This document shows, piece by piece, positions 1-64,000 of a stretch of DNA of 64,000 nucleotides. Position numbers and translations under genes: made by a program. Source of the DNA: Deuterostichococcus epilithicus (lineage: Eukaryota; Chlorophyta; Trebouxiophyceae; Prasiolales; Stichococcaceae); the NCBI GenBank assembly GCA_033439295.1, contig JAVTLE010000015.1, positions 434,001 to 498,000 of the forward strand. Direction: 5' to 3'. Every line of letters starts with the position of its first letter. The first letter of the stretch is position 1. Below the pieces are notes generated by a model. It made no database searches and was not told the DNA's origin. It was given only the letters and a program-made list of their open reading frames with translations.

Positions 1-279
1 CAGGGGATATGGCGGCGGCTGGGGGGAGTGGGGCAGAAATCGGCTTTCTGTGCCACTTCGTAGCCTTAACACTTCCGAAGATAATGTGCAGCAGTCCCCA
101 GACGGCTGCGCATCACCAGCTGCACCTTGCAGCCCATCTGGGAGTCCAGTGTTGTCAGGTGCACGCCAATCAGTGCCAATTCGCACGAGCAATTTGGTAA
201 CCTGCAAAACGGCCCCGAGAGGCTCGAAACACAGACAGGAACGTTCAGCGAGGCGAGAAACGTCCATATCCGAAGGATT

Positions 280-570
280 TGGGAAAAAAGGCGAGGTAAC
301 CAGCAGAATCCGGTTGGCAACCCCGGTTGGGTCAACCGCCAACCTCAACCGGACCTAACATCCGGTTACTGCCAACCCTGGGCGTAACTTGAACACATAC
401 CTGGTAACTGGTATGTTAACGCCCATACACATGTGCCTAACACGCTGACATGGCCTTGGCAACATGTCTGTTGGCCAGGCTGCAGCATGTGCAGACAGGC
501 AGATGTTGGCCTACCCACGATGAACCCATCTGTCTGTCATGACCCGCAATCACAGCATTGTAGCTGCAGC
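280..570. repeat. CCGGTT/AACCGG-rich and CATGT-rich short-repeat stretch
   Basis: Several copies of ccggtt and its complement aaccgg or aacc lie close together (about 309-366). They are followed by short near-palindromes around ggtaactggtatgttaac and acatgtctgttggccaggc. No reading frame here looks like a protein. This is described from the sequence only; it may be a remnant of a mobile element or a chance cluster. Confidence 0.3.
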
Positions 571-1640
571 CACGCGACGGCATGCACGAGCGGACGAAAA
601 TCGAATGACGGCAGTGTTTGAGCCACCGACATCACAGTAACGCCAAGTGCATAACCATCTGGACCGCGTGACTTGATGAAGCAAGTCGCAAAGGATGTCA
701 CAGACACTCTGCGCGGCACACAATGTGCGTCAGGCAGCAGCAGAGGCATGCACGCAGCAAGCAGCAGCGGCATGCATTTTGCAAGACCGCCAATCAGCAC
801 AACGCAAGATGCGATGGGGCATGTGATGCAAAGGGTCGCAGCAGACGCTGCAAGATGTTCAGCACCTGCGTGATAGGACAGCACATCAGGCACTTCAGCT
901 GGGCTCCCAGCAGGCACTCTGCAGCGTTTGGATGCGGTGTCGATGCTGACCATGCGGCGGCGCCCATAACACTACTGGCAGGCCCTGCCGCATTTGCCAC
1001 TGCCCCATCAACGGCGATGCGGCCGGGCTGCCGCTGCAGAGGAGGCTCCACAGCTGCTGCGTCAGTGGGCACTACTGCGGCCACGGCGGCCGCACCTGCG
1101 GCTGGGACCGCCCGCAACCAGCTGCCGGTGCGCTGGCCTGCAGTCGTTCGCGGCGGCGTGCGGCTTGTGCAGCGGCCTTGGCCTGCCGCCGACCAGCTGC
1201 TGGCTGCTGCGCCTCTCCCTGCTCCTGTGCATCACGTCAGCCAAGGTTTTCGTCACTTTTCTGCTAGCCCATACATCAGTCTGTCATGGCACTGTCCTCG
1301 GCAACGTTAGGTTCACTTACGCATGAGTCTGAACATTCTACTTTTGAAACACGCTGCCTTCCACTACCTGACCTGGCATACGAGAGGAATACGAATAGAA
1401 ACAAAATAATTGAAGTGGGAACTGCTTAGTTGTTCACTCTAATGTTCCAGCTGCATGCGTACTCATAATCAACTTGGCAGCGCGGTATAACCATCAATGG
1501 CTGGGCAAATGAGTATTGCGGCGCTGAAAGCAGCATTATGTTCAAAGGACATGCCCGTCTCGTCCAGCTCCCACGAGCAGAGACAGTGGAACTAGCTACG
1601 GTGACCGTCATGCGAGATAGGTGAGCCATTTAGCATGATA
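571..1640. other. No gene recognised
   Basis: Open frames here are low-complexity (Ala, Arg, Cys, His rich), overlap on both strands and match no family I know. I see no tRNA, splice-consistent exon chain or clear repeat. Confidence 0.4.
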
Positions 1641-1649
1641 TACGCCTCT

Positions 1650-2970
1650 CATACAAAATTGCACTGCCGGCAACTGCTAGGGCGCCGCTGTTTTTCTAGC
1701 CGCCAAACATGGGCATCTTCTTTGGCTGCTTTTCCGATGCGCCATGAATTGCAAAGAGCCCATCCAGCGGCCTCGATGCCACCTCCGAGGGATTGTTGGG
1801 CATGTCCAGAAACATGAGGCCCTTTCAGCCGGTGCAGCACAGTGGCGTCAACTGCGGCGACGGTTGCGGTGAGGCACACCAGGCTGCACAGCGCTCCGAG
1901 ATCAGCAAGCATGCGGCGGCCACAGGCTGCTGAGGCACTGCACCCTTCAAGATGATCAGCTGCGTGAGCCGCATGAGCTTGCCGACGTCCGCCGGCAGGC
2001 CGCGGCCGCAACGTTCCAAGTAGTGCCGCAGGTAGCGGTGCAACAAAAGAAACGGAAGCCGGGAGGTCGGAGGTGCCCAGGCGGCAACTGTATAAACTCG
2101 AGGTTCGTGGCAACAAAGATGCACTGCAGCCGCGCGCAGACCGCCGCCACGCACTCGACAATCCTGCCGCCCCGCCCTGCAACCTGCAGACCGCCAGAGG
2201 CTGCAGCCGGGCGGACCTCCAGAGGACCAGATGCATTAGCCAGCAGCAACAGGCGCCCCAGAGCTGCCCGCAGCGCCATCGCCATCGCAGGTGTGCTGCT
2301 AGTGCCCACAGGAGGCCGATGTTCAGGCTGGTGAGTCTGGCTGGCAGCAGCTGCTGCAGGGCAGGGTGTGCAGACAGTGGCCACATGCTGCCAGGCTCAA
2401 GTGCTTACAGAAGCTTCCACGACAGGGTTGCTGCAGCGGCGTCCAGCAGTAGAACATGACACAAACCTACCAACTTCGGTGCAACCTGATGCAAGGCGGC
2501 ACAGAGGTGTAAACGACATCAGTTGCAGGTGCCCAACCGCTAGAGCGCTACGTCGGAAAAGGGTATCTGATGGAATCTTGCGATGAAATTCCATCACGGG
2601 GCCATTCCATCGGGTTTCATAGGTTCCATTGATGGATTCCAACGCTATTCCATCGTGGCCTGAGCCTTAGTCATGCAATGGAATAGGCAGATGATGGATT
2701 CCATCACGTTCCATCGCTGTGATGGAGACGATGGACATCCATCTGATGGAGTCCATCATTTGGGTCGATGGGATCCATCGGTAGCGCAGAATGATGCGTA
2801 CGTACTGTATGTGAACTGGCGACAATGCCGCCTGGCCATGACGAGATGGACTCTGCGCACCCAGGTCGGTGCCATTAGCCGAGCAGGCAGAAGTCCTTGA
2901 TCCCAGACCGTCAGCTGACGCAGCGCCGGCACGCTCAGTGCCAGCCACAGCAGCTGCGGCTCAACGGCTA
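1650..2970 (-). pseudogene. Leucine-rich-repeat gene fragment, structure unresolved
   Basis: On the minus strand several short pieces read like leucine-rich repeats: LPADVGKLMRLTQLIIL (about 1945-1995), ARLQCIFVATNLEFIQLP (about 2080-2135), LQQLLPARLTSLNIGLL (about 2300-2350) and VPALRQLTVWDQGLL (about 2890-2935). They sit in different frames, and I could not join them with convincing splice sites. Either this is an intron-rich LRR gene whose borders I cannot see, or it is a decayed copy. LRR proteins with LPxxVGxLxxLxxL repeats are common in green algae. No start, stop or partner domain is visible. Confidence 0.3.
2575..2790. repeat. GATGGA/TCCATC foldback cluster
   Basis: Roughly a dozen copies of gatgga or its complement tccatc occur in about 200 bp. 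The best hairpin pairs 2691-2706 (atgatggattccatca) with 2744-2759, with one mismatch and a loop of about 37 bp. The motif is itself palindromic, so the stretch can fold many ways. No flanking target-site duplication or transposase was seen. It could be a MITE-like element or local expansion of a short palindrome. Confidence 0.55.
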
Positions 2971-3640
2971 GGCTGGATCATCAGGCTACCATACTACGTA
3001 CGGTCTGGGTGCCCACACACGCCTTGCAGCTTTCAGGCTGATGAAGGGTCAGAGGCCCCATCTTTAATCCCAGCACGACTCTTGGCGCCGGACAGGGCTG
3101 GCGCCAGCACCAGTGACGCGCCAGCCTGCATACGCGCTCGCACAGCAGTCTATCTGCGTGCACAGTGGGGCATCCTGGGACCTGGGTCAGCCGTAGCTCC
3201 ACCTTCTTTTGCTCACGCACAGCAGCATGAACTCCGTTGCGGGTACAGGGCAACCTGGAGAAAGCTGTGAATATATAGAACTGCACCTGTCCTCGAAGGG
3301 CAGCTTTACCAAGATGACCTGCAGCACCTCCGACGGCGGCGCATACATGATTTGCAATGCTGACGGGCTGTGTCTCTGCTGTCCAGCTCATTAGGCACGC
3401 AAAAACATACATGATCACTGATATAGATGCGAGCTGAAAGCGGACAGAATGAACGACTGTCGAGGCGTATGCAGATGCCCACCGCGCGAGGAGGGCAACG
3501 TTTCTGCTTCAGGGACTGCCGCCTGGGAAATATTTGGCGGATCCCCGCTGAAGGTCCCAGGCGCCACGCCTGCAGCTCAAACCTAGTTGCCCGGACAGTT
3601 CAGCGGCACCATTCACCCACTTCCTCCACCGGTTAATTAT
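2971..3640. other. No gene recognised upstream of H2B
   Basis: Open frames on both strands are short and unlike any known family. The stretch must contain the H2B promoter and 5' leader, but I cannot point to a specific element. Confidence 0.4.
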
Positions 3641-3645
3641 CGGGC

Positions 3646-4820
<1,175 letters not shown>

Positions 4821-5268
4821 GGCATGCCGCCAGGCCTCAAACTCTCCAGGTCTGTGCGCTGCCTGCTAAATCTTCCTTATACCATACCTTCAGACATCCA
4901 GATGCATGATCTCCCTGACTGGCTGCCAAAATTGTGGTGCAGCAGGGCATGTTGCAGTGAAACTCTTCTGATGGCTCTGCCTGCTGTTGACAATGCTTCA
5001 AGATTGCTGCCGCAACTGCAGGAGGCGCTGTGGTTTTGCCGTTCAATGGGGTGCTGCAAACAGCGGCTGGCAGGAAGTGCGGCGCCGTGGTCGCTGGCCA
5101 GGATTGTTGCTGCAAATTGGTCAAGAGGCAAGAGTGAGGCACAGCACAGGCCTGCACGAGGTCTCTAGAAGGCACTGTACTTCCAAAGGTACCCACAGTT
5201 CTTCTGGGCTTTGATCGACGGCTGGGGAGGGTCTGCCCGGACCGGCACACGCACGTGTCATATATATC

Positions 5269-5273
5269 TGTAA
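5269..5273 (+). terminator. TGTAA poly(A)-like signal for H2B
   Basis: TGTAA lies about 450 bp past the H2B stop. TGTAA is the common green algal polyadenylation signal. A five-base match can occur by chance, so the assignment is tentative. Confidence 0.35.
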
Positions 5274-5400
5274 GCAAGACTGCTCGGGCAGACCTTTGCT
5301 TGCATTTCACATCCTCACTTCAGGTAGCAATCTCGAATTGCATCCTGCCATGAACATACCGCGTCACCCGCAAACCATACCCGTGCCTACCTAGAGAGTG

Positions 5401-5405
5401 TTACA
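5401..5405 (-). terminator. TGTAA poly(A)-like signal for TOP2
   Basis: Read on the minus strand, TGTAA lies about 190 bp past the TOP2 stop codon, a typical distance for green algal 3' ends. Based on motif only. Confidence 0.4.
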
Positions 5406-5596
5406 GGAAGCAGCAGAGTTTGCTGCAGTCGAAGGCACGAGGGTGCATCGCAGCACCCCAAGTGCCTTGCTTCTCTATCTAGTGTTTGGCAGTGCTGCGC
5501 ATCCCGCATGCAGGCATGCTGCATGCGCACTGCAGCGTACTCGCTCCGCCCCCGGCACAACCGAGCCAGCGGCTCGATCCTCCAGTGACCCTCCCT

Positions 5597-8500
5597 CTAT
5601 GGCGACTCTGCGAAGTCGGAGTCGTCGTCGCTGGCGCCGCCCTCCTCCGAGTCTGATGCCAGGTCCACCACGTAGGTCTTTGCGGGCAGAGCGCGGCGGG
5701 CCCGCCCCTCCCGCAGCGGGGGCGGCGCCGCAACCGCCTCCGTGTCCGCCGCCTCGTCCTCGTCCGACTGTGAGTGGCAGAAGCATGTGTGGCGCAGGCA
5801 CGGAGGGCGAGTTCAGCAAGTTGGTCTGCAGCAGGGTTCTGGCTACGGGAATGGCTGCAGGCGCCGGCGGCGGCTCGGACACTGACGTCCGACATAGGTG
5901 CATATGAGTATGTTCCCAAGGACACACGAGAGGAGGGGTGCAGCCACAGCAAATGCATGTGCCAAGAAGTACCTTCACAGGTATGCGCACACATATTGCG
6001 TGCACATTGCCCCAAGACAGGCCGATTTAAGAAATTGACAGAGAACGCACGTCGCTGACAACCTTGCGGCTGCGGCCAGCGGGCTTCTTGGCGGCGGCGG
6101 CCTTGGCAGGCGGCGCCTTGGCAGGCGGCGCCTTGGCAGCCTCGCCGGAGCCCTTGTGGAACGGCGACGGACGCATCCGCTGCACCTTGCCCTGCACGAT
6201 CACGTCATGTGCTTCAGTATCTGCGGAGTGCCGCCAGCTGTTGCGAGTCCTGCTGATGCTGACGCCTCATAGCCACAAAGCACAATGGCATTCATGGTTG
6301 CAGTTGTCAGTGGAACAGACCCTTGTGCTGTCAGGAACAGGTGGAACTCAACTCACCCTGGGCGCGGGCACCGGCGACGCCGCCACCTCCTCCGAGACGT
6401 CCATGCTGGACGCCGCTGCCGTGGCTGCCTTGTCTGTGCAGACACATGACAAAAGAAGCTCAAATTGCCTCGGAAGCTTGAAGAGAGGCTGGTGAGACAC
6501 AATACCTCAGTGAAGGCCTGTCCAAGACCCTGTCTGAGTGCGCTTTGGCAAAGGCAGAAGGCAACTGGGAAGTCGAATGTGTGCTCTGAACAGCACCTGC
6601 AGGCTTGCGCTTAGCGGGCGCCGCCTTGGTCTTGGCGGTGCCTGCCGCGGCTGCCTTTGCCGCCGGCGCCTTGGCGGGCGGCTTCGCTGCTGCTGCCGGC
6701 TTTGCCGCCGCCGCGGCTGCCTGTGTCGCCGGCTTTGCTGCCGCCTTTGCCTGCACACGGATGATGGCCGTCTGTTGCATTCTGTTGCAGCCCCCGAGAA
6801 GCAGGGGGCCAGGAGAAGGTTGTGCCCCAGCAGGCTCGCGCATCAACCATCAGCTCGACAGCCACACACGCCGCTCGCCAAGCTGGCAGGGCCTGACAAT
6901 GCTCGGCATTCCTGCGAAACACACTGCACCACCTTCGGCTTGGCGACCGGCGAGTTGACCTCGTCGAAGTCGCTGTCCTCCCCCTCGCTGAAGTCATCCA
7001 CGCTGTCGCTGCACACGCAGGAGGGCCGGGATTTCAGAACGCAAGCGGCAGGCGCGCGCAGGCTCGTCACTGGGAGGAATACGCGGTGGGGTTTGCAACC
7101 TAAAGGCTCTTTCGTCTTCTTATGATGGCGAGCAGTCTTTCGGCACACAACGCCGCAGCGCAACCGCTGCTTCACGAAGGAACGAACAATGCTGACTGCT
7201 GGCAAGGCCTCCGTGGTGGACACAACCCTCGCCTGCCGCGCTAAATGCTGTGGCCATGATATATGCTGACGCGCACCTGATGCTGAGCACATCGTCGTCG
7301 TCGTCGTCCTCGTCCGACGACTCCAGCACGACGGGCTTCTTCTTCGCGGCCGGCCGCTTGGGCCGCGGCTTGGCCGACGCCGCCGCCGCGCCGCCCGTGC
7401 CGGCGCTGCTGTCCACCTGCAACTCGCCCATGCCGCCTGTGCAGGTGGCACACGAGCACGCCAGTCGATGATCGCCCAGCCGCTGGCACCCGAGCTTGAG
7501 TCCGTTGGCGGGCGGCCACTTCGACTGGAAGTGCTGACGTGGCGGCTGCAGCTCGGCCATGTCAGGCGCCGGACATTGAGGTGCCTCGCCACATCAACGA
7601 TGAACTGTCCACCTGAGATTTCCCCGTGCAGCAACGCTTCGGCGCGTCTGCAGCTGGCGGCGTACCTGTGATGCGCTGCAGTAGAGACGACTCGGAGGCC
7701 TCGCCGCCGCTCGCCGCTGGCGCCTGGCCGCCACCGATGTCCACTGAACTGACTTCCTCGACCACCGCCGCCGCGGCCGCGGTGGCCTTCTTGCCGCGCT
7801 TCGGCCTAGAACGTAGTCGTTGTGTGGTCAGTGTTCGGGCATCGACCTAGGTGCACATTGGCAATCTTGCCTACATCGGAACCGCGGCATGCCGAAGAAG
7901 CGCTCGTGCAAGGTTGCAATTTGACAGAGCTGCTAGAGTTCATGTTGCAGAGTCCTAGGTCGGAGCCGGTTCTGTACGTCGTGCAAGCCAGTCAGACACA
8001 GGAGATGTGAACAGAACACACTTGGCCGGCGCGGCGCCCAGCTCCGCCACGATTGGCGCGATGATCTTCGCCTCGAAGTTGGGGTCCACCGCCAGCGGGT
8101 CCGCCTGCATGTCAGCATTGCATCATCCTTCATCCTCCTCCCCCACCCCTCCGAGTCTAACAGTAACGAATGCGATGTTTTGCATGTGCTGCAGGTTGGA
8201 CGTCGACTCGCCAGACTGGAGCCTCCTGGTGCTCATTGCACGCTGGCGCTTTGGTGGGCGCTCTGGGCCACATATCACTCTGCTGCCAAGAGGCGGGTCC
8301 CGGACGAGGCTCCTGACAGCAAAGCAGGAAGGGCGCGCCTCGGCCTTTTTGGCGGGCGCCTTCTTCTTGGGCGCCTTTTTCTTGACGCCAAAGTCGTCGT
8401 CATCCTCGTCGTCGCTGTCCGCCACCCGCCGCGCCTTTGGCGCCTGCGGGTGTGCCAAAATTGCACATCATCTACAGGCCCCCAATCGCCTGCGCTAAGA

Positions 8501-11500
8501 CACTGTCGTTAGTAGCTTCATCCCTCCACAGCAGTGGCCCGCAGCAGCCTTTTACAGAAAAGGCATTCCCAACGAGGAAATACGAACCTGCTCAATTAGA
8601 GCCGTGTTGGAAGCAGCCCCAGGCCGACGTGACTCCACACAGGGATCAACGCAGGACAGCGGCAACGTGGAGCCTCGCCTTTTTGCCGCGAACGGCACCG
8701 GCGCCGGCCTTCTGCCGCGCCAGCAGCTCGGCGCGCTTCGCATCCTTGGCGTCTTCCACGTCCAGCGCGTCCAGGAAGGCGTCCAAGTCGGCGCGCCACA
8801 GGTCGCGCTCGTCGGTGGCGCGGATGGCGGCCACCGCCTCCGCCCTGTCCCTCGCCTGCGCCTCAAGCTTTGCCGCCTGCGCGGACCCAGCCTCAGAGTC
8901 ATATGTCGTTGTCCGACTCTGCAGGATGAAGCTTGGCAAGGCAGGTTGCGGACGGCGCCACCCTTTTCGTGCCTGACCCTCCAGCTATGGCACCTGTGCA
9001 CGAGCACTTTCGCGTCAATGTCTCTTTTGGCGACCATCCGCGGAGTGGAGCAGGGCAGGCTGTGGCGTGAACGGCGGCTGCCATCCCAAGGTTCGAGCTT
9101 CAAGCAGCCTGCGCATTGACGCCCGGCACGGACAAAGCATCGTTTGTGGTGGTCCAGAGTTCAAAACGAGTCATGTTAACAGTAATGTTTCCACGAGCGC
9201 CCGTTAGTTCAGGGCCTGTTCAGCAGGGAAAGGGCGCGCCTTCTCCTCGGTCAGGGTCTTCAGCACCATGGTGAGCAGGTAGTCGAAATTGGCGCCGCTC
9301 GTGGTCTCCTCCTCCTCGTCATCGCCTGCCTCCTCGCCCGCGCCAGCCAGCTTCTGTGAAGCGAAACACAACACACATCGTTGAGGAGCTATCCTGATGA
9401 CCTTGGATCGACTGGAGTGTCACTGAGGCATCAGTGTACCAGCTGCGAGCACAGGCCACGGCATACGTTACGCTGAGATGCCTGCCTGATGCTGCAGCTC
9501 ATTGTACCTAGGGTTGCCACCCGCGCAGCAGTGTGCCCGATTCATCGATTGTGCTGCAAAGCGCCCCAAGAAACCCTTCCAGCAAGGCGACCTAGCTCGG
9601 TCGGTGCGCTTGGGGCGAGGTCTTGTGCATCAGCCTTGTCATGCCAGGGATGGTGGCACGCGCCACAGCCCCAACACTAAGTAGTGAACTTGCGGGCCTG
9701 GGCGGCAGCATTCTGGCGGCTCGTGCACGGTCTCGCAGGCAGCCTGACAGCCGGGGTCTGCTGCACGCCGTTACATTTGCCAAGACGCACCTTGCGGGCC
9801 TTGGGCGGCAAGAGGCGGTCGTAGCCCTCCGCGTCCAGCTGTGCCTCGATGGCGGCGGCCTTTCGCGTCAGGTCCAGCTGCCGCGCGCGCACCGCCCGGA
9901 TGAACCGCACCTGGTTGCTCATGCGCAGCATCTCCCCCTCCGCCGCCTGCGCGCCGGTGTCCGTGCATCAGGTCACTACTCCGAGAGGGGTTGGGATGTA
10001 TGGTGCCTGACTGCCTGTGCATGGCCTCGACATGTTGCCGAGTGCAATTGGCACCGAAGGCCGCTCTTCCTTGAACCTGTTGTCAACAGTGCAATGCGTC
10101 GAGGGACTGCACAGCATCCCCCGTCGAGGCTCGCATGGCAGGGTCAGGCCGCGCCGTAAGCATGCACCAGGGCAGGCGGGCACCTTGAGCAGCGCGGCCT
10201 TGCGCTTGGTGTAGAAGGTCAGGCGCAGGTCGAAGAACTCCTGCAGGATCTGCTCCGGCGTCTCGTAGCGCTTGATCTTGCCGTCCACGTCAAACAGCAT
10301 CATGTTGCCTGCGCGCCAGGACCGCAGTGCGGGACATCGACATGTTTGCGTGACACCCTGTGCATGTGGTGGCTTGGATGCGAACAGAAAGACCATCTTT
10401 CCCAGCTCAAGCACGCATGCTTGGCAGTTGGGTGACTTGATGGGCGTGCGCACCGATCGACATCTTGGTGGTGAGCTTCAAGCGCGTGTGCGCGCCGGCA
10501 GTCAGCACCTCCTGCAGAACACATACGATACACATTGGAGCAGCCTCAACAGTGAACATGCTGTAGATCCCGCAATTCAATCATGGCCGAGTTTGACTGC
10601 ACCAGGCAGACGGCACATGCCATGCCTAGTAGGTTTCAGCAGGTATGATGAAGGACCATGCCTGCAGCTTGGCGGCGCCCGCAAACTGCAGCGTCATCTT
10701 GATTTCCGCCTCGTTGGAGTTGTCGCGGAAGTCCAGCAGCAGCGGCGCCTCGGCGGCGGGGTTCTCCGGCTTGATGAGTCCCTCCAGGAACTCCTTGTAG
10801 TCCTGCGTCCACTTGCGGATGGGCAGCTCTGTCACCTGCATCGTCCGCTCGTCCAGCTGCGCAGGAAGTGGTGGGAAACCACTCGTCAGGGCGCTGAAGG
10901 GCTGCTTCGCTCGTCAGCTCGACGACAGCGGGAAATCGGGAGTCTGGCGGTTAAACACCTGATTATGGTAGGAGGCCACATGCAGCACGCCTAAACTGGG
11001 CGCGGGCCGGCAGGCACAGGCCGCGAAAGGAAGTAAAGAATAGGGCGACGCTTCGTTGTCCACAGGAGTCAGGCTTGGCATGCGCCAGCTCGAGACCTGC
11101 AGGCTGTACCTGGTAGATGATGCCATTGATGGCGTACGACTTGCCGGCCGTCTTGGAGTCGATCTCGTGGATGGTGCCCCGGAAGCCCTGGATGGCAGCA
11201 CACATTAGTGCGTCAGGGCAGCGCCAACCAGAGGCCGGTGAGAGCAGAAACACGCAGCGCACGGCCGACTCCTGGTGTGCAACATCTTGTCTGAATGTTG
11301 ACCACACCTGTTGCGGTGTGTCACGGAGAGTGCACACCGATGTCACGGGCAGGCCCAAAGACCTGCTACGGTTCGCCCAGGGAGCCGGCCAGCTCAGCTG
11401 CATGCAGCGCCGTGCGCCGGCGGAGGAGGCCGCACCTTGTACCAGGGCTGCATGGGCGTCTGAGCCCCGCCGGCGAGCAGCGCCTTGAGGTTGGCCACCA

Positions 11501-14500
11501 CGTCGCGGGGGTTGTAGTTGGGGATGCTGGTGGACCACCCTGTGCCGATGCCCTCCGCGCCGTTCAGCAGCACCAGCGGCAAGATGGGCATGTACCTGTC
11601 GCGCCAGACATGTGCGTTCCATTGGCGGCAGCACCCGCGTGCGTGTCGCAAAGGGGGGCAGCCCGCACTGCTGCACAGCACAACACGCCGCAGCAGCAGC
11701 AGCAGCACCACCATGCCCCTCAGCAGCTCAGAGTTCGAAGTCTACGTCGGGGAGGTGCTGAAACAAGTCGGAAGGGACGATTCTGAAGGGGAGTTGTCCA
11801 AGCAGGCGGGCAGCAAAACTTGCAACCCAATCGGGTGCACAATGCGCTCGTGTTCGGACGCACCACTCGGGCTCGATGTCCAGGCCCTCCTCGTTGAGGT
11901 AGGTCAGCAGGCAGTCGTCGGCCTTGTTGAAGACGTGGCGCGCGAGCGCCGCCAGCCGCGTGAAGATGTATCGGGGGGAGCTGGCGTCCTTGCCGCCCGC
12001 CACCCTGGAGCCGAACTGGCCTGCGCACAGAGTTGGGGTTTCAGCGGCCCGCTCAGCTGGCTGGCCAGAGCAGTGCGGATCTCACATCTAGAAGCTGGGC
12101 GTGCACATTGGAGGGGTCGACATCTGCACAGCTGCAGCAGCTGGCACTCACATGAACTCATCCACTCCCCCAGATGTTGCTGTCCCAGATGTTGCTGGAT
12201 GTTGCTGAGAGAGTGCACCGGCCTGCCAAAGCATTCGTGCGACTGCTCACCAGAGGGCACCAGCAGGTTGACGTTGTTGCTGCCCACAAAGTCCTGCGCC
12301 AGGCCGACAATGGTGCCCGCCAGGCTGGCCTCGCCGTGGTGGTACGCCGCGTGCTCGCTGACGTAGCCTGCCAGCTGTGCCACCTGCGAGTCCGGGCGGC
12401 GGCGGAGGTTCACCTATAAGACCCGGCCATCGGTCCGTCGAGACAGCCACAGGCAGCAGGTGCGCCACATGCATGGCCGGGCAGCAGCAGAGGTGTGGGC
12501 TTCAGCAGCCTCGGCTGTGCATTCGTGACCCCGGGAAGTCCTGCTGCAAGCCCTGAAAGGGGGTGTTCGCAGCGCCACAGGGGCTGTCGCAGAGCCGTTT
12601 CCGTTCAAGTTTGCGCAGATTCCAACACACCCAGCCGCATCAGCAGGCGCGGGGCGCAGGGCAGGCAGCACGAATGCGTCAAACACTACAGGGTGCAAGA
12701 GCCCACCTTAATGTCCTCCTTGAGGTTGCGCTTGAAGCAGCTGAACATGATCTTGCGCTGGCCCGGCTTGAGGCCGTCCACCATGCTGGGGATGGAGCGC
12801 TCCAGGTCCGCCCGTGAAAACAGGATCAGCTCCTGCGCACACGGGAGGGCACCTTGAAGCTTTCACGCCCGGTTTTTGCGAGACAAGCATGCCAGCCCGG
12901 CAGCCGGGACGGGCGCCACAGACTGGTAACAGCGCGTCACGCGCCATCACTGCGGCAGATGGCAGCCGGCGGACTGCATCGTCACATGCCTCGCTGGCAC
13001 CGAGTGCGCGCCATATCGTGCATCGGGCGGACAACAGACACCAACAGGGCCACATACGAGCAGCTGGCCGCCCACTCTGCGCGGCAAACATGTCTCGCCG
13101 CACCTTGTGCACGAAATCCGAGTAGGAGATCTGGGACGCCTCCGAGTCGAGGAAGGTGCCGGGCACGAAGCGCGACAGCCACGCCTTTCGGTCCTCCACG
13201 TGCTTCTTGCCAAATGCCATCTGGATGGCCTCCCCATCAGGGTCGCCTGCACGTTGCCGTGACGGAAGCCTCGTACGTGCGGGCGCAGCCGATCATGGGA
13301 GCCAGGCGAGTGCCAGCGGCGTCGGAAAACAGCAAGGGTCCCACACAGCACCCGCTGTGCGGGGCTGGACTTGGACCGCGAGTCTGTACTACACGTGGCG
13401 TCTCAGCAGGCTTTCAGTTTGTGGCCGCCTTCTGACTGGTGTGCTGGCTTGCAAGCAAACACCATCCGGGAGCAGAACACGATCAGAGCAGCCCGGTTCA
13501 GCTGCAGTCAGGCAGGCAGAGCGGCGCACCGCTCCAAACGAACTCCTTGCGGTTCATGTCGATCTGGGAGAAGTACTCGCGAGCCTCGTCCGTGTTGGAG
13601 GTGCCCAGCCCTTTGTAGTACTTGACCTGTGTTGCCATTGCGGATTTTGTTCAGACTTCTGCACCTGGCAGCAATGCATCGGCTAGGGGAGCCGCTGCGG
13701 GCGTCTGGAGAGCGCCTGCATCCAGATTCGGCTTCTCAGCGCCGGCAGGGCGGGTCACCTTCCAGCCGTCGGCGCCGTGTGTCTCCTTCCAGGCCTCGTA
13801 CTGGGGCATGGTGTAGAACACCTCCGTCTTGCTGCCCTTGCGCGCCTGCAGCAGACGACAAAATGGGATCAGAGAGTCGGTTCGTGACCCAGGGAGACTC
13901 GCCAGCCACCGCGCCAAGCCAGCCCAAGATTTCGGAGCCCTGCTGCCGGCCGCACTGTGGCGGCTTGCGCAGAGCATACCCCGGCGGAGGCGCCGCGCGA
14001 CAACCACCCGGCGCAGAGCGGGAGCGGGGGGGAGGCGCGCGCGCCTTGACGATGGGCGTGATGAACTCGATGAGGAAGCCGGGGACCTTCAGCAGCGACG
14101 GGTAGAAGTGGTGCATGAAGTTCATGAGCAGGCCCTTGATGTGTGAGCCGTCATGGTCCTGGTCCGTCATGATCATGATGTGCCCGTAGCGCAGCGACAC
14201 CGTGTCTTTGTAGTCCTGCGGGCACAGAGCCAAATTTCCGACCCGAGCGCCCCAGGGTCTGCAGAGGCGCGCAGCACACGAGGTGTCTGCTGTAACGAAC
14301 ATGATGCGGCTGTAGCGCATCGACATCATGTCCTCCGCCAGATCATTACGGACGCTGAAGGTTCCAGCATTTGCAAGAGAGCGGGCTGTTGCTAGTTGCC
14401 AAGTTTCGTGCAGGTGCTGGACAGAGGTGGCAAGGCAGTTGCAGATTGTTGAGCGGTCCACACATCTACAATCATATGTCAGGTTTTTCGGCATCAGTGC

Positions 14501-17500
14501 TGGATGCAGAACTTGTAAATAAGCGCACCTTGCCGTGCTGTAGGCCCATGATCTGCTTGATGTTCTGGATCTCGGTGTTGTTGGTGATCTGCAGCGCGTT
14601 GGCGTCTCGCACATTGAGCAGTTTGCCCCTGTGTACGGAGCAGCGCCATCCGTCAGCTCAACGTGGGACGCTTGGAAAATGCAGAGTGGCGCCTGCAAAC
14701 AGATCAGCAGCAACAGCGTGAAGCCTGTCTGGCACATAGCAGGTGGAAGGTCATGTGCAGACAACATCCCACAGGAGCTGCAGGGGCGACGTACCGCAGC
14801 GGGAAGACGCCAAAGCGGTCGCGTCCAACGACGGACAGCCCCGCGACGGCCAGCGTCTTGGCGGAGTCCCCCTCTGTCAGGATGAGCGTGCAGTCCTGCG
14901 AATGCTTGGTGCCGGCGTCGTTGGCGTCGTCCAGCTTGGCGATGCCTGCGTGCAGGGGGGATTTATGGGTATGAAGTGCAGCGGCACCGTCCAAATGTGC
15001 GTCCGCGCGTTGATATATAGGTCGGGGCCCCTGGCTGACGCGGGTGCACAGCACGAGCAGCGCACAGCGACAGGCCGCCAGCGGCAGCGTCTTGCTAGGG
15101 GCGCCTGAACGCATCTGCACCCGCTGGCCCCGCCACGCCGAGCCACTGTAGGCTGACGAGCGCCAGCGGCCGACGCCAGCACCCCAGCACTTCACGACGA
15201 AGTGGCAGGACAGCACGCACATGCTCCTGGACGGTTGAGCATTCTCAGCCGGTCGAGGCCCGACTTGAACCCTAAGCGCACCAACGAGGCGGCTGCGCTT
15301 TGCGCCGTCGCCCTTTTTCAGGCCCCGCTCCTCCTTGGACTTTGCAAAAGACGTCACCAGGTCCACCACGCCGCAGGCCGCTATCTTCTTCAGCAGCCCG
15401 TCCTCCAGCTCGCACTTGGAGCCGAAGCTGGCCACCCGCAGCGTCAGCGTGTCCTTGGTCTGCGGGCGGCGGGGGCAGGAAGCTCGGGTGAGGCGCGTCA
15501 GAGTTGCCAGGGTTCCGAGTCTTTGGAGGGCTGGGGACTGCAGTGCGCGCGAGCTCCGGCAGGCTGCAGGTGACGGAGCTGCACCATGCGCGATCAACAG
15601 AGCCGGCTGCAGTCTGCCGATGGTGCAGACCTGGAGAGGCCGCAGCAGGGGTCGGGACTGATGCCACGCACATGCACAAGGATCTGGCGTGGGGACATGG
15701 GAGGGGGCGGCACCGGGCTGCGGCGCGGACCTGGGAGTCGAAGGTGGGATTGTTGATGCGTGCGTTGACGAACACGCGCAGGTGGTTCTTCACCATGTAC
15801 GGCTTGACCTGCGCCTTCTTGTTCTTCTTGGTGATGACCTCCACCACGTACCTGCGTGGACAATGCGTTGGGGCCACGGTCACAGGGAGGAAACAGGAAG
15901 GAAGGAGGCCGTTTCTGTGACCACCTGTGAAGGGCAGAACAGCCTGACTAGTGTCCGAACCTCTTTCAAGACCATATGCCTGGAAATGCTGAGGGTGTTG
16001 CCGCATGCCGCATGCGTGTTCTGGAGAGCGCAGCACATGATGCGCACTTGGTGATCTGGTCCGTGACGTAGTCGACGTGCTTGCCGCCGTTGCTGGTGCA
16101 GATGGCGTTGCAGAAGCTGACCTGCAGCACCCCACAATTTCGGCATCTTGCCGCCACAGCCACAGCCACAAGACTCTGTTGCCTGACTCCGTTCACATGC
16201 ACAGTGCATCATCGCTTCTGCTCTGCTGACGGGTGCGCAGCGTTGGAACCTGTGGTGAGGACCGGAGTGCACCAGCCGAACGAAAGTTCGGCCAACCGCT
16301 ACCTATCCAAGCTCGTGTCACGCAGGAGACGGGCCCGGGCGTCACCTGCTGGAACTGGCCGTCGGAGGGCGCGATGCACACCTCCCACCGCTCATTGACC
16401 TGCTTGTACACGCGCTGCTCACCGCCCTGCGCACGACAGCAGATGGACATCAGCTGAGGCGCATTGACAAAGCCACAAGCACGGATCTGCACCAGCTGCT
16501 CTGGAGGCCTAGAGGTGGACTTGGCAGTCAGGCAGACCCAGGAAGCAGACCATGCTGCAGTGTTGCGACAGGACAGCGTCGCACAAGCAGGCCGACTGCA
16601 TTGCATTCTGAGTCGCACCTTGAGCACGTCGCCCAGGTACAGGTCGCAGTAGTCCTGGAAGGTCTTCACCTTCAGGAGCTCCCCATTGAAGTGCACCTGC
16701 GCAGGCGCCGACACACAATCAAGATGGAGCTCTGTGGAAAGCAGAGCTCGTGCAGCAGCAATAGCACAGCAGCTGGAAAGAGTTGATTGCGCTGCCTGGC
16801 CTGCATGGCGGTGGCAGCAGGACCAGACCAGCACGATGCTGATGCATGGGGCAGAGCTGGAGGTCTGCCCGGCAGTCTCTAGGCGACTTCAACAGGCAGC
16901 AGGGTGGCCTGGAGCCCTATCAAAATCCCTGTACACCCCACCTTGACATGCTTGCCCAGGACGCCGGCCATGTCGTACACGCGCTTGCGCAGCAGCGCGA
17001 CGCTGTCCTCTTCCAGCGCCGCCATACCGAAGCGTGCCAGGTCTGGCTTGAACGTGATCTACGTGGCAGAGGGAGGTTGTGAAGGGGTGTAGCGCTGTCA
17101 TGCTGGCTGGCTGAATGTCCTGCTGCCATATACCATGTAATTGCCCTAGGAGATTGGTCATGGCAGCCACTCAAGCCCGAGTTCCCTGACAGCGAGCCCG
17201 AGATTCCAGTTGCTGTGCATACTCGGAGGTGCGCCGCCGCGCCGGTTCTGCAGCCATGGCCATGCAGCTGTAGCTCCGACATCGTCAGCAAAGATTTGAT
17301 ATCGCTAGCTGCAGCACCCCGATGAGGCACAGGCTGCTGGGCGCACGGGGCAGCACACCTTTGTCCAGTTGTCCTTGGCGGCGCAGTCGGTGATGCGCGG
17401 CTCCTCGGCGACGCTCATGTTGTTGCGGAAGACCTGCTTGTAGCGCTTGCCGGTGTTGGCTCCGTCAGCGGTCTCCACTACGAACTCCAGGGAGTAGGCA

Positions 17501-18600
17501 TTGGCCAGCTTGGCGCCGTAGCCGTTGCGCCCTCCGGTAGTCTGCAGCAGGTCACAGGGGGTCGAAAGGGAGTGGACAGGAACATCAATCGGCTGTGCAA
17601 TGGAGCAAGTGCAGCAGGCGCGACACAACTTCACGTGCACTGCAGCAAGGTCGACACGAGTGCTTCCGTTGATTTGGTTCGTAGCTGCACTGCCCCAACG
17701 AGCATACCCCACCGTCCAGCGCAGCAGCAACCAGTTTGTCAGACAAGAACGCCGCACATGAGGCGCGAGGGCTCACCTTCTGCTCGTTATCGTCGTAGTT
17801 GGAGCCCGTCAGCAGCTGGCCGAAGATCATGTGCGGCAGCCACACCTTCTCAACCTTGTGCATCTCCACCGGGATGCCGGGCCCGTCATTGTACACGCTG
17901 ATGGTGCCCGCCTCCTGCGCAAAAGAGTTTCAGCATCGCAATCCATGGTTGCAGGTCGCTGCCTGCCTTGATAAGGGTTACCTGCCATCGACACCAGGGC
18001 GACAATGCTGGAACGCAGCCAAGAATGCGCCCATAGCGATATGACGGCAGCAGGATGCGAGAGCGTCAGGAGACAGTCCCACCACGTCGACGGCGACCTT
18101 GAGGACGGTCATGACCAGGGGCGAGCCCAGCGGGTTGCGGGCGCTGTGGTCCGCCGCGTTGACGATGACCTCGTCAGCGATCTTGTAGAAGCCCGGCGTG
18201 AACGTGATGGGCTTGTGGATCATCTTCACCCCGTCGTGCACCCACATGGCCAGCTGCTGCATCTCAACGCTGCCGATGTACGTGTCTGGGCGTGCCAGGA
18301 TGTGCTCCAGCTGCGTCATCTTCTTGTATACATCCTCGATGGCCTTGCCCGCCGGCTTGGCCACATTGGCAGCGCTGCTGGGCGCCAGCGCGGCGCGAGG
18401 CGCTGCAGCCGCGGCCTTCGACTTGGCCTTCCCCGCCTGCACGCCGGCAGGGGCAGTCGTCAGCAGGTTCCGAAAGGCGTGGGTCCATCCCGCAGGTGGA
18501 GTCTGGAATTTGTGGGGAGTCAGCGCATGCAGTCTGACATCTGCAGCATGCTGTTCACCTTGGCATTCTGCGGCGCAACAGCTGTCATGGCCTCCTCCAT
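5597..18600 (-). CDS. TOP2: DNA topoisomerase II (type IIA)
   Basis: ATP-driven nuclear enzyme that passes one DNA duplex through another during replication and chromosome segregation. Thirty-six exons close to 1590 residues: 18600-18559, 18502-18086, 17914-17777, 17541-17359, 17058-16942, 16696-16619, 16426-16346, 16121-16048, 15851-15731, 15459-15282, 14945-14795, 14628-14529, 14215-14045, 13845-13759, 13626-13530, 13246-13104, 12832-12707, 12383-12251, 12020-11864, 11595-11436, 11187-11110, 10856-10662, 10511-10454, 10308-10184, 9946-9791, 9353-9240, 8876-8679, 8443-8339, 8104-8022, 7805-7666, 7436-7277, 7008-6933, 6750-6597, 6433-6357, 6191-6063, 5767-5597. Seen: GHKL ATPase loop [10 protein letters not shown] (about 202-211), TOPRIM EGDSAKT (about 501) and DQDHDGSH (about 578), and catalytic Tyr in SPRYIFTRL (about 830). 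The last 400 residues are a charged tail alternating Lys/Ala/Pro runs with acidic patches. Five introns seem to use GC donors. Divergent from the scramblase. Confidence 0.97.
14296..14343 (-). repeat. Decayed copy of a TOP2 exon start inside the preceding intron
   Basis: On the minus strand this intronic stretch reads [17 protein letters not shown]. It is clearly related to the start of the exon at 14215, [17 protein letters not shown]. The nucleotide similarity runs about 48 bases and then stops. It lies just upstream (in transcript order) of the real exon, which encodes the TOPRIM DQDHD motif; the copy lacks that motif. Confidence 0.7.
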
Positions 18601-19051
18601 GCTGCCGAAAGCTTGCACTTGTTGAGGCTGGATTGTTCTGTGGTCCGATGCAGACAGCCCTAGGCTAGAGCTGCGCACATGCTGGCATTTCGGCTGGCGC
18701 CCCTTCGCAAGCTCCTAGCACACGCAAGGGAATAAGGCCGCACTGGAGACAAGGGAGACTGTTGTGCGGTGTCGGAGCTTGCATCTGTCGATGTGTTTGT
18801 ATTTTGAGTCCCCGCAAGCCACGTGGGCCCCGTGACCGCATCAGGCCAAAGTGCAGGAGGCCAACAGCGCACGTTACGGGTGTTCATTACGTCTCAACAT
18901 TTAGCAGCTGATTATTGACTTGGTAGATAGATCGTTGCAGGGTAGTCACACAGAAAACCTTTGCTTGGCAAACGAAGAGTTCCGGAAGCTCGCACTTCCT
19001 GTTCTATACACGTGGGTCAAATTTGACGACTCGCTGAAGTTACAGACGCCC
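18601..19051. promoter_or_regulatory. Divergent spacer, TOP2 and scramblase
   Basis: The start codons of TOP2 (minus) and the scramblase (plus) face away from each other across about 450 bp, so both promoters must lie here. I see no TATA box or conserved operator that I would stand behind. Confidence 0.5.
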
Positions 19052-22000
19052 ATGAGACGAGCTGTGCATTTGCTCACCTCGTTGAGGCTACTACCCACAG
19101 CCGCACCGGTAGAGCTTCTTGAGCATCCAGAAGCCTTGAGGCAGTCCTGGGCAGCCCTGCCAGCGCTCACTGCTCTTGCTCAGTCCTCCCGCAGCTTTCA
19201 CGGCGCTCACGACGGCAGATGCAATCTAGCGTCGCAGCAATGCAGCTCACCATGGCCAGCATGCTCGCCCACCGCCGCACATTCGCAAGCTCCCAGCCTG
19301 CCGCGCAGGAGCTTCGCGACCAGGCCCCGCCCCAACAAGCGGGTGCAGGCTGCCCTGGAGCGCCAGCGGAAGGAGCAGCAGCGGCAGGCTCAATCGGCCC
19401 CTGTGACGTATGATGCAGAGCCTGTGCCGGCGGAAGGCACCGCCGGGCCGGGCTCCGAGGTGGTGCCGTCAGAGTCTCAAGCAGACGCCGTGGATGTGAG
19501 TCTTGCATAATATTGGAGGTCTTACCCAACCTGCAATGTGCATGGTTTGGTTTTCGCATGAGCTGTCGTTGGTGACCACAAGGACGTTGCAATGCTTCAG
19601 CAAAGCTCAAGACTTTGTGCATTGCGCGCCTGCAGATCGCCAAGGTGGTGGACCACCCAGCGCTGATCATTACCCGCAACATAGAATGGTGAGTCTTGTG
19701 CAACATGTTATAGCAGATAGCAAAGCAAGCGACCGTGGCGCGCTTACCCCGCCTCCGCATCTGCGCAGGGGCACCGTCATCCTGGGCTTTGAACAGTGCA
19801 ACAAGTACACCGTCCTCAACGAGCAAGGTAAGACCAGAAATTGTCACAGATCAATGCCGTTCTCCTGCTGAGTCACGAGATTCGGAGAACTCGTCAGCCA
19901 CCACATTGCAGTCGCCTGTCAAATGCTGAAACCATGGCGACGCACGCTATGAACCCACAGTTTGCGTCGCACATCCTGCAGGGGAGACTGTCGCATTGCT
20001 GGCCGAGGAGGGCGGCGGCATGGGCACAGCGGTCGGGCGGCAGCTGCTGCGTCGTCGGCGGCCATTCACAGCGACAGTTTTCACCCCGGACGGCTCGCAG
20101 ATCATCTGCCGTGTGCGGCGCCCCTTCTACTTCATCAACGTGAGCGGCTCCACAAAATGTATACGCGGCAAGGGATTTGCCTTGGAGTGGCGCCTTACAT
20201 GGACCTAGGCGCTGGACATGCACTCGCCAACAACTCTTAGGATATTGAAGTTGGGCTGATCTGCATCAGCTTGCAACATTAGACACGCCGTACAAAGCAA
20301 GCTTGCGGCCTTGGGCGTCCACTGGCACTGAGGCAATGCTTATACAGTTGTCTGGCGCCGTCATGTGGAGCTCCGCCTTGATCGAGAAGCTCCATCTTGA
20401 TAAAAAACGGCAATGGCGCCGTGACACCAACAGCCTCTGGAGTGTTGGGAAAACTGGTCACCAAGTGGACATCTTGATGAATCAAGGAGGCGCCATGACT
20501 CATTGCCCGTCATGCAGAGCTCCATCTTCATCGAGGACGGCACGGGCGCGACGGTGGGCGAGGTCCACCAGCGCTGGCACCTGTGGCGCCGCAAGTACGA
20601 CCTGTACCTGGGGCGCCGCCAATTTGCCACCATCGACGGCGGCCTGCTGGCCTGGGAATTTGTGCTGCGCAACCAGGGTGGCGGTGCGATGAAGTGACGT
20701 TCTATGTGCTGGGAACATTTATTACACTGCCTTGGGTGACCTGAAATATTCGTCCAGTCACGCTTGGGCTGTCAGGCATTTGACGAATGCCGACCGTCGG
20801 GATGCCGCTCGGCAAGATCTCATTACGCAAAACACAGGGTGCTGCCCCGCCTGAGCATGCTCTGCCCGTACGCAGGCGTGCTGGCGCTGATCGACCGTAA
20901 TTTCCAGGGCTTCGGCAAGGAGCTGTTCACCGATGCGGGTGCGTGTGTCAGGATAACAACAAAATGAAGCTGTGGCGGTGACAGCTGTCATGCTGGAAAG
21001 TCTCTGTAAGGCATTTGAGCTGGTCCAGGATGTGGTGCGCCCAAGCGGATGTGACGGGTGCATCCGACACTCGTGTGGTATGGCGCTGTCGCCTGCTGCA
21101 GGCAAGTATGTCGTGCATTTCGGGGAGAGCCCGGCGGCCGCCGCAGAGCACACAGCCAACACCATCGCGGCGGCGCACCCTGACAAGCCGCGGCCGCCAG
21201 TCACGCCGCTGGCCAAGGCACGCAACGAGCTGGCGGTCATCCCCACGCAAGCCGGCAACCAGCTCGTGAGTGAACGTTCAGCCCCTGGTTCTTCTCGATT
21301 CCCAGCTGGTTGGCTCATACATCTGTGTTGACTTTGGCTTTCTCTTGGGACGTCAGAGGCGTTGCCTTGATGAGTATGGCAGTGGCCTCTGTCGCCGGCC
21401 AGCAGCTCCAGACCTGCTCACCCAAAACGTCGTGCATGGCAAGCATGGCAGGCCCTGATATTTTGGGTGCCCGCTGATTCAGGATGTGGTGCGGGGCCTT
21501 GGCATCACTGAGCGGTCTGCCGTGCTAGCGGCAGCCATCTCCATCGACTTCGACTAGTGTGTTTTCTTCTTCAACCATATGCGTCCCTCTGCTATCCCCT
21601 CTTCGTGAGCGCTGCTGCAACTGCATAGCACCTGGTTGCGCAGCTGTTCCTGACGCCTGACGGGGTTGCACTTCGTGGATGCAGCTTCTCGCAGCACTCG
21701 CAGGGATCGGGCATGATGCCCTTCCTCATGCCAATGCCGGTGCCAGCGGTGAGAAGCGACCTAGCTGCCTCCACACTGCCGAACTGCGCACATCATCTCC
21801 GATGCATATTAATACACCTGCTAACCACACGGCATATCATATCGTGTCATATTTGCCGCATTCTAGCAGTGCTGTCAGGCTCCTGCAACACTGAAATGGT
21901 AACTCGCTCGCCATGTACCTGCAGTACCCCGCAGAGGACGCGGGTGAGGTTGGGGAGGGGGCGGAAGGCGGTGCAGCAGGGGGCGGCGGGACAGCTGCAG

Positions 22001-22477
22001 AGGCCGGCGCTGGGGCTGGTGCGCCGCAAATGCTGATGTCATGCTACCTTGCGGTGCCCTTGCTGGCATTCCAGGCTGCCGGCGATTCCTGCTTGGCTTG
22101 TGCGTGACCCTCATCTGGTGTCCCTCCCCTTCCGCCAGTGCCAATGGGAGTGCCATTTCGTCAGCATGCGGGCTCAGCTTTGCATCTTTACAGGGACTGG
22201 TGGCGCCGCGGGAGGCGCCGTCGGCGCCGAGGCAGGCGCGACTGCCGGCGGCGGCGGCTCCGAGGATGCGGCCGCAGACAGCGGCGGCTGGGGCGGCTGG
22301 GGCGGCGGCGGCGGCATGGAGGCAGCAGCGGACGAGGGCACCACTGACCTGGGCGGCGATGATTGGGGCGCCGAAAGCCAGGACTCGGGCTGGGGGGAGG
22401 ATCTGTCGGAAGGCGGCGATGGCGACGGCGGCGGCCTCTTTGGCCAAATCTGGGACGCTATCAACCCTAGCGACTGA
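19052..22477 (+). CDS. Phospholipid scramblase family protein, probably mitochondrial
   Basis: Scramblase-fold proteins (PF03803) move or bind membrane lipids; plant and fungal relatives such as yeast Aim25 are mitochondrial. Eleven exons close to 538 residues: 19052-19495, 19636-19688, 19769-19827, 19982-20139, 20518-20677, 20876-20938, 21102-21265, 21483-21556, 21685-21748, 21925-22018, 22194-22477. The chosen ATG gives an Arg/Leu/Ser-rich N-terminus (MRRAVHLLTSLRLLPT) that resembles a mitochondrial presequence; other starts are possible. Core signatures are VILGFEQCNKYTVLN, TVGEVHQRWHLWRRKYDLYL, IDGGLLAWEFVL, ALIDRNFQGFGKELFTDAG and the closing AAAISIDFDYFSQHS segment. After that comes an extra tail of about 130 residues rich in Gly, Ala, Asp, Glu and Trp with no known domain. 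Tail-to-tail with NDUFS4. Intron 4 holds decayed copies of the next exon's start. The substrate is not deducible. Confidence 0.93.
20351..20495 (+). repeat. Three decayed copies of scramblase exon 5 start in intron 4
   Basis: The real exon 5 begins agctccatcttcatcgagg at 20518. Upstream in the same intron are agctccgccttgatcgag (20369-20386), agctccatcttgataaaa running on to a match of acggcacgggcgc (20388-20420), and acatcttgatgaatcaagg (20469-20487). By hand count the second copy matches 25 of 34 bases. Copies one and two share the atgtggagctcc/atgcagagctcc context of the real acceptor. Confidence 0.65.
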
Positions 22478-22704
22478 GTCGTTGGATAATTTTCATGCAG
22501 GCTGCTGTTGGGCTGGAACTCGTTGAGGTTGTAGAGCAGGTGTGCAGGGACGCAGATGCGTGTGGAGTGGAAATTCTGTGTACACAGCATCAATTTACAG
22601 ATGTTCCGGCAGGCACGACCTGCTGCGCGGCCATGTACAAAGCAACTTCCTCAATGCTCGGTTCAAGACATGCCCGGCTTACACCCCCACCCCGACGATC
22701 GGCC
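22478..22704. other. Convergent spacer, scramblase and NDUFS4
   Basis: Only about 230 bp separates the two stop codons. TGTAA on the minus strand at 22595-22599 could serve NDUFS4. No plus-strand TGTAA was noticed for the scramblase. Confidence 0.45.
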
Positions 22705-24142
22705 TCAGCTGTCCGTCTTCTTCCTGGAGGCGCGCTTGGCGGGCGCCTTCTTGGCAGCCGCCTTTTCCTCCGCCGGCGGCTTGTCATCCGCCTGCTTCGC
22801 GCCCGCCGTCTCGCCGTCCGCCTCCATGTGCATCTCCTCCGTGGCCGGCTGCTTCTTCAGCGGCGACTCCGAGCGCATGCCACCCACAGGGTAGCCGTGC
22901 CGCTTCACGCTGCGCAAACGGAAGGAGCAACGGTTTCACGACCGCTGTGGGACCCGCTGCCTATCGAGCTGTGTCTCTCAGTGCCTGCGGCTGAATCTGA
23001 TGGCCGTGTTGCAGAAGACTTCAGCTCCAGCCGGACAGTTAGCTTTTACAGAGACCCACCCACCGCCAACGTGGTACGGCTTGCGTGCCAGCGGCATCAG
23101 CTGTGCAGTGGTGCATCTCTTTAAAAGCGCTGCAGCACTGTTCCGCTCTGATGCACTCCCGACGTCGTCCAGCAACCCAGCAAGAGAAGTGCTTCACTGG
23201 TTTAAATTACTCAATACTTTCAAGGTCTTTCAGCACAAGGTACGGACGATCTGGCCAACTTCCCAATCGATCCAGATGCGCCACCGCCCACCTGAAGTTG
23301 TCGCCGTAGCCGGCAAACCGCTTCAGGCGGTCCGGCCGCCGCGCGTTGGGCATCCGCACCAGGGGCGTGAACCCCGTCTTCTCCGCGTATGCGATCGCCT
23401 CCTCTTTGGTGTTGAAGGTCAGCGAGGACCGCGCCATGTGCTCCAGCGGGTCCGCCGTCGACGTCCAACCAATGAGAGGATTTTGCCACCTGCGGGAGTG
23501 GCAGTGTGCACTCAAGTTCTTTTCGCCCGACAGCATAGGGTGGGCGAACGGCACTGCGGCAGGATCTGCGGCAGGAATCCCAGAGTCGTCATCAGCAAAG
23601 CGTGATGCTTGATTGCTGGCTGTGGCTGCGCCGTGCGTGCATCCCAGTGGCGTCGAATGGCAGCGGGCGCGGCGGCCACGGACGGGCGAGCGCGCACTTG
23701 TCCTGGACCTCGAACTCGATCTTCCAGGCCGGCCCTTTCGCCTTCAGCGTGGCAGTCTTCCCCTGCCCCTGCTGGCTGGCTGTGCGGGCGGGCGCGTAGA
23801 TGTGCGCCTGCATTGGCACATAATAGACGACTCGAGCGCACAATAACCTGCCACGCAGTGCCAGCCACAGCAGACGCGAGTATGACTCGGATAGAGGTTC
23901 GCATCGAGTACAGCAGCGCAGTCGGAGCACGCTAGTGAGCGCACCACTCGGGACAGGATCTCGACGGGCGTGCCGCTGACTTGCCCAAACTCGCCGCGCT
24001 CGCCAGGCCATGAATCACCCTGCATGCTGGAGGGGTCCGGGAAGATTTTCGTGGCGTCTCCCGCGCATCGCGCTTGCTGCGCCTGGCCGGCGACCTGCCT
24101 CCAGAGCTGCAGGGAACCCCGGATTGCACTCCTGGACTGCAT
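22705..24142 (-). CDS. NDUFS4: Mitochondrial complex I 18-kDa subunit (NDUFS4)
   Basis: Accessory subunit of NADH:ubiquinone oxidoreductase in the matrix arm, needed for late assembly and stability of the NADH-oxidising module. Four exons close to 236 residues: 24142-23945, 23807-23698, 23489-23292, 22909-22705. Family signatures are clear: GTPVEILSRVAHIYAPAR, the WKIEFEVQDKWQNPLIGWTS block, ADPLEHMARSSLTFNTKEEA, and YGDNFSVKRHG near the end. The first 60 residues look like a mitochondrial presequence (MQSRSAIRGSLQLWRQ). Unlike animal NDUFS4, which stops soon after the NF motif, this protein continues about 60 residues, ending in an acidic stretch and then an Ala/Lys/Pro run (KAAAKKAPAKRASRKKTDS). 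That tail resembles histone H1 more than any respiratory protein. It is divergent from RNF121, sharing a spacer of about 430 bp. Confidence 0.95.
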
Positions 24143-24568
24143 GTGTCGTGAGTCAGTGCCCTGCCGCGGGCTCGCGCAAGCAGCTCCTGGTGTCACGCTA
24201 TCGTAAGCAGTCTGCAGAACAGCTGCCTTGCGCAAACTCAGACTGCGGTCTACGCGCACAATGGGGCAGAGGGCAGAGGGCAGCGAGCAAGGAAAACCCT
24301 ACTCTTCAAGTGCTTCAGGGCACGTGCATGCTGTTGGCACAGCGCGCAGGCGCACAATATACTTTCAAGAAGCTGACGGACTGGAAGAGAAACACGACTG
24401 ATTCTCTCGGAACGCTGAGGCGCCAGCAGACAAACTGTATTAGCTGCATCCCCGCTGATCTGCTGCGATCCCGTTCCCCAGCGGACCGTGCACGGCATTT
24501 AGTCCGCATTTACAGATCCGCAAATCGTGGCCGCAATGGTCTGATCAAACCGGACAAGCACCTCTGCC
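24143..24568. promoter_or_regulatory. Divergent spacer, NDUFS4 and RNF121
   Basis: About 430 bp lies between opposite start codons and must contain both promoters. No specific element is recognised. Confidence 0.45.
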
Positions 24569-27369
24569 ATGTCATCTCTGCATGGCGAAGCGCTGCACAA
24601 TGCCACGGCGGCACTGCGGAATACCAGCATGCACATGGAGGGGTTGTCACGGAACGCAACGAGAGGCCACGCCGCACATAGAAATATGACGACAGCAGAG
24701 GAGGACGGGCCTGAGAATGTGGGGCAGGCCGTCGCAATATTTTACTGCGTGTTGGTGAGGCATTGCCTGTGCCGAAGCATGTCTCAGCGGATGCTGTAGG
24801 ATTGGCTGTCTCTGGGATCGAACATCGCATACTTCATCCATTCTCAGGCGGTCATGATCGGCAGCCAGAGCGCGCTGCTGTGGTGGAAGCGGCGGCACAA
24901 ACGCTCCTATGAGGGGGTGAGTCTGGCGACTTTACACAACATGAATTCAAATCCCTGTCGACCTTGACTGCACCGCAGGGTCACACAGTAGTACGGCCCT
25001 CTGTGCCACGCAACGCAATCAGTCGATGCCGGTGTGCTTACACATGCCCTGGCGTTCAGGTGACGCTACTTGGGCTGTGGCTGTTCCCGGCCATCATCGC
25101 CTTCCATCTGGCCTTCTGGCGCTTCTGCCTCGTCTGGGCCGCCTACACGGGCGTGACCGCCTACTTCTTGTCGCTGTGCGTCAACCGGCGGCAGCTCGAC
25201 CGGACCACGCCAAAGCGGGTACAAGTCGTATCTGCACCTCTACAATCGAGTTTTGCACGGTATCGCACCCAGCATCACCCAGGCTGTGGGCATTGAACCC
25301 TCGAAGATCCCATGCGTGAACTGTTGGCGCGCACAAGCTCAGTTTCGCAGCTGTGATGTGCATCCGTGTGATCCGCATGGCCCCGCCAATGCAGGTGTAT
25401 GCCTGGTTTCTGGGCAGCCACAAGGTGAGACGAATTTTTTACTACAACACCACACGCTCGTAGAATCTCGCTTGCCTCCCGCTGAGCCTCGCCAGCCAAT
25501 CCCAATCATCGCACCCTCTGCAGCGTGCGGATTCGGAGCTTCGGATCCATAGCTAGCTCCATGCCAACACCAGCAATGCATGCACTGCGCGACAACAGGT
25601 CAGCGTGTGCCTGGGCGCGGCGGGATATGTACTGGTAGTGGCGGAGGTCTTTGGGGCAGGGCCCCTGCTGCGGCTGGCTCGCGTGCCGCAGGCCGCCTCG
25701 CTGCTGCTGCTCTGGTATGGCCTCTACTTTGGCGTCCTGGGCCGCGACTTTGCGGAGGTGGCGTCAGATCGCATGGTGAGCTGCTTGGCTTCCCAACCTG
25801 CGATGCGAGAGTCCGTCCGGTCTGGCTTGGTTGCACTGGTGGCTCTGCGGCTTAATTTAAGGTGGTGCGGGACGCACTGCGAGGTGGCCGCTCGATGTAA
25901 GATGCAGCCAACCTGATACCTGCGATCCACCACCAGCCTGCCGCATGGTGCCTGTGGCAGCTGGGCCGAGCGGGAGGGCCATGCAGCGTTTGGTCTTGCT
26001 TCCAGTGAGGGTGACTGGGGTTGCTACTGGGAGCAAAGCATTCGCAGCAGATCTGTGTGATCGGGCACCTCTAAACGACCTGGTGCAAACCCTCTGTACA
26101 GGCCGCGGTCATGGGCAATGCCCGCCGGATTTCTGTGTCGCTTTCAAACTGCGGCATCTGCAATTCCGAGGTAGGAAGAACATGCGCTGTCAGTACATCA
26201 TCTATACTCGTGATCAATCTAATTGTGTCCTTCAGTTTTTCTCTTTATATCTGCAAGCCGGTTCAATGATACATGGTCCATCTGCGCACAGCTGAGTGAC
26301 CACCGAAGTCACCTCAGTGGCGGCGGCGGCGGTGGCGCCGCCGTCGACCCCAATGCGAGCGTGCAGCTCGCCTGCAAACACCTGTTCCATCCTTTGTGTA
26401 TCAGAGGATGGACGCTCGTGGGTGCGTCGAGCCCGATTCACACCCGCCATGGCCAGTTATCCACAAATAGTGCTTAAAAGCAGCGTAAGGCCTGCCTTCC
26501 CGAGGCGACAGCAGGTACCTCGTGTGCTTGAGACCCTTCTTCTCGGCTGGCGCGACAGGGAAGAAGTCGGTGTGCCCGGTGTGCCTTGAGAAGGTGGGAT
26601 CTGGGACATTGTACGCACATGCAATATGCCTGTTAAGTTCAATGCCAACCGATTATGATGCGGGCACAGTTGCAGACGCTGACATGGGTGCGCATGTTCA
26701 CCAAATAGGTGGACCTACGTCACCTTTTTGCCGACAGGCCGTGGGAGACGCGGAATCTCACGTGGTGCGCTTCCGACTTCAACCATCGTGCCGCGCTCTG
26801 CCGAGTATATACGTTTGCCGGAGATGCCTGGCCTGTGCATTTGAGGAGCTGCACAACCCCAGCCTCAAATGCGTTTTTGGTCGCCATGCTCGAGCCCAAA
26901 GCGCAGCCTGGTTTGGGTTTGGTTGGCAACCAGTATGCTTGACCTGGCTTTGCTGTTGCGCTGCTGACGCCTGAGGTTGTATGTGGCGGACAGGGTGCAG
27001 ATGCTGGATGCGCTTCGGTATTTCATCGTCTGGAATCCGCTTCTCCTAGTAGGTGCGCCGCATGCAGCTGTGAGATTGCCGCAGCCGCTATGGCAGCAGT
27101 CTTAGTCGATGTTCAAGTATCGGTGCTTGCCGGGTCACAGCGGCATTCGCAGGTCACCGCAAGCCGGCACTGCCTATGCAGGCGTGCACTTCGTGCTGAA
27201 GGAGCTGGGCATCCAGCCGCATCCGCACGGGCAGCCCAATCTCCACGGCTTGAACGGGACGCTGGCGGATGGGACGCTGGGGAACGGCACATTGTTAGGA
27301 AACGGCACTGCTGCAGGGCTGCATCTGGTGGGCTGGCACAACGGAACAAACCTCACAGCCGCGCTGTGA
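24569..27369 (+). CDS. RNF121: RNF121/RNF175-like multipass membrane RING E3 ubiquitin ligase
   Basis: Animal RNF121 is an ER/Golgi membrane E3 linked to protein quality control. Eleven exons close to 385 residues: 24569-24754, 24848-24916, 25060-25218, 25395-25424, 25599-25775, 26102-26170, 26292-26421, 26559-26593, 26709-26764, 26994-27052, 27182-27369. Membrane segments are visible around AVAIFYCVLAVMI, LLGLWLFPAIIAFHLAFW, AAYTGVTAYFLSL, LGAAGYVLVVAEVFG and LLLLWYGLYFGVLGRDFAE, the last a strong family signature. The RING follows: CGIC, ACKHLFHPLCIRGWTLVGKK, CPVC, then VDLRHLFADRPWE and the C-terminal hydrophobic LRYFIVWNPLLLVG. Both protein ends carry clusters of Asn-X-Ser/Thr sequons, four in the first 41 residues and five in the last 40, which I have not seen described for this family. 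The exon 9 to 10 join is the least certain; an acceptor at 26975 would give LYVADRVQML instead. Confidence 0.92.
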
Positions 27370-28041
27370 ACCAAACACCCAGCGAACCCGGGAATCCACA
27401 TTAGTCAAATTTCAGCCCAGCGTGGCGCCGCTCGGGCCATCGAGCAGTGTAAAATTACACCAGCTGGTGTGGCGGCTGATGATTCGGACGTTCGATTGCG
27501 CTCCGGATTACTGGTGTGTAGCATTAGAAGCCAGGCAACGCCGCTATCTCAAGCCTGAGGTAAAGCACGAGTAGTGCAAGGAGCGGCGGCAGCTACGCAC
27601 GATTACCACGATTACCACTCGATCTCATCTCGTATCCAGATTTATTGTCCTCTCGAGAGGACGCCTTTCTCCAGGTCACACTGAGAGGGGAACATGTTTG
27701 TCATCACTAGCGAAATTGCGAGCGACATCATATTCAAATCCATTTTTGCGTGAATGATGGTATTGATGACTTACACGGCATATCACTATGTGAGGTCCAA
27801 CAGCTTCATCAGTTGTTCGTGCATCCGCTGTGCATGTTTCGATACATGAGGAAAGATCTCAATCTAAATTTTAAACAGATTGAAATTTGATTGACTGTAA
27901 ACCACCAGCGGCAATGTGCCGTTATAAATCACACTCTGGCGGCGCGGTTGATTGCAATCCCCTTTTATGACTCGTGATAATGAAGGGCAGTTGGGAGGCG
28001 GTTCGGAGGCAAGACGTCTTCAAGGTCACACGTTGTGCTTC
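27370..28041. other. Convergent spacer with AT-rich island
   Basis: Between RNF121 and the ADH, composition shifts from GC-rich to AT-rich (about 27640-27990). A small inverted repeat, tcaatct...agattga, sits near 27859-27883. TGTAA occurs at 27448-27452 on plus (for RNF121) and TGTAA on minus at 27771-27775 (for the ADH). No coding exon is seen. Confidence 0.5.
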
Positions 28042-31000
28042 TTAGCCGATCATAGATCCTTGCACGTCAATCACGAATCTGTAGTGAACATCGCTCTTTA
28101 GCATCCTCTGCATGGCCTGCGAACACAATCCAAACAGTTCATGAGCGTGGTTCCAGGTACTATTGAAGCTTGTTAGCAATGACAGGACAGCGAGCGAATT
28201 GTGAACAAGTCGAAATGTCGTGTCTGCCGCACCTCGTTGAGGTATGACGCAGGAATCTCCTCAATCTGTGAAACAGCAAATCGATGTCAATGTTGGCACT
28301 CCGGTAGAACAACTGCCAGCAGATAGTTGACTCAACTACCAGCAAGCAGTTGACGACAGCAGCAGTGACGACAGTCCGTGATGGGATCAAGCAAAAAAGT
28401 GTCAGCCAACTCACGTCCGAGGTGATGTTGTGCTTCCCACAGAAGTCCAGCATTTCCTGCAACCAAAGCATCCATTGTGGGTCTCCTCCATCGAAGGCCT
28501 CTGAAGCAGCAAGATACATTTGATGCACCCTGCCGAAAGCCACAGTGCTCCTCGCCTTCGAGTAGCTCACCTGCGTCTCCTTGATGCCGCCGATCAGGCT
28601 GCCGCCCACCAGCTTGCGCCTGCGTGGTGAGATGAGCCATGAAGATAATCGTGCTGGGGGAATGCGACAGGCTACGTCCTGTTCACCGTAGGAAAGACAC
28701 AGCTGAAAGGCCCGAGACATGTAAGTTTGAGAAAATGCAAGGAGGAACAACTATTGAGAGTTTGCATCCCTTGCGGGAAACACCGAGCCGGACTGCACAA
28801 GATGCGCTTGCGCCGGCACTGTGCCGGCTAGTGTTGCAGTATGGTAGCCATCAGCGGAGCCTTGTCAATTGCCGAGTGAACCACACACCCGAAGATGAGG
28901 GCACTGGTCGGCAGCTGCAGCGGCTCCGGCGGCACGCCGACAGTGACAAGCTTGCCGTCCAACTTCAGCAGCGCCTGTTGAAAAAGACCAGGCAAACATC
29001 AATACGCTCAGGCGCCCCTGGCTACCCTCCCCTTGTGCTGCACGATGCGCAAACCGGTTGGAAACCCTCAAGAGGCCGCGCCTACAGCACAACAGACTTT
29101 GCGTGCTAGCCATCCGCCAGAGCTTGCTCATGCAGTGCACCCTCCGCTCCGGTATAAACCTCACCAGGTAGTCGGGCAGCGGGTGGTTGGCGGACACGGT
29201 GTCGATGATGCCGTCCAGGCTGTTGGCGATCTTCCCCATCTGCTCCTTGTCCTTGGACACAACGAAGTGGTCGGCGCCGAGCCGGCTGGTCGCCTCCTGC
29301 CGCTTCTTCTCGCTGGTCGACAGCACCGTGACCTCCAGGCCCATGGCCTTGCCGATCTTGACCGCCCTGCGTCGCAAGTGCAAGCACAGGGGTCAGCACT
29401 AGAATTTTTTTCTGGTCCGAGGCTGGCAGCGCCGCAGTCGTCCCTGCCTGGACGACAGTGAGCACCACCCGTCAGCGAGCAGCACAGTCGCAGGCCTGGC
29501 AAGTGACCATCAAGCAGAAGGTGCACGACGCAGGGACGCCTTGCAGAAGGCCGCCACGAAGCAAGAGGTGCGCCTCCGGCAACACTCACATGTGGCCCAG
29601 GCCGCCAAGGCCGATGACGCCCAGCTTCATGCCGGGCTTGTCGAGGCCGTAGTGCCGCAGCGGCGAGTACACCGTGATGCCGGCGCACAGCAGGGGCGCG
29701 GCGCCCGCGAGGCTGATGTTATCCGGCACGTGCAGCGCAAAGTCGGCGTTGACCACCAGGTGGCTCGAGTAGCCGCCCTGCGGTTCGTTTCAGGGTCATT
29801 AGGGGGGTTCAGGATGTTGCCGGGCATCACCAACAGCATGGTGCGGCCTGCCGCCCGGGCAGGATCCTGGGGCTGTCCCGTCACGCACAGGGGCATCACC
29901 ACAGCGCAGAACTTGTTGCCACCTCAAATGGTGGCCGCAGCCCTGTTGTTGCTGCTTGACCGCTGCCGACCATTCGCTGCAGACCACAGTTGATCGGTCG
30001 GAGCGTAGTACACTTGAGATATTGGCCGATTCGAAGCCCACCTTGGTGGTGGCATCCGTGCCGGGCTCGGGGGAGTTGTAGGTGAAGGTGCAGGGGCCGT
30101 CGCAAAACTGCTCTGCGTCAGCCTTGCACTGCGGGCACTCGCGGCAGGAGTCCACCATGCAGCCGACGCCCGCGCGGTCGCCGACCTGCGGATGTTGGTG
30201 GACACGGGGAGTCATGCGAAAACGGCCACGGCAAGATGCAGTTGGGCAAAGGTGCCCACAGGCTGCACGAGAGAGCAAACGAACTGAGCGCAGTGCACTG
30301 GGTGTGCAGCAGTGTGTGAATACCGTAGGCAGTGCTGCGCACAGACACAAGCGCATGGAAAAGCGCCTCGCCTTGAAGTTCTTCACGGCGGCGCCAACCT
30401 CCGTGACGATGCCGGTGATCTCGTGTCCCGGCACGCACGGGAACTTCGTGTTCTTCCACCTGTCGAGGCAGTGTGCAGCAGGCATCGCACGATTCTGACA
30501 TCCGCACTGGGCTGTTCCGGCAGCAAGTCAAATGGTGGGCAGAGCCCGACACGATGTCCCTGTCCTGACGCCCGGCCCAGACATTGCGAGCGCGAGCGCC
30601 ATTGACTGCAAGAGTGTGGGGTTGACTGCAGGAGTGTGTTATTGCAAGAGCCGATGCGGAGCTCACTCGTTGAGAACCTGGTGCAGGTCCGAGTGGCAGA
30701 TGCCGCAGTGCGCGACCTGCAGGACACAAGCAGCATCGACTGAGCGCCCTCACAGTCATTGTGCAGCCCTCTGGCTGCCACCTGCCATCAAGGCGCAGTA
30801 CAGTGACATGCAGATGCCACCGCGTGACGAAGGTGGCACTGCGGCTCACGCACACTAGACCGCACTGGTCACATATGTCGGCATACCTGGATGTGGATGT
30901 CGTTGGGTCCAGGCGTGCGGCGCGTGAAGACGTGAGGCGCCAGCTTGCCCTGCTCGTCAGCCGCCGCCATGCCCAGGGCGCGGCTGCCCTGCTTGTGGTC

Positions 31001-31862
31001 CTGCGCCTGCTCCACGCCCTCGAAGTCGGGCGTCGCGGGCGCCTTGAAGGCGGCCACGATCTTGTCCCAAGACACCTCGCCTGCACAGTCATGGAGATGG
31101 ACAGGCAGGTTAGCGCCGTATCCCTGTGGCATCCATACCAAGGCTTCCACAGGTCGCACTTTCACAGGTCGCACCGCAGGCCCGAGTGCAGCTAGGTACA
31201 GGGCGCGCTCCCCAAAGGTGTAGCTATGACTAATTGTGTGCATGGCAGTGTGCAAGGGCGCAGCACCGAGGCTCTGAGGTAGCAGGCTGCTGGAACTTGA
31301 CGCAGAGCAGGCTCGTATGTTGTGTGCATGGTGGTGCAAGGATCGCCTGAAGGGCTGCGAACGCACCACTGCTGGTGGCAATCTCCTCAGCCGCCTTGGC
31401 GTTGCCATATTTCTTCGCCAGCGTCAGCAGCTCATCCTGCAAGCCAAGCATTTCAGCTCAAGTTGCAAAGCCGCAGCTCGCACAAATCCAAGCGACAGGA
31501 CGACGAAGGGTGTCATGAGGGTGTCATGCATCGCAGTACGTCACTAGATGCAGCCCGTGGTACCAAGTGACGAAGCTCAGGCCCTCACGCAAAAGATCAT
31601 GAAGCTAGTGATGACTGCTTGCCAGGCAGCAGCGAGCTGGAGCCGCTGGTCGTAGTCGCACGGAAGCCGAAAGTAGATGACCACTGATGCGGCCGTGACA
31701 AAACTTCAGCTGGCGCTCGGAATCTTGTGCCGGTGGATCGGAACAAAAACTCCTCACCTGGTTCAGGCCGCTACTTTGGTGCGTCGCCTGTTTGAACAGG
31801 GCGAAGGCGCGAGGGTCCTGCGCAATCTGGTCCTTCGTGGGCTGCGCGACATTCAGCGTCAT
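28042..31862 (-). CDS. CAD: Cinnamyl-alcohol-dehydrogenase-type zinc ADH with N-terminal extension
   Basis: Zinc-dependent medium-chain dehydrogenase, normally NADP(H)-linked, interconverting aldehydes and primary alcohols. In algae, which lack lignin, the substrate is unknown. Thirteen exons close to 441 residues: 31862-31758, 31436-31367, 31080-30887, 30716-30667, 30459-30372, 30185-30042, 29777-29590, 29366-29165, 28974-28889, 28619-28571, 28456-28415, 28265-28233, 28116-28042. Catalytic zinc site: HCGICHSDLHQV (Cys near 127) and PGHEITG (His near 152). Structural zinc site: four Cys in SCRECPQCKADAEQFC. Coenzyme fold: GVIGLGGLGHMAVKIGKAMG, then TVLSTSEKKRQEA; the Ser after the strand favours NADP over NAD (inference). 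The C-terminus VHYRFVIDV is typical of CAD. An extra segment of about 90 residues (MTLNVAQPTKDQIAQDPRAF...) precedes the enzyme; I do not recognise it. Intron 5 seems to have a GC donor (AAG|GCGAGG at 30371). Confidence 0.95.
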
Positions 31863-32251
31863 GTTGGCGTTTGCTTGGTCCGTTGGTGGAAGCTGTAAGT
31901 TGCAAAAGTTTCAGAGGTCAAGGCAGAGATTGCGTTGCAGGAGGGAGTTTGTGCGGAAGTTTCTGCATCAAATTCGTTTTTCTAGCGTAATAGCGACGAT
32001 GTGTAATAGTTGGCCCCCTCGGGATTGAAGAGTTGTCGCGTCCCAGATGACTGGGGGCCCTCATATAACACATACAATATACATGCACAATGGCAGCACT
32101 GGTGAACAGGCACTACCTTGCCCATAGAGCCGTTTGAGAGACTAGGCGTTGTCCCATTGTCTACCGTTCAAATGTCCTGGCCACGAACTCAAGGCACGGC
32201 CCGGTCAACACGCGCTGCCGCCGGCGTTGGCTCCTGCTGTCCCCAGCCGCG
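31863..32251. promoter_or_regulatory. Head-to-tail spacer, SEC8 end to ADH start
   Basis: SEC8 ends and the ADH begins on the same strand about 390 bp apart, so SEC8 3' sequences and the ADH promoter share this stretch. No distinct element is recognised. Confidence 0.4.
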
Positions 32252-35200
32252 TCAGGAGATGCGCATGTTTCGGAACGCGTTGAGGCCCCCAGCGGAGGGC
32301 CGGGAGCCGCCGGGCGCGACGATGCGCTGCAGCTGCGACCGGTGCTCGCTGGTGACATAGCGATCAGGCACCGACACCTGCGTGATGCAGCACCAGCAGT
32401 TGCCATGTAGGCGGGGCAGCAGGCAAAGCGCCTGTGCCACAATGTGGGCAGCTTGTCAGCCGTGCGTCGGAATCATTCGGCCGGCCCGATGCTGCGCACG
32501 CCTCAGCCTCGACAAGGGAGCAGGCACGTGAAAGTGTGGTGTTGACAACCGTTGACACACGGGGCTGCCGCACGCAGAGACGAAGCCCCGGCGCCACTGA
32601 ACGGCGTGTGCTCAGCCGGACAGTCAGGCGTCAATGCGCAGCAGGAGGTTCAGGCAGGCGTCGGGCAACCGCACTGCCCTGGCACACGGCACGCTGCACC
32701 AGTCAGTCGACCCATCACAGCCTGGCGATGCCGCCTATCATGCGCAAGGTGCACCAACAGCTTGACGCTGCGCCGTGCTCGACATCACTTCACATCACTC
32801 CACATCAGCGAACACCTGCAGCAAGGCGAGGTACTCTGAGGGCGTGAAGCGCCCGGGCCGGTCCGCGGCCACCTTGACCAGGCTGTCCGCCGAGTAGGTC
32901 AGAAGGGTGTAGTAGGTGCGGGCGCGCTCGAAGACGCGCACGGCCTCGGGCCGGAACTGGCCGCCGGCCGCGCCCGCCGCCGCGAGGCCCGGCTGCAGCA
33001 CCGTCAGCTGGCGCACCATGCGCGCGACGCCCGCCTCGTTGATCGCCTGTAGAGTGATGAGAAACAACGGGCAGTGTGCAGGCGGGCTGGGCGGGGCTTG
33101 GGTGGGAACGCACGCCTATGTTTCATGGCGTGACACAGGTGTTCAGCCTGCGCTCAGCCGGTACGGCTGCGGTGCCACAGCCGGTGCTGCAGCCCCTCGT
33201 CCAGAATCCACATGCGGCAGCGCGCCAGCTGCAGCAAGTGGGCGGTTGACGGCGTGCTTCAACACGGCTGACGTCCCAGTCAGGTGCCACAGCTGACAGG
33301 AGCCTGAGCTGGTCAGCTCAAGAACAGGCTGCGCAACGGCTGAGCATCAGGAGAGGCGCCGCATCTTAGAGTACGTAGATGAACCCCAGAACTGTGCTGC
33401 CGCTGGACAGCCCACCTTGAGCTCGGGCAGCAGCCACATGACGAGGCGGGCCGCCTGCGCCGCCAGCGACCCAAACACGTAGGCGCGCTTGCTGGGCGGG
33501 AGGTAGGGGCTCAGCTCCTCCTCGGCCCGCGTCGCCGCCCTGCAGCGCAGAATCAGAACACACAAGGTAGCACAACATGGGTTGGGACCGAGAGCTGGGA
33601 AGCGAAGGCATCGAAAATCGCGCATGCAGCTGGAGTTCATGCCTCGCGGCCTGCGGCGGCCCCCCGGGGCGGAGGTCGCTGCCAGTGGAAGACTCCACGC
33701 ACACCAGGGCGAGTGGGAGAGGGGTCCGAATGCTGTTTGTCAGCCCCAGGCGGCGACTGCTGTTCCCGCTTCAGCACCCATGGCGGGGCCTGGCCAACAC
33801 GACAGCACACCTCCACCCACCCACGGCAACTCCCTCATGTACCATTTTTTTCGCCGTGTTCAAGCTTACAACAGCGCACCTGGAGAAGGCACCAATGCAG
33901 TCATCCACCTCGGCCGCTTCACCAGCATCGCACACGTATGACGACTTGGCCAGGTCCTGCGCCCAGGACGCCCACAGGGTCCCCAGCAACCTCACGCAGC
34001 AATTCAGCTAAAAGTTTGCGAGGTCTATGCCGGTGACGGGTTGCACATCGCGGGCTGCAGGCACGCATACACGGGGAGTCTGCCCCTTCCTGAACAGCGG
34101 GCCTCAGCCCTCATACCTGCTGCACGTCAGGATGCCCTACTTTATGGAGAGAAGCCCTACCTGGAGGTAGAACACCAGCAGTAGGGTAAGCTCCAGGCGC
34201 AGCGCGCGGACAGCAGTGCCGGCGGCGGCGCGAAAGCGGTCCAGCAGGTGCGCCAGGCCCTCCGTCAGGCCGGTGCCCTCTCCGCCGCGGCCCCGCCCCA
34301 GGTAGCCCGCCTGCGGGGCGGCAGGATGGGGGTGAACAGTGTTGCGCCTGGTGGACGCTGCTGCTGCTGCTGCTGCTGCTGCCATGTGCGCTGCTGGCCG
34401 TCGGCAGGTGCTCGCAGCAGGGTGTCCGGCTTGTGGCAAGTGCGATGCTCGGGCAACGCCTGCTCAGACGATGCAGACGCACTGCAGCAGAGGACTGCGC
34501 TGCTGCCGACACTCCTGATTGGGTAGCCCAGACTGCATGGCATGGAAATGTGGAGCGCCAGATTGTTGCGGCATTGGCAGGTAAACGCATTCCGTCTGGG
34601 CGAACGCACGCCTCTTATCAACTCAATTCCAGGCTGTTGTCCAGGTGACGGCGGCCGCCCGAAGCGCATGATCGGGTCAGACTTTCCAGAGAGTGGATTC
34701 CTCGAAAATCGGCCCAACACGAGACTCTTCAGGAGCCTCACCCCCATGCTGCTGTTGTCCTGGTGCCGGCGGTTGCCGAAGCGCACGATTGCATCCGCCA
34801 CAAAGTCCAACGAGTCGGACAGCGCCCCCAGAGCCGCGAGGCGCGGCGAGCCGTCGCCGCCGAGGCTGAGCAGCGCCTCGGGCGCGACGCCGCGCTCCTG
34901 CAGCAGCCGCGCCAGCACTTCTGCTTCCGCAGCGTCGCCGCCGCCCGCGAATCCTGCGGATGAGCAACCTCACCGTCGTTTGAAAGTGTGTGGTGCCACA
35001 CCCTCCGCTCCTGCGGCAGTCGCGCCGGCACCTCCGCCCCGGCAGCGTCGCCACCGCCCATGCACAGCAATGGGAAATGGCTTCAGCACTGTCACCTGGG
35101 CACACATCTGGCAGGCATGCGCAAGCGTCATGGCAGAAGTGTTTGGCGCCCAGAGGCGCCCAGGTGCGCCAGAGGCGCCCAGGTGCGCCAGAGGCGCCCG

Positions 35201-38200
35201 ATGAGACGACCGCCCTGACGGCGCAGGCTCAGCAGGCTCACGGCGCACCGGCATTGACGACCTCGGTCACAAAGGCGTCGATGTTGTCCCCGGGGCGGCC
35301 CGCATAGAAGGCGACCGGGTCGCCCGCCTGCCCCGCCGCGGGCTCCGCCGCCATGAGGCGCGCCAGCGCCGCATTGCCCGCCAGCGCCGCCACGGTGGAT
35401 CCGGCCAGCGCCGCCGCGGTGCGCGCCTGGAAGGCGTCCAGCACCCGCGCCAGCACCGACTCCGCCACGCCTGCGCGCGGTTGGTTCCGGGGTGTTGGAC
35501 TGAATTGTTGGACTGGAGGCTGCCCTAGCTGTTTGCAATGAACTGTCGTTGGTTTTGAGTGGAGCACGGCTACAGCACGTCTGCGGCATTGCGCAGCAGG
35601 GGCTGCCGTCTCCTACTGCAGGGCAGATGCAAGGTGGAGGGGTAGCGCAAGAAACCTGTGGCAGTGCCCTACTGCTGGACCAGCTTTGCTGATGCAGAGG
35701 GCCGCAGTCGACAAGAATTAGACCCTGTGATGCAATCACCGTGTATGCCCGCCATCCCACGCTGCAGGAAGGAGCTGTGAGGCGTTTCCCATCGGTAGTT
35801 GCAGCCTGAACCGACAAGCCTGACACGAGGTGTGCCTCTCCTGGAAGCGTCTTGACCTTGCAGCCTGACAGTCGCACACTCCGCAATGCGCACGTTACGA
35901 GTCGCTCCCTAGTGTCTGCGACTGCAGCTCACAAGGCAATTCCGTTTTCTGGGGCTCTCAACTGGCGTTGGTCGGATGAGCAGCAGGACCGCCACAGCGC
36001 ACCGCCGCAGGCGGGTGGCACAGCGCGCGAGGTGCGGCACCCACAGCAGGAGGCGACGACGGCATGCGGCCAGCTGCCAGTACGGTCGCACGACGACTTC
36101 CCTGCAGGTTCTGCGGGTTCCTCGGCCTTTTTCTCTGAGTGTTGTTGTTCAATGCGTCCTGGGTCCCAGAGGAGCCAGCCAGCGCACCGACGAGGTGGGT
36201 AGCGAAGGGGGGCAGGTGCGCCGCCCACAGCAGGAGCGAGGACAGCATGCGGTCCGCCGCCAGCGCCGCCGGCAGCAGCGGCCGGTCGCCGCCGTCTGCG
36301 TCGCCGCCGCCCGCCGCCGCGCCGCGCAGCCGCGCCCGCGCCTGGAAGGCCTCCGGGTCCTCGAGCATCTTGGTGCACCGGCCCCTGCAGGGTTTGAAAA
36401 CACCAAGGGGTTGATGTTCGGCGCCGGTGATGCAGGAAGCGTCACCGGGTCCTGCGACGGTTCGGTGCAACCGGCTCCGGTGCATCAGGTTCCAGGGTCT
36501 GGCGGGATTCGACCAAGCAGCGGGAGGCGAGCAGGTAGGGCTGCAAGGGCAGCTCGGTGGGACGGACTCTGCGAAGTGCACCAGGGTTGATGCAGGTAAT
36601 CGAGCCCTGCTATTGTTCTGCTGGTGTGTCCGACACAGGCGCTGCGATGCACAGGACCAATGCAGCAACGATCGCTGACCCAGCGGAGCGCGCTGCCAGG
36701 CACACTCACAGACCCAAAACGCTCGGCCAAAAGCCTGCGCAGCGGGTAGTCCGACGCAGTGCGGCGAGTGCGACGCAGAGGAGGAGCCCTGCGCCTTTCT
36801 TCCATTTATTTTCATAAAACATAAAGCACCTGAAGTCCACGTACACCTCGGGCAGGAACTCCTCCTGCACGAAGGCGTCAACGAAGGCGCGCAGGAGGCG
36901 AGTGCCACGGGGCGCCGCCTCGATGCCACTGGCGCCCGGCCGCACGCAGTAGTCCTGCTCCCCCTCCCACATCTCCTCCAGCAGCTGCGCGGGCGCGGGT
37001 CGGTGCGACACTCGTCAGCATGTGACTGCGGAAGCGGAGCCTGTTCCACTCCCCACCTCCCTCCCACATCTTCAGCAGCTGCGCAGTGAGAGCTGTCGCC
37101 AGGGGCGGCTGTAGCTGGTGTTTTTTCGCTTGTGGTAGTCGTCAGTGATCAGGCAAGGTCTGGCGAGGCGACGCTGCGAGACAAACACATGAATCCGGAA
37201 CCTGCACTGTGCCGACCGGCAGCTGTGCACACCAGCCGTTGCGACCCACAACAATATGTCGTGCAGTCAGGACGAGGCGTCAGCTTCTGGGCTTGTATAA
37301 GTGTTGTGACAGGCAGCACCCGCGTGGCCAGCTGCTCTGCATCGTGCTTCTGACAGCTCGCACACCTGACTGGTGGAGTCAGTGAAGCCGAGGATGGGGC
37401 GATAGATGATGGGCGTGAGGTGCGTGCTGCCACCCTGCCCCCCCAGCGCCTTCATCAGCATGCCCGACAGGTCCTGCGCCTGGGATCCGCAGCCACAAGC
37501 ATGGCGTCATCAACGTCTGGCAGTTTGCATCGCTGACGCCCCCTGCCCTCCCAGTGCCTTCGTCAGCATGCCCGACAGGGCCTGCGACTGGGCGCAGATG
37601 GACGATTATGCAGAGTTGGCCCGGCAAGGGCCGGGCAACCAAGAACCCTGCAGCTGCAATGGTCGGACCCTGGTGGACAGCCGACAGCCCCTCAAACAGC
37701 AGGTTTGCACAGCGGTCGCCCCCAACAACGCAGGGCTGCAGCCTGCAGCAGGGGCCAGCTGCCGCAAGGCACCAGCAACGAAACCAGCAACGAATCCGGC
37801 AGAGCAGCGGCGGGAGCGCACGTCGCTGAAGCGTACGGCCTGCGACTGGTCTCGCTGCAGGGTAGCCGAGCCGCCGCCGCCGCCCTCCGCATCAAAGGAG
37901 AAGGACAGCTTGCCGGCGTCGCGCGGCGCCATGACGCCGTTGCGCCCCGCCTGCCAGCCGATGCCTGCGTCCCATGACACAGGCATCGTCAACTCGCATC
38001 TGTGCAGCGCACCAAGCCCCGCCTCGCAACAATGTGGGCGTGGCAACCGCATGAGGCAGGAGCCCCTATACAGCTGTCTGGAGGACGATGTCCGCGCTAG
38101 GCAACGGAAGTGCTTGCCTTTGAACACACCAGAACGTGCCAGGGCTTGGTCACTGTCCCAAATCAGAGCCTCGTCAGGGGTACAGGTCTTTTAGCAAGAG

Positions 38201-41200
38201 ACGCAAGGAGCAGGGTGCGCGAGCACCGGCGCAGTAGTGGGGTCTGGCTGCGGAGGCACCACATTGACAACTGCTTGACACTTTCCTGTGCACAAATTTT
38301 TCATGTGAGCAGAACTTTCCTGTGATGAGGCGCACACCTGCTGAGGAGTGGGGATTGGAGGCGGAGGTACCCAGCAGCTCCACCAGCAGTCGCTGCATCT
38401 CCTTCTGCATGCACTCCCATGCGTGGTCCACCTCCGCCCGTGCCTGCCGCAGGATCAATGGTTCACATCAGCAGCATGTCGACCAGTTCACTATTCGTTG
38501 TCGACAGGCGTAGTCCATCATGTCACTGGTTGATAATTGACCGATTCAGCTGCTGCCTGTGATTTCGTGTGTGTGGCATTTGTTCGCCGTGCATGTGCAT
38601 GTGCTCTTTGCACTCGCTTGTCAGCCGCCAACGCCTCCCATGTTGTCAAAGGCAGGCCATCGTGGCCCTCGTGACATGACCGGCCCACCACCCCTTGCCT
38701 GCCGCACCTGCTGCCGCAACAGTCGCCTTGGTGCAGCTGCTGCTGCGACCGGAGCTTCTGTGCGCACCTGCTGCTGCGACAGTGGCTCCTCGGCGATGCG
38801 GATGCCCTGCTCCTGGCGTTGCGCCAGCAGCAGGTCCAGTCCCGCCGACGCGGCCGCTGGCTTGGCTGCCGCCAGCAACCGCATGACCGCCACCATGTTC
38901 GCCAGCACCTGCGCCATCGAAGAAACCAAAACTTGATAGTGGCTTCGTCGCCGCCAGCAGCTGAACGGCCGCGACCTGGAATGACATCTGGCCGGCACTG
39001 GAATGACTACATGGTCCGGATCAGGACGTGCCTGGGTGGACCCCTCGTGCACCGCCCTGGCCGGATCGGGCAGAGCAGCGCATCGCCAATGGCCATGATG
39101 CAGAATGCTTCCTTGCCCGGGCCCCTTTCTCATCCCCACGGGGCGGAACCCCCTTCATGCATGCAAGCCCCAGCACACCTGCTGGCAGTCCTCAAACACG
39201 TGGTGCAGGGCGGCCTGCGCGGCCAGGGTCACCTCCTCTGTGTCAGCCGCCCGGCTGTTGTCCTCCACCTGCGGAACCGCAAACCCTGAACTGTCATCTG
39301 CTGTTGTGCGAGACTGCCGATGCGAAATAATCCCGCCTCGCCGCAATTGAGTGCTGTGGCTCGGGATGCGGGTTGCGGTATCAAGTGGTGCAATAGTGGA
39401 CTGCGTGCGGCTCGGACCACCACTGAGTCAGAACGTTCTGCACATAACACGAAAGCAGGTGCTGAAACTCTGAACCCTTCGACAGGAGTCCGTACCCGCA
39501 TGTGGACGCGGCTGCCACCTAGCGCGCAGGTCTATAAACCCTTCGAATGGCTCTCGTGATTGTGGACGCAAGAGAGCGCTCCTCACACGCACCTGGGGAG
39601 CCGGTTCCACGGCCTCAACAGCGCGCATGATGGCGTTGTGCATCTGCAGCGGCGCATGCCGCCGGATGGACAGCACCGTCTCCGCCACACCGCCGATCTG
39701 CGCGGTGCGCAGGACTCTGACATGGGCGATGCCAGGCCCGTTCGTGGCGCCAAAAACCCCGCAGATAATCGGGTGCACGTGATGCCACGCAGCAATCGCA
39801 GCCGCTGCAATAGCCTGTGCCGAAGGAGTGAGGGTAGCCCAGCTGTTGGATGAGGTTCGCAGGTTTAGGGTTTGTGACCCAGTTGAGATGATGGGAACCG
39901 TGTACGAGAATACAGCAGGGGATCTGGGGTGGGGCGCTCACTGCGACGAGCGCGTCCACAAGCGCCTGCAGCGGGATGGCGGCAGCGCCGCCCTCTGGCG
40001 CCTTGTGTTCGCCGGCTGGGCCGCCAGCGCCGGCGCCGTCAGCCGCCGCTGCGCCGCCCGCAGCGCCCTGGGGACGCCCCAGCTGGACCTGTGAAGGCGT
40101 TCAGGGGATGGCGTGATGGGTGTCGGCCTGACATGGCCTCAGTCTGTGGTTGCTCAAGGGCCGGCCCACGCCAGTCAGCAAGCAAACACGAGCGAGATGA
40201 TCTGCGATGAAGCAGCTTTTGAAGCACATGCCTGCCTCGGTTCGTACGCTGTGACACCAGCATGCAAGGTGGTATTGGCGCATGGACATGCACACAAATC
40301 CGATGGTGTACACTCTCATCTCCTGTGCACTTGTCTTCCCGGCAGCGCACCTGCGAGGGGCGGCGGCCGATGACGAGGGAGGAGCGCCGGCGCTCGACGC
40401 TGGAGTTGCGCCGCAGCCGCTGCCCGCCGGCTGCCAGGCGTGACGGGCCTTGGGCGCCGCCGCCGCCTCCGCCAGCCGTGTGCGGCCCCCGTGTGCTCAG
40501 CACCATGCTGCTGCGCGGGCGCGGCCGCTGCGGCACGCTGCCGCTCCTGCGACGACGGGCGTTGCGTTCAGTGGCAGGCCTGGGCTCGCATGCAGCACAG
40601 CAGCAGTGTCTCGGAGCTCGCGACAGTCGCTCAGCCGCTGGGAGCTTCACAGCCAAGGGGCAAAGGTGACAGCACCACCAGTTGATGGCAGCCGCGAAGG
40701 CAGCACCTGCTGGCATTTGCTGTGGCAGAGCGCCGAAGGTCCAGCACCGTGCTGTGCCTCGACTGCTTGCTGCTGGTGCTGCGGCCTGTGTAGGATCCAT
40801 GCGACACATCAAAGGGGACGCTGCACAGCGACGATGCCACGAAGCCTTGCATTTGCCAGACGACATTCCAGCCGAGACATCACGAGGATCGGCGCAACCC
40901 GGGACTGCCACGACCTCCACACTCAGCCTGGCGGCGGACCACCTAAATGTGGCGCACGGTCGTAATGGAGGTTCTCTGCAATCAGTCCTCGATCTCGAAG
41001 TGTTGGAAGAACTCCTCAACAGTAGCAAGACCCTAAAACCTCTACGCTCTGCGCACCCAGGACCATGGATCGCCGGCCGTCCGCCATGCGCGACTGCCGT
41101 GACGCGATGACCATCGAGCGCCGTGCATCGAGCACCGCCGACTGCCGGCTGCGGGCCGGGGATGATTCCTGCGCCCCCTGCAGTGCTGGCACCTGGACAC

Positions 41201-43303
41201 GGCGTTGCATGGGATCAGCACCGCCTCATGGCAACCAAGAGACCGCAGGATGGCATCGACATCGTTTGCAGCGCCCTTGGCTGCAGGCTGAGTGCGAGCC
41301 GGCTGCGCCGCGGCCACCGGCGACAGAGCTGCTCACTGATGAGGTGACGCTGCCCGCTTGCATGGCGCCTGCCGTGTCAACAGCCAGCCTGACGCAGAGG
41401 CTACTGTCATGTACATTGTCATATACCCTACTTTGCTGACTACCTAAACCCTAAAACACCTCGTCCATGACGAGCGTCGCCGACAGCTCCGGCGTCTCGT
41501 CCTCGTCGCTGCTGCTGTCGGACGCCTCCCCGATGGCGGTCTGGTACAGGCGGCGCTCGAGCTCCGCCACCACAGACTTCAGCAGCACATTGCGCCGCAC
41601 GCCCATGTCCCGCTTGAGGTCCCGCAGGGCCCCGATCTGCGGAGCGCACGTGTGCTGTTCATGTTGTCGTCTTGGCGACACAAGCCAATGGCGAAACGAT
41701 AACAGCATGGGGGCACGAGCTGCAATCGTTTGAACAGCAGCGATCCCCGGGGTTGCAGCGGGATTGGTCAAGCAAGCGGTCGCCACGATCGCGGCCCCAC
41801 TGATCCGTGTCGCCAGGAGCAGGCGGCGCTTGCGGAGTCGCGCCTTGGACATCTCCTGCCGCGCAAGGCGGCTGCATCCGTCGAGCAGCAGCGCTGATGC
41901 GGCGGACCAGTCTTCTGCCTCCTCCTGCACGAGCCGCACACACGCACACACAGCATCACCATCAAGGAAGTGCGAGTCCAAAAGGTAGAGACCAGTGGAC
42001 GCCACATGTAGAAGGCTTTTGCAACGATCGGATCGGCTGCACCAGGGTGGCGGCCATGCTGCGGCATCGACCACGCACCAGCTTCTGGATACGGGGCGGG
42101 ATGTCGACCAGCGCCTGCACGTCCGCCAGCAGCGCGCAGGTCGCATCCAACGTCACGCTCCGCCGCCACTACCCCGGGTCAGCCACACCGAAGGTCATCT
42201 CATACACACGAACAAGGCCGGCCGCATACCCTGTTCCCGGCAGTAGCAGCAGTGCGGCACCTTCAGCGGCATGCGGCTGGGCTCCAGTGCAGCCGCGTCA
42301 CGCCACAGGCGGCGGGCCTGCAGTTCCCTGGTGCGTCAACTTAAGACTGACCTTGAGCTAAACAAACCCCACACCCTGCAACGCGCACCTGCTGCTGCAG
42401 GCTGCGGGAGGTGGTGCCCAGGCGCCGCTTGGAGTCTTCCATGTTGCGCTTGACCGTCTCAACCTGTCGAGACAGGCAGACGACGTGTCAGGTTTGACAA
42501 AAAGGCAGGCCCTGCACAAGTCGGCTGTGAGGTTGTAATGGAGTGGAGCCGTGACAGAGTTGTGCAACCCAGCGCCTGAGCATAACGCTTATTCAGATTC
42601 ACTTGTGTTGGACAATTTGCAGACGGAGCGCAGCGCCTCATTGGAGCCGCACCTGTGCCTTGGCCTCCGCAAACAGCTGCAGGATCTGGGAGTAGTTATG
42701 AATGGCCTTGTTGAAGCCGTTGTGGTACGTGGCCACAACGTCATCGACCAGCCCGTCCACCGTCTCAAACTGCTCCCGCAGCTGCGGGCAGGAAGGGTAA
42801 CAGAGGCATCAGTTCACATCTCGAGCTGCTGCCGCAGCTGCGGGCGGCATGGCCAGGCATGGTGTTTAGCCCGTCCGCTCCGCCCACTCGCTTTGACGGC
42901 ACTCATGTGACCCAAAGCGAGAAGCGCTTTGGATCATAGCCATGCACAAGCCGGCGCGCTTGGGCGGTCAAGCTGCAGGTGCCCATGTCGAATGGCCCGT
43001 TAATGTAACAGTGATGCGACCTGCTTCAGCAGATAGTTACACAGGCGCCAGATGCAACCAGGCAATCGTCGGCAGCCTTGCCGGAGTACATCCATCACTC
43101 TGCATGCTTGGCTCTCATGCGCAGGTACAGAAGGACAAGCGAGACTCGGAGCGCACCTCCTCAAGGGCTGCCTCCGAGTCAACGGCACCGAGCACGGTCA
43201 GCACATGTTTCAGCGAGTCGAAGCGCGCATCCTTGTAGACCGCAGGTAGCAGATACAGCGCGTCGTCGACCTCGTCCCAATCAACGCGCCGCTCCTCCTC
43301 CAT
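32252..43303 (-). CDS. SEC8: Exocyst complex subunit SEC8 (EXOC4)
   Basis: Subunit of the octameric exocyst that tethers secretory vesicles at the plasma membrane. Twenty-six exons close to about 1145 residues (human 974, Arabidopsis about 1050): 43303-43157, 42781-42653, 42463-42389, 42317-42261, 42168-42079, 41924-41844, 41636-41460, 41192-41057, 40785-40707, 40510-40351, 40088-39942, 39697-39593, 39268-39179, 38908-38768, 38443-38371, 37964-37822, 37479-37366, 36984-36830, 36384-36188, 35470-35249, 34953-34742, 34310-34161, 33956-33880, 33539-33416, 33046-32816, 32377-32252. The N-terminal coiled-coil part (TYHNGFNKAIHNYSQI; RRSVTLDATCALLADVQ; IGALRDLKRDMG) and the C-terminal helices (AINEAGVARMVRQL; ARTYYTLLTYSADSLVKV; EYLALLQV) line up with known SEC8. 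Exons 8-10 encode an extra Arg/Ser-rich insert. The start of exon 8 is uncertain, and exon 6 needs a GC donor. Several introns hold exon-edge copies. Confidence 0.9.
34357..34382. repeat. (GCT)n microsatellite in a SEC8 intron
   Basis: An uninterrupted GCT triplet run of about eight units lies in the intron between the exons at 34953-34742 and 34310-34161. It is noncoding in the gene model. Confidence 0.8.
35005..35060 (-). repeat. Decayed copy of a SEC8 exon start in the preceding intron
   Basis: The real exon starting at 34953 reads GGGDAAEAEVLARLLQERG. The intronic copy on the same strand reads GGGDAAGAEVPARLPQERR and then loses similarity. The match spans about 55 bases with scattered substitutions. 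Confidence 0.75.
35144..35201. repeat. Tandem 19-bp repeat in a SEC8 intron
   Basis: The 19-mer caggtgcgccagaggcgcc occurs twice in direct succession (35161-35179, 35180-35198), preceded by a partial third unit (cagaggcgcc). It lies in the intron after the exon 35470-35249. The unit contains CAGGTGCG, which resembles the local donor consensus, so it repeats a splice-donor-like sequence. Confidence 0.75.
35997..36080 (-). repeat. Decayed copy of a SEC8 exon end in the following intron
   Basis: Bases 36001-36080 match 36185-36263 with many substitutions; both contain the order aggtgcg..c..cccacagcaggag.cga.gac.gcatgcgg. The original is the 3' end of the exon 36384-36188 (DRMLSSLLLWAAHLPPFATHL). 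The copy lies downstream in transcript order, so here the exon end, including the donor side, was duplicated. Confidence 0.65.
37048..37085 (-). repeat. Decayed copy of a SEC8 exon start in the preceding intron
   Basis: The real exon at 36984 starts GCGCAG|CTGCTGGAGGAGATGTGGGAGG. The intronic copy reads GCGCAGCTGCTGAAGATGTGGGAGG, including the acceptor AG, and is three bases shorter. Similarity then fades. Confidence 0.7.
37540..37597 (-). repeat. Decayed copy of a SEC8 exon start in the preceding intron
   Basis: The real exon at 37479 reads AQDLSGMLMKALGGQGG. The upstream intronic copy reads SQALSGMLTKALGGQGA in the same frame, about 50 bases with few changes. It is the best preserved of the SEC8 copies. 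Confidence 0.75.
38702..38752 (-). repeat. Copies of a SEC8 exon end in the following intron
   Basis: The exon 38908-38768 ends in CTGTCGCAGCAGCAG|GTGCGCA. Just downstream in the intron are CGGTCGCAGCAGCAG (38735-38749) and CTGTTGCGGCAGCAGGTGCGGCA (38702-38724), the latter again with a donor-like GTGCGG. The low-complexity CAG content weakens the case. Confidence 0.45.
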
Positions 43304-44047
43304 GCTGAGCGTTGAATGTGCCTTGGTTCGACGAGGTTTCCTTCCTAGCCCCGATTCCTGCTGCTAAGAGACGAATCCTCGCCTCTCGCCGGCATAAATT
43401 ACGAGCGTCGTCACCCGTGCGCTGCGGCCGCGGCTGACTATGTGATCACGTCCAGCTCCGAGCCCAGCAGGCCGCGAATGGAGGGCGAAACAGTTAGATG
43501 CTGCCGATGTTTCCTCAACGGCCACGCACGCGAGCAGCAGCCCTCAGTTGCCGCTCGCGTGCTGCCGCGCGGATGGTGCTTTGCTCTCAGACCTCGACGT
43601 TGCTGCAGGCACTGAAGTCAGTCCCGCGTAGTGTAATTGGTGGCATGTCAGCTCACGGTGGACGAGCCCAGGACCCGTTTGGAGCTGCGGGAGGTACGGG
43701 GGTAATCTGGCCAAGGTGTGAATGCTGTTTTAATACGGCAGCAGGGTTCGATCCGCGTGCAGAGGCCGCCAGCGATGTTGCGACGCATCAGCAATGCGAA
43801 CTCAGCTACAACCGCGAGCTGGCTGTACAACAGCCTGCACCGTGCAATGCGTCAGCTCCCCTGCTTGAGTTCGATTTCTTGGACAGCTGACGCGGACTGC
43901 GGCACTCTGCAGACCGCTTGTACGCCTCGCAGCGAGCAATCAAGTCGCTAACGGTTTCATTCGTTATGCGCACGGCCGGCAGCTGGCTCCTCAAGCGTTG
44001 TGGCCTGGTGATCGCTCACCTGCCTGCACAGCGACTGTCATGACAGC
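43304..44047. promoter_or_regulatory. Divergent spacer, SEC8 and GCNA
   Basis: About 740 bp lies between opposite start codons. Short open frames are present but none is family-like. A 5' noncoding or coding exon of GCNA ending before the acceptor-like cctgcctgcacag at about 44032 is possible. Confidence 0.4.
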
Positions 44048-47000
44048 ATGCTGGGCAGCGACAGCAGCTGCGAGCTGTTGCCACATCGCTCGACGCTGCT
44101 GCGTAGCCATCGAAGCCAGGGAGTGGTGCTGTCCGATAGCGATTCCTCACTTGTTGCGCCGCAGCGGGCAGCAGCACCTGTGACGACAGATGCAGCAATG
44201 CGGATACCAGCTGCACAAACGTCGCCAGCGCGGCATCTTTCGACCGTAGCGCTGCCCAATCGATCGTCGCCAGTCCCCAAGGAGCTGCAGCTGCGCAACT
44301 CATCCGCTGCACAGCGTCGCAGCGTCGACAGCGCTAGAGCAGCGCAGTGCAGCACGGATGGCCTGGCGGCTCGCATCTCGCAAATGCGCATAGGCGGTGC
44401 CGTGGACCAGCTGCAGGCTGCTCACGCAATGCCAGGCAGTCAGCAAGCCTGGCCGGATGCCAGCAGACCGGTGGCAATGGGCGCACAATCGCCGGCACAT
44501 GCCGAGGCCACCGCACCCAGCTCAGCAAACAGCCTCGGCGCGTCAGCCGGCTGCAGCAGCAGCTGCAGCAGCAGCGACGACAGCAGTGCCAGTGGAGGGC
44601 TAACCTTCACCCGCTCAATCCGACGGGGGCTGCGGCGTGCAGTGGCCAGCGACAGCGAGTCGGAGCCTCCCGCCAGCGAGCAGCTGACACCAGGCGCATG
44701 CGCATCGCCCGCTGGCGCGCCTGCAGAGTCAGCAGCGGCAGTCCGCCGCCTCAGCTTTGCGGCGCCCGGGTCGCCGCCAACAGTGGGCAGCAGCGGCGCC
44801 AAAGGCGGCGCCAGAGCCGGCCCAAGCCCTGCTGCGCCGCCGCCTCCGCGGCAGCGGCTGCCGCAAAGCTCACTCAGACCGGCGACAGTGCGGTGGGCTC
44901 ATACTGCGGTGCCGTCGCAGGCGGACGACTTGGCAGCGGACCTTCAGTGCTTGCGCCTCAGCTCCCAAGCTGCTTCGGCGGCGCCTGCTGGCGGCGGTCG
45001 CGACAGTGACGGCTCGCCAGGCAGCGTAGACTCTCCAGAAGTTATCTGGGCAGCCTCGCACACGCCGCGGCGGCGCCGCGTGGTGCTCTCGGACAGTGAC
45101 TCAGAGTGCTCCTTCCGCTCTGGTGGCGCGGCGTCAGCGGCATCCACGGCAGGCCATGCAGTCAGTCCACTGGTCAGCTCCGCGACGCATCCGTGTGCAG
45201 CGGGATCTCACGCGGCAGCCATGCCAGCGGCGGTGCAGCCGGCCGCGCCCGCCACGCCCTGGCGGTGCACGCCACCATGCCAATTCTCCGCCCCCCGACC
45301 GCCACCGCCTGCCACAACTGCAACGGCGCAGCGTGACGGCCTGCATGCACAAACACCGCTGCTTGTGCCCGGGGCCGGGCGGTTGCCCATCGGCCAGGCG
45401 CCTGGCGGCGGCGCCTCGGGTCTGGCTGCACGAGCTGGGGCCGGCGACGGCGACGACAGCAGTTCGTCAGAGGGTCCCAACCCCTTCGAAGCGGCGCCGC
45501 TGTGGATGTCCAGCCGTAAGCGGCCGCCGGCGCCGGCTCTGGCCGCGACGCGCGGCAGCCTGGCGGCCATCGAGGCGGCCGCCGCGCCGGCGCCGCCGCG
45601 GGTGAGGCGGGGCGCGGGTGCAGGTGCCCGTCCGCCGCCGCAGGTTATCACCCTCAGCAGCGATGACGAAGTGGGGGCCTCCCCGCCCGCTCAGCGGCCG
45701 CAGCCCGCCACCATGCCCCGCAGGCAGGCTCCTGATGCGAAGGAACTAGTTGTCTTTTGTTCCTGGGCCGGACTGATTCTTTGTGTCACTGCCCTGCTGG
45801 CAATGGGCGTGACAGTGCCGCTACCCGGCCGTGCGCCTTGATCTGCAGCGTCTCGAAGTGTGTCCTTTCCGGATGCCATGCAGGCGGCTGACAGCCATGG
45901 AATCAGAGTCTCCGGACAAGGAGAATCTGGGTAGCCTCAGCACGCCCGCTGGCAAGCCTGGCCGCCCGGTGCAGAAGCACAGCATTGTCACAGCGCCCGG
46001 GCCAGCCGCCAGGCCGGCAGGTGTGCTGTGTTCAGCACAACCAGCTGCTTGCTGGGGTAACATCAACTGCTGTGTCATGCTCCTGTCGCATCCAGCAACT
46101 AGCTACAACGACCTTCAGCGAGGATTGCTCTGATGCCCCTTTCCTTGGGGCCTGCATGCAGCTCCATAGCTGTGGGTCAGAGCTTGGGAGGTTATGACCC
46201 TGCTGCTGACGGTATGGACTATGCTGATCGCCGGTGGCTGAATGAGAGCTGCCGACGCCGCAGACCGCGCGCCCGCGACGCCCGGCGCCAAGCCCGGCCC
46301 GGCCTTTGCGCGCCAGCGAGAGGAGCTCACCCGCTCCCTGTACCAGCAGTGAGTTTCTGCAGGAGGTTCTCGAATCCCGTAGGAGGCTCTCGAGGCTCAT
46401 GCTGTGCTGCGGTGCTCCGATCAGCATGTCGATAGCCCCGTCCTTTGCTCAATGCTCAGCCATTGAGGCCTCTTGCATCGCGGGGCGTCACAGGTGGAAT
46501 GTCACAGCAGCTGGCTGAGGGACTGCCTGCCCATCTAAAGGCGGTTTCTTTCCGGCCCTCCAGGTACAACGCCAGAGTGTTTGGCGGCCGGCTGCCGCCG
46601 GACCTGCAAATCACGTGGAGCAAGCACCTGCTGACGACGGCAGGCATGACGCACTACAAGCAGGAGCCGCCACTGGGCCTCTTCGGCAGCCCCAGGTGCC
46701 GTACCCCGACTGCTGATGCATGTTCGTCTGGTTATCGATTGTGCTCACGCCAATTTCCCCAGTGTGCGTCAGGCATCCCTGTCTGGGCAGACGTATGGTC
46801 CTGCCTACTGTAGACACACCGCGCGTGCAAGGACCTGAGCGTCAAGGGTGCTGGACGGGCTGGCACACAGTTTGCAGGCTTACGGATTTCTTGTACCGTA
46901 CAGCATATCATAATGTAGGTACCCTGCTCGTGTGGAGCTGGGAGCCCAGGTGCTGGACCATGCAGCCGGCTGGAGCGTACTCTTTGAGCTCCCGTCCCGA

Positions 47001-48352
47001 GCTCACTCATCCCACTTGAACCTGCAACGCACAATTTACTACTAACCCCAGGTACACTCTGCAAGTGGGGCAGAGCGCCAAGGACCTGTACTGCGCGGAC
47101 CGGCTGAAGCGCCGTCTTCAGGGTTTTGTAACTTTCAAATCTTATCATAACCGTCCATGACCTCAAGCTGTTGACAGGCAGCACCCTGGCACAACAGGTA
47201 CTCCGCCCGAGTGGAGCTGAGCGCCAAGGTGCTCGACAATGCAGACCGGCTGGAGCGCACGCTCGCGCACGAGCTGTGCCACGTCGCTGCCTGGCTTTTC
47301 GACCACGTCGCCAAGCCGCCGCATGGCAAGGTGCAGAGGAACTCGTCACATGCATATGCGATCTCACTTGCAAGCCCGAGCTCACAAGCCATTGCCGCGT
47401 AGGCGCTCTGGCGCGCCATTCGAATGCATGGCGCCTGCAGCTGCCGCGGCGTGCCCAAAGCCGGCTGCGGGTTATGGCCAGCTCCTCTGCCGCTGCTCTT
47501 TGGCGCATTCCGCTTGCCACTGTTGGACGTGCCGGCGCCCATGCCGCCCCTCAAGTGGCGTTCGTTCTTCAATGTGCTGTCTGACACCGAGGGTGCCGCG
47601 CCCGCAGGTGTTTTACAGCTGGGCGGCTCGTTTCACGGCGGCGTTCCCCCACCTCGATATCACCACATGCCACACCTACGCTGTCAACTACGCCTTCAAG
47701 TGGCAGTGCACCAACCCCTCGTGAGTCTCAGATCTCACCCATGCATTCGATGCCAGCTAGCTGTCGTCACGAGATTATCGGGGCTTTGCTCATCCGCGAA
47801 CGACTCTCTTGCTCAGCAGGCATTCGAACCGTGCGTAGGCGGCTTGTCGAGACAGAATGAAAGTCGCTGACGCAGGTGCGGCAGGGTGTACGGGCGGCAC
47901 TCCAACTCGCTGGACGTTGGCAAGAAGTGCTGCGGGGTGTGCCGAGCGCGGCTGGAGGCCCTGGGGCGATTCAACGCCGATGGAACGCCCGCCAAGGCGC
48001 GCGCGCCCTCCGCCTACAGCCTCTTCGTCAAGGTACTTTTTGAACTCTGATAATTTGTTGTGATTCCTTGACGTTGACCCTGTGTGGCCTCCCCCCATGA
48101 CATCCCTTGGTCTGGTCGTTCAACTGTTGTGGAGGGTCGGTGCATCTGGAGGGGTCAACTGCTTTCAATGCTCAGCAAGGTGTGCCATCATCCCATGTTG
48201 ACGGCGGTGCTGTTCACTCGGGCGAACTTCCGCATGGACTGCAGGAGCACTTCGCAGCGGCAAAGGCGAAGGCGGCGCCGGGTACGCCGCACCGCGGGGT
48301 CATGAAGCAGGTCGCGGAGCTCTGGAGCGCCCAGAAGCAGGCGCCTCAATAG
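44048..48352 (+). CDS. GCNA: GCNA/ACRC-type SprT metalloprotease for DNA-protein crosslinks
   Basis: Nuclear SprT-family zinc protease; GCNA in animals, plants and yeast (Wss1-like role) removes proteins such as topoisomerases covalently trapped on DNA. Eight exons close to 866 residues: 44048-45748, 45849-46020, 46264-46348, 46564-46695, 47198-47330, 47608-47720, 47876-48032, 48245-48352. Exon 1 is a 1.7-kb intron-free block coding for a disordered Ser/Ala/Pro-rich region of about 570 residues with SUMO-interaction-like motifs GVVLSDSDSS (near 25), RVVLSDSDSE and QVITLSSDDE. The protease core has YNARVFGGRLP, then catalytic HELCH (about 721-725). A zinc ribbon follows (CTNPSCGRVYGRHS, KKCCGVC), then a short HMG-box-like end (APSAYSLFVKEHF...). 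This domain order matches GCNA rather than SPRTN. The exon 1 to 2 junction is the least secure. Intron 4 contains two decayed copies of exon 5. Confidence 0.92.
46919..46980 (+). repeat. Decayed copy of GCNA exon 5 start (copy 1)
   Basis: From AG|GTACC this stretch follows exon 5 (47198 on) closely: gtggagctgggagcccagg against gtggagctgagcgccaagg, then tgctggaccatgcag and ccggctggagcg. The translation would be broken, and it lacks the HELCH region. It lies in the intron before the real exon. Confidence 0.75.
47050..47122 (+). repeat. Decayed copy of GCNA exon 5 start (copy 2)
   Basis: A second copy begins cccaggtacactctgcaag and continues with cagagcgccaaggacctgt and gcggaccggctgaagcgc. It can be compared with gagcgccaaggtgctcgac and gcagaccggctggagcgc in the real exon. 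It keeps an acceptor-like ccccag|gtac and ends near a donor-like agg|gtttt, so it could conceivably act as an alternative exon. Confidence 0.7.
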
Positions 48353-48901
48353 GTGTAGTCGGTAGCGCCTGGCTGCGCATTAGCCAGGGCTGCTGTGAGA
48401 AGCTGCTACCGTGCGCCTCGTCCCGAAGAGTCCTTGTTCTGCAAGAGAGTCCAGACGCAGCTACTGAAAACGGTGGTGCGACACGGCAGCAAACACGCGC
48501 ATGCAAGCAGTCGGGTGTCGTCCAGGCCAAGACAGCATCGAGCAAAAGTACAGGGAGTCGTAGGAGCAGGGTTTTCTGACCAACCCTGCTTAATCATCAC
48601 GCACTCTAAACTCACAGCGCGTGCAGCATTGACCAGCAGGCCTAAGGCAAGACGGGCGCTGTCTGTTAGAGATATAGCATCTGCGTTGCCAATGACTCGG
48701 GCAGCATAGAGATTCCGGCCGGGCACGCACGCTCAATTGCGAGCAGGGGGTCAGACAGGAGCACCATTCAAACCCGTGTTGGTCAAACTCGTCGTCGTTT
48801 GTTCCGGTTCTTCCTCCGCTGCGTTTGAAGTCACTGGCTGGCGGCACGCAGCGACGCAGCTGCCTGCCTGCCGGCCGCGCGCGGGCTGAGCGGAGGAGCC
48901 T
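48353..48901. promoter_or_regulatory. Head-to-tail spacer, GCNA to ARIA
   Basis: About 550 bp separates the GCNA stop and the next start on the same strand. No coding exon or clear signal is recognised; no TGTAA was noticed. Confidence 0.4.
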
Positions 48902-51900
48902 ATGGACAGGGCTCACTCGCTGAGTTCTTCCAGCTCGGTCGGCTCCGTTGACTGTGGCGCCTCCCGCGACGTGACAACGCAGGCCGTCAAGCGCCGCAAG
49001 CTGGAGGACTCACAGCAGGAGCCGGTCAGCCCCACCGCGCCCAGCGTGAACCCGGCAGAGGAGGAGGACCATGACTCTGTCACTGCCCAGGTGCTCGCGA
49101 TGTCCTTCGGCTTGCGGCACAAGCGCATGGAAAGCTGCGACTGAATGCTCCACTGCGTACGGGGCCGCCCGCGCTGTGCTTTGCGCACTGAGCGCCCGGG
49201 CTCGCTAGTTTCGAGGGCTCAACACCCAGTGGATGGGGCTCAAGTTTGTACGCATTTTCGTGCCTCGCTGCGAACCCATTCTGGCATCGTGTACTAGTAA
49301 ATCATGCACGCAGCCGTAGAAGACCACTTTCAGCCGTCCAAACCATGCACTGGTCATGACACAAATGGTCGACCATCACGCGTCCGAACATGCACAGTTT
49401 TGGACTGTCGTGTGAACTCGATCGCCTCGCTGACACTACCGTAGGTGCGACGGCTCCTGGCGGTGATCAGCGCAGCATGCGTCGGCGGGAAGCGGCCAGC
49501 AGAGGGCGCTGAGCGGGTAGCGCTGCGGCGAGCTGCGCACGGCCTTGCGGACCTCTCAAAAACAGGTGCAGCCCTGTTAGCGACAGAACCCATTCACGCT
49601 GTATGGAAGTGACAGAGCGGACAGCACTTGTGATAACGTGCCAGCCTTGCTTTGGTGATCATTGTCGCCTTGTCGAATGTGTCATTTCCTGCCAACAGAG
49701 GAGAATGTGGACATCATCGTGGCGGAGGGCGGCATCTCGGTCGTCGTGCCACTGCTATCTATCTTTCAGCCCGCAGAACCCACCAACCTACGCGAATTTG
49801 TCGTCTCCAGGTCCGTCCGTGCTTCAATCATGTAGCACCATCATCCATCTGTGGTCCTGCCTCCGTCAAGCATCCGGCAAGACTCCAACCGCATTGGCAA
49901 GCACCAAGGACACTTGCGCATTGCAATCATCAGGCATGCGGCTCGGGTATGCACCTATGTGTAAGCTCACGACCAATCAGAATCAGCTCCGCTACCGCAG
50001 CAATGGCGGCGAGGAGATTGAGAAGGAGGTGTGCTTCGTGCTGGGGCTGCTGGCCATCAAGCCGGAGCACCAGCACGCCATCGCGGACAGGGGGGCGTTG
50101 CAGGTGGGCGCCGCAAGCTGTCGTCTGCGATTGGGCAACAGCTGCAGTTTTGCATGGCGCCAGCACAACATGTTCCTCTTGCTGCTGGTGCCACGGCAAT
50201 GAGGCGCTCCTTGCCTGCGCGGGGCCCTGCAGCTCGAGCTGCCGGCGTCAAATCCACACTGAAAGCCTATCCTCAAGTCTGGGCTGAACGTCGCGCAGGG
50301 CCTGGTGGGGCTGCTGAAGCAGCATGTCCCCAGCCGCTGTCCGCCGGGCCCGGGCGCCAGCGTGGCGCGGCGCGCCGCGGACGCCATAACTAACCTGGCG
50401 CACGAGAACGTCAGCATCAAGTGCCGCGTGCGCGGGGAGGGCGGCGTGCCGCCCCTCGTGGCTCTCCTCGAGTCCTTTGACGCCAAGGTGGGTGCGCAGG
50501 GTTTAGGGATTAGCAAGGGCGCCAGACCTTCTGGCCTGGCCTGGCGCAGCGGCTGCACGGGGCAGCGCCAGCATCTCGGCGTCTGTTGACGCATGGCTGG
50601 CCTACGGCACCGAAGCGATGGGGCCATGCCGAGCCCGCTCCTTTCGTGGACCGCACAGCCTGGTGCACATGAGCGGCACAGCGTTGTCGAATCCCTTCTA
50701 CGGCGTGGTGTTGGCCGTCCATGCATGCCTTTCTCAAAGCCCGCAGGTGCAGCAGGCGTCGTGCGGCAGATCAACAGAGTCTGCATCCGGCCCCATGAAA
50801 CCTGCAGGTGCAACGGGCAGCGGCGGGGGCGCTGCGCACGCTGGCCTTCAAAAACGAGGAGAACAAGAACCTCATCGTGGAGTGCCACGCGCTGCCGACG
50901 CTTATCCAGATGCTGCGTTCCGACGATGTGGGCATCCACTACGAGGCCGTTGGCGTCATCGGCAACCTCGTGCACTCCTCCCAGCACATCAAAAAGACCG
51001 TGCTGCAGGCGCGACCCCTGCCCTCTCGGCTGCTGCCTGGAAGCAGCGATGTGCAAGCTGAATATCACGTCACTTTTCTTGGTGTTGCAAAACCGCTGGC
51101 TTGTCAAGGCATGGCACCTGGGGTTCAGTGTTAAGAAGCGGACGCAGTGCATGTGTCGCAGCCCATACTGAGGTGTTTCGTGTGTGCGTGTGCCGACCAC
51201 AGGAGGGCGCGCTGCAGCCGGTCATCGGGCTGCTGAGCAGCAAGTGCACAGAGAGCCAGCGGGAGGCGGCGCTGCTGCTGGGCCAGTTCGCCACCACCAC
51301 CGACGATTACAAGGCCAAGATTGTGCAGGTGCGGCATGCACTTGTATTTGGTTCATTCTGCGCCATCCGGACTCCCTGGTTTCAACATGTTACCATATTG
51401 GCATCGCAGCTCTGCCTTCAATGACAGCACTTGAACTTACAGCCATACACCAGCGACTGGCTGGCACTGCTGCCGGGGGAGAAAGGGGGGTTGGGGGGCG
51501 GGTGCAGGCGTCTCTCCACCGTCTTGACACTACCTCTGTGCTTGATTGCAGAGAAATAGGACTGCACCCCTGCAAATCCTAATCAAGTCTGACCTGGCCT
51601 GTTTCTGCCATTGCCGCAAGGGTTTGTGTCCGTGCACCTTGGCTGAAACATTCCGCTGCTCGTGCCTCGCAGAGGGGCGCGGTGCCGCCGCTCATCGCGA
51701 TGCTGGGCCAGGGCGACGTGCAGCTGAAGGAGATGGCTGCTTTTGCGCTCGGCCGCCTCGCGCAGAATGCGGACAACCAGGCTGGCATCGTGCAGGTGAG
51801 ATAAAATATAAATGAAAATGACAGTCAAACTAGCATTTCAACATTTCCGGTGCGTGCAACCAGCCCTGTCCACCGCGTCAGGGCCGTCGTTGGATGTGCT

Positions 51901-54900
51901 TCGACCAGAGGCCCGATGACACGCACTGCGGCTGGTTGCAGATTTGCTCAATGCTCCTGTGCACTGTTTGTGCTGCTGCACGACCGCAGACTTGTTCCAC
52001 AAGCCACATGCCTTCCGCCTGAGCTCAACATGCATGCTCTAGACCGTAAAGCACTCAAACTACAGGCGGGCGGGCTGCGGCCGCTGCTGGACCTGCTGGA
52101 GAGCCGCAACGGCAACCTGCAGCATAATGCAGCCTTCGCGCTGTACGGCCTGGCCGACAACGAGGACAACATCGCCGACATCGTGCGCGACGGCGGCGTG
52201 CAGCGCCTCCAGCAGTGCGACCTCATAGTGCAGGTGACTTGCCCCGCTACTCGTCGTCGGGTCTGCAGGTTGTTGTAGGAAGTAGTTGCATTGCAGGGCT
52301 GAGTTCTCGGGGGCTTGCGTCGACAGCAGGCGGCTTCCTGTGTTGCAGCGTGCTGTCGAGCTGATTTGCAAGGTGATGCCTGCCACATCATTGCGTCTAG
52401 ATGTAAGGAAAAAGGCCATCTTCTGCGCAGGCGTCAAAGGACTGCGTGCAGAAGACGATCAAGCGGCTGGAAGAGAAGATAACAGGTGCGGCGCCCTGGC
52501 GCATCGCCGCTGCATCTGCACTTTTCCCGGCACCTGCTGCCTCATGCGGCTTGTGCGCTGTGCGATTTGTCACAGGGTTTGCGGGTAGGGCCGGCGGCAC
52601 AGCTGCTGTAAGCACCCTCAGCCTGCAATCCCGGCAGCCAGCCCACAGCGTCTCGTCATCCAGGCTGTCGCCTCAACTGTCCTGCAGGCAAGGTGCTGCA
52701 CCAGATACTGTACGCGATGTACTCATCGGACCGCGCGGTGCAGCAACGGGTGGCCACCGCCCTGGCTCGCCTCGCCGCACCCGCCGACCTGAAGACGGTG
52801 TGCAACTCGAGCAGAATTGTGGGCACTGCTGCTGCTGCTGCTGCGGGTGCTTCTGTGCCGTGACACGAGCTGCGACAGTGGCTGCCTGGTGCGACAGGCG
52901 CGATCTTGCACTGGCTGGGACCGACCTGCTGCCCTGCGGCAGTAACAGACTCGATCGCAGCGGCAGTCGTCGTCACGGTGACGCGCATGGTTGTCGCACA
53001 GGCGTTTGTGGACCGGCGGGGCCTGAACGTGCTGGTCGACATGCTCATCGACTCCAAGCAGGAGGGACTGCAGCGGGAGGCCGCAGGTGCGGTCGCTGCT
53101 GCAGTTTTCGGCTCTCTCTTCGCTGGGCTTGGATAGTCACTGGGATAGTCGCTGGTCACCTGCCCAGGCCGCCTGTGCCGTGCGGCTTCCGCCGGGCATC
53201 GGCCGCTGCAAGTTTGCGCGATGCGGGCAGCACATGCGCGCCAGACATTTGCACCGGCATCTGGCTGCCGCTGCGAGCAAATATTTTGCAAGCAGAAAGG
53301 GCATCACGCACCCCTGCGGCGGCTTGACAGGCGGTGCCGTGGCTGCGCAAGGCATGGCAGCGCCATGAGGTGTCATGATGCACACTCCCTCATGGCTGCT
53401 CCCCAACCCCTCGCGGCTGATGCCCCGCAGACGCACTGTTCCAGTTGGCAAAGAAGGCCAACGCGACGGGGGACATGGACTGCCCGCCCGCGCCGCCCGC
53501 CCCCCAGATCTTCCTCGGCGAGCAGTACGTCAACAACCCCACGCTCTCCGATGTCACCTTCCTCGTCCAGGTGCGGCCCTTTTACGAGTTGAAACATTTT
53601 GATTTACACAAAATCACTGACGCTCTGCGGCCCGTGACGCCGGCTTCTATGCCTGCCGTGCGCCAGCTCTCTCGTCGTGGACATGTCGTGTGTCGAGCGG
53701 CCAGCAACCCGCCCGGATACATTCAGCATCCACCATCTAGCCCTTGCTGGCCAGTCGCAGCATTCACGACAGAAGGCCCGAGTTTACGTGTTGTGGTTCT
53801 TCTGTTCTTTCACATGGCCACCCACTCAAGACTGCCCGACAACCCCTCGCAACTCTCGTGCAGGAGCGCAAGTTTTACGCCCACCGCATCGCGCTGCTGG
53901 CGTCCAGCGACACCTTCCGCGCCATGTTCGACGGGCACTACAAGGAGAAGGAGGCGTCTGTCATCCCCATCCCCAACATCCGCTTCGCCGTCTTCGAGCG
54001 CATGATGCGCTGCATCTACACAGGTGCAACCCCGGAAACCTGAGCCCCAAGGCCCAAGACCACCTGCATTGCAATGATCCGAATGGGGCTGCCATGTGCT
54101 GCCGCACTCACACGTTGCACGCCTGCCGATCAGCAGCAGCGGCAGGAGAGCGGCGGCAAATGTGCGGCAGCCTGCATGCCGAGGATGCGTGGCAGGCGCT
54201 GCAGGCGCCCCTGCCTGACCTTGGCTGTCAGGAACTCCTGCTGGACACCAGAGTCACACGACACCGGTGCCCCGCGGGCAATGTGGAGGTGTGGGGTGGC
54301 ATTGCAGGTACTTAAAGAGTGACGCCTCCGGCTCGCAACTTAAAGCTCGCAACCGAAACTCCTGCGCAGGCATTGTGGAGGCGCTGGCCGGCATCGCTTA
54401 GCAGCTGCTGAAAGGAAGAGACAGTGTGTCCTGTTGCCTATTCTGACAGCCATGATGGTTCCCTGCCACACAGGCAACGTGGAGGTGCCGGGCGACGTCG
54501 CGGAGGAGCCTGCTGCAAAGCAAAGGGAGTGTCCACATACTCCTGAAGACCCTAAATCTCTGCCTTTTGTTTCCAACAGGGAACGTGGAGGTGCCGGGCG
54601 ACATAGCGGAGGAGCTGCTGCAGGCGGCGGACCAGTACATGCTGGAGGGCCTCAAGCGGCTGTGCGAGGTGGCCATTGCGCGCACGCTCGCCGTCGACTC
54701 GCTGTCCGCGGCGCAGGAGGTGCGCTTGATGCCCGCCTCCGCTGCGGATACCAACACCACGCTTGAGCGCGACGCTTGAGCTTCAGCAGAGCAGAGAGGG
54801 AAAGGGAAACCAAGGCAGCACCATGCAGTGCTGCTGCCTGCCCCTGCGGCCTGCCTAATGCGCGCGGGGCAGCTTCCAGAGGGTTGTTGGATGGTGGTGG

Positions 54901-55218
54901 CGCCTCCTGATGCNTCCTCTCACCCCCCCTCTCCCTCCCCCTCCCCAACCCCTCAAAACTGCCTCTGAAACATTTGCCGTCACGCTCCCCCCTGCGCAGC
55001 TGGCGGAGAACTACGACGCGCCGCAGCTGGGCAAGGCCTGCATCCTCTTCGCGCTGGAGCACTACAAGGACCTGACAGCCGCACACGGCCCGCACCCCGG
55101 CAGCCTGGACGGCCTCATGCGGCGCATGGTGCCCGGCCTGACAGCCAGCCTGACAGAGACGCTGGTGACCAACGCGATGGCGCCGGCGGCGCCGCCCGCT
55201 CCGGGGCCGTCCATGTGA
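48902..55218 (+). CDS. ARIA: ARM-repeat/BTB protein of the ARIA/ABAP1 family
   Basis: Plant-lineage nuclear protein with armadillo repeats plus a BTB domain; Arabidopsis ARIA binds the ABA-response factor ABF2, and ABAP1 acts in replication licensing. Sixteen exons close to 729 residues (Arabidopsis about 710): 48902-49090, 49505-49565, 49699-49799, 49981-50103, 50299-50487, 50808-51008, 51203-51328, 51673-51795, 52066-52233, 52431-52485, 52688-52797, 53002-53086, 53431-53570, 53864-54023, 54580-54719, 55000-55218. Seen: nuclear-localisation-like VKRRKLED (about 29), ARM blocks such as RRAADAITNLAHEN, VQRAAAGALRTLAFKN, EAVGVIGNLVHSS, SQREAALLLGQFA, LKEMAAFALGRLAQ and NAAFALYGLADNEDN, then the BTB: LSDVTFLVQERKFYAHRIALLASSD, FRAMFDGHYKEKEA, LLQAADQYMLEGLKRLCE. 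The exon 3 donor and exon 4 acceptor are ambiguous; exon 6 needs a GC donor (CAG|GCGCGA at 51009). Intron 14 holds three decayed copies of exon 15. Confidence 0.95.
54275..54522 (+). repeat. Three decayed copies of ARIA exon 15 start in intron 14
   Basis: Exon 15 (54580) begins aacag|ggaacgtggaggtgccggg and continues cgacatagcggaggagctgctgcagg. The copies are at 54275-54312 (gggcaatgtggaggtgtggg), 54366-54415 (caggcattgtggaggcgctg, then agcagctgctgaaag) and 54470-54522 (caggcaacgtggaggtgccg, then cgacgtcgcggaggagcctg). The copy nearest the real exon is best preserved, and divergence grows with distance. Confidence 0.8.
54914..54914. other. Single undetermined base (N)
   Basis: The only ambiguous base in the window. 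It lies in the last ARIA intron, just before a C/T-rich tract (54915-54955) that would serve as the polypyrimidine tract. It does not affect coding. Confidence 0.95.
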
Positions 55219-56469
55219 GCGATGTGAGCTTCAGCTTTCACGGCAGCGGGCGCCACGGCGGCAGCGGCTGGAGGCAGACGGCAGCGGAGCCCCGGACGGC
55301 ACTCCAAGTGATTGACGCTTCAGACGCTCTGTGCGACCTGGTTCCGGACCGGTGCGAGCACCCCGGTGAACGTCCTGGTCCACTCCAAGGGCAGACACCG
55401 TGCTGGGAGTGAACGGAGGATGCGGACGCACGCACTACTGGCAGCATATATCAGTATGGCTCTCCTGCAGCTCAGTCTGGAGGCAGCAGCCGCAAGGCTG
55501 GCTGGCTGCCTGAACCTGACGACGATGCATTTGGAGTACCGAAGTGGGAGCAGAGAGGAGGTTCGCGCGGCAGGAGGGCAGACTGTGCAGCGGCATCTGT
55601 GTGTGGACTTGTTAACGGATGGACGAAGCAGTACTCTTGCTTTTCTGTTTAGTAAGGATTCGGGGAGTACAGACGCAAGCACCTTCCGAGACATGCGTGC
55701 ATATTCCGTTTCGATGCAGGTATGCATATCATCTGTAATCAGATACGTGCAGGTGCTTGCTTCCAAAGCGTGCGCTATGCGGCTGCCCCCTGTGTGAATG
55801 TTGTATACGAACACCGCTAGGCGGCTGTCCTGATGGAGCAGCAGTCGTCGTACCGTGGTCTCTTCTTTTGTAAGATGGGTGATGGAACAGTCGCAGCTTC
55901 ATTGAGCTGGGAAGAGCTAGTTCAGGCAGAGGGAGTCGTCTTGGAAGGGGCGGAGTTTGGCACAATCCCCTGAAGCATACCTGCTAATATGCAACAGCTG
56001 AGATGCTCTGCTCAGGATGGCAGCTCTGATAATGATCTGCTCTCTTACATACATGGACCTCTTGAAGACTTGCAGCCAGCGTTGAAGTGAGCGTACTCCA
56101 TGCCACGACCACACGTCACAACATCCGATTCGTCTCACATTGCGCGGCAGCGGCGCCAGGCAACAGGGCCACCTCGATCGTCTCTGCAAGCTGCCCGCTT
56201 ACCGCCCCAGTCTGCCAACCCGCCAGCAGCCGACCCCTCTTTTCGTCGCAACAAAGGCGGGCGCCTCCTTTGCAGGCGTCCTGACACGCACTCGCGCCCC
56301 CAAACCCCTCCAGCCGCAGCTTGCACAACTCCGGAACCACTTGGACGTCGAGGGGCTGCCGCCAGGTGGAGCCCTCGCCGCAAGCAGCACAGAGCCATTT
56401 GACGGGAACCATGTCCTCCAGCAGGCGTCCATTAGCACGCCGGGCCTCATCAGCTGCCGTAGAAACCCA
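55219..56469. other. Convergent spacer, ARIA and eIF3g
   Basis: About 1.25 kb lies between two stop codons. Open frames are short and unrecognised. TGTAA occurs on plus at 55734-55738 and near 55869 (for ARIA), and on minus at 56044-56048 (for eIF3g). If the far signals are used, the ARIA 3' UTR would exceed 500 bases. Confidence 0.5.
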
Positions 56470-58784
56470 TCAGCCGCCAGGCCGCTCTGTGCGGGGCGCG
56501 GCATACTCCACGCGCAAGATGAGGTTGTCGTAGCCAAAGCCGTTGAGCTTCTCGATAGCGCGGTTAGCATCGTCCCTGCGGCGGCGGTGCAGCAGCAGCT
56601 GTCAGCATGGAGCAGCTCAGGCTGCCAAAGAGCAGCTCAGTCGTACAGGAAGGTGGGGCGGGACACTGGGTCTGTGTGCGCTGCAGGCACACAGTTCCAA
56701 TGGCTGACGAACCTGTGCGATCAGGCGGTGAACAGGTTCTCTGGCTGACGCAGCCGAAAGTCGGGTCTTCTGTGAAATGATCTGCAGGCCCTGTAAATGC
56801 AGAGTGTTGCCGGCGCACCTGTACACGAAGTTGACGAAGGCAAACCCGCGCGACTCGCCAGTGTCGCGGTCGTAGGCGATGTATATCCGGGAGATAGGGC
56901 CAAAGGCGCTGAACAGCTCCTGCGGAGGTGAGGCAGGGAGATACCAGTGAGCCGTCTGGCGATTTGAACAGAACAGCAAACGTGCGCCGGCGGAGCAGCT
57001 CCAACTGCCGCTAGATCGATGAAGCGACACCCGGCCGTCCAGCACATCGTTGTAGAGGGCTGTGGCTTGAGGGCGGCCGGGCGGCGGCCTCGCCGGCAGC
57101 TTTGCAGCGCGGCAGCCGACAGGCGGCGCCGTCAGCGCCTCCCAACGTGCTAGCTTCATGTGTCGTCATTGCTGAATGTCTGGGAGCCTTCACTTCGAGT
57201 CTTGCTTCCCGCAATTGGTCATCTAGTGCATCCCCGCATTTGCGGTGCATTCCGCAGCCTATGCGCACCCGCAGGTCGTCCTCGCGGGTGTCCTCCGACA
57301 GGTTGGTGACGCGCACGCTGTTCTCCTCGCGCTTGTGCATCGAGTCGCCCATCGTCGCGCCACCGCCCGTCGCGCGCGCCCTGCCGTTCATCGAGGCGGC
57401 CACATATCAGCACGCTGCTGGGGCTCCCATTCAATTTCACGATCGACACAACATGCTTGTTGCTCGACTGTGCCTGGAACGAGTGGCTCATTGACAAACC
57501 AGCAGGGCTGCCGCATGGCAACATCATCACCACAGGAAGCAACAGCCGGAGCCTTGTGTGCAGCCTGCCGCCCGCGCTACCGAGGCGCTTCGGCTGACAA
57601 GCTAGGAGCACTCCTCGCCCCCCCACTTCCCATGTCGGGCAGCAGCGCAACCAGAGACCCACCGCACGGAGGGCGGCACATAGCCGCCCTTGGCGCCGGC
57701 GGTGGGCAGGGTGCCGCCCGGGGCGCCGTCCTCATCCGGAGGCTTCTCGCCGCCGGGACCGAGGCCGCGCGCCGCCGCCAGCTGCCGCTCCATGCGCCGC
57801 CGGTACAGCATGTCCTTCAGACTGCGAACGGAAAGGGGCACCATCTTGTCAGTCCCTTCATGGCATCTCATCAGTCTCCATGGCATCGCAGACGACGACG
57901 CTGCGCGTGTCAAATGTGCTTCCCAGAGCCGAGCCCCCACATCCATTCGCAGCTCTGGCCACCCGCTCCCCAATGTCTGGGTGCCTGCCGCCTCCCCGTA
58001 AAACCTGCTTCTCGAAGCGCTGGAGCCAGAAAGAGACCTCTGCCGCAGCCCTGGCAGCACATCACTTCTGTTGCAAGCGTGTCCTCGCCAGATGCACATT
58101 GTAAATCGCACTCATTGACATTGCACCTGTTGCCACTCAAACACTCAGGTGCTCAAGCACGGCGGCGCGTCGGCCCACCTGGTGCCGACAGCGCTCTTGT
58201 CGCCCATGGCGAGCGCGGTGGCGACGTCCACTGCAGTCTTCTTCTCCTCCTGCGTACTCTTCTGCAGCCGCACCCGCTCGAAGGGGATGTCCTCCACCGC
58301 CCGCACCGTCACCGAGTCGCCCTCCTTCTCGTTCAGCGCGTCGCCGAAGCGCGGCCACTTGCGCCGCTCCAGCTGCGACTGCGCGGCGCCAGGAGAGTGC
58401 GAAGGGCTCGTCAGCACGGTGCAGGGCGCGTGCGGCAGCCGATTGGAGTGCAGTTGTTCGTGTCAGGCCTGTTTGGTGGAGGTTGATTGCGCAATACACT
58501 CAAGGAACGGCGCTCATGCAGGCTGGGACGCGATCTGCCAGTCCAGCGGCAAGCCGCGGGCGTACGGGCGCAGCAACCACGCAGCAGCCCACCTTGTACA
58601 CCCGCTTTTCGATGGTGGACGTCTTGATGCGGGTCGTGACCTTCACGACCTCACCCCTGTCGTTCTTTTTGTACTCCACGACCGTCTTGACGCCCTTGGC
58701 ATCGGGACCGGTGACCGAGCCGACAGGAATCTCCCGCTCCTCGTCGTCATCAAGTGTGTCGGCCCACCTGATCTTCGACGCCAT
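56470..58784 (-). CDS. EIF3G: Translation initiation factor eIF3 subunit g
   Basis: RNA-binding subunit of eIF3, which helps the 40S ribosome scan and re-initiate. Six exons close to 289 residues: 58784-58593, 58378-58179, 57821-57663, 57380-57269, 56919-56819, 56575-56470. The N-terminal eIF3g domain is clear (MASKIRWADTLDDDEEREIP; VVEYKKNDRGEVVKVTTRIK; ERRKWPRFGDAL), as is the linker GKGGYVPPSVR-like motif (AKGGYVPPSVR). The C-terminal RRM has RNP2 SVRVTNLSEDTRE and RNP1 ESRGFAFVNFVYRDDA, ending GFGYDNLILRVEYAAP. The CCHC zinc knuckle that animal and plant eIF3g carry between these parts (CRxCxxxGDHWTxxCP) is not in the model; exon 2 joins exon 3 in phase exactly where it should be. It is divergent from CSB. 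Confidence 0.95.
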
Positions 58785-59463
58785 GCTGGGCAATACTGGC
58801 TGCCTTCTTGAGCCAAGCGCGACTTGCAAGTCCTGTCAGCACATGAACAGGCTCCACAGACCCGCAAACGACCACCTTGCGGAATCTGCGAGAGTGGCGG
58901 CCGCGCGCAGCGTTAAGAGGCAGGCTAAAACCTCGGTGACGGCACTGTCAGGCTCAGTCGGGTCTGGCGCTGCTTGTGGAGGCGAGCCTTCTCAAAGCCG
59001 CCCATGGACGAGTCTCCAACAGCGCTGTAGACAACAAGCAAGCTGCGAGGGTTGTTTACTAGGGGGCAGATTACGTGGCAGCTGCCCTGCAGGCAGATGC
59101 GGGGCTTCAATTGCACACAGCAGAGGGCAAACCCAAGGGGCCATACAGGTTTTGAAAGCCTGTAGGAGGCTACGCGCCTTGACTGCACCTCGCTGTTTGT
59201 AGGTGCACATCAATATTGATGTAGGCTCACTCGCAAGGTGCAGCAGCGGCAGAAACACCGTGGAGCCACGGCGCCCAGCTAGGGTGGCAAAGCGCTACAA
59301 TCAGCTGGTCTGACGCAATTTGACATGCAAATTTCTGCAGCATCGATAGTGACAGTTTGCAGCCTGGTACACATCCAACGAGGCTCGCAGCTGGCTGCCC
59401 AAGCTTGACCGGCGTGACACAGTTGCGTCAGCTCTTTCAACTGAACACAGTCCTGCAGCGGCT
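58785..59463. promoter_or_regulatory. Divergent spacer, eIF3g and CSB
   Basis: About 680 bp lies between opposite start codons. No coding exon or clear motif is recognised. Both promoters should be here. Confidence 0.45.
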
Positions 59464-62400
59464 ATGTCCGCCGCTGAAGGCGGTCAGCAGGAGCTTCAGT
59501 CGTTTGGCGTCACTGCCATCGATGCTGAGGACCTTGAGCAAGATGTTCTGGCTCGGGTGAGTGCAGTGCGGCACGAGTATCTGCAGCATGCATCCCGGTG
59601 GCCATGATGGTGGCAGCTTGCGTCCATGATGCTTGGCATGAACGCATCCTGGGTTATTATTTCACAGGCCGCACAGGAGGTTGCGGCGGAGCCTCGCGGC
59701 AGCGAGTCGGAGGAGACTGACGAAGGTGAGGGGCTTCGCGCTGCCTAACCGTGTCTCTCTGTGCCTGCACCTGATACAGCAGGCCTTCAGGTTGCCCTGC
59801 AAGAGTGGTTTCGCAAGGCAGTGCCACCCCACGACACGCGGAAGGCGCCATGCAGGCGAGCGGCAGGCGGCCGGCTACCGGCGGGAGCTGCAGGCCGTGG
59901 AGCACGAGCTTGCGGCTGTGGAGGAGATCCTCGGGCGACTGAACGAGGGCGGCGAGGCGGAGCCCGCGCAGGGCGATGAGGACGCCTGGAGCGACGACGA
60001 TGAATCGGCGGGACCGCCGCCATCGGCGGGCCGGGCGGCAGGGGCACAGGCGGCGGCTTCGGCAGAGAAGGGGGCCTCTCCGGTGACAGGCGCAGAGGAC
60101 GGCACGCCGGACGCCAACCAGCTGCAGCGTGTGGTCATGTCCAAGCGGCTGGCGGGGTTGCAGAGCAGGCAGCGTCAGCTCGAGGTGTGCTGCCTGCTGG
60201 CTGCACAGAAGCCGCTCTGTCCAGCCACTTCACTGCATCTGCCGAGCCCGCAGTCTGCTGTGCAGGGTGCCGTGCCGTGCCGATGCAGCAGCCGAGGCCC
60301 TACCTCATTCATCTGCGTACAGGCCGCAGTACAGAGCGCCGAGCAGGAGACCGCGCAGGCAGCGGCGTCGCCCGCGGCCGCTGCTGCAGATGGCCCGCAG
60401 GCGGGCGCAGCGGCGGCGGCAGCGGCGAAGCGAGCGCAGCTGGTGGAGGACGATGTCTTCGAGGCGATCAAACCCAGGCCCAAGGGCCGCTCCAAGGGCC
60501 TCACAGGTAGCGCCGGCGGCGGGCTGGTGGAGACCGATCGCGACCGGCTCATTCGGACGGTGGGTCCACTGCCGCAGCACACCCCTAGACTGCGTTGACT
60601 TGCAGTTCTGATGGACGCATGTAACAACAGGATGCCACTGCGAGGCTTCCTGCAAGATATGCTGCCGATGGCACAGCGGCACTGCAGCTGGGCTGCCAGA
60701 GGGAGGTGTCCGAACATAGCCCGAGACACATCATGGGGTCTGGCAATGCGTCCCGTGGCCGAGCTTGAGCTACTCTGAGTGGCAGCGTGCATCGACACGG
60801 CCCTTGACATGCTGCAGGGCGTTATCACCCCGTTCGACCGCCTGGACGGCTTCGAGCGAAACATCAAGCAGGCCGCGCGGCCAACGGGCGCTCGCCCTGG
60901 GCCCTCAGGTCAGCTTTTCGTTGCGTGCAGCGCCTGCTCGCCGCCGTCATTGAGTCCCAGAATCTGCGCACTCGAGCCGTCATGCGCAGGTTTGGATCCA
61001 GCCTGGGCAGGGTAGTTGCGTTGCGAGCATTCCTCCTGCAATTACCAGGTGGGAGGAGCACGGCACCTGCCAGCCAGGCGAGCTTCTGCAGCCAGCACGT
61101 TGCTCGCTCCTTGTGCGCAGGCAGGCCGCTGGACCCAGCATATGCCAAGGTGGCGGCCCGCACGCGGGAGGCGCACGAGGGGAAGCACCTGTCCAAGCTG
61201 ATGGACCCTTCAGACCTGCCGCAGCGGTGAGCCCCTGCTTTAACATGGTTGTAAGGCATGCTGCACTGTCGTGCTGGCGCCTCCATGGCTCTCGAGCTGG
61301 CTGGGTGAGGAGCACAGAGCCTGAATTGCACCGACGGGCATGCACAGCAGAGAATGCCAGACCTGGGCGTGAGTTGATGTGCCGCAGCTGCTTTCAACTT
61401 GTTCGAGATCTGGTGGCACCAGCGGGTCTCGTGTATTGTGTAGAGAGCGTGGGGCACGGCGCATGGACGAGACCTTCTGGCGGGCTGCCGCATCGGGGTC
61501 TGTCCGTGGCAAGAAGAAGCGGCGGCGGCAGACCCTGCCGCGGTCAGCCACCCGCAAGCGGCTGCGAAAGGCCGGCGCCGCTAGCAGGTCAGGCACAGCA
61601 CCGGCGCTCAACATTCCCAGTCCCACGGCAGTCCGATGGCTCGCCGCACACGCTTGGTTGCTCTCGGGGCTGATTCTCCTCGCTCCGCTGGTCTGACAAG
61701 CTGTGAGGCAAACGGGCAGTTCCTCCGCAACCAGGCTGTGGATGCACACAGGGCTGTGAGCATCCAAGCCTTGTCCGCGTCTGTACCCCTGCAGGAAGGA
61801 CGGCTCAGGGTCAGAGGGCAGCGGCAGCAACTCAGACGACGCAGGCTCCGCACCGGAGGCCGAGGACGTTCCGGCGGAGGAGGATGTTGCCGACCTGACA
61901 GGTGTGCTCTGTTAGATGCTAACAAATCTGAACAGCGCCATGCCATACACGCTTCCAGGATAACGTCAGTGCTCTGTTGCAGCGCTTGTGGCGCTCACAT
62001 GCAGCTGTGGCACGGACACTGCCTCACTCCTGCGAAGGCCTTGAGATCTCAGATGTCTGAAGCAATGCTCTGCAAAGCAATGCTACATTCTGTGTTGCAA
62101 GCGTTGTTGACATCACACACGCGGAGGCATTTGAGCTTTGGGTGCGAAACTTGAGAAGCGGCTTGCGCTGGAAATTCTAGATGGCAATTTTCATCGGTTC
62201 TGTCAGGCGAATTCGACGACGTGGATGAGGAGGCGTTCGAGAACCGGGTGCAGGCGTATCGCGACTCGCACTCGGCGCTTGCGGTGTCCGATGAATCGGA
62301 GGACGTGGTCTTCGAGGGCGGCTTCCGAGTGCCCGCTGACATCTATAACCGCCTGTTCGACTACCAAAAGACAGGTATGTCCCTGACTTTACATGTTGCT

Positions 62401-63870
62401 GAACAGAGCCGCGGCAGTAGCTTTGTTGTATCGAATGCAGACGCATCGTCGTGCTGCCGGTGTTGTCACGGCTGCAGGGTTTCTGAGCCGCAGCAGTTGA
62501 GGTCCTTCGTCTCAGGGGAGCTAACACCCAAGGCTCGTCCAGGGCAGGATGACTGCTACGATGGACACTCTAAACCTAAGAGACGTGTCCTGCTGGCCGC
62601 AGGTGTCAAATGGATGTGGGAGCTGCACACGCAGCGCGCGGGCGGCATCATCGGCGACGAGATGGGGCTGGGCAAGACGGTGCAGCTGGCCGCCTTCCTT
62701 GCGGGCCTGCACCGCGGAGGCCTCTTCCGGCCCTCCCTCATCGTGTGCCCCGCCACCGTGCTGCGACAGGTGCCGCCGCTGCTGCTGCTGCCTTGACGCC
62801 CCGCTGTTCAGCTGGCTCGCATCTGGCGGTGGTTCTTGCCTCTGCACTGCGGAAATTCTAAATCCTGAAGGCGTCATTCACGACGGTGGTGGTGCTGGAG
62901 GCGACATGAGGCACAGAAACCAGCCTCAGTTCTCACTTCTCCAGAATGTTATCCTGACATCTCTTACTCTGGGCCGCCGCAGTGGCTGCGGGAGCTGCGG
63001 GCGTGGTACCCGCCCTTCCGTGTCATGATCCTGCACGAGTCGGCGCGGTCCGAGTTTGCCGCACGCCCCTCGCGCGGGTGCGCCCGCCACCCTCCACTGC
63101 CTCGCCTGCATTGCAGTCGCTGCCCACACACAGATGCGATCGCTGACCTTGTGCAGGCGACGATATCATGTGTAGTCTGCACACTCGCAGGCCCTACACT
63201 GAGAAACAGTGACGAAACTGCTACTGCAAAACCGCACCGCGCAGGGACCTGGTGCGCAGCCTGGTCAACAGCGAGGCGGGCATCCTGCTGACCACCTACG
63301 AGCATTTGCGCCTGCAGCACGCTGAGCTTCTGAACGTCAGGTGGGATTTCGGGCTCAGCTCAGACGCATGGCGCTGTCGCTGGCTGCCACCTCCTGTTCG
63401 GCCAGCAGCCTGCCGCACTTCCTGCCGCATTTCCCACTTCGTGCTGCAATCCCCGGCCGACTCCTGCCTGCTGGAGCTCACGATGCGGCTCGCACAGCGC
63501 TTCCCCGCCTGATGGAGGGGTTCAAGCAGCCGCTGACGTCAGGAGGCGTGCACGCTGCAGCCCCCACAGCCTTCCTGAGCTCCTGCGGGGCGACGGATCA
63601 GCACCGCTCCTGATGCAGGGCATGCACCCTGCAGCCACAGAGCCTGCCGCTGCTGCTGCATGCCGCGCGCACCCATGCAGCTCTGCTGTCCTACCAGTTC
63701 TGCTGCCGCGCCGCGTGCCCCCGCGCCTCAGTGCAGCTCTTGGACCCTGCCTGCTGAACCGCCGCTGCATGCTGCAGGTGGGGCTATGCGGTGCTGGACG
63801 AGGGGCACCGCATTCGCAACCCCGATGCGGAGGTCACCCTCATGGCCAAGCAGCTGCAGACCGTGCACAG
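59464..63870 (+). CDS. ERCC6: Cockayne syndrome B / ERCC6 SWI2/SNF2 remodeller (3' part outside window)
   Basis: DNA-dependent ATPase that starts transcription-coupled repair by acting on stalled RNA polymerase II. Thirteen exons are present: 59464-59556, 59668-59725, 59856-60184, 60323-60559, 60818-60908, 61121-61226, 61444-61587, 61795-61901, 62207-62374, 62603-62769, 62983-63077, 63245-63340, 63778-63870, giving about 594 residues. The N-terminus [18 protein letters not shown] matches the conserved leucine-latch region of CSB that restrains the motor. An acidic/basic linker follows ([17 protein letters not shown]), then [26 protein letters not shown]. Motor motifs: [10 protein letters not shown] (about 462-470), Ia [12 protein letters not shown], Ib [11 protein letters not shown], and [13 protein letters not shown] (about 571-581). 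DEGH plus the KIRNP-like sequence is diagnostic of CSB among SNF2 families. Helicase lobe 2 and the C-terminal domains lie beyond the right edge. Confidence 0.95.
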
Positions 63871-64000
63871 GTGCGCCTGCACCCGCGCCACTCGATCATT
63901 GTCCGCTCCACTGTTGTGTTGTCCTGCTCATCTCGAGACAGCTTCCCCGACTGGGTCCGCATGTGCACCATCGACGCACACCTTCTGCCATGCACGCGCA

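Follow-up and report, generated by a model that had tools for sequence, protein, structure and literature searches.

Echoes of exon edges in five genes

Why do the introns of unrelated genes hold fragments of the exons beside them, and how did these fragments get there? The question is raised by a window of 64,000 nucleotides (the whole stretch of DNA under analysis) from the genome of Deuterostichococcus epilithicus. Its initial annotation described partial, diverged copies of exon edges, hereafter echoes, in introns of TOP2, a scramblase gene, SEC8, GCNA and ARIA, and echoes are indeed present in 5/5 of these genes. Pfam searches with the submitted parts of the five proteins returned scramblase, TOP2 (gyrase B, Toprim, HATPase), SEC8 (Sec8_N), SprT-like/GCNA and Arm plus BTB. 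A strict scan of the window proper finds six echoes in 5/132 introns; the other window echoes are weaker or model-corrected cases, and single weak echoes are doubtful.

The main TOP2 echo copies the head of the next exon and lies at 14290–14334 (minus strand; 34/45 matching, 126 bp from its original, a distance called the lag) within the intron at 14216–14528 (minus strand). This intron comes from the gene model, and its junction was checked against solved yeast-type Top2 chains; the reading is uninterrupted across the intron, and therefore the echo lies outside the expected message. The structural check was made for the TOP2 junction; for GCNA no solved relative was found. A second TOP2 echo, at 11657–11707 (minus strand; lag 126, 37/50, z 3.3), is weak and lies in repetitive sequence. 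Another weak one, of a previous exon, occurs at 9689–9718 (minus strand; lag 102, 24/30, z 3.4), within the gene modelled to the left of TOP2 or the C-terminal part of TOP2 itself. The scramblase gene has an echo of the exon starting at 20518 at 20388–20419 (plus strand; lag 130, 25/32).

In SEC8, on the minus strand, both exon ends are echoed. The head of exon 37366–37473 recurs at 37541–37581 (lag 108; about 90% over the best 52 bp, acceptor side included). The tail of exon 34742–34953 recurs in the following intron, at 34633–34682 (lag 118, 39/49), and its head at 34995–35065 (lag 113, 83% over the best 54 bp), where a predicted 9-bp exon within the echo was treated as spurious. Further SEC8 echoes copy the next exon's head, beginning 14 bp in (38940–38976; lag 82, 28/37), the previous exon's tail (38227–38260; lag 111, 25/34; an overlapping predicted 21-bp exon was treated as spurious) and the head of exon 42653–42781 (42813–42857; lag 56).

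Sets of up to three copies, as first described, occur in GCNA and ARIA, both on the plus strand. The GCNA exon starting at 47198 is echoed at 46816–46856 (lag 384, 31/38), 46919–46983 (lag 279, 54/65) and 47052–47112 (lag 146, 44/61). The ARIA exon, judged to start at 54580, is echoed at 54272–54306 (A), 54365–54405 (B) and 54470–54517 (C; lag 106, 92% over 48 bp). The idea that the nearest copy is best kept holds for ARIA, where echo C is both the nearest and the best preserved, and fails for GCNA, whose copy at lag 279 surpasses the nearest one. The spacers between the ARIA copies, and those between the GCNA copies, look unrelated.

Echoes against controls

The sample comprises 284 kb of the genome (the window and other stretches) with 515 usable introns, and its exons and introns were called with a home-made gene finder with a training set of 244 kb. 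Two sets of 27 echoes were used: z-filtered matches, for copy order and for codon positions and gaps, and junction-anchored echoes, whose alignment had to come within 10 bp of the exon edge, for the tests of flanks, placement, decoy sites and intron length.

Could the resemblance stem from chance, low-complexity sequence or wrong gene models? GC-rich sequence does raise the background, and some gene models contain spurious micro-exons. Nevertheless, the 27 junction-anchored echoes in 515 introns stand against 0 in the reverse-complement control, and for exons 135 bp or longer the near edge matches the intron in 18/471 cases, the middle in 0/471 and the far edge in 0/471. Moreover, a search for direct repeats over 244 kb that used no gene model shows a peak at lags of 100–125 bp, with 22 matches vs 0.5 expected from lags of 5–6 kb, and the excess drops near background beyond about 175 bp. 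The empty controls and the model-free peak refute chance or model error as an account of the class, and this reading is left with a very slim probability. The comparison with shuffled introns, proposed in the initial annotation, points the same way: at a Smith–Waterman score of at least 120, 24/449 introns match the next exon and 20/449 the previous exon, vs 39/2245 and 34/2245 after shuffling. Exons from other genes give 39/2245, and reverse complements 13/449 (next) and 12/449 (previous). The exon-edge echoes are thus confirmed as real.

Geometry of the copied unit

The sample gives no support to the earlier impression that most copies are of the next exon: 13 anchored echoes copy the next exon and 14 the previous one. 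All 27 are direct and 0 are inverted, and each copy lies nearby, at about a unit's distance from its original. The lag has a median of 116 bp (middle half 102–128, range 50–172) and is similar for the two kinds of echo (p 0.47). Does this narrow lag reflect a real preference of size? Tests of size distributions combined with the geometry strongly reject uniform, 1/l and short exponential distributions as its source; since an exponential with a mean of about 100 is rejected at p 0.045 only, a size preference is suggested but not firmly established. A uniform position of the unit relative to the junction is also weakly rejected (p 0.039).

Another question is whether copying crosses the junction. 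An ungapped junction profile without clear intron similarity first suggested that it stops at the exon edge, an idea dropped when gapped alignment crossed the edge in a minority of cases. Similarity continues into the intron at p<0.05 in 7/27 anchored echoes (Fisher p 6e-5), most strongly in L018:605-1088, C1:518950-519595 and C5:513973-514382; in the other 20/27 no intron half was detected by gapped alignment at this threshold. In ARIA echo C the flank match is weak (score 47, cut 54), and the adjoining intron is not clearly copied. Simulations were fitted to 24/27 anchored echoes, leaving out the two ARIA entries, whose exon model was wrong, and one short-flank case. A mixture that leaves the intron half uncopied in 32–54% of cases describes the data better than constant copying of both halves, the always-both model (2dL 7.8–13.1, bootstrap p 0.005–0.02), although the two differ little (2dL 3.0) when the indel rate is set to 0.5. 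In most of the 20/27 cases examined, the spacer has no clear source within 700 bp. Duplicate pairs confined to introns are scarce (11/62, or 3/29 in a BLAST version). Neither the narrow unit near 115 bp nor the excess of missing intron halves featured in the initial annotation.

Intron length adds a further element. The 26 echo introns, about 5% of the usable introns sampled (26/515), have a median of 360.5 bp, vs 215 in the other 489; once the lag is subtracted the median is 248.5 and the difference is gone (p 0.17). Echo introns therefore exceed the others by roughly the size of a unit, which corresponds to the gain of a single unit as gauged from intron lengths rather than from an outgroup. 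Between two ADH-like paralogues no difference of duplication size appeared, the largest gap being 34 bp.

Coding potential and decoy sites

Are the echoes debris, or might some be alternative exons or decoy sites, as the earlier reading allowed? In the 27 z-filtered matches mismatches do not cluster at third codon positions and gaps break the frame, so a conserved reading frame, as expected of alternative or mutually exclusive exons, was not found. A slight excess of mismatches at third positions in the edge region of the anchored echoes does not go beyond the bias expected from silent changes in the real exon, and ARIA copy B, read by eye, has an in-frame stop. On these grounds the echoes look non-coding. 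A decoy AG or GT is retained in 6/13 and 9/14 echoes, respectively, and some equal the real site in score (4/8 next-exon echoes with AG and 4/11 previous-exon echoes with GT, within 3 bp). Together with the gene finder's having called parts of two ARIA copies as exons, these equal scores speak for functional alternative or decoy exons under selection, a view that the frame-breaking gaps and the stop nonetheless render quite improbable. Of the three options, neutral debris fits best.

Origin of the echoes

The best single account, and a probable one, is that units of about 115 bp were repeatedly duplicated in tandem across splice junctions. Units of this size (mostly 85–170 bp) would be duplicated at many sites of the genome, perhaps when staggered breaks are filled in and their ends joined, a source known for small tandem duplications elsewhere. 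Where such a unit lies across a splice junction and splicing continues at the outer site, as is presumed for genes other than TOP2, the extra copy would become intronic and leave the protein unchanged. The exon half should stay recognizable because its original, held by selection, changes little, and the intron half would be lost from view because both copies decay. Repeated rounds would then give sets of two or three copies. Most of the copies are old. Local duplication across splice sites, already proposed in the initial annotation, is supported in part, by the seven junction-crossing cases, the narrow lag and the lengthening by about one unit. Against it are the 20/27 undetected intron halves, more than simple neutral duplication predicts, the poor fit of the always-both model, ARIA echo C, 92% preserved yet weakly flanked, the scarcity of intron-only pairs and a narrow lag for which the size distributions give no firm explanation.

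What else could leave such a pattern? Gene conversion after tandem duplication is an unlikely alternative, in which the exon halves would keep exchanging sequence while changes passed into the real exon are purged, and the intron halves, too diverged to convert, would drift apart. It suits the poor always-both fit and the loose tie between the two halves (intron-half scores of at least 54 occur in 4/11 cases at exon scores of at least 130 vs 4/13 below); a direct sign of conversion tracts, however, is absent. Somewhat less likely still is a mutational process tied to the splice junction, for instance through transcription, splicing or chromatin, that places copies of exon edges, about 50 bp long, in the adjoining introns throughout the genome and on both exon sides; the copies would end close to the splice site, sit at a preferred offset of some 115 bp and often lack intron flank. 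The match of near edges to the exclusion of middles and far edges, the narrow lag, the undetected intron halves, the unrelated ARIA and GCNA spacers and the better fit of a mixture with a part not copied all agree with such copying. Yet intron sequence is included in seven cases, the lags of the two classes overlap by eye, an exponential spread of sizes is but weakly rejected, and a concentration at edges is also expected from duplication because one copy is under selection.

The echoes had also been considered possible steps in intron gain. Gain through a duplicated AGGT-bearing exon segment has in its favour the 3/4 GCNA copies (counting the real exon) that start AG|GTAC. However, it predicts that the next-exon copy opens the intron and the previous-exon copy closes it, the reverse of the observed order, and that the intron is as long as the unit, which the introns exceed; its likelihood is minimal. 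Introners or other mobile elements would have related copies at many places, and the best-scoring candidates for the two introns searched, those of GCNA and ARIA, match their own locus only.

Significance and comparison with known systems

If tandem duplication is the source, the echoes would be built-in clocks, with one copy held by selection and the other free, and would keep old duplications visible when those confined to introns can no longer be seen. They also provide ready-made decoy splice sites. As about 5% of the usable introns sampled carry a detectable echo, introns in this genome may grow to a large part by duplication in units of some 115 bp, and the narrow size and missing intron halves bear on how short duplications near splice sites form and survive.

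Tandem exon duplication is a local duplication beside an exon; the echoes differ from it in that, judged from the edge and middle scan, no middle or far edge of an exon of at least 135 bp matched the intron. Exon-like repeats in introns may be mentioned in the 2010 genome paper on Chlorella variabilis. A genome-wide class of junction echoes like these was not found in the open-access literature searched.

Small tandem duplications are described as arising by fill-in at staggered DNA breaks (PMC8355091), and a review gives 10–1000 bp for rice insertions (PMC7407515). They are small direct duplications, as the echoes would be, and are made by break repair; a narrow size of about 115 bp and loss of an intron half are not among the features in the portions of these sources used here (PMC8355091, PMC7407515). 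Intron gain of the Rogers/AGGT type, as outlined in another report, shares exon sequence inside an intron and differs in copy order and intron length (PMC4974935). A close parallel from that report is potato RdRp, where an intron was gained by tandem duplication across an intron–exon boundary (Ma et al. 2016, PMC4974935). The duplicated unit takes in an intron's 3' end together with the start of the exon that follows, crossing a splice junction as is proposed here, and a further 83-bp tandem duplication lies inside the first intron. The outcome differs: in potato RdRp the duplication created an intron and extended the exon sequence, whereas here the intron merely grows and the protein is taken as unchanged. 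Unlike the potato case as described there, the echoes involve many genes, a narrow unit size and both exon ends. Junction-spanning duplication is thus already known from that report (PMC4974935), and its recurrence in many genes with a narrow unit would be the new part.

Gene models and samples

The window (bases 434001-498000 of contig 13; G+C ~62%) belongs to a genome of 46.8 Mb in 21 contigs, and it was sampled with other stretches of the same genome, first 244 kb and later 284 kb. Gene models are intron-dense, with a predicted median intron of 205 bp (616 introns). These figures resemble those published for Chlorella-type algae; for C. vulgaris, the portion of PMC12636532 consulted gives means of 7.3 introns per gene and 206 bp per intron.

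Models of the named genes come from a home-made gene finder. Pfam backs the five named proteins with echoes, i.e., diverged intronic copies of a neighbouring exon's edge (TOP2, scramblase, SEC8, GCNA, and ARIA; partial sequences submitted). The TOP2 protein runs uninterrupted across the main echo-bearing intron when set against solved Top2 chains; the other junctions are model-based, and a solved relative sought to check the GCNA junction was not found. Many of the predicted micro-exons are spurious, and in ARIA parts of two echoes were taken as exons; from the exon's continuation, we judge its true start to be 54580. The names NDUFS4, ADH, eIF3g, and CSB/Snf2 are presumed from our reading of the translations.

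Echoes against controls

That exon edges are echoed in introns, as the initial annotation claimed, is borne out. An anchored scan, using 45 bp of exon beside the junction and matches coming within 10 bp of the edge, gave 27 echoes vs 0 in reverse complement. At score 120, introns matched their own neighbouring exons in 24/449 and 20/449 cases, above all controls: shuffled introns (39/2245 and 34/2245), other-gene exons (39/2245), and reverse complements (13/449 and 12/449). Without anchoring, exons of at least 135 bp matched by their near edges in 18/471 cases, vs 0/471 for middles and 0/471 for far edges.

Independently of gene models, direct repeats at lags (copy to original) of 100-125 numbered 22 vs 0.5 expected. 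The 62 merged pairs at lags 40-175 were mostly exon-intron (41), followed by intron-intron (11), exon-exon (9), and intergenic (1); a BLAST version (lags up to 1000) gave 17, 3, 8, and 1, respectively. The window proper holds 6 echoes by the strict scan, in 5 of 132 introns, its remaining echoes being weaker or model-corrected cases. The size of the divergence counts against a simple assembly artefact.

Anatomy and decay

Heads of the next exon were said to predominate; instead, such heads account for 13 anchored echoes and previous-exon tails for 14, with no difference in lag (p 0.47). The median lag is 116 (extremes 50 and 172; middle half 102-128), and the recognisable exon part is ~48 bp (median). 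Arrays occur in GCNA (lags 146, 279, 384), ARIA (steps 92, 104, 106), and a helicase-like gene just right of the window (L018:605-1088; lags 122, 241). The nearest copy is the best kept in ARIA, as proposed, but not in GCNA. The lag-122 copy of the helicase-like gene, just upstream of the exon, is the youngest-looking echo and retains a CAG that is possibly an alternative acceptor. In the left flank, a 249-bp intron (L017:5724-5972) holds two echoes, one of the exon before it and one of the exon after it; subtracting both lags (95, 126) leaves a core of only ~28 bp.

Do the copies behave as coding sequence? In 27 z-filtered matches, a set distinct from the anchored one and including poorly matching far ends, mismatch by codon position is 0.239, 0.271, and 0.266, and 95/102 gaps have lengths indivisible by three. 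For the 27 anchored echoes, within the edge region, the corresponding values are 0.142, 0.175, and 0.212, as expected of a free copy compared with an exon undergoing mostly silent-site changes. Decoy AG is retained in 6/13 and decoy GT in 9/14. If any echo is occasionally used as an exon, the strongest candidate is ARIA echo C (54474-54530), which the gene finder predicted to be an exon of 57 bp; a CTGAC seen by eye upstream could, we presume, be a branch point.

Origin of the echoes

The likeliest cause is short tandem duplication, ordinary in kind. The 26 echo introns have a median length of 360.5 vs 215 in 489 others; less the lag, the median is 248.5 and the difference disappears (p 0.17), so that about one unit (the presumed duplicated segment, ~115 bp) appears to have been added. 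Tandem duplication of an intron end plus exon head, or the mirror, would leave similarity crossing into the intron. Such crossing is seen in 7/27 echoes at p<0.05 (Fisher p 6e-5), most clearly at L018:605-1088, C1:518950-519595, and C5:513973-514382, where alignable intron and exon parts about fill the lag (the search was bounded at lag length). When 95-135-bp units are placed at random, 40% of draws straddle a single junction and 31% fall inside an intron. Because exon-bearing copies stay visible longer, their excess alone is no proof of junction preference. An intron-only direct repeat (L014:6465-6616, i.e., C5:516465-516616; lag 64, ~80% over 88 bp) indicates short duplications away from exon edges also.

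Invariable copying of both halves of the unit should leave a recognisable intron half in more echoes than is observed. A paralogue pair, ADH-like by our reading (window 28024-31885 and G000:C10:626518-630467; L005/L006), is 74% identical over 4 kb and helps to gauge how fast introns diverge here: in one global alignment of this one pair, identity is 91.3% in exons and 68.7% in introns, the latter having 0.07 gaps per mismatch, so introns of comparable age are still alignable. Fits to 24 usable cases (200 bootstrap replicates) favour a mixed model in which the intron half is absent from 32-54% of echoes (2dL 7.8-13.1, bootstrap p 0.005-0.02; simple model, small n), weakly so at indel rate 0.5 (2dL 3.0). 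Biased gene conversion is a candidate for such loss. Copying specific to the exon edge, and stopping there, would also account for it; we hold this improbable, its odds lowered by the fact that, of four broad size distributions tested as the source of the unit size, three were strongly rejected but an exponential (mean ~100) at p 0.045 only. For tandem duplication, the narrow size, the reach, and the missing intron halves form a new aspect that merits whole-genome study.

Relation to known duplications

Among the matches listed by full-text searches of an open-access library, which lacks most subscription journals, none described exon-edge echoes as a genome-wide class, nor is there mention of them in the portions consulted of PMC3446292, PMC4111847, and PMC12636532. 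Neighbouring phenomena are described, as far as the sections available go: staggered breaks yield small tandem duplications (PMC8355091), a rice study recounted in PMC7407515 concerns such duplications at staggered breaks, and in Drosophila novel introns arise via duplication (PMC2891723). The closest known case, judging from the part of the report consulted, is that of the potato RdRp (PMC4974935).
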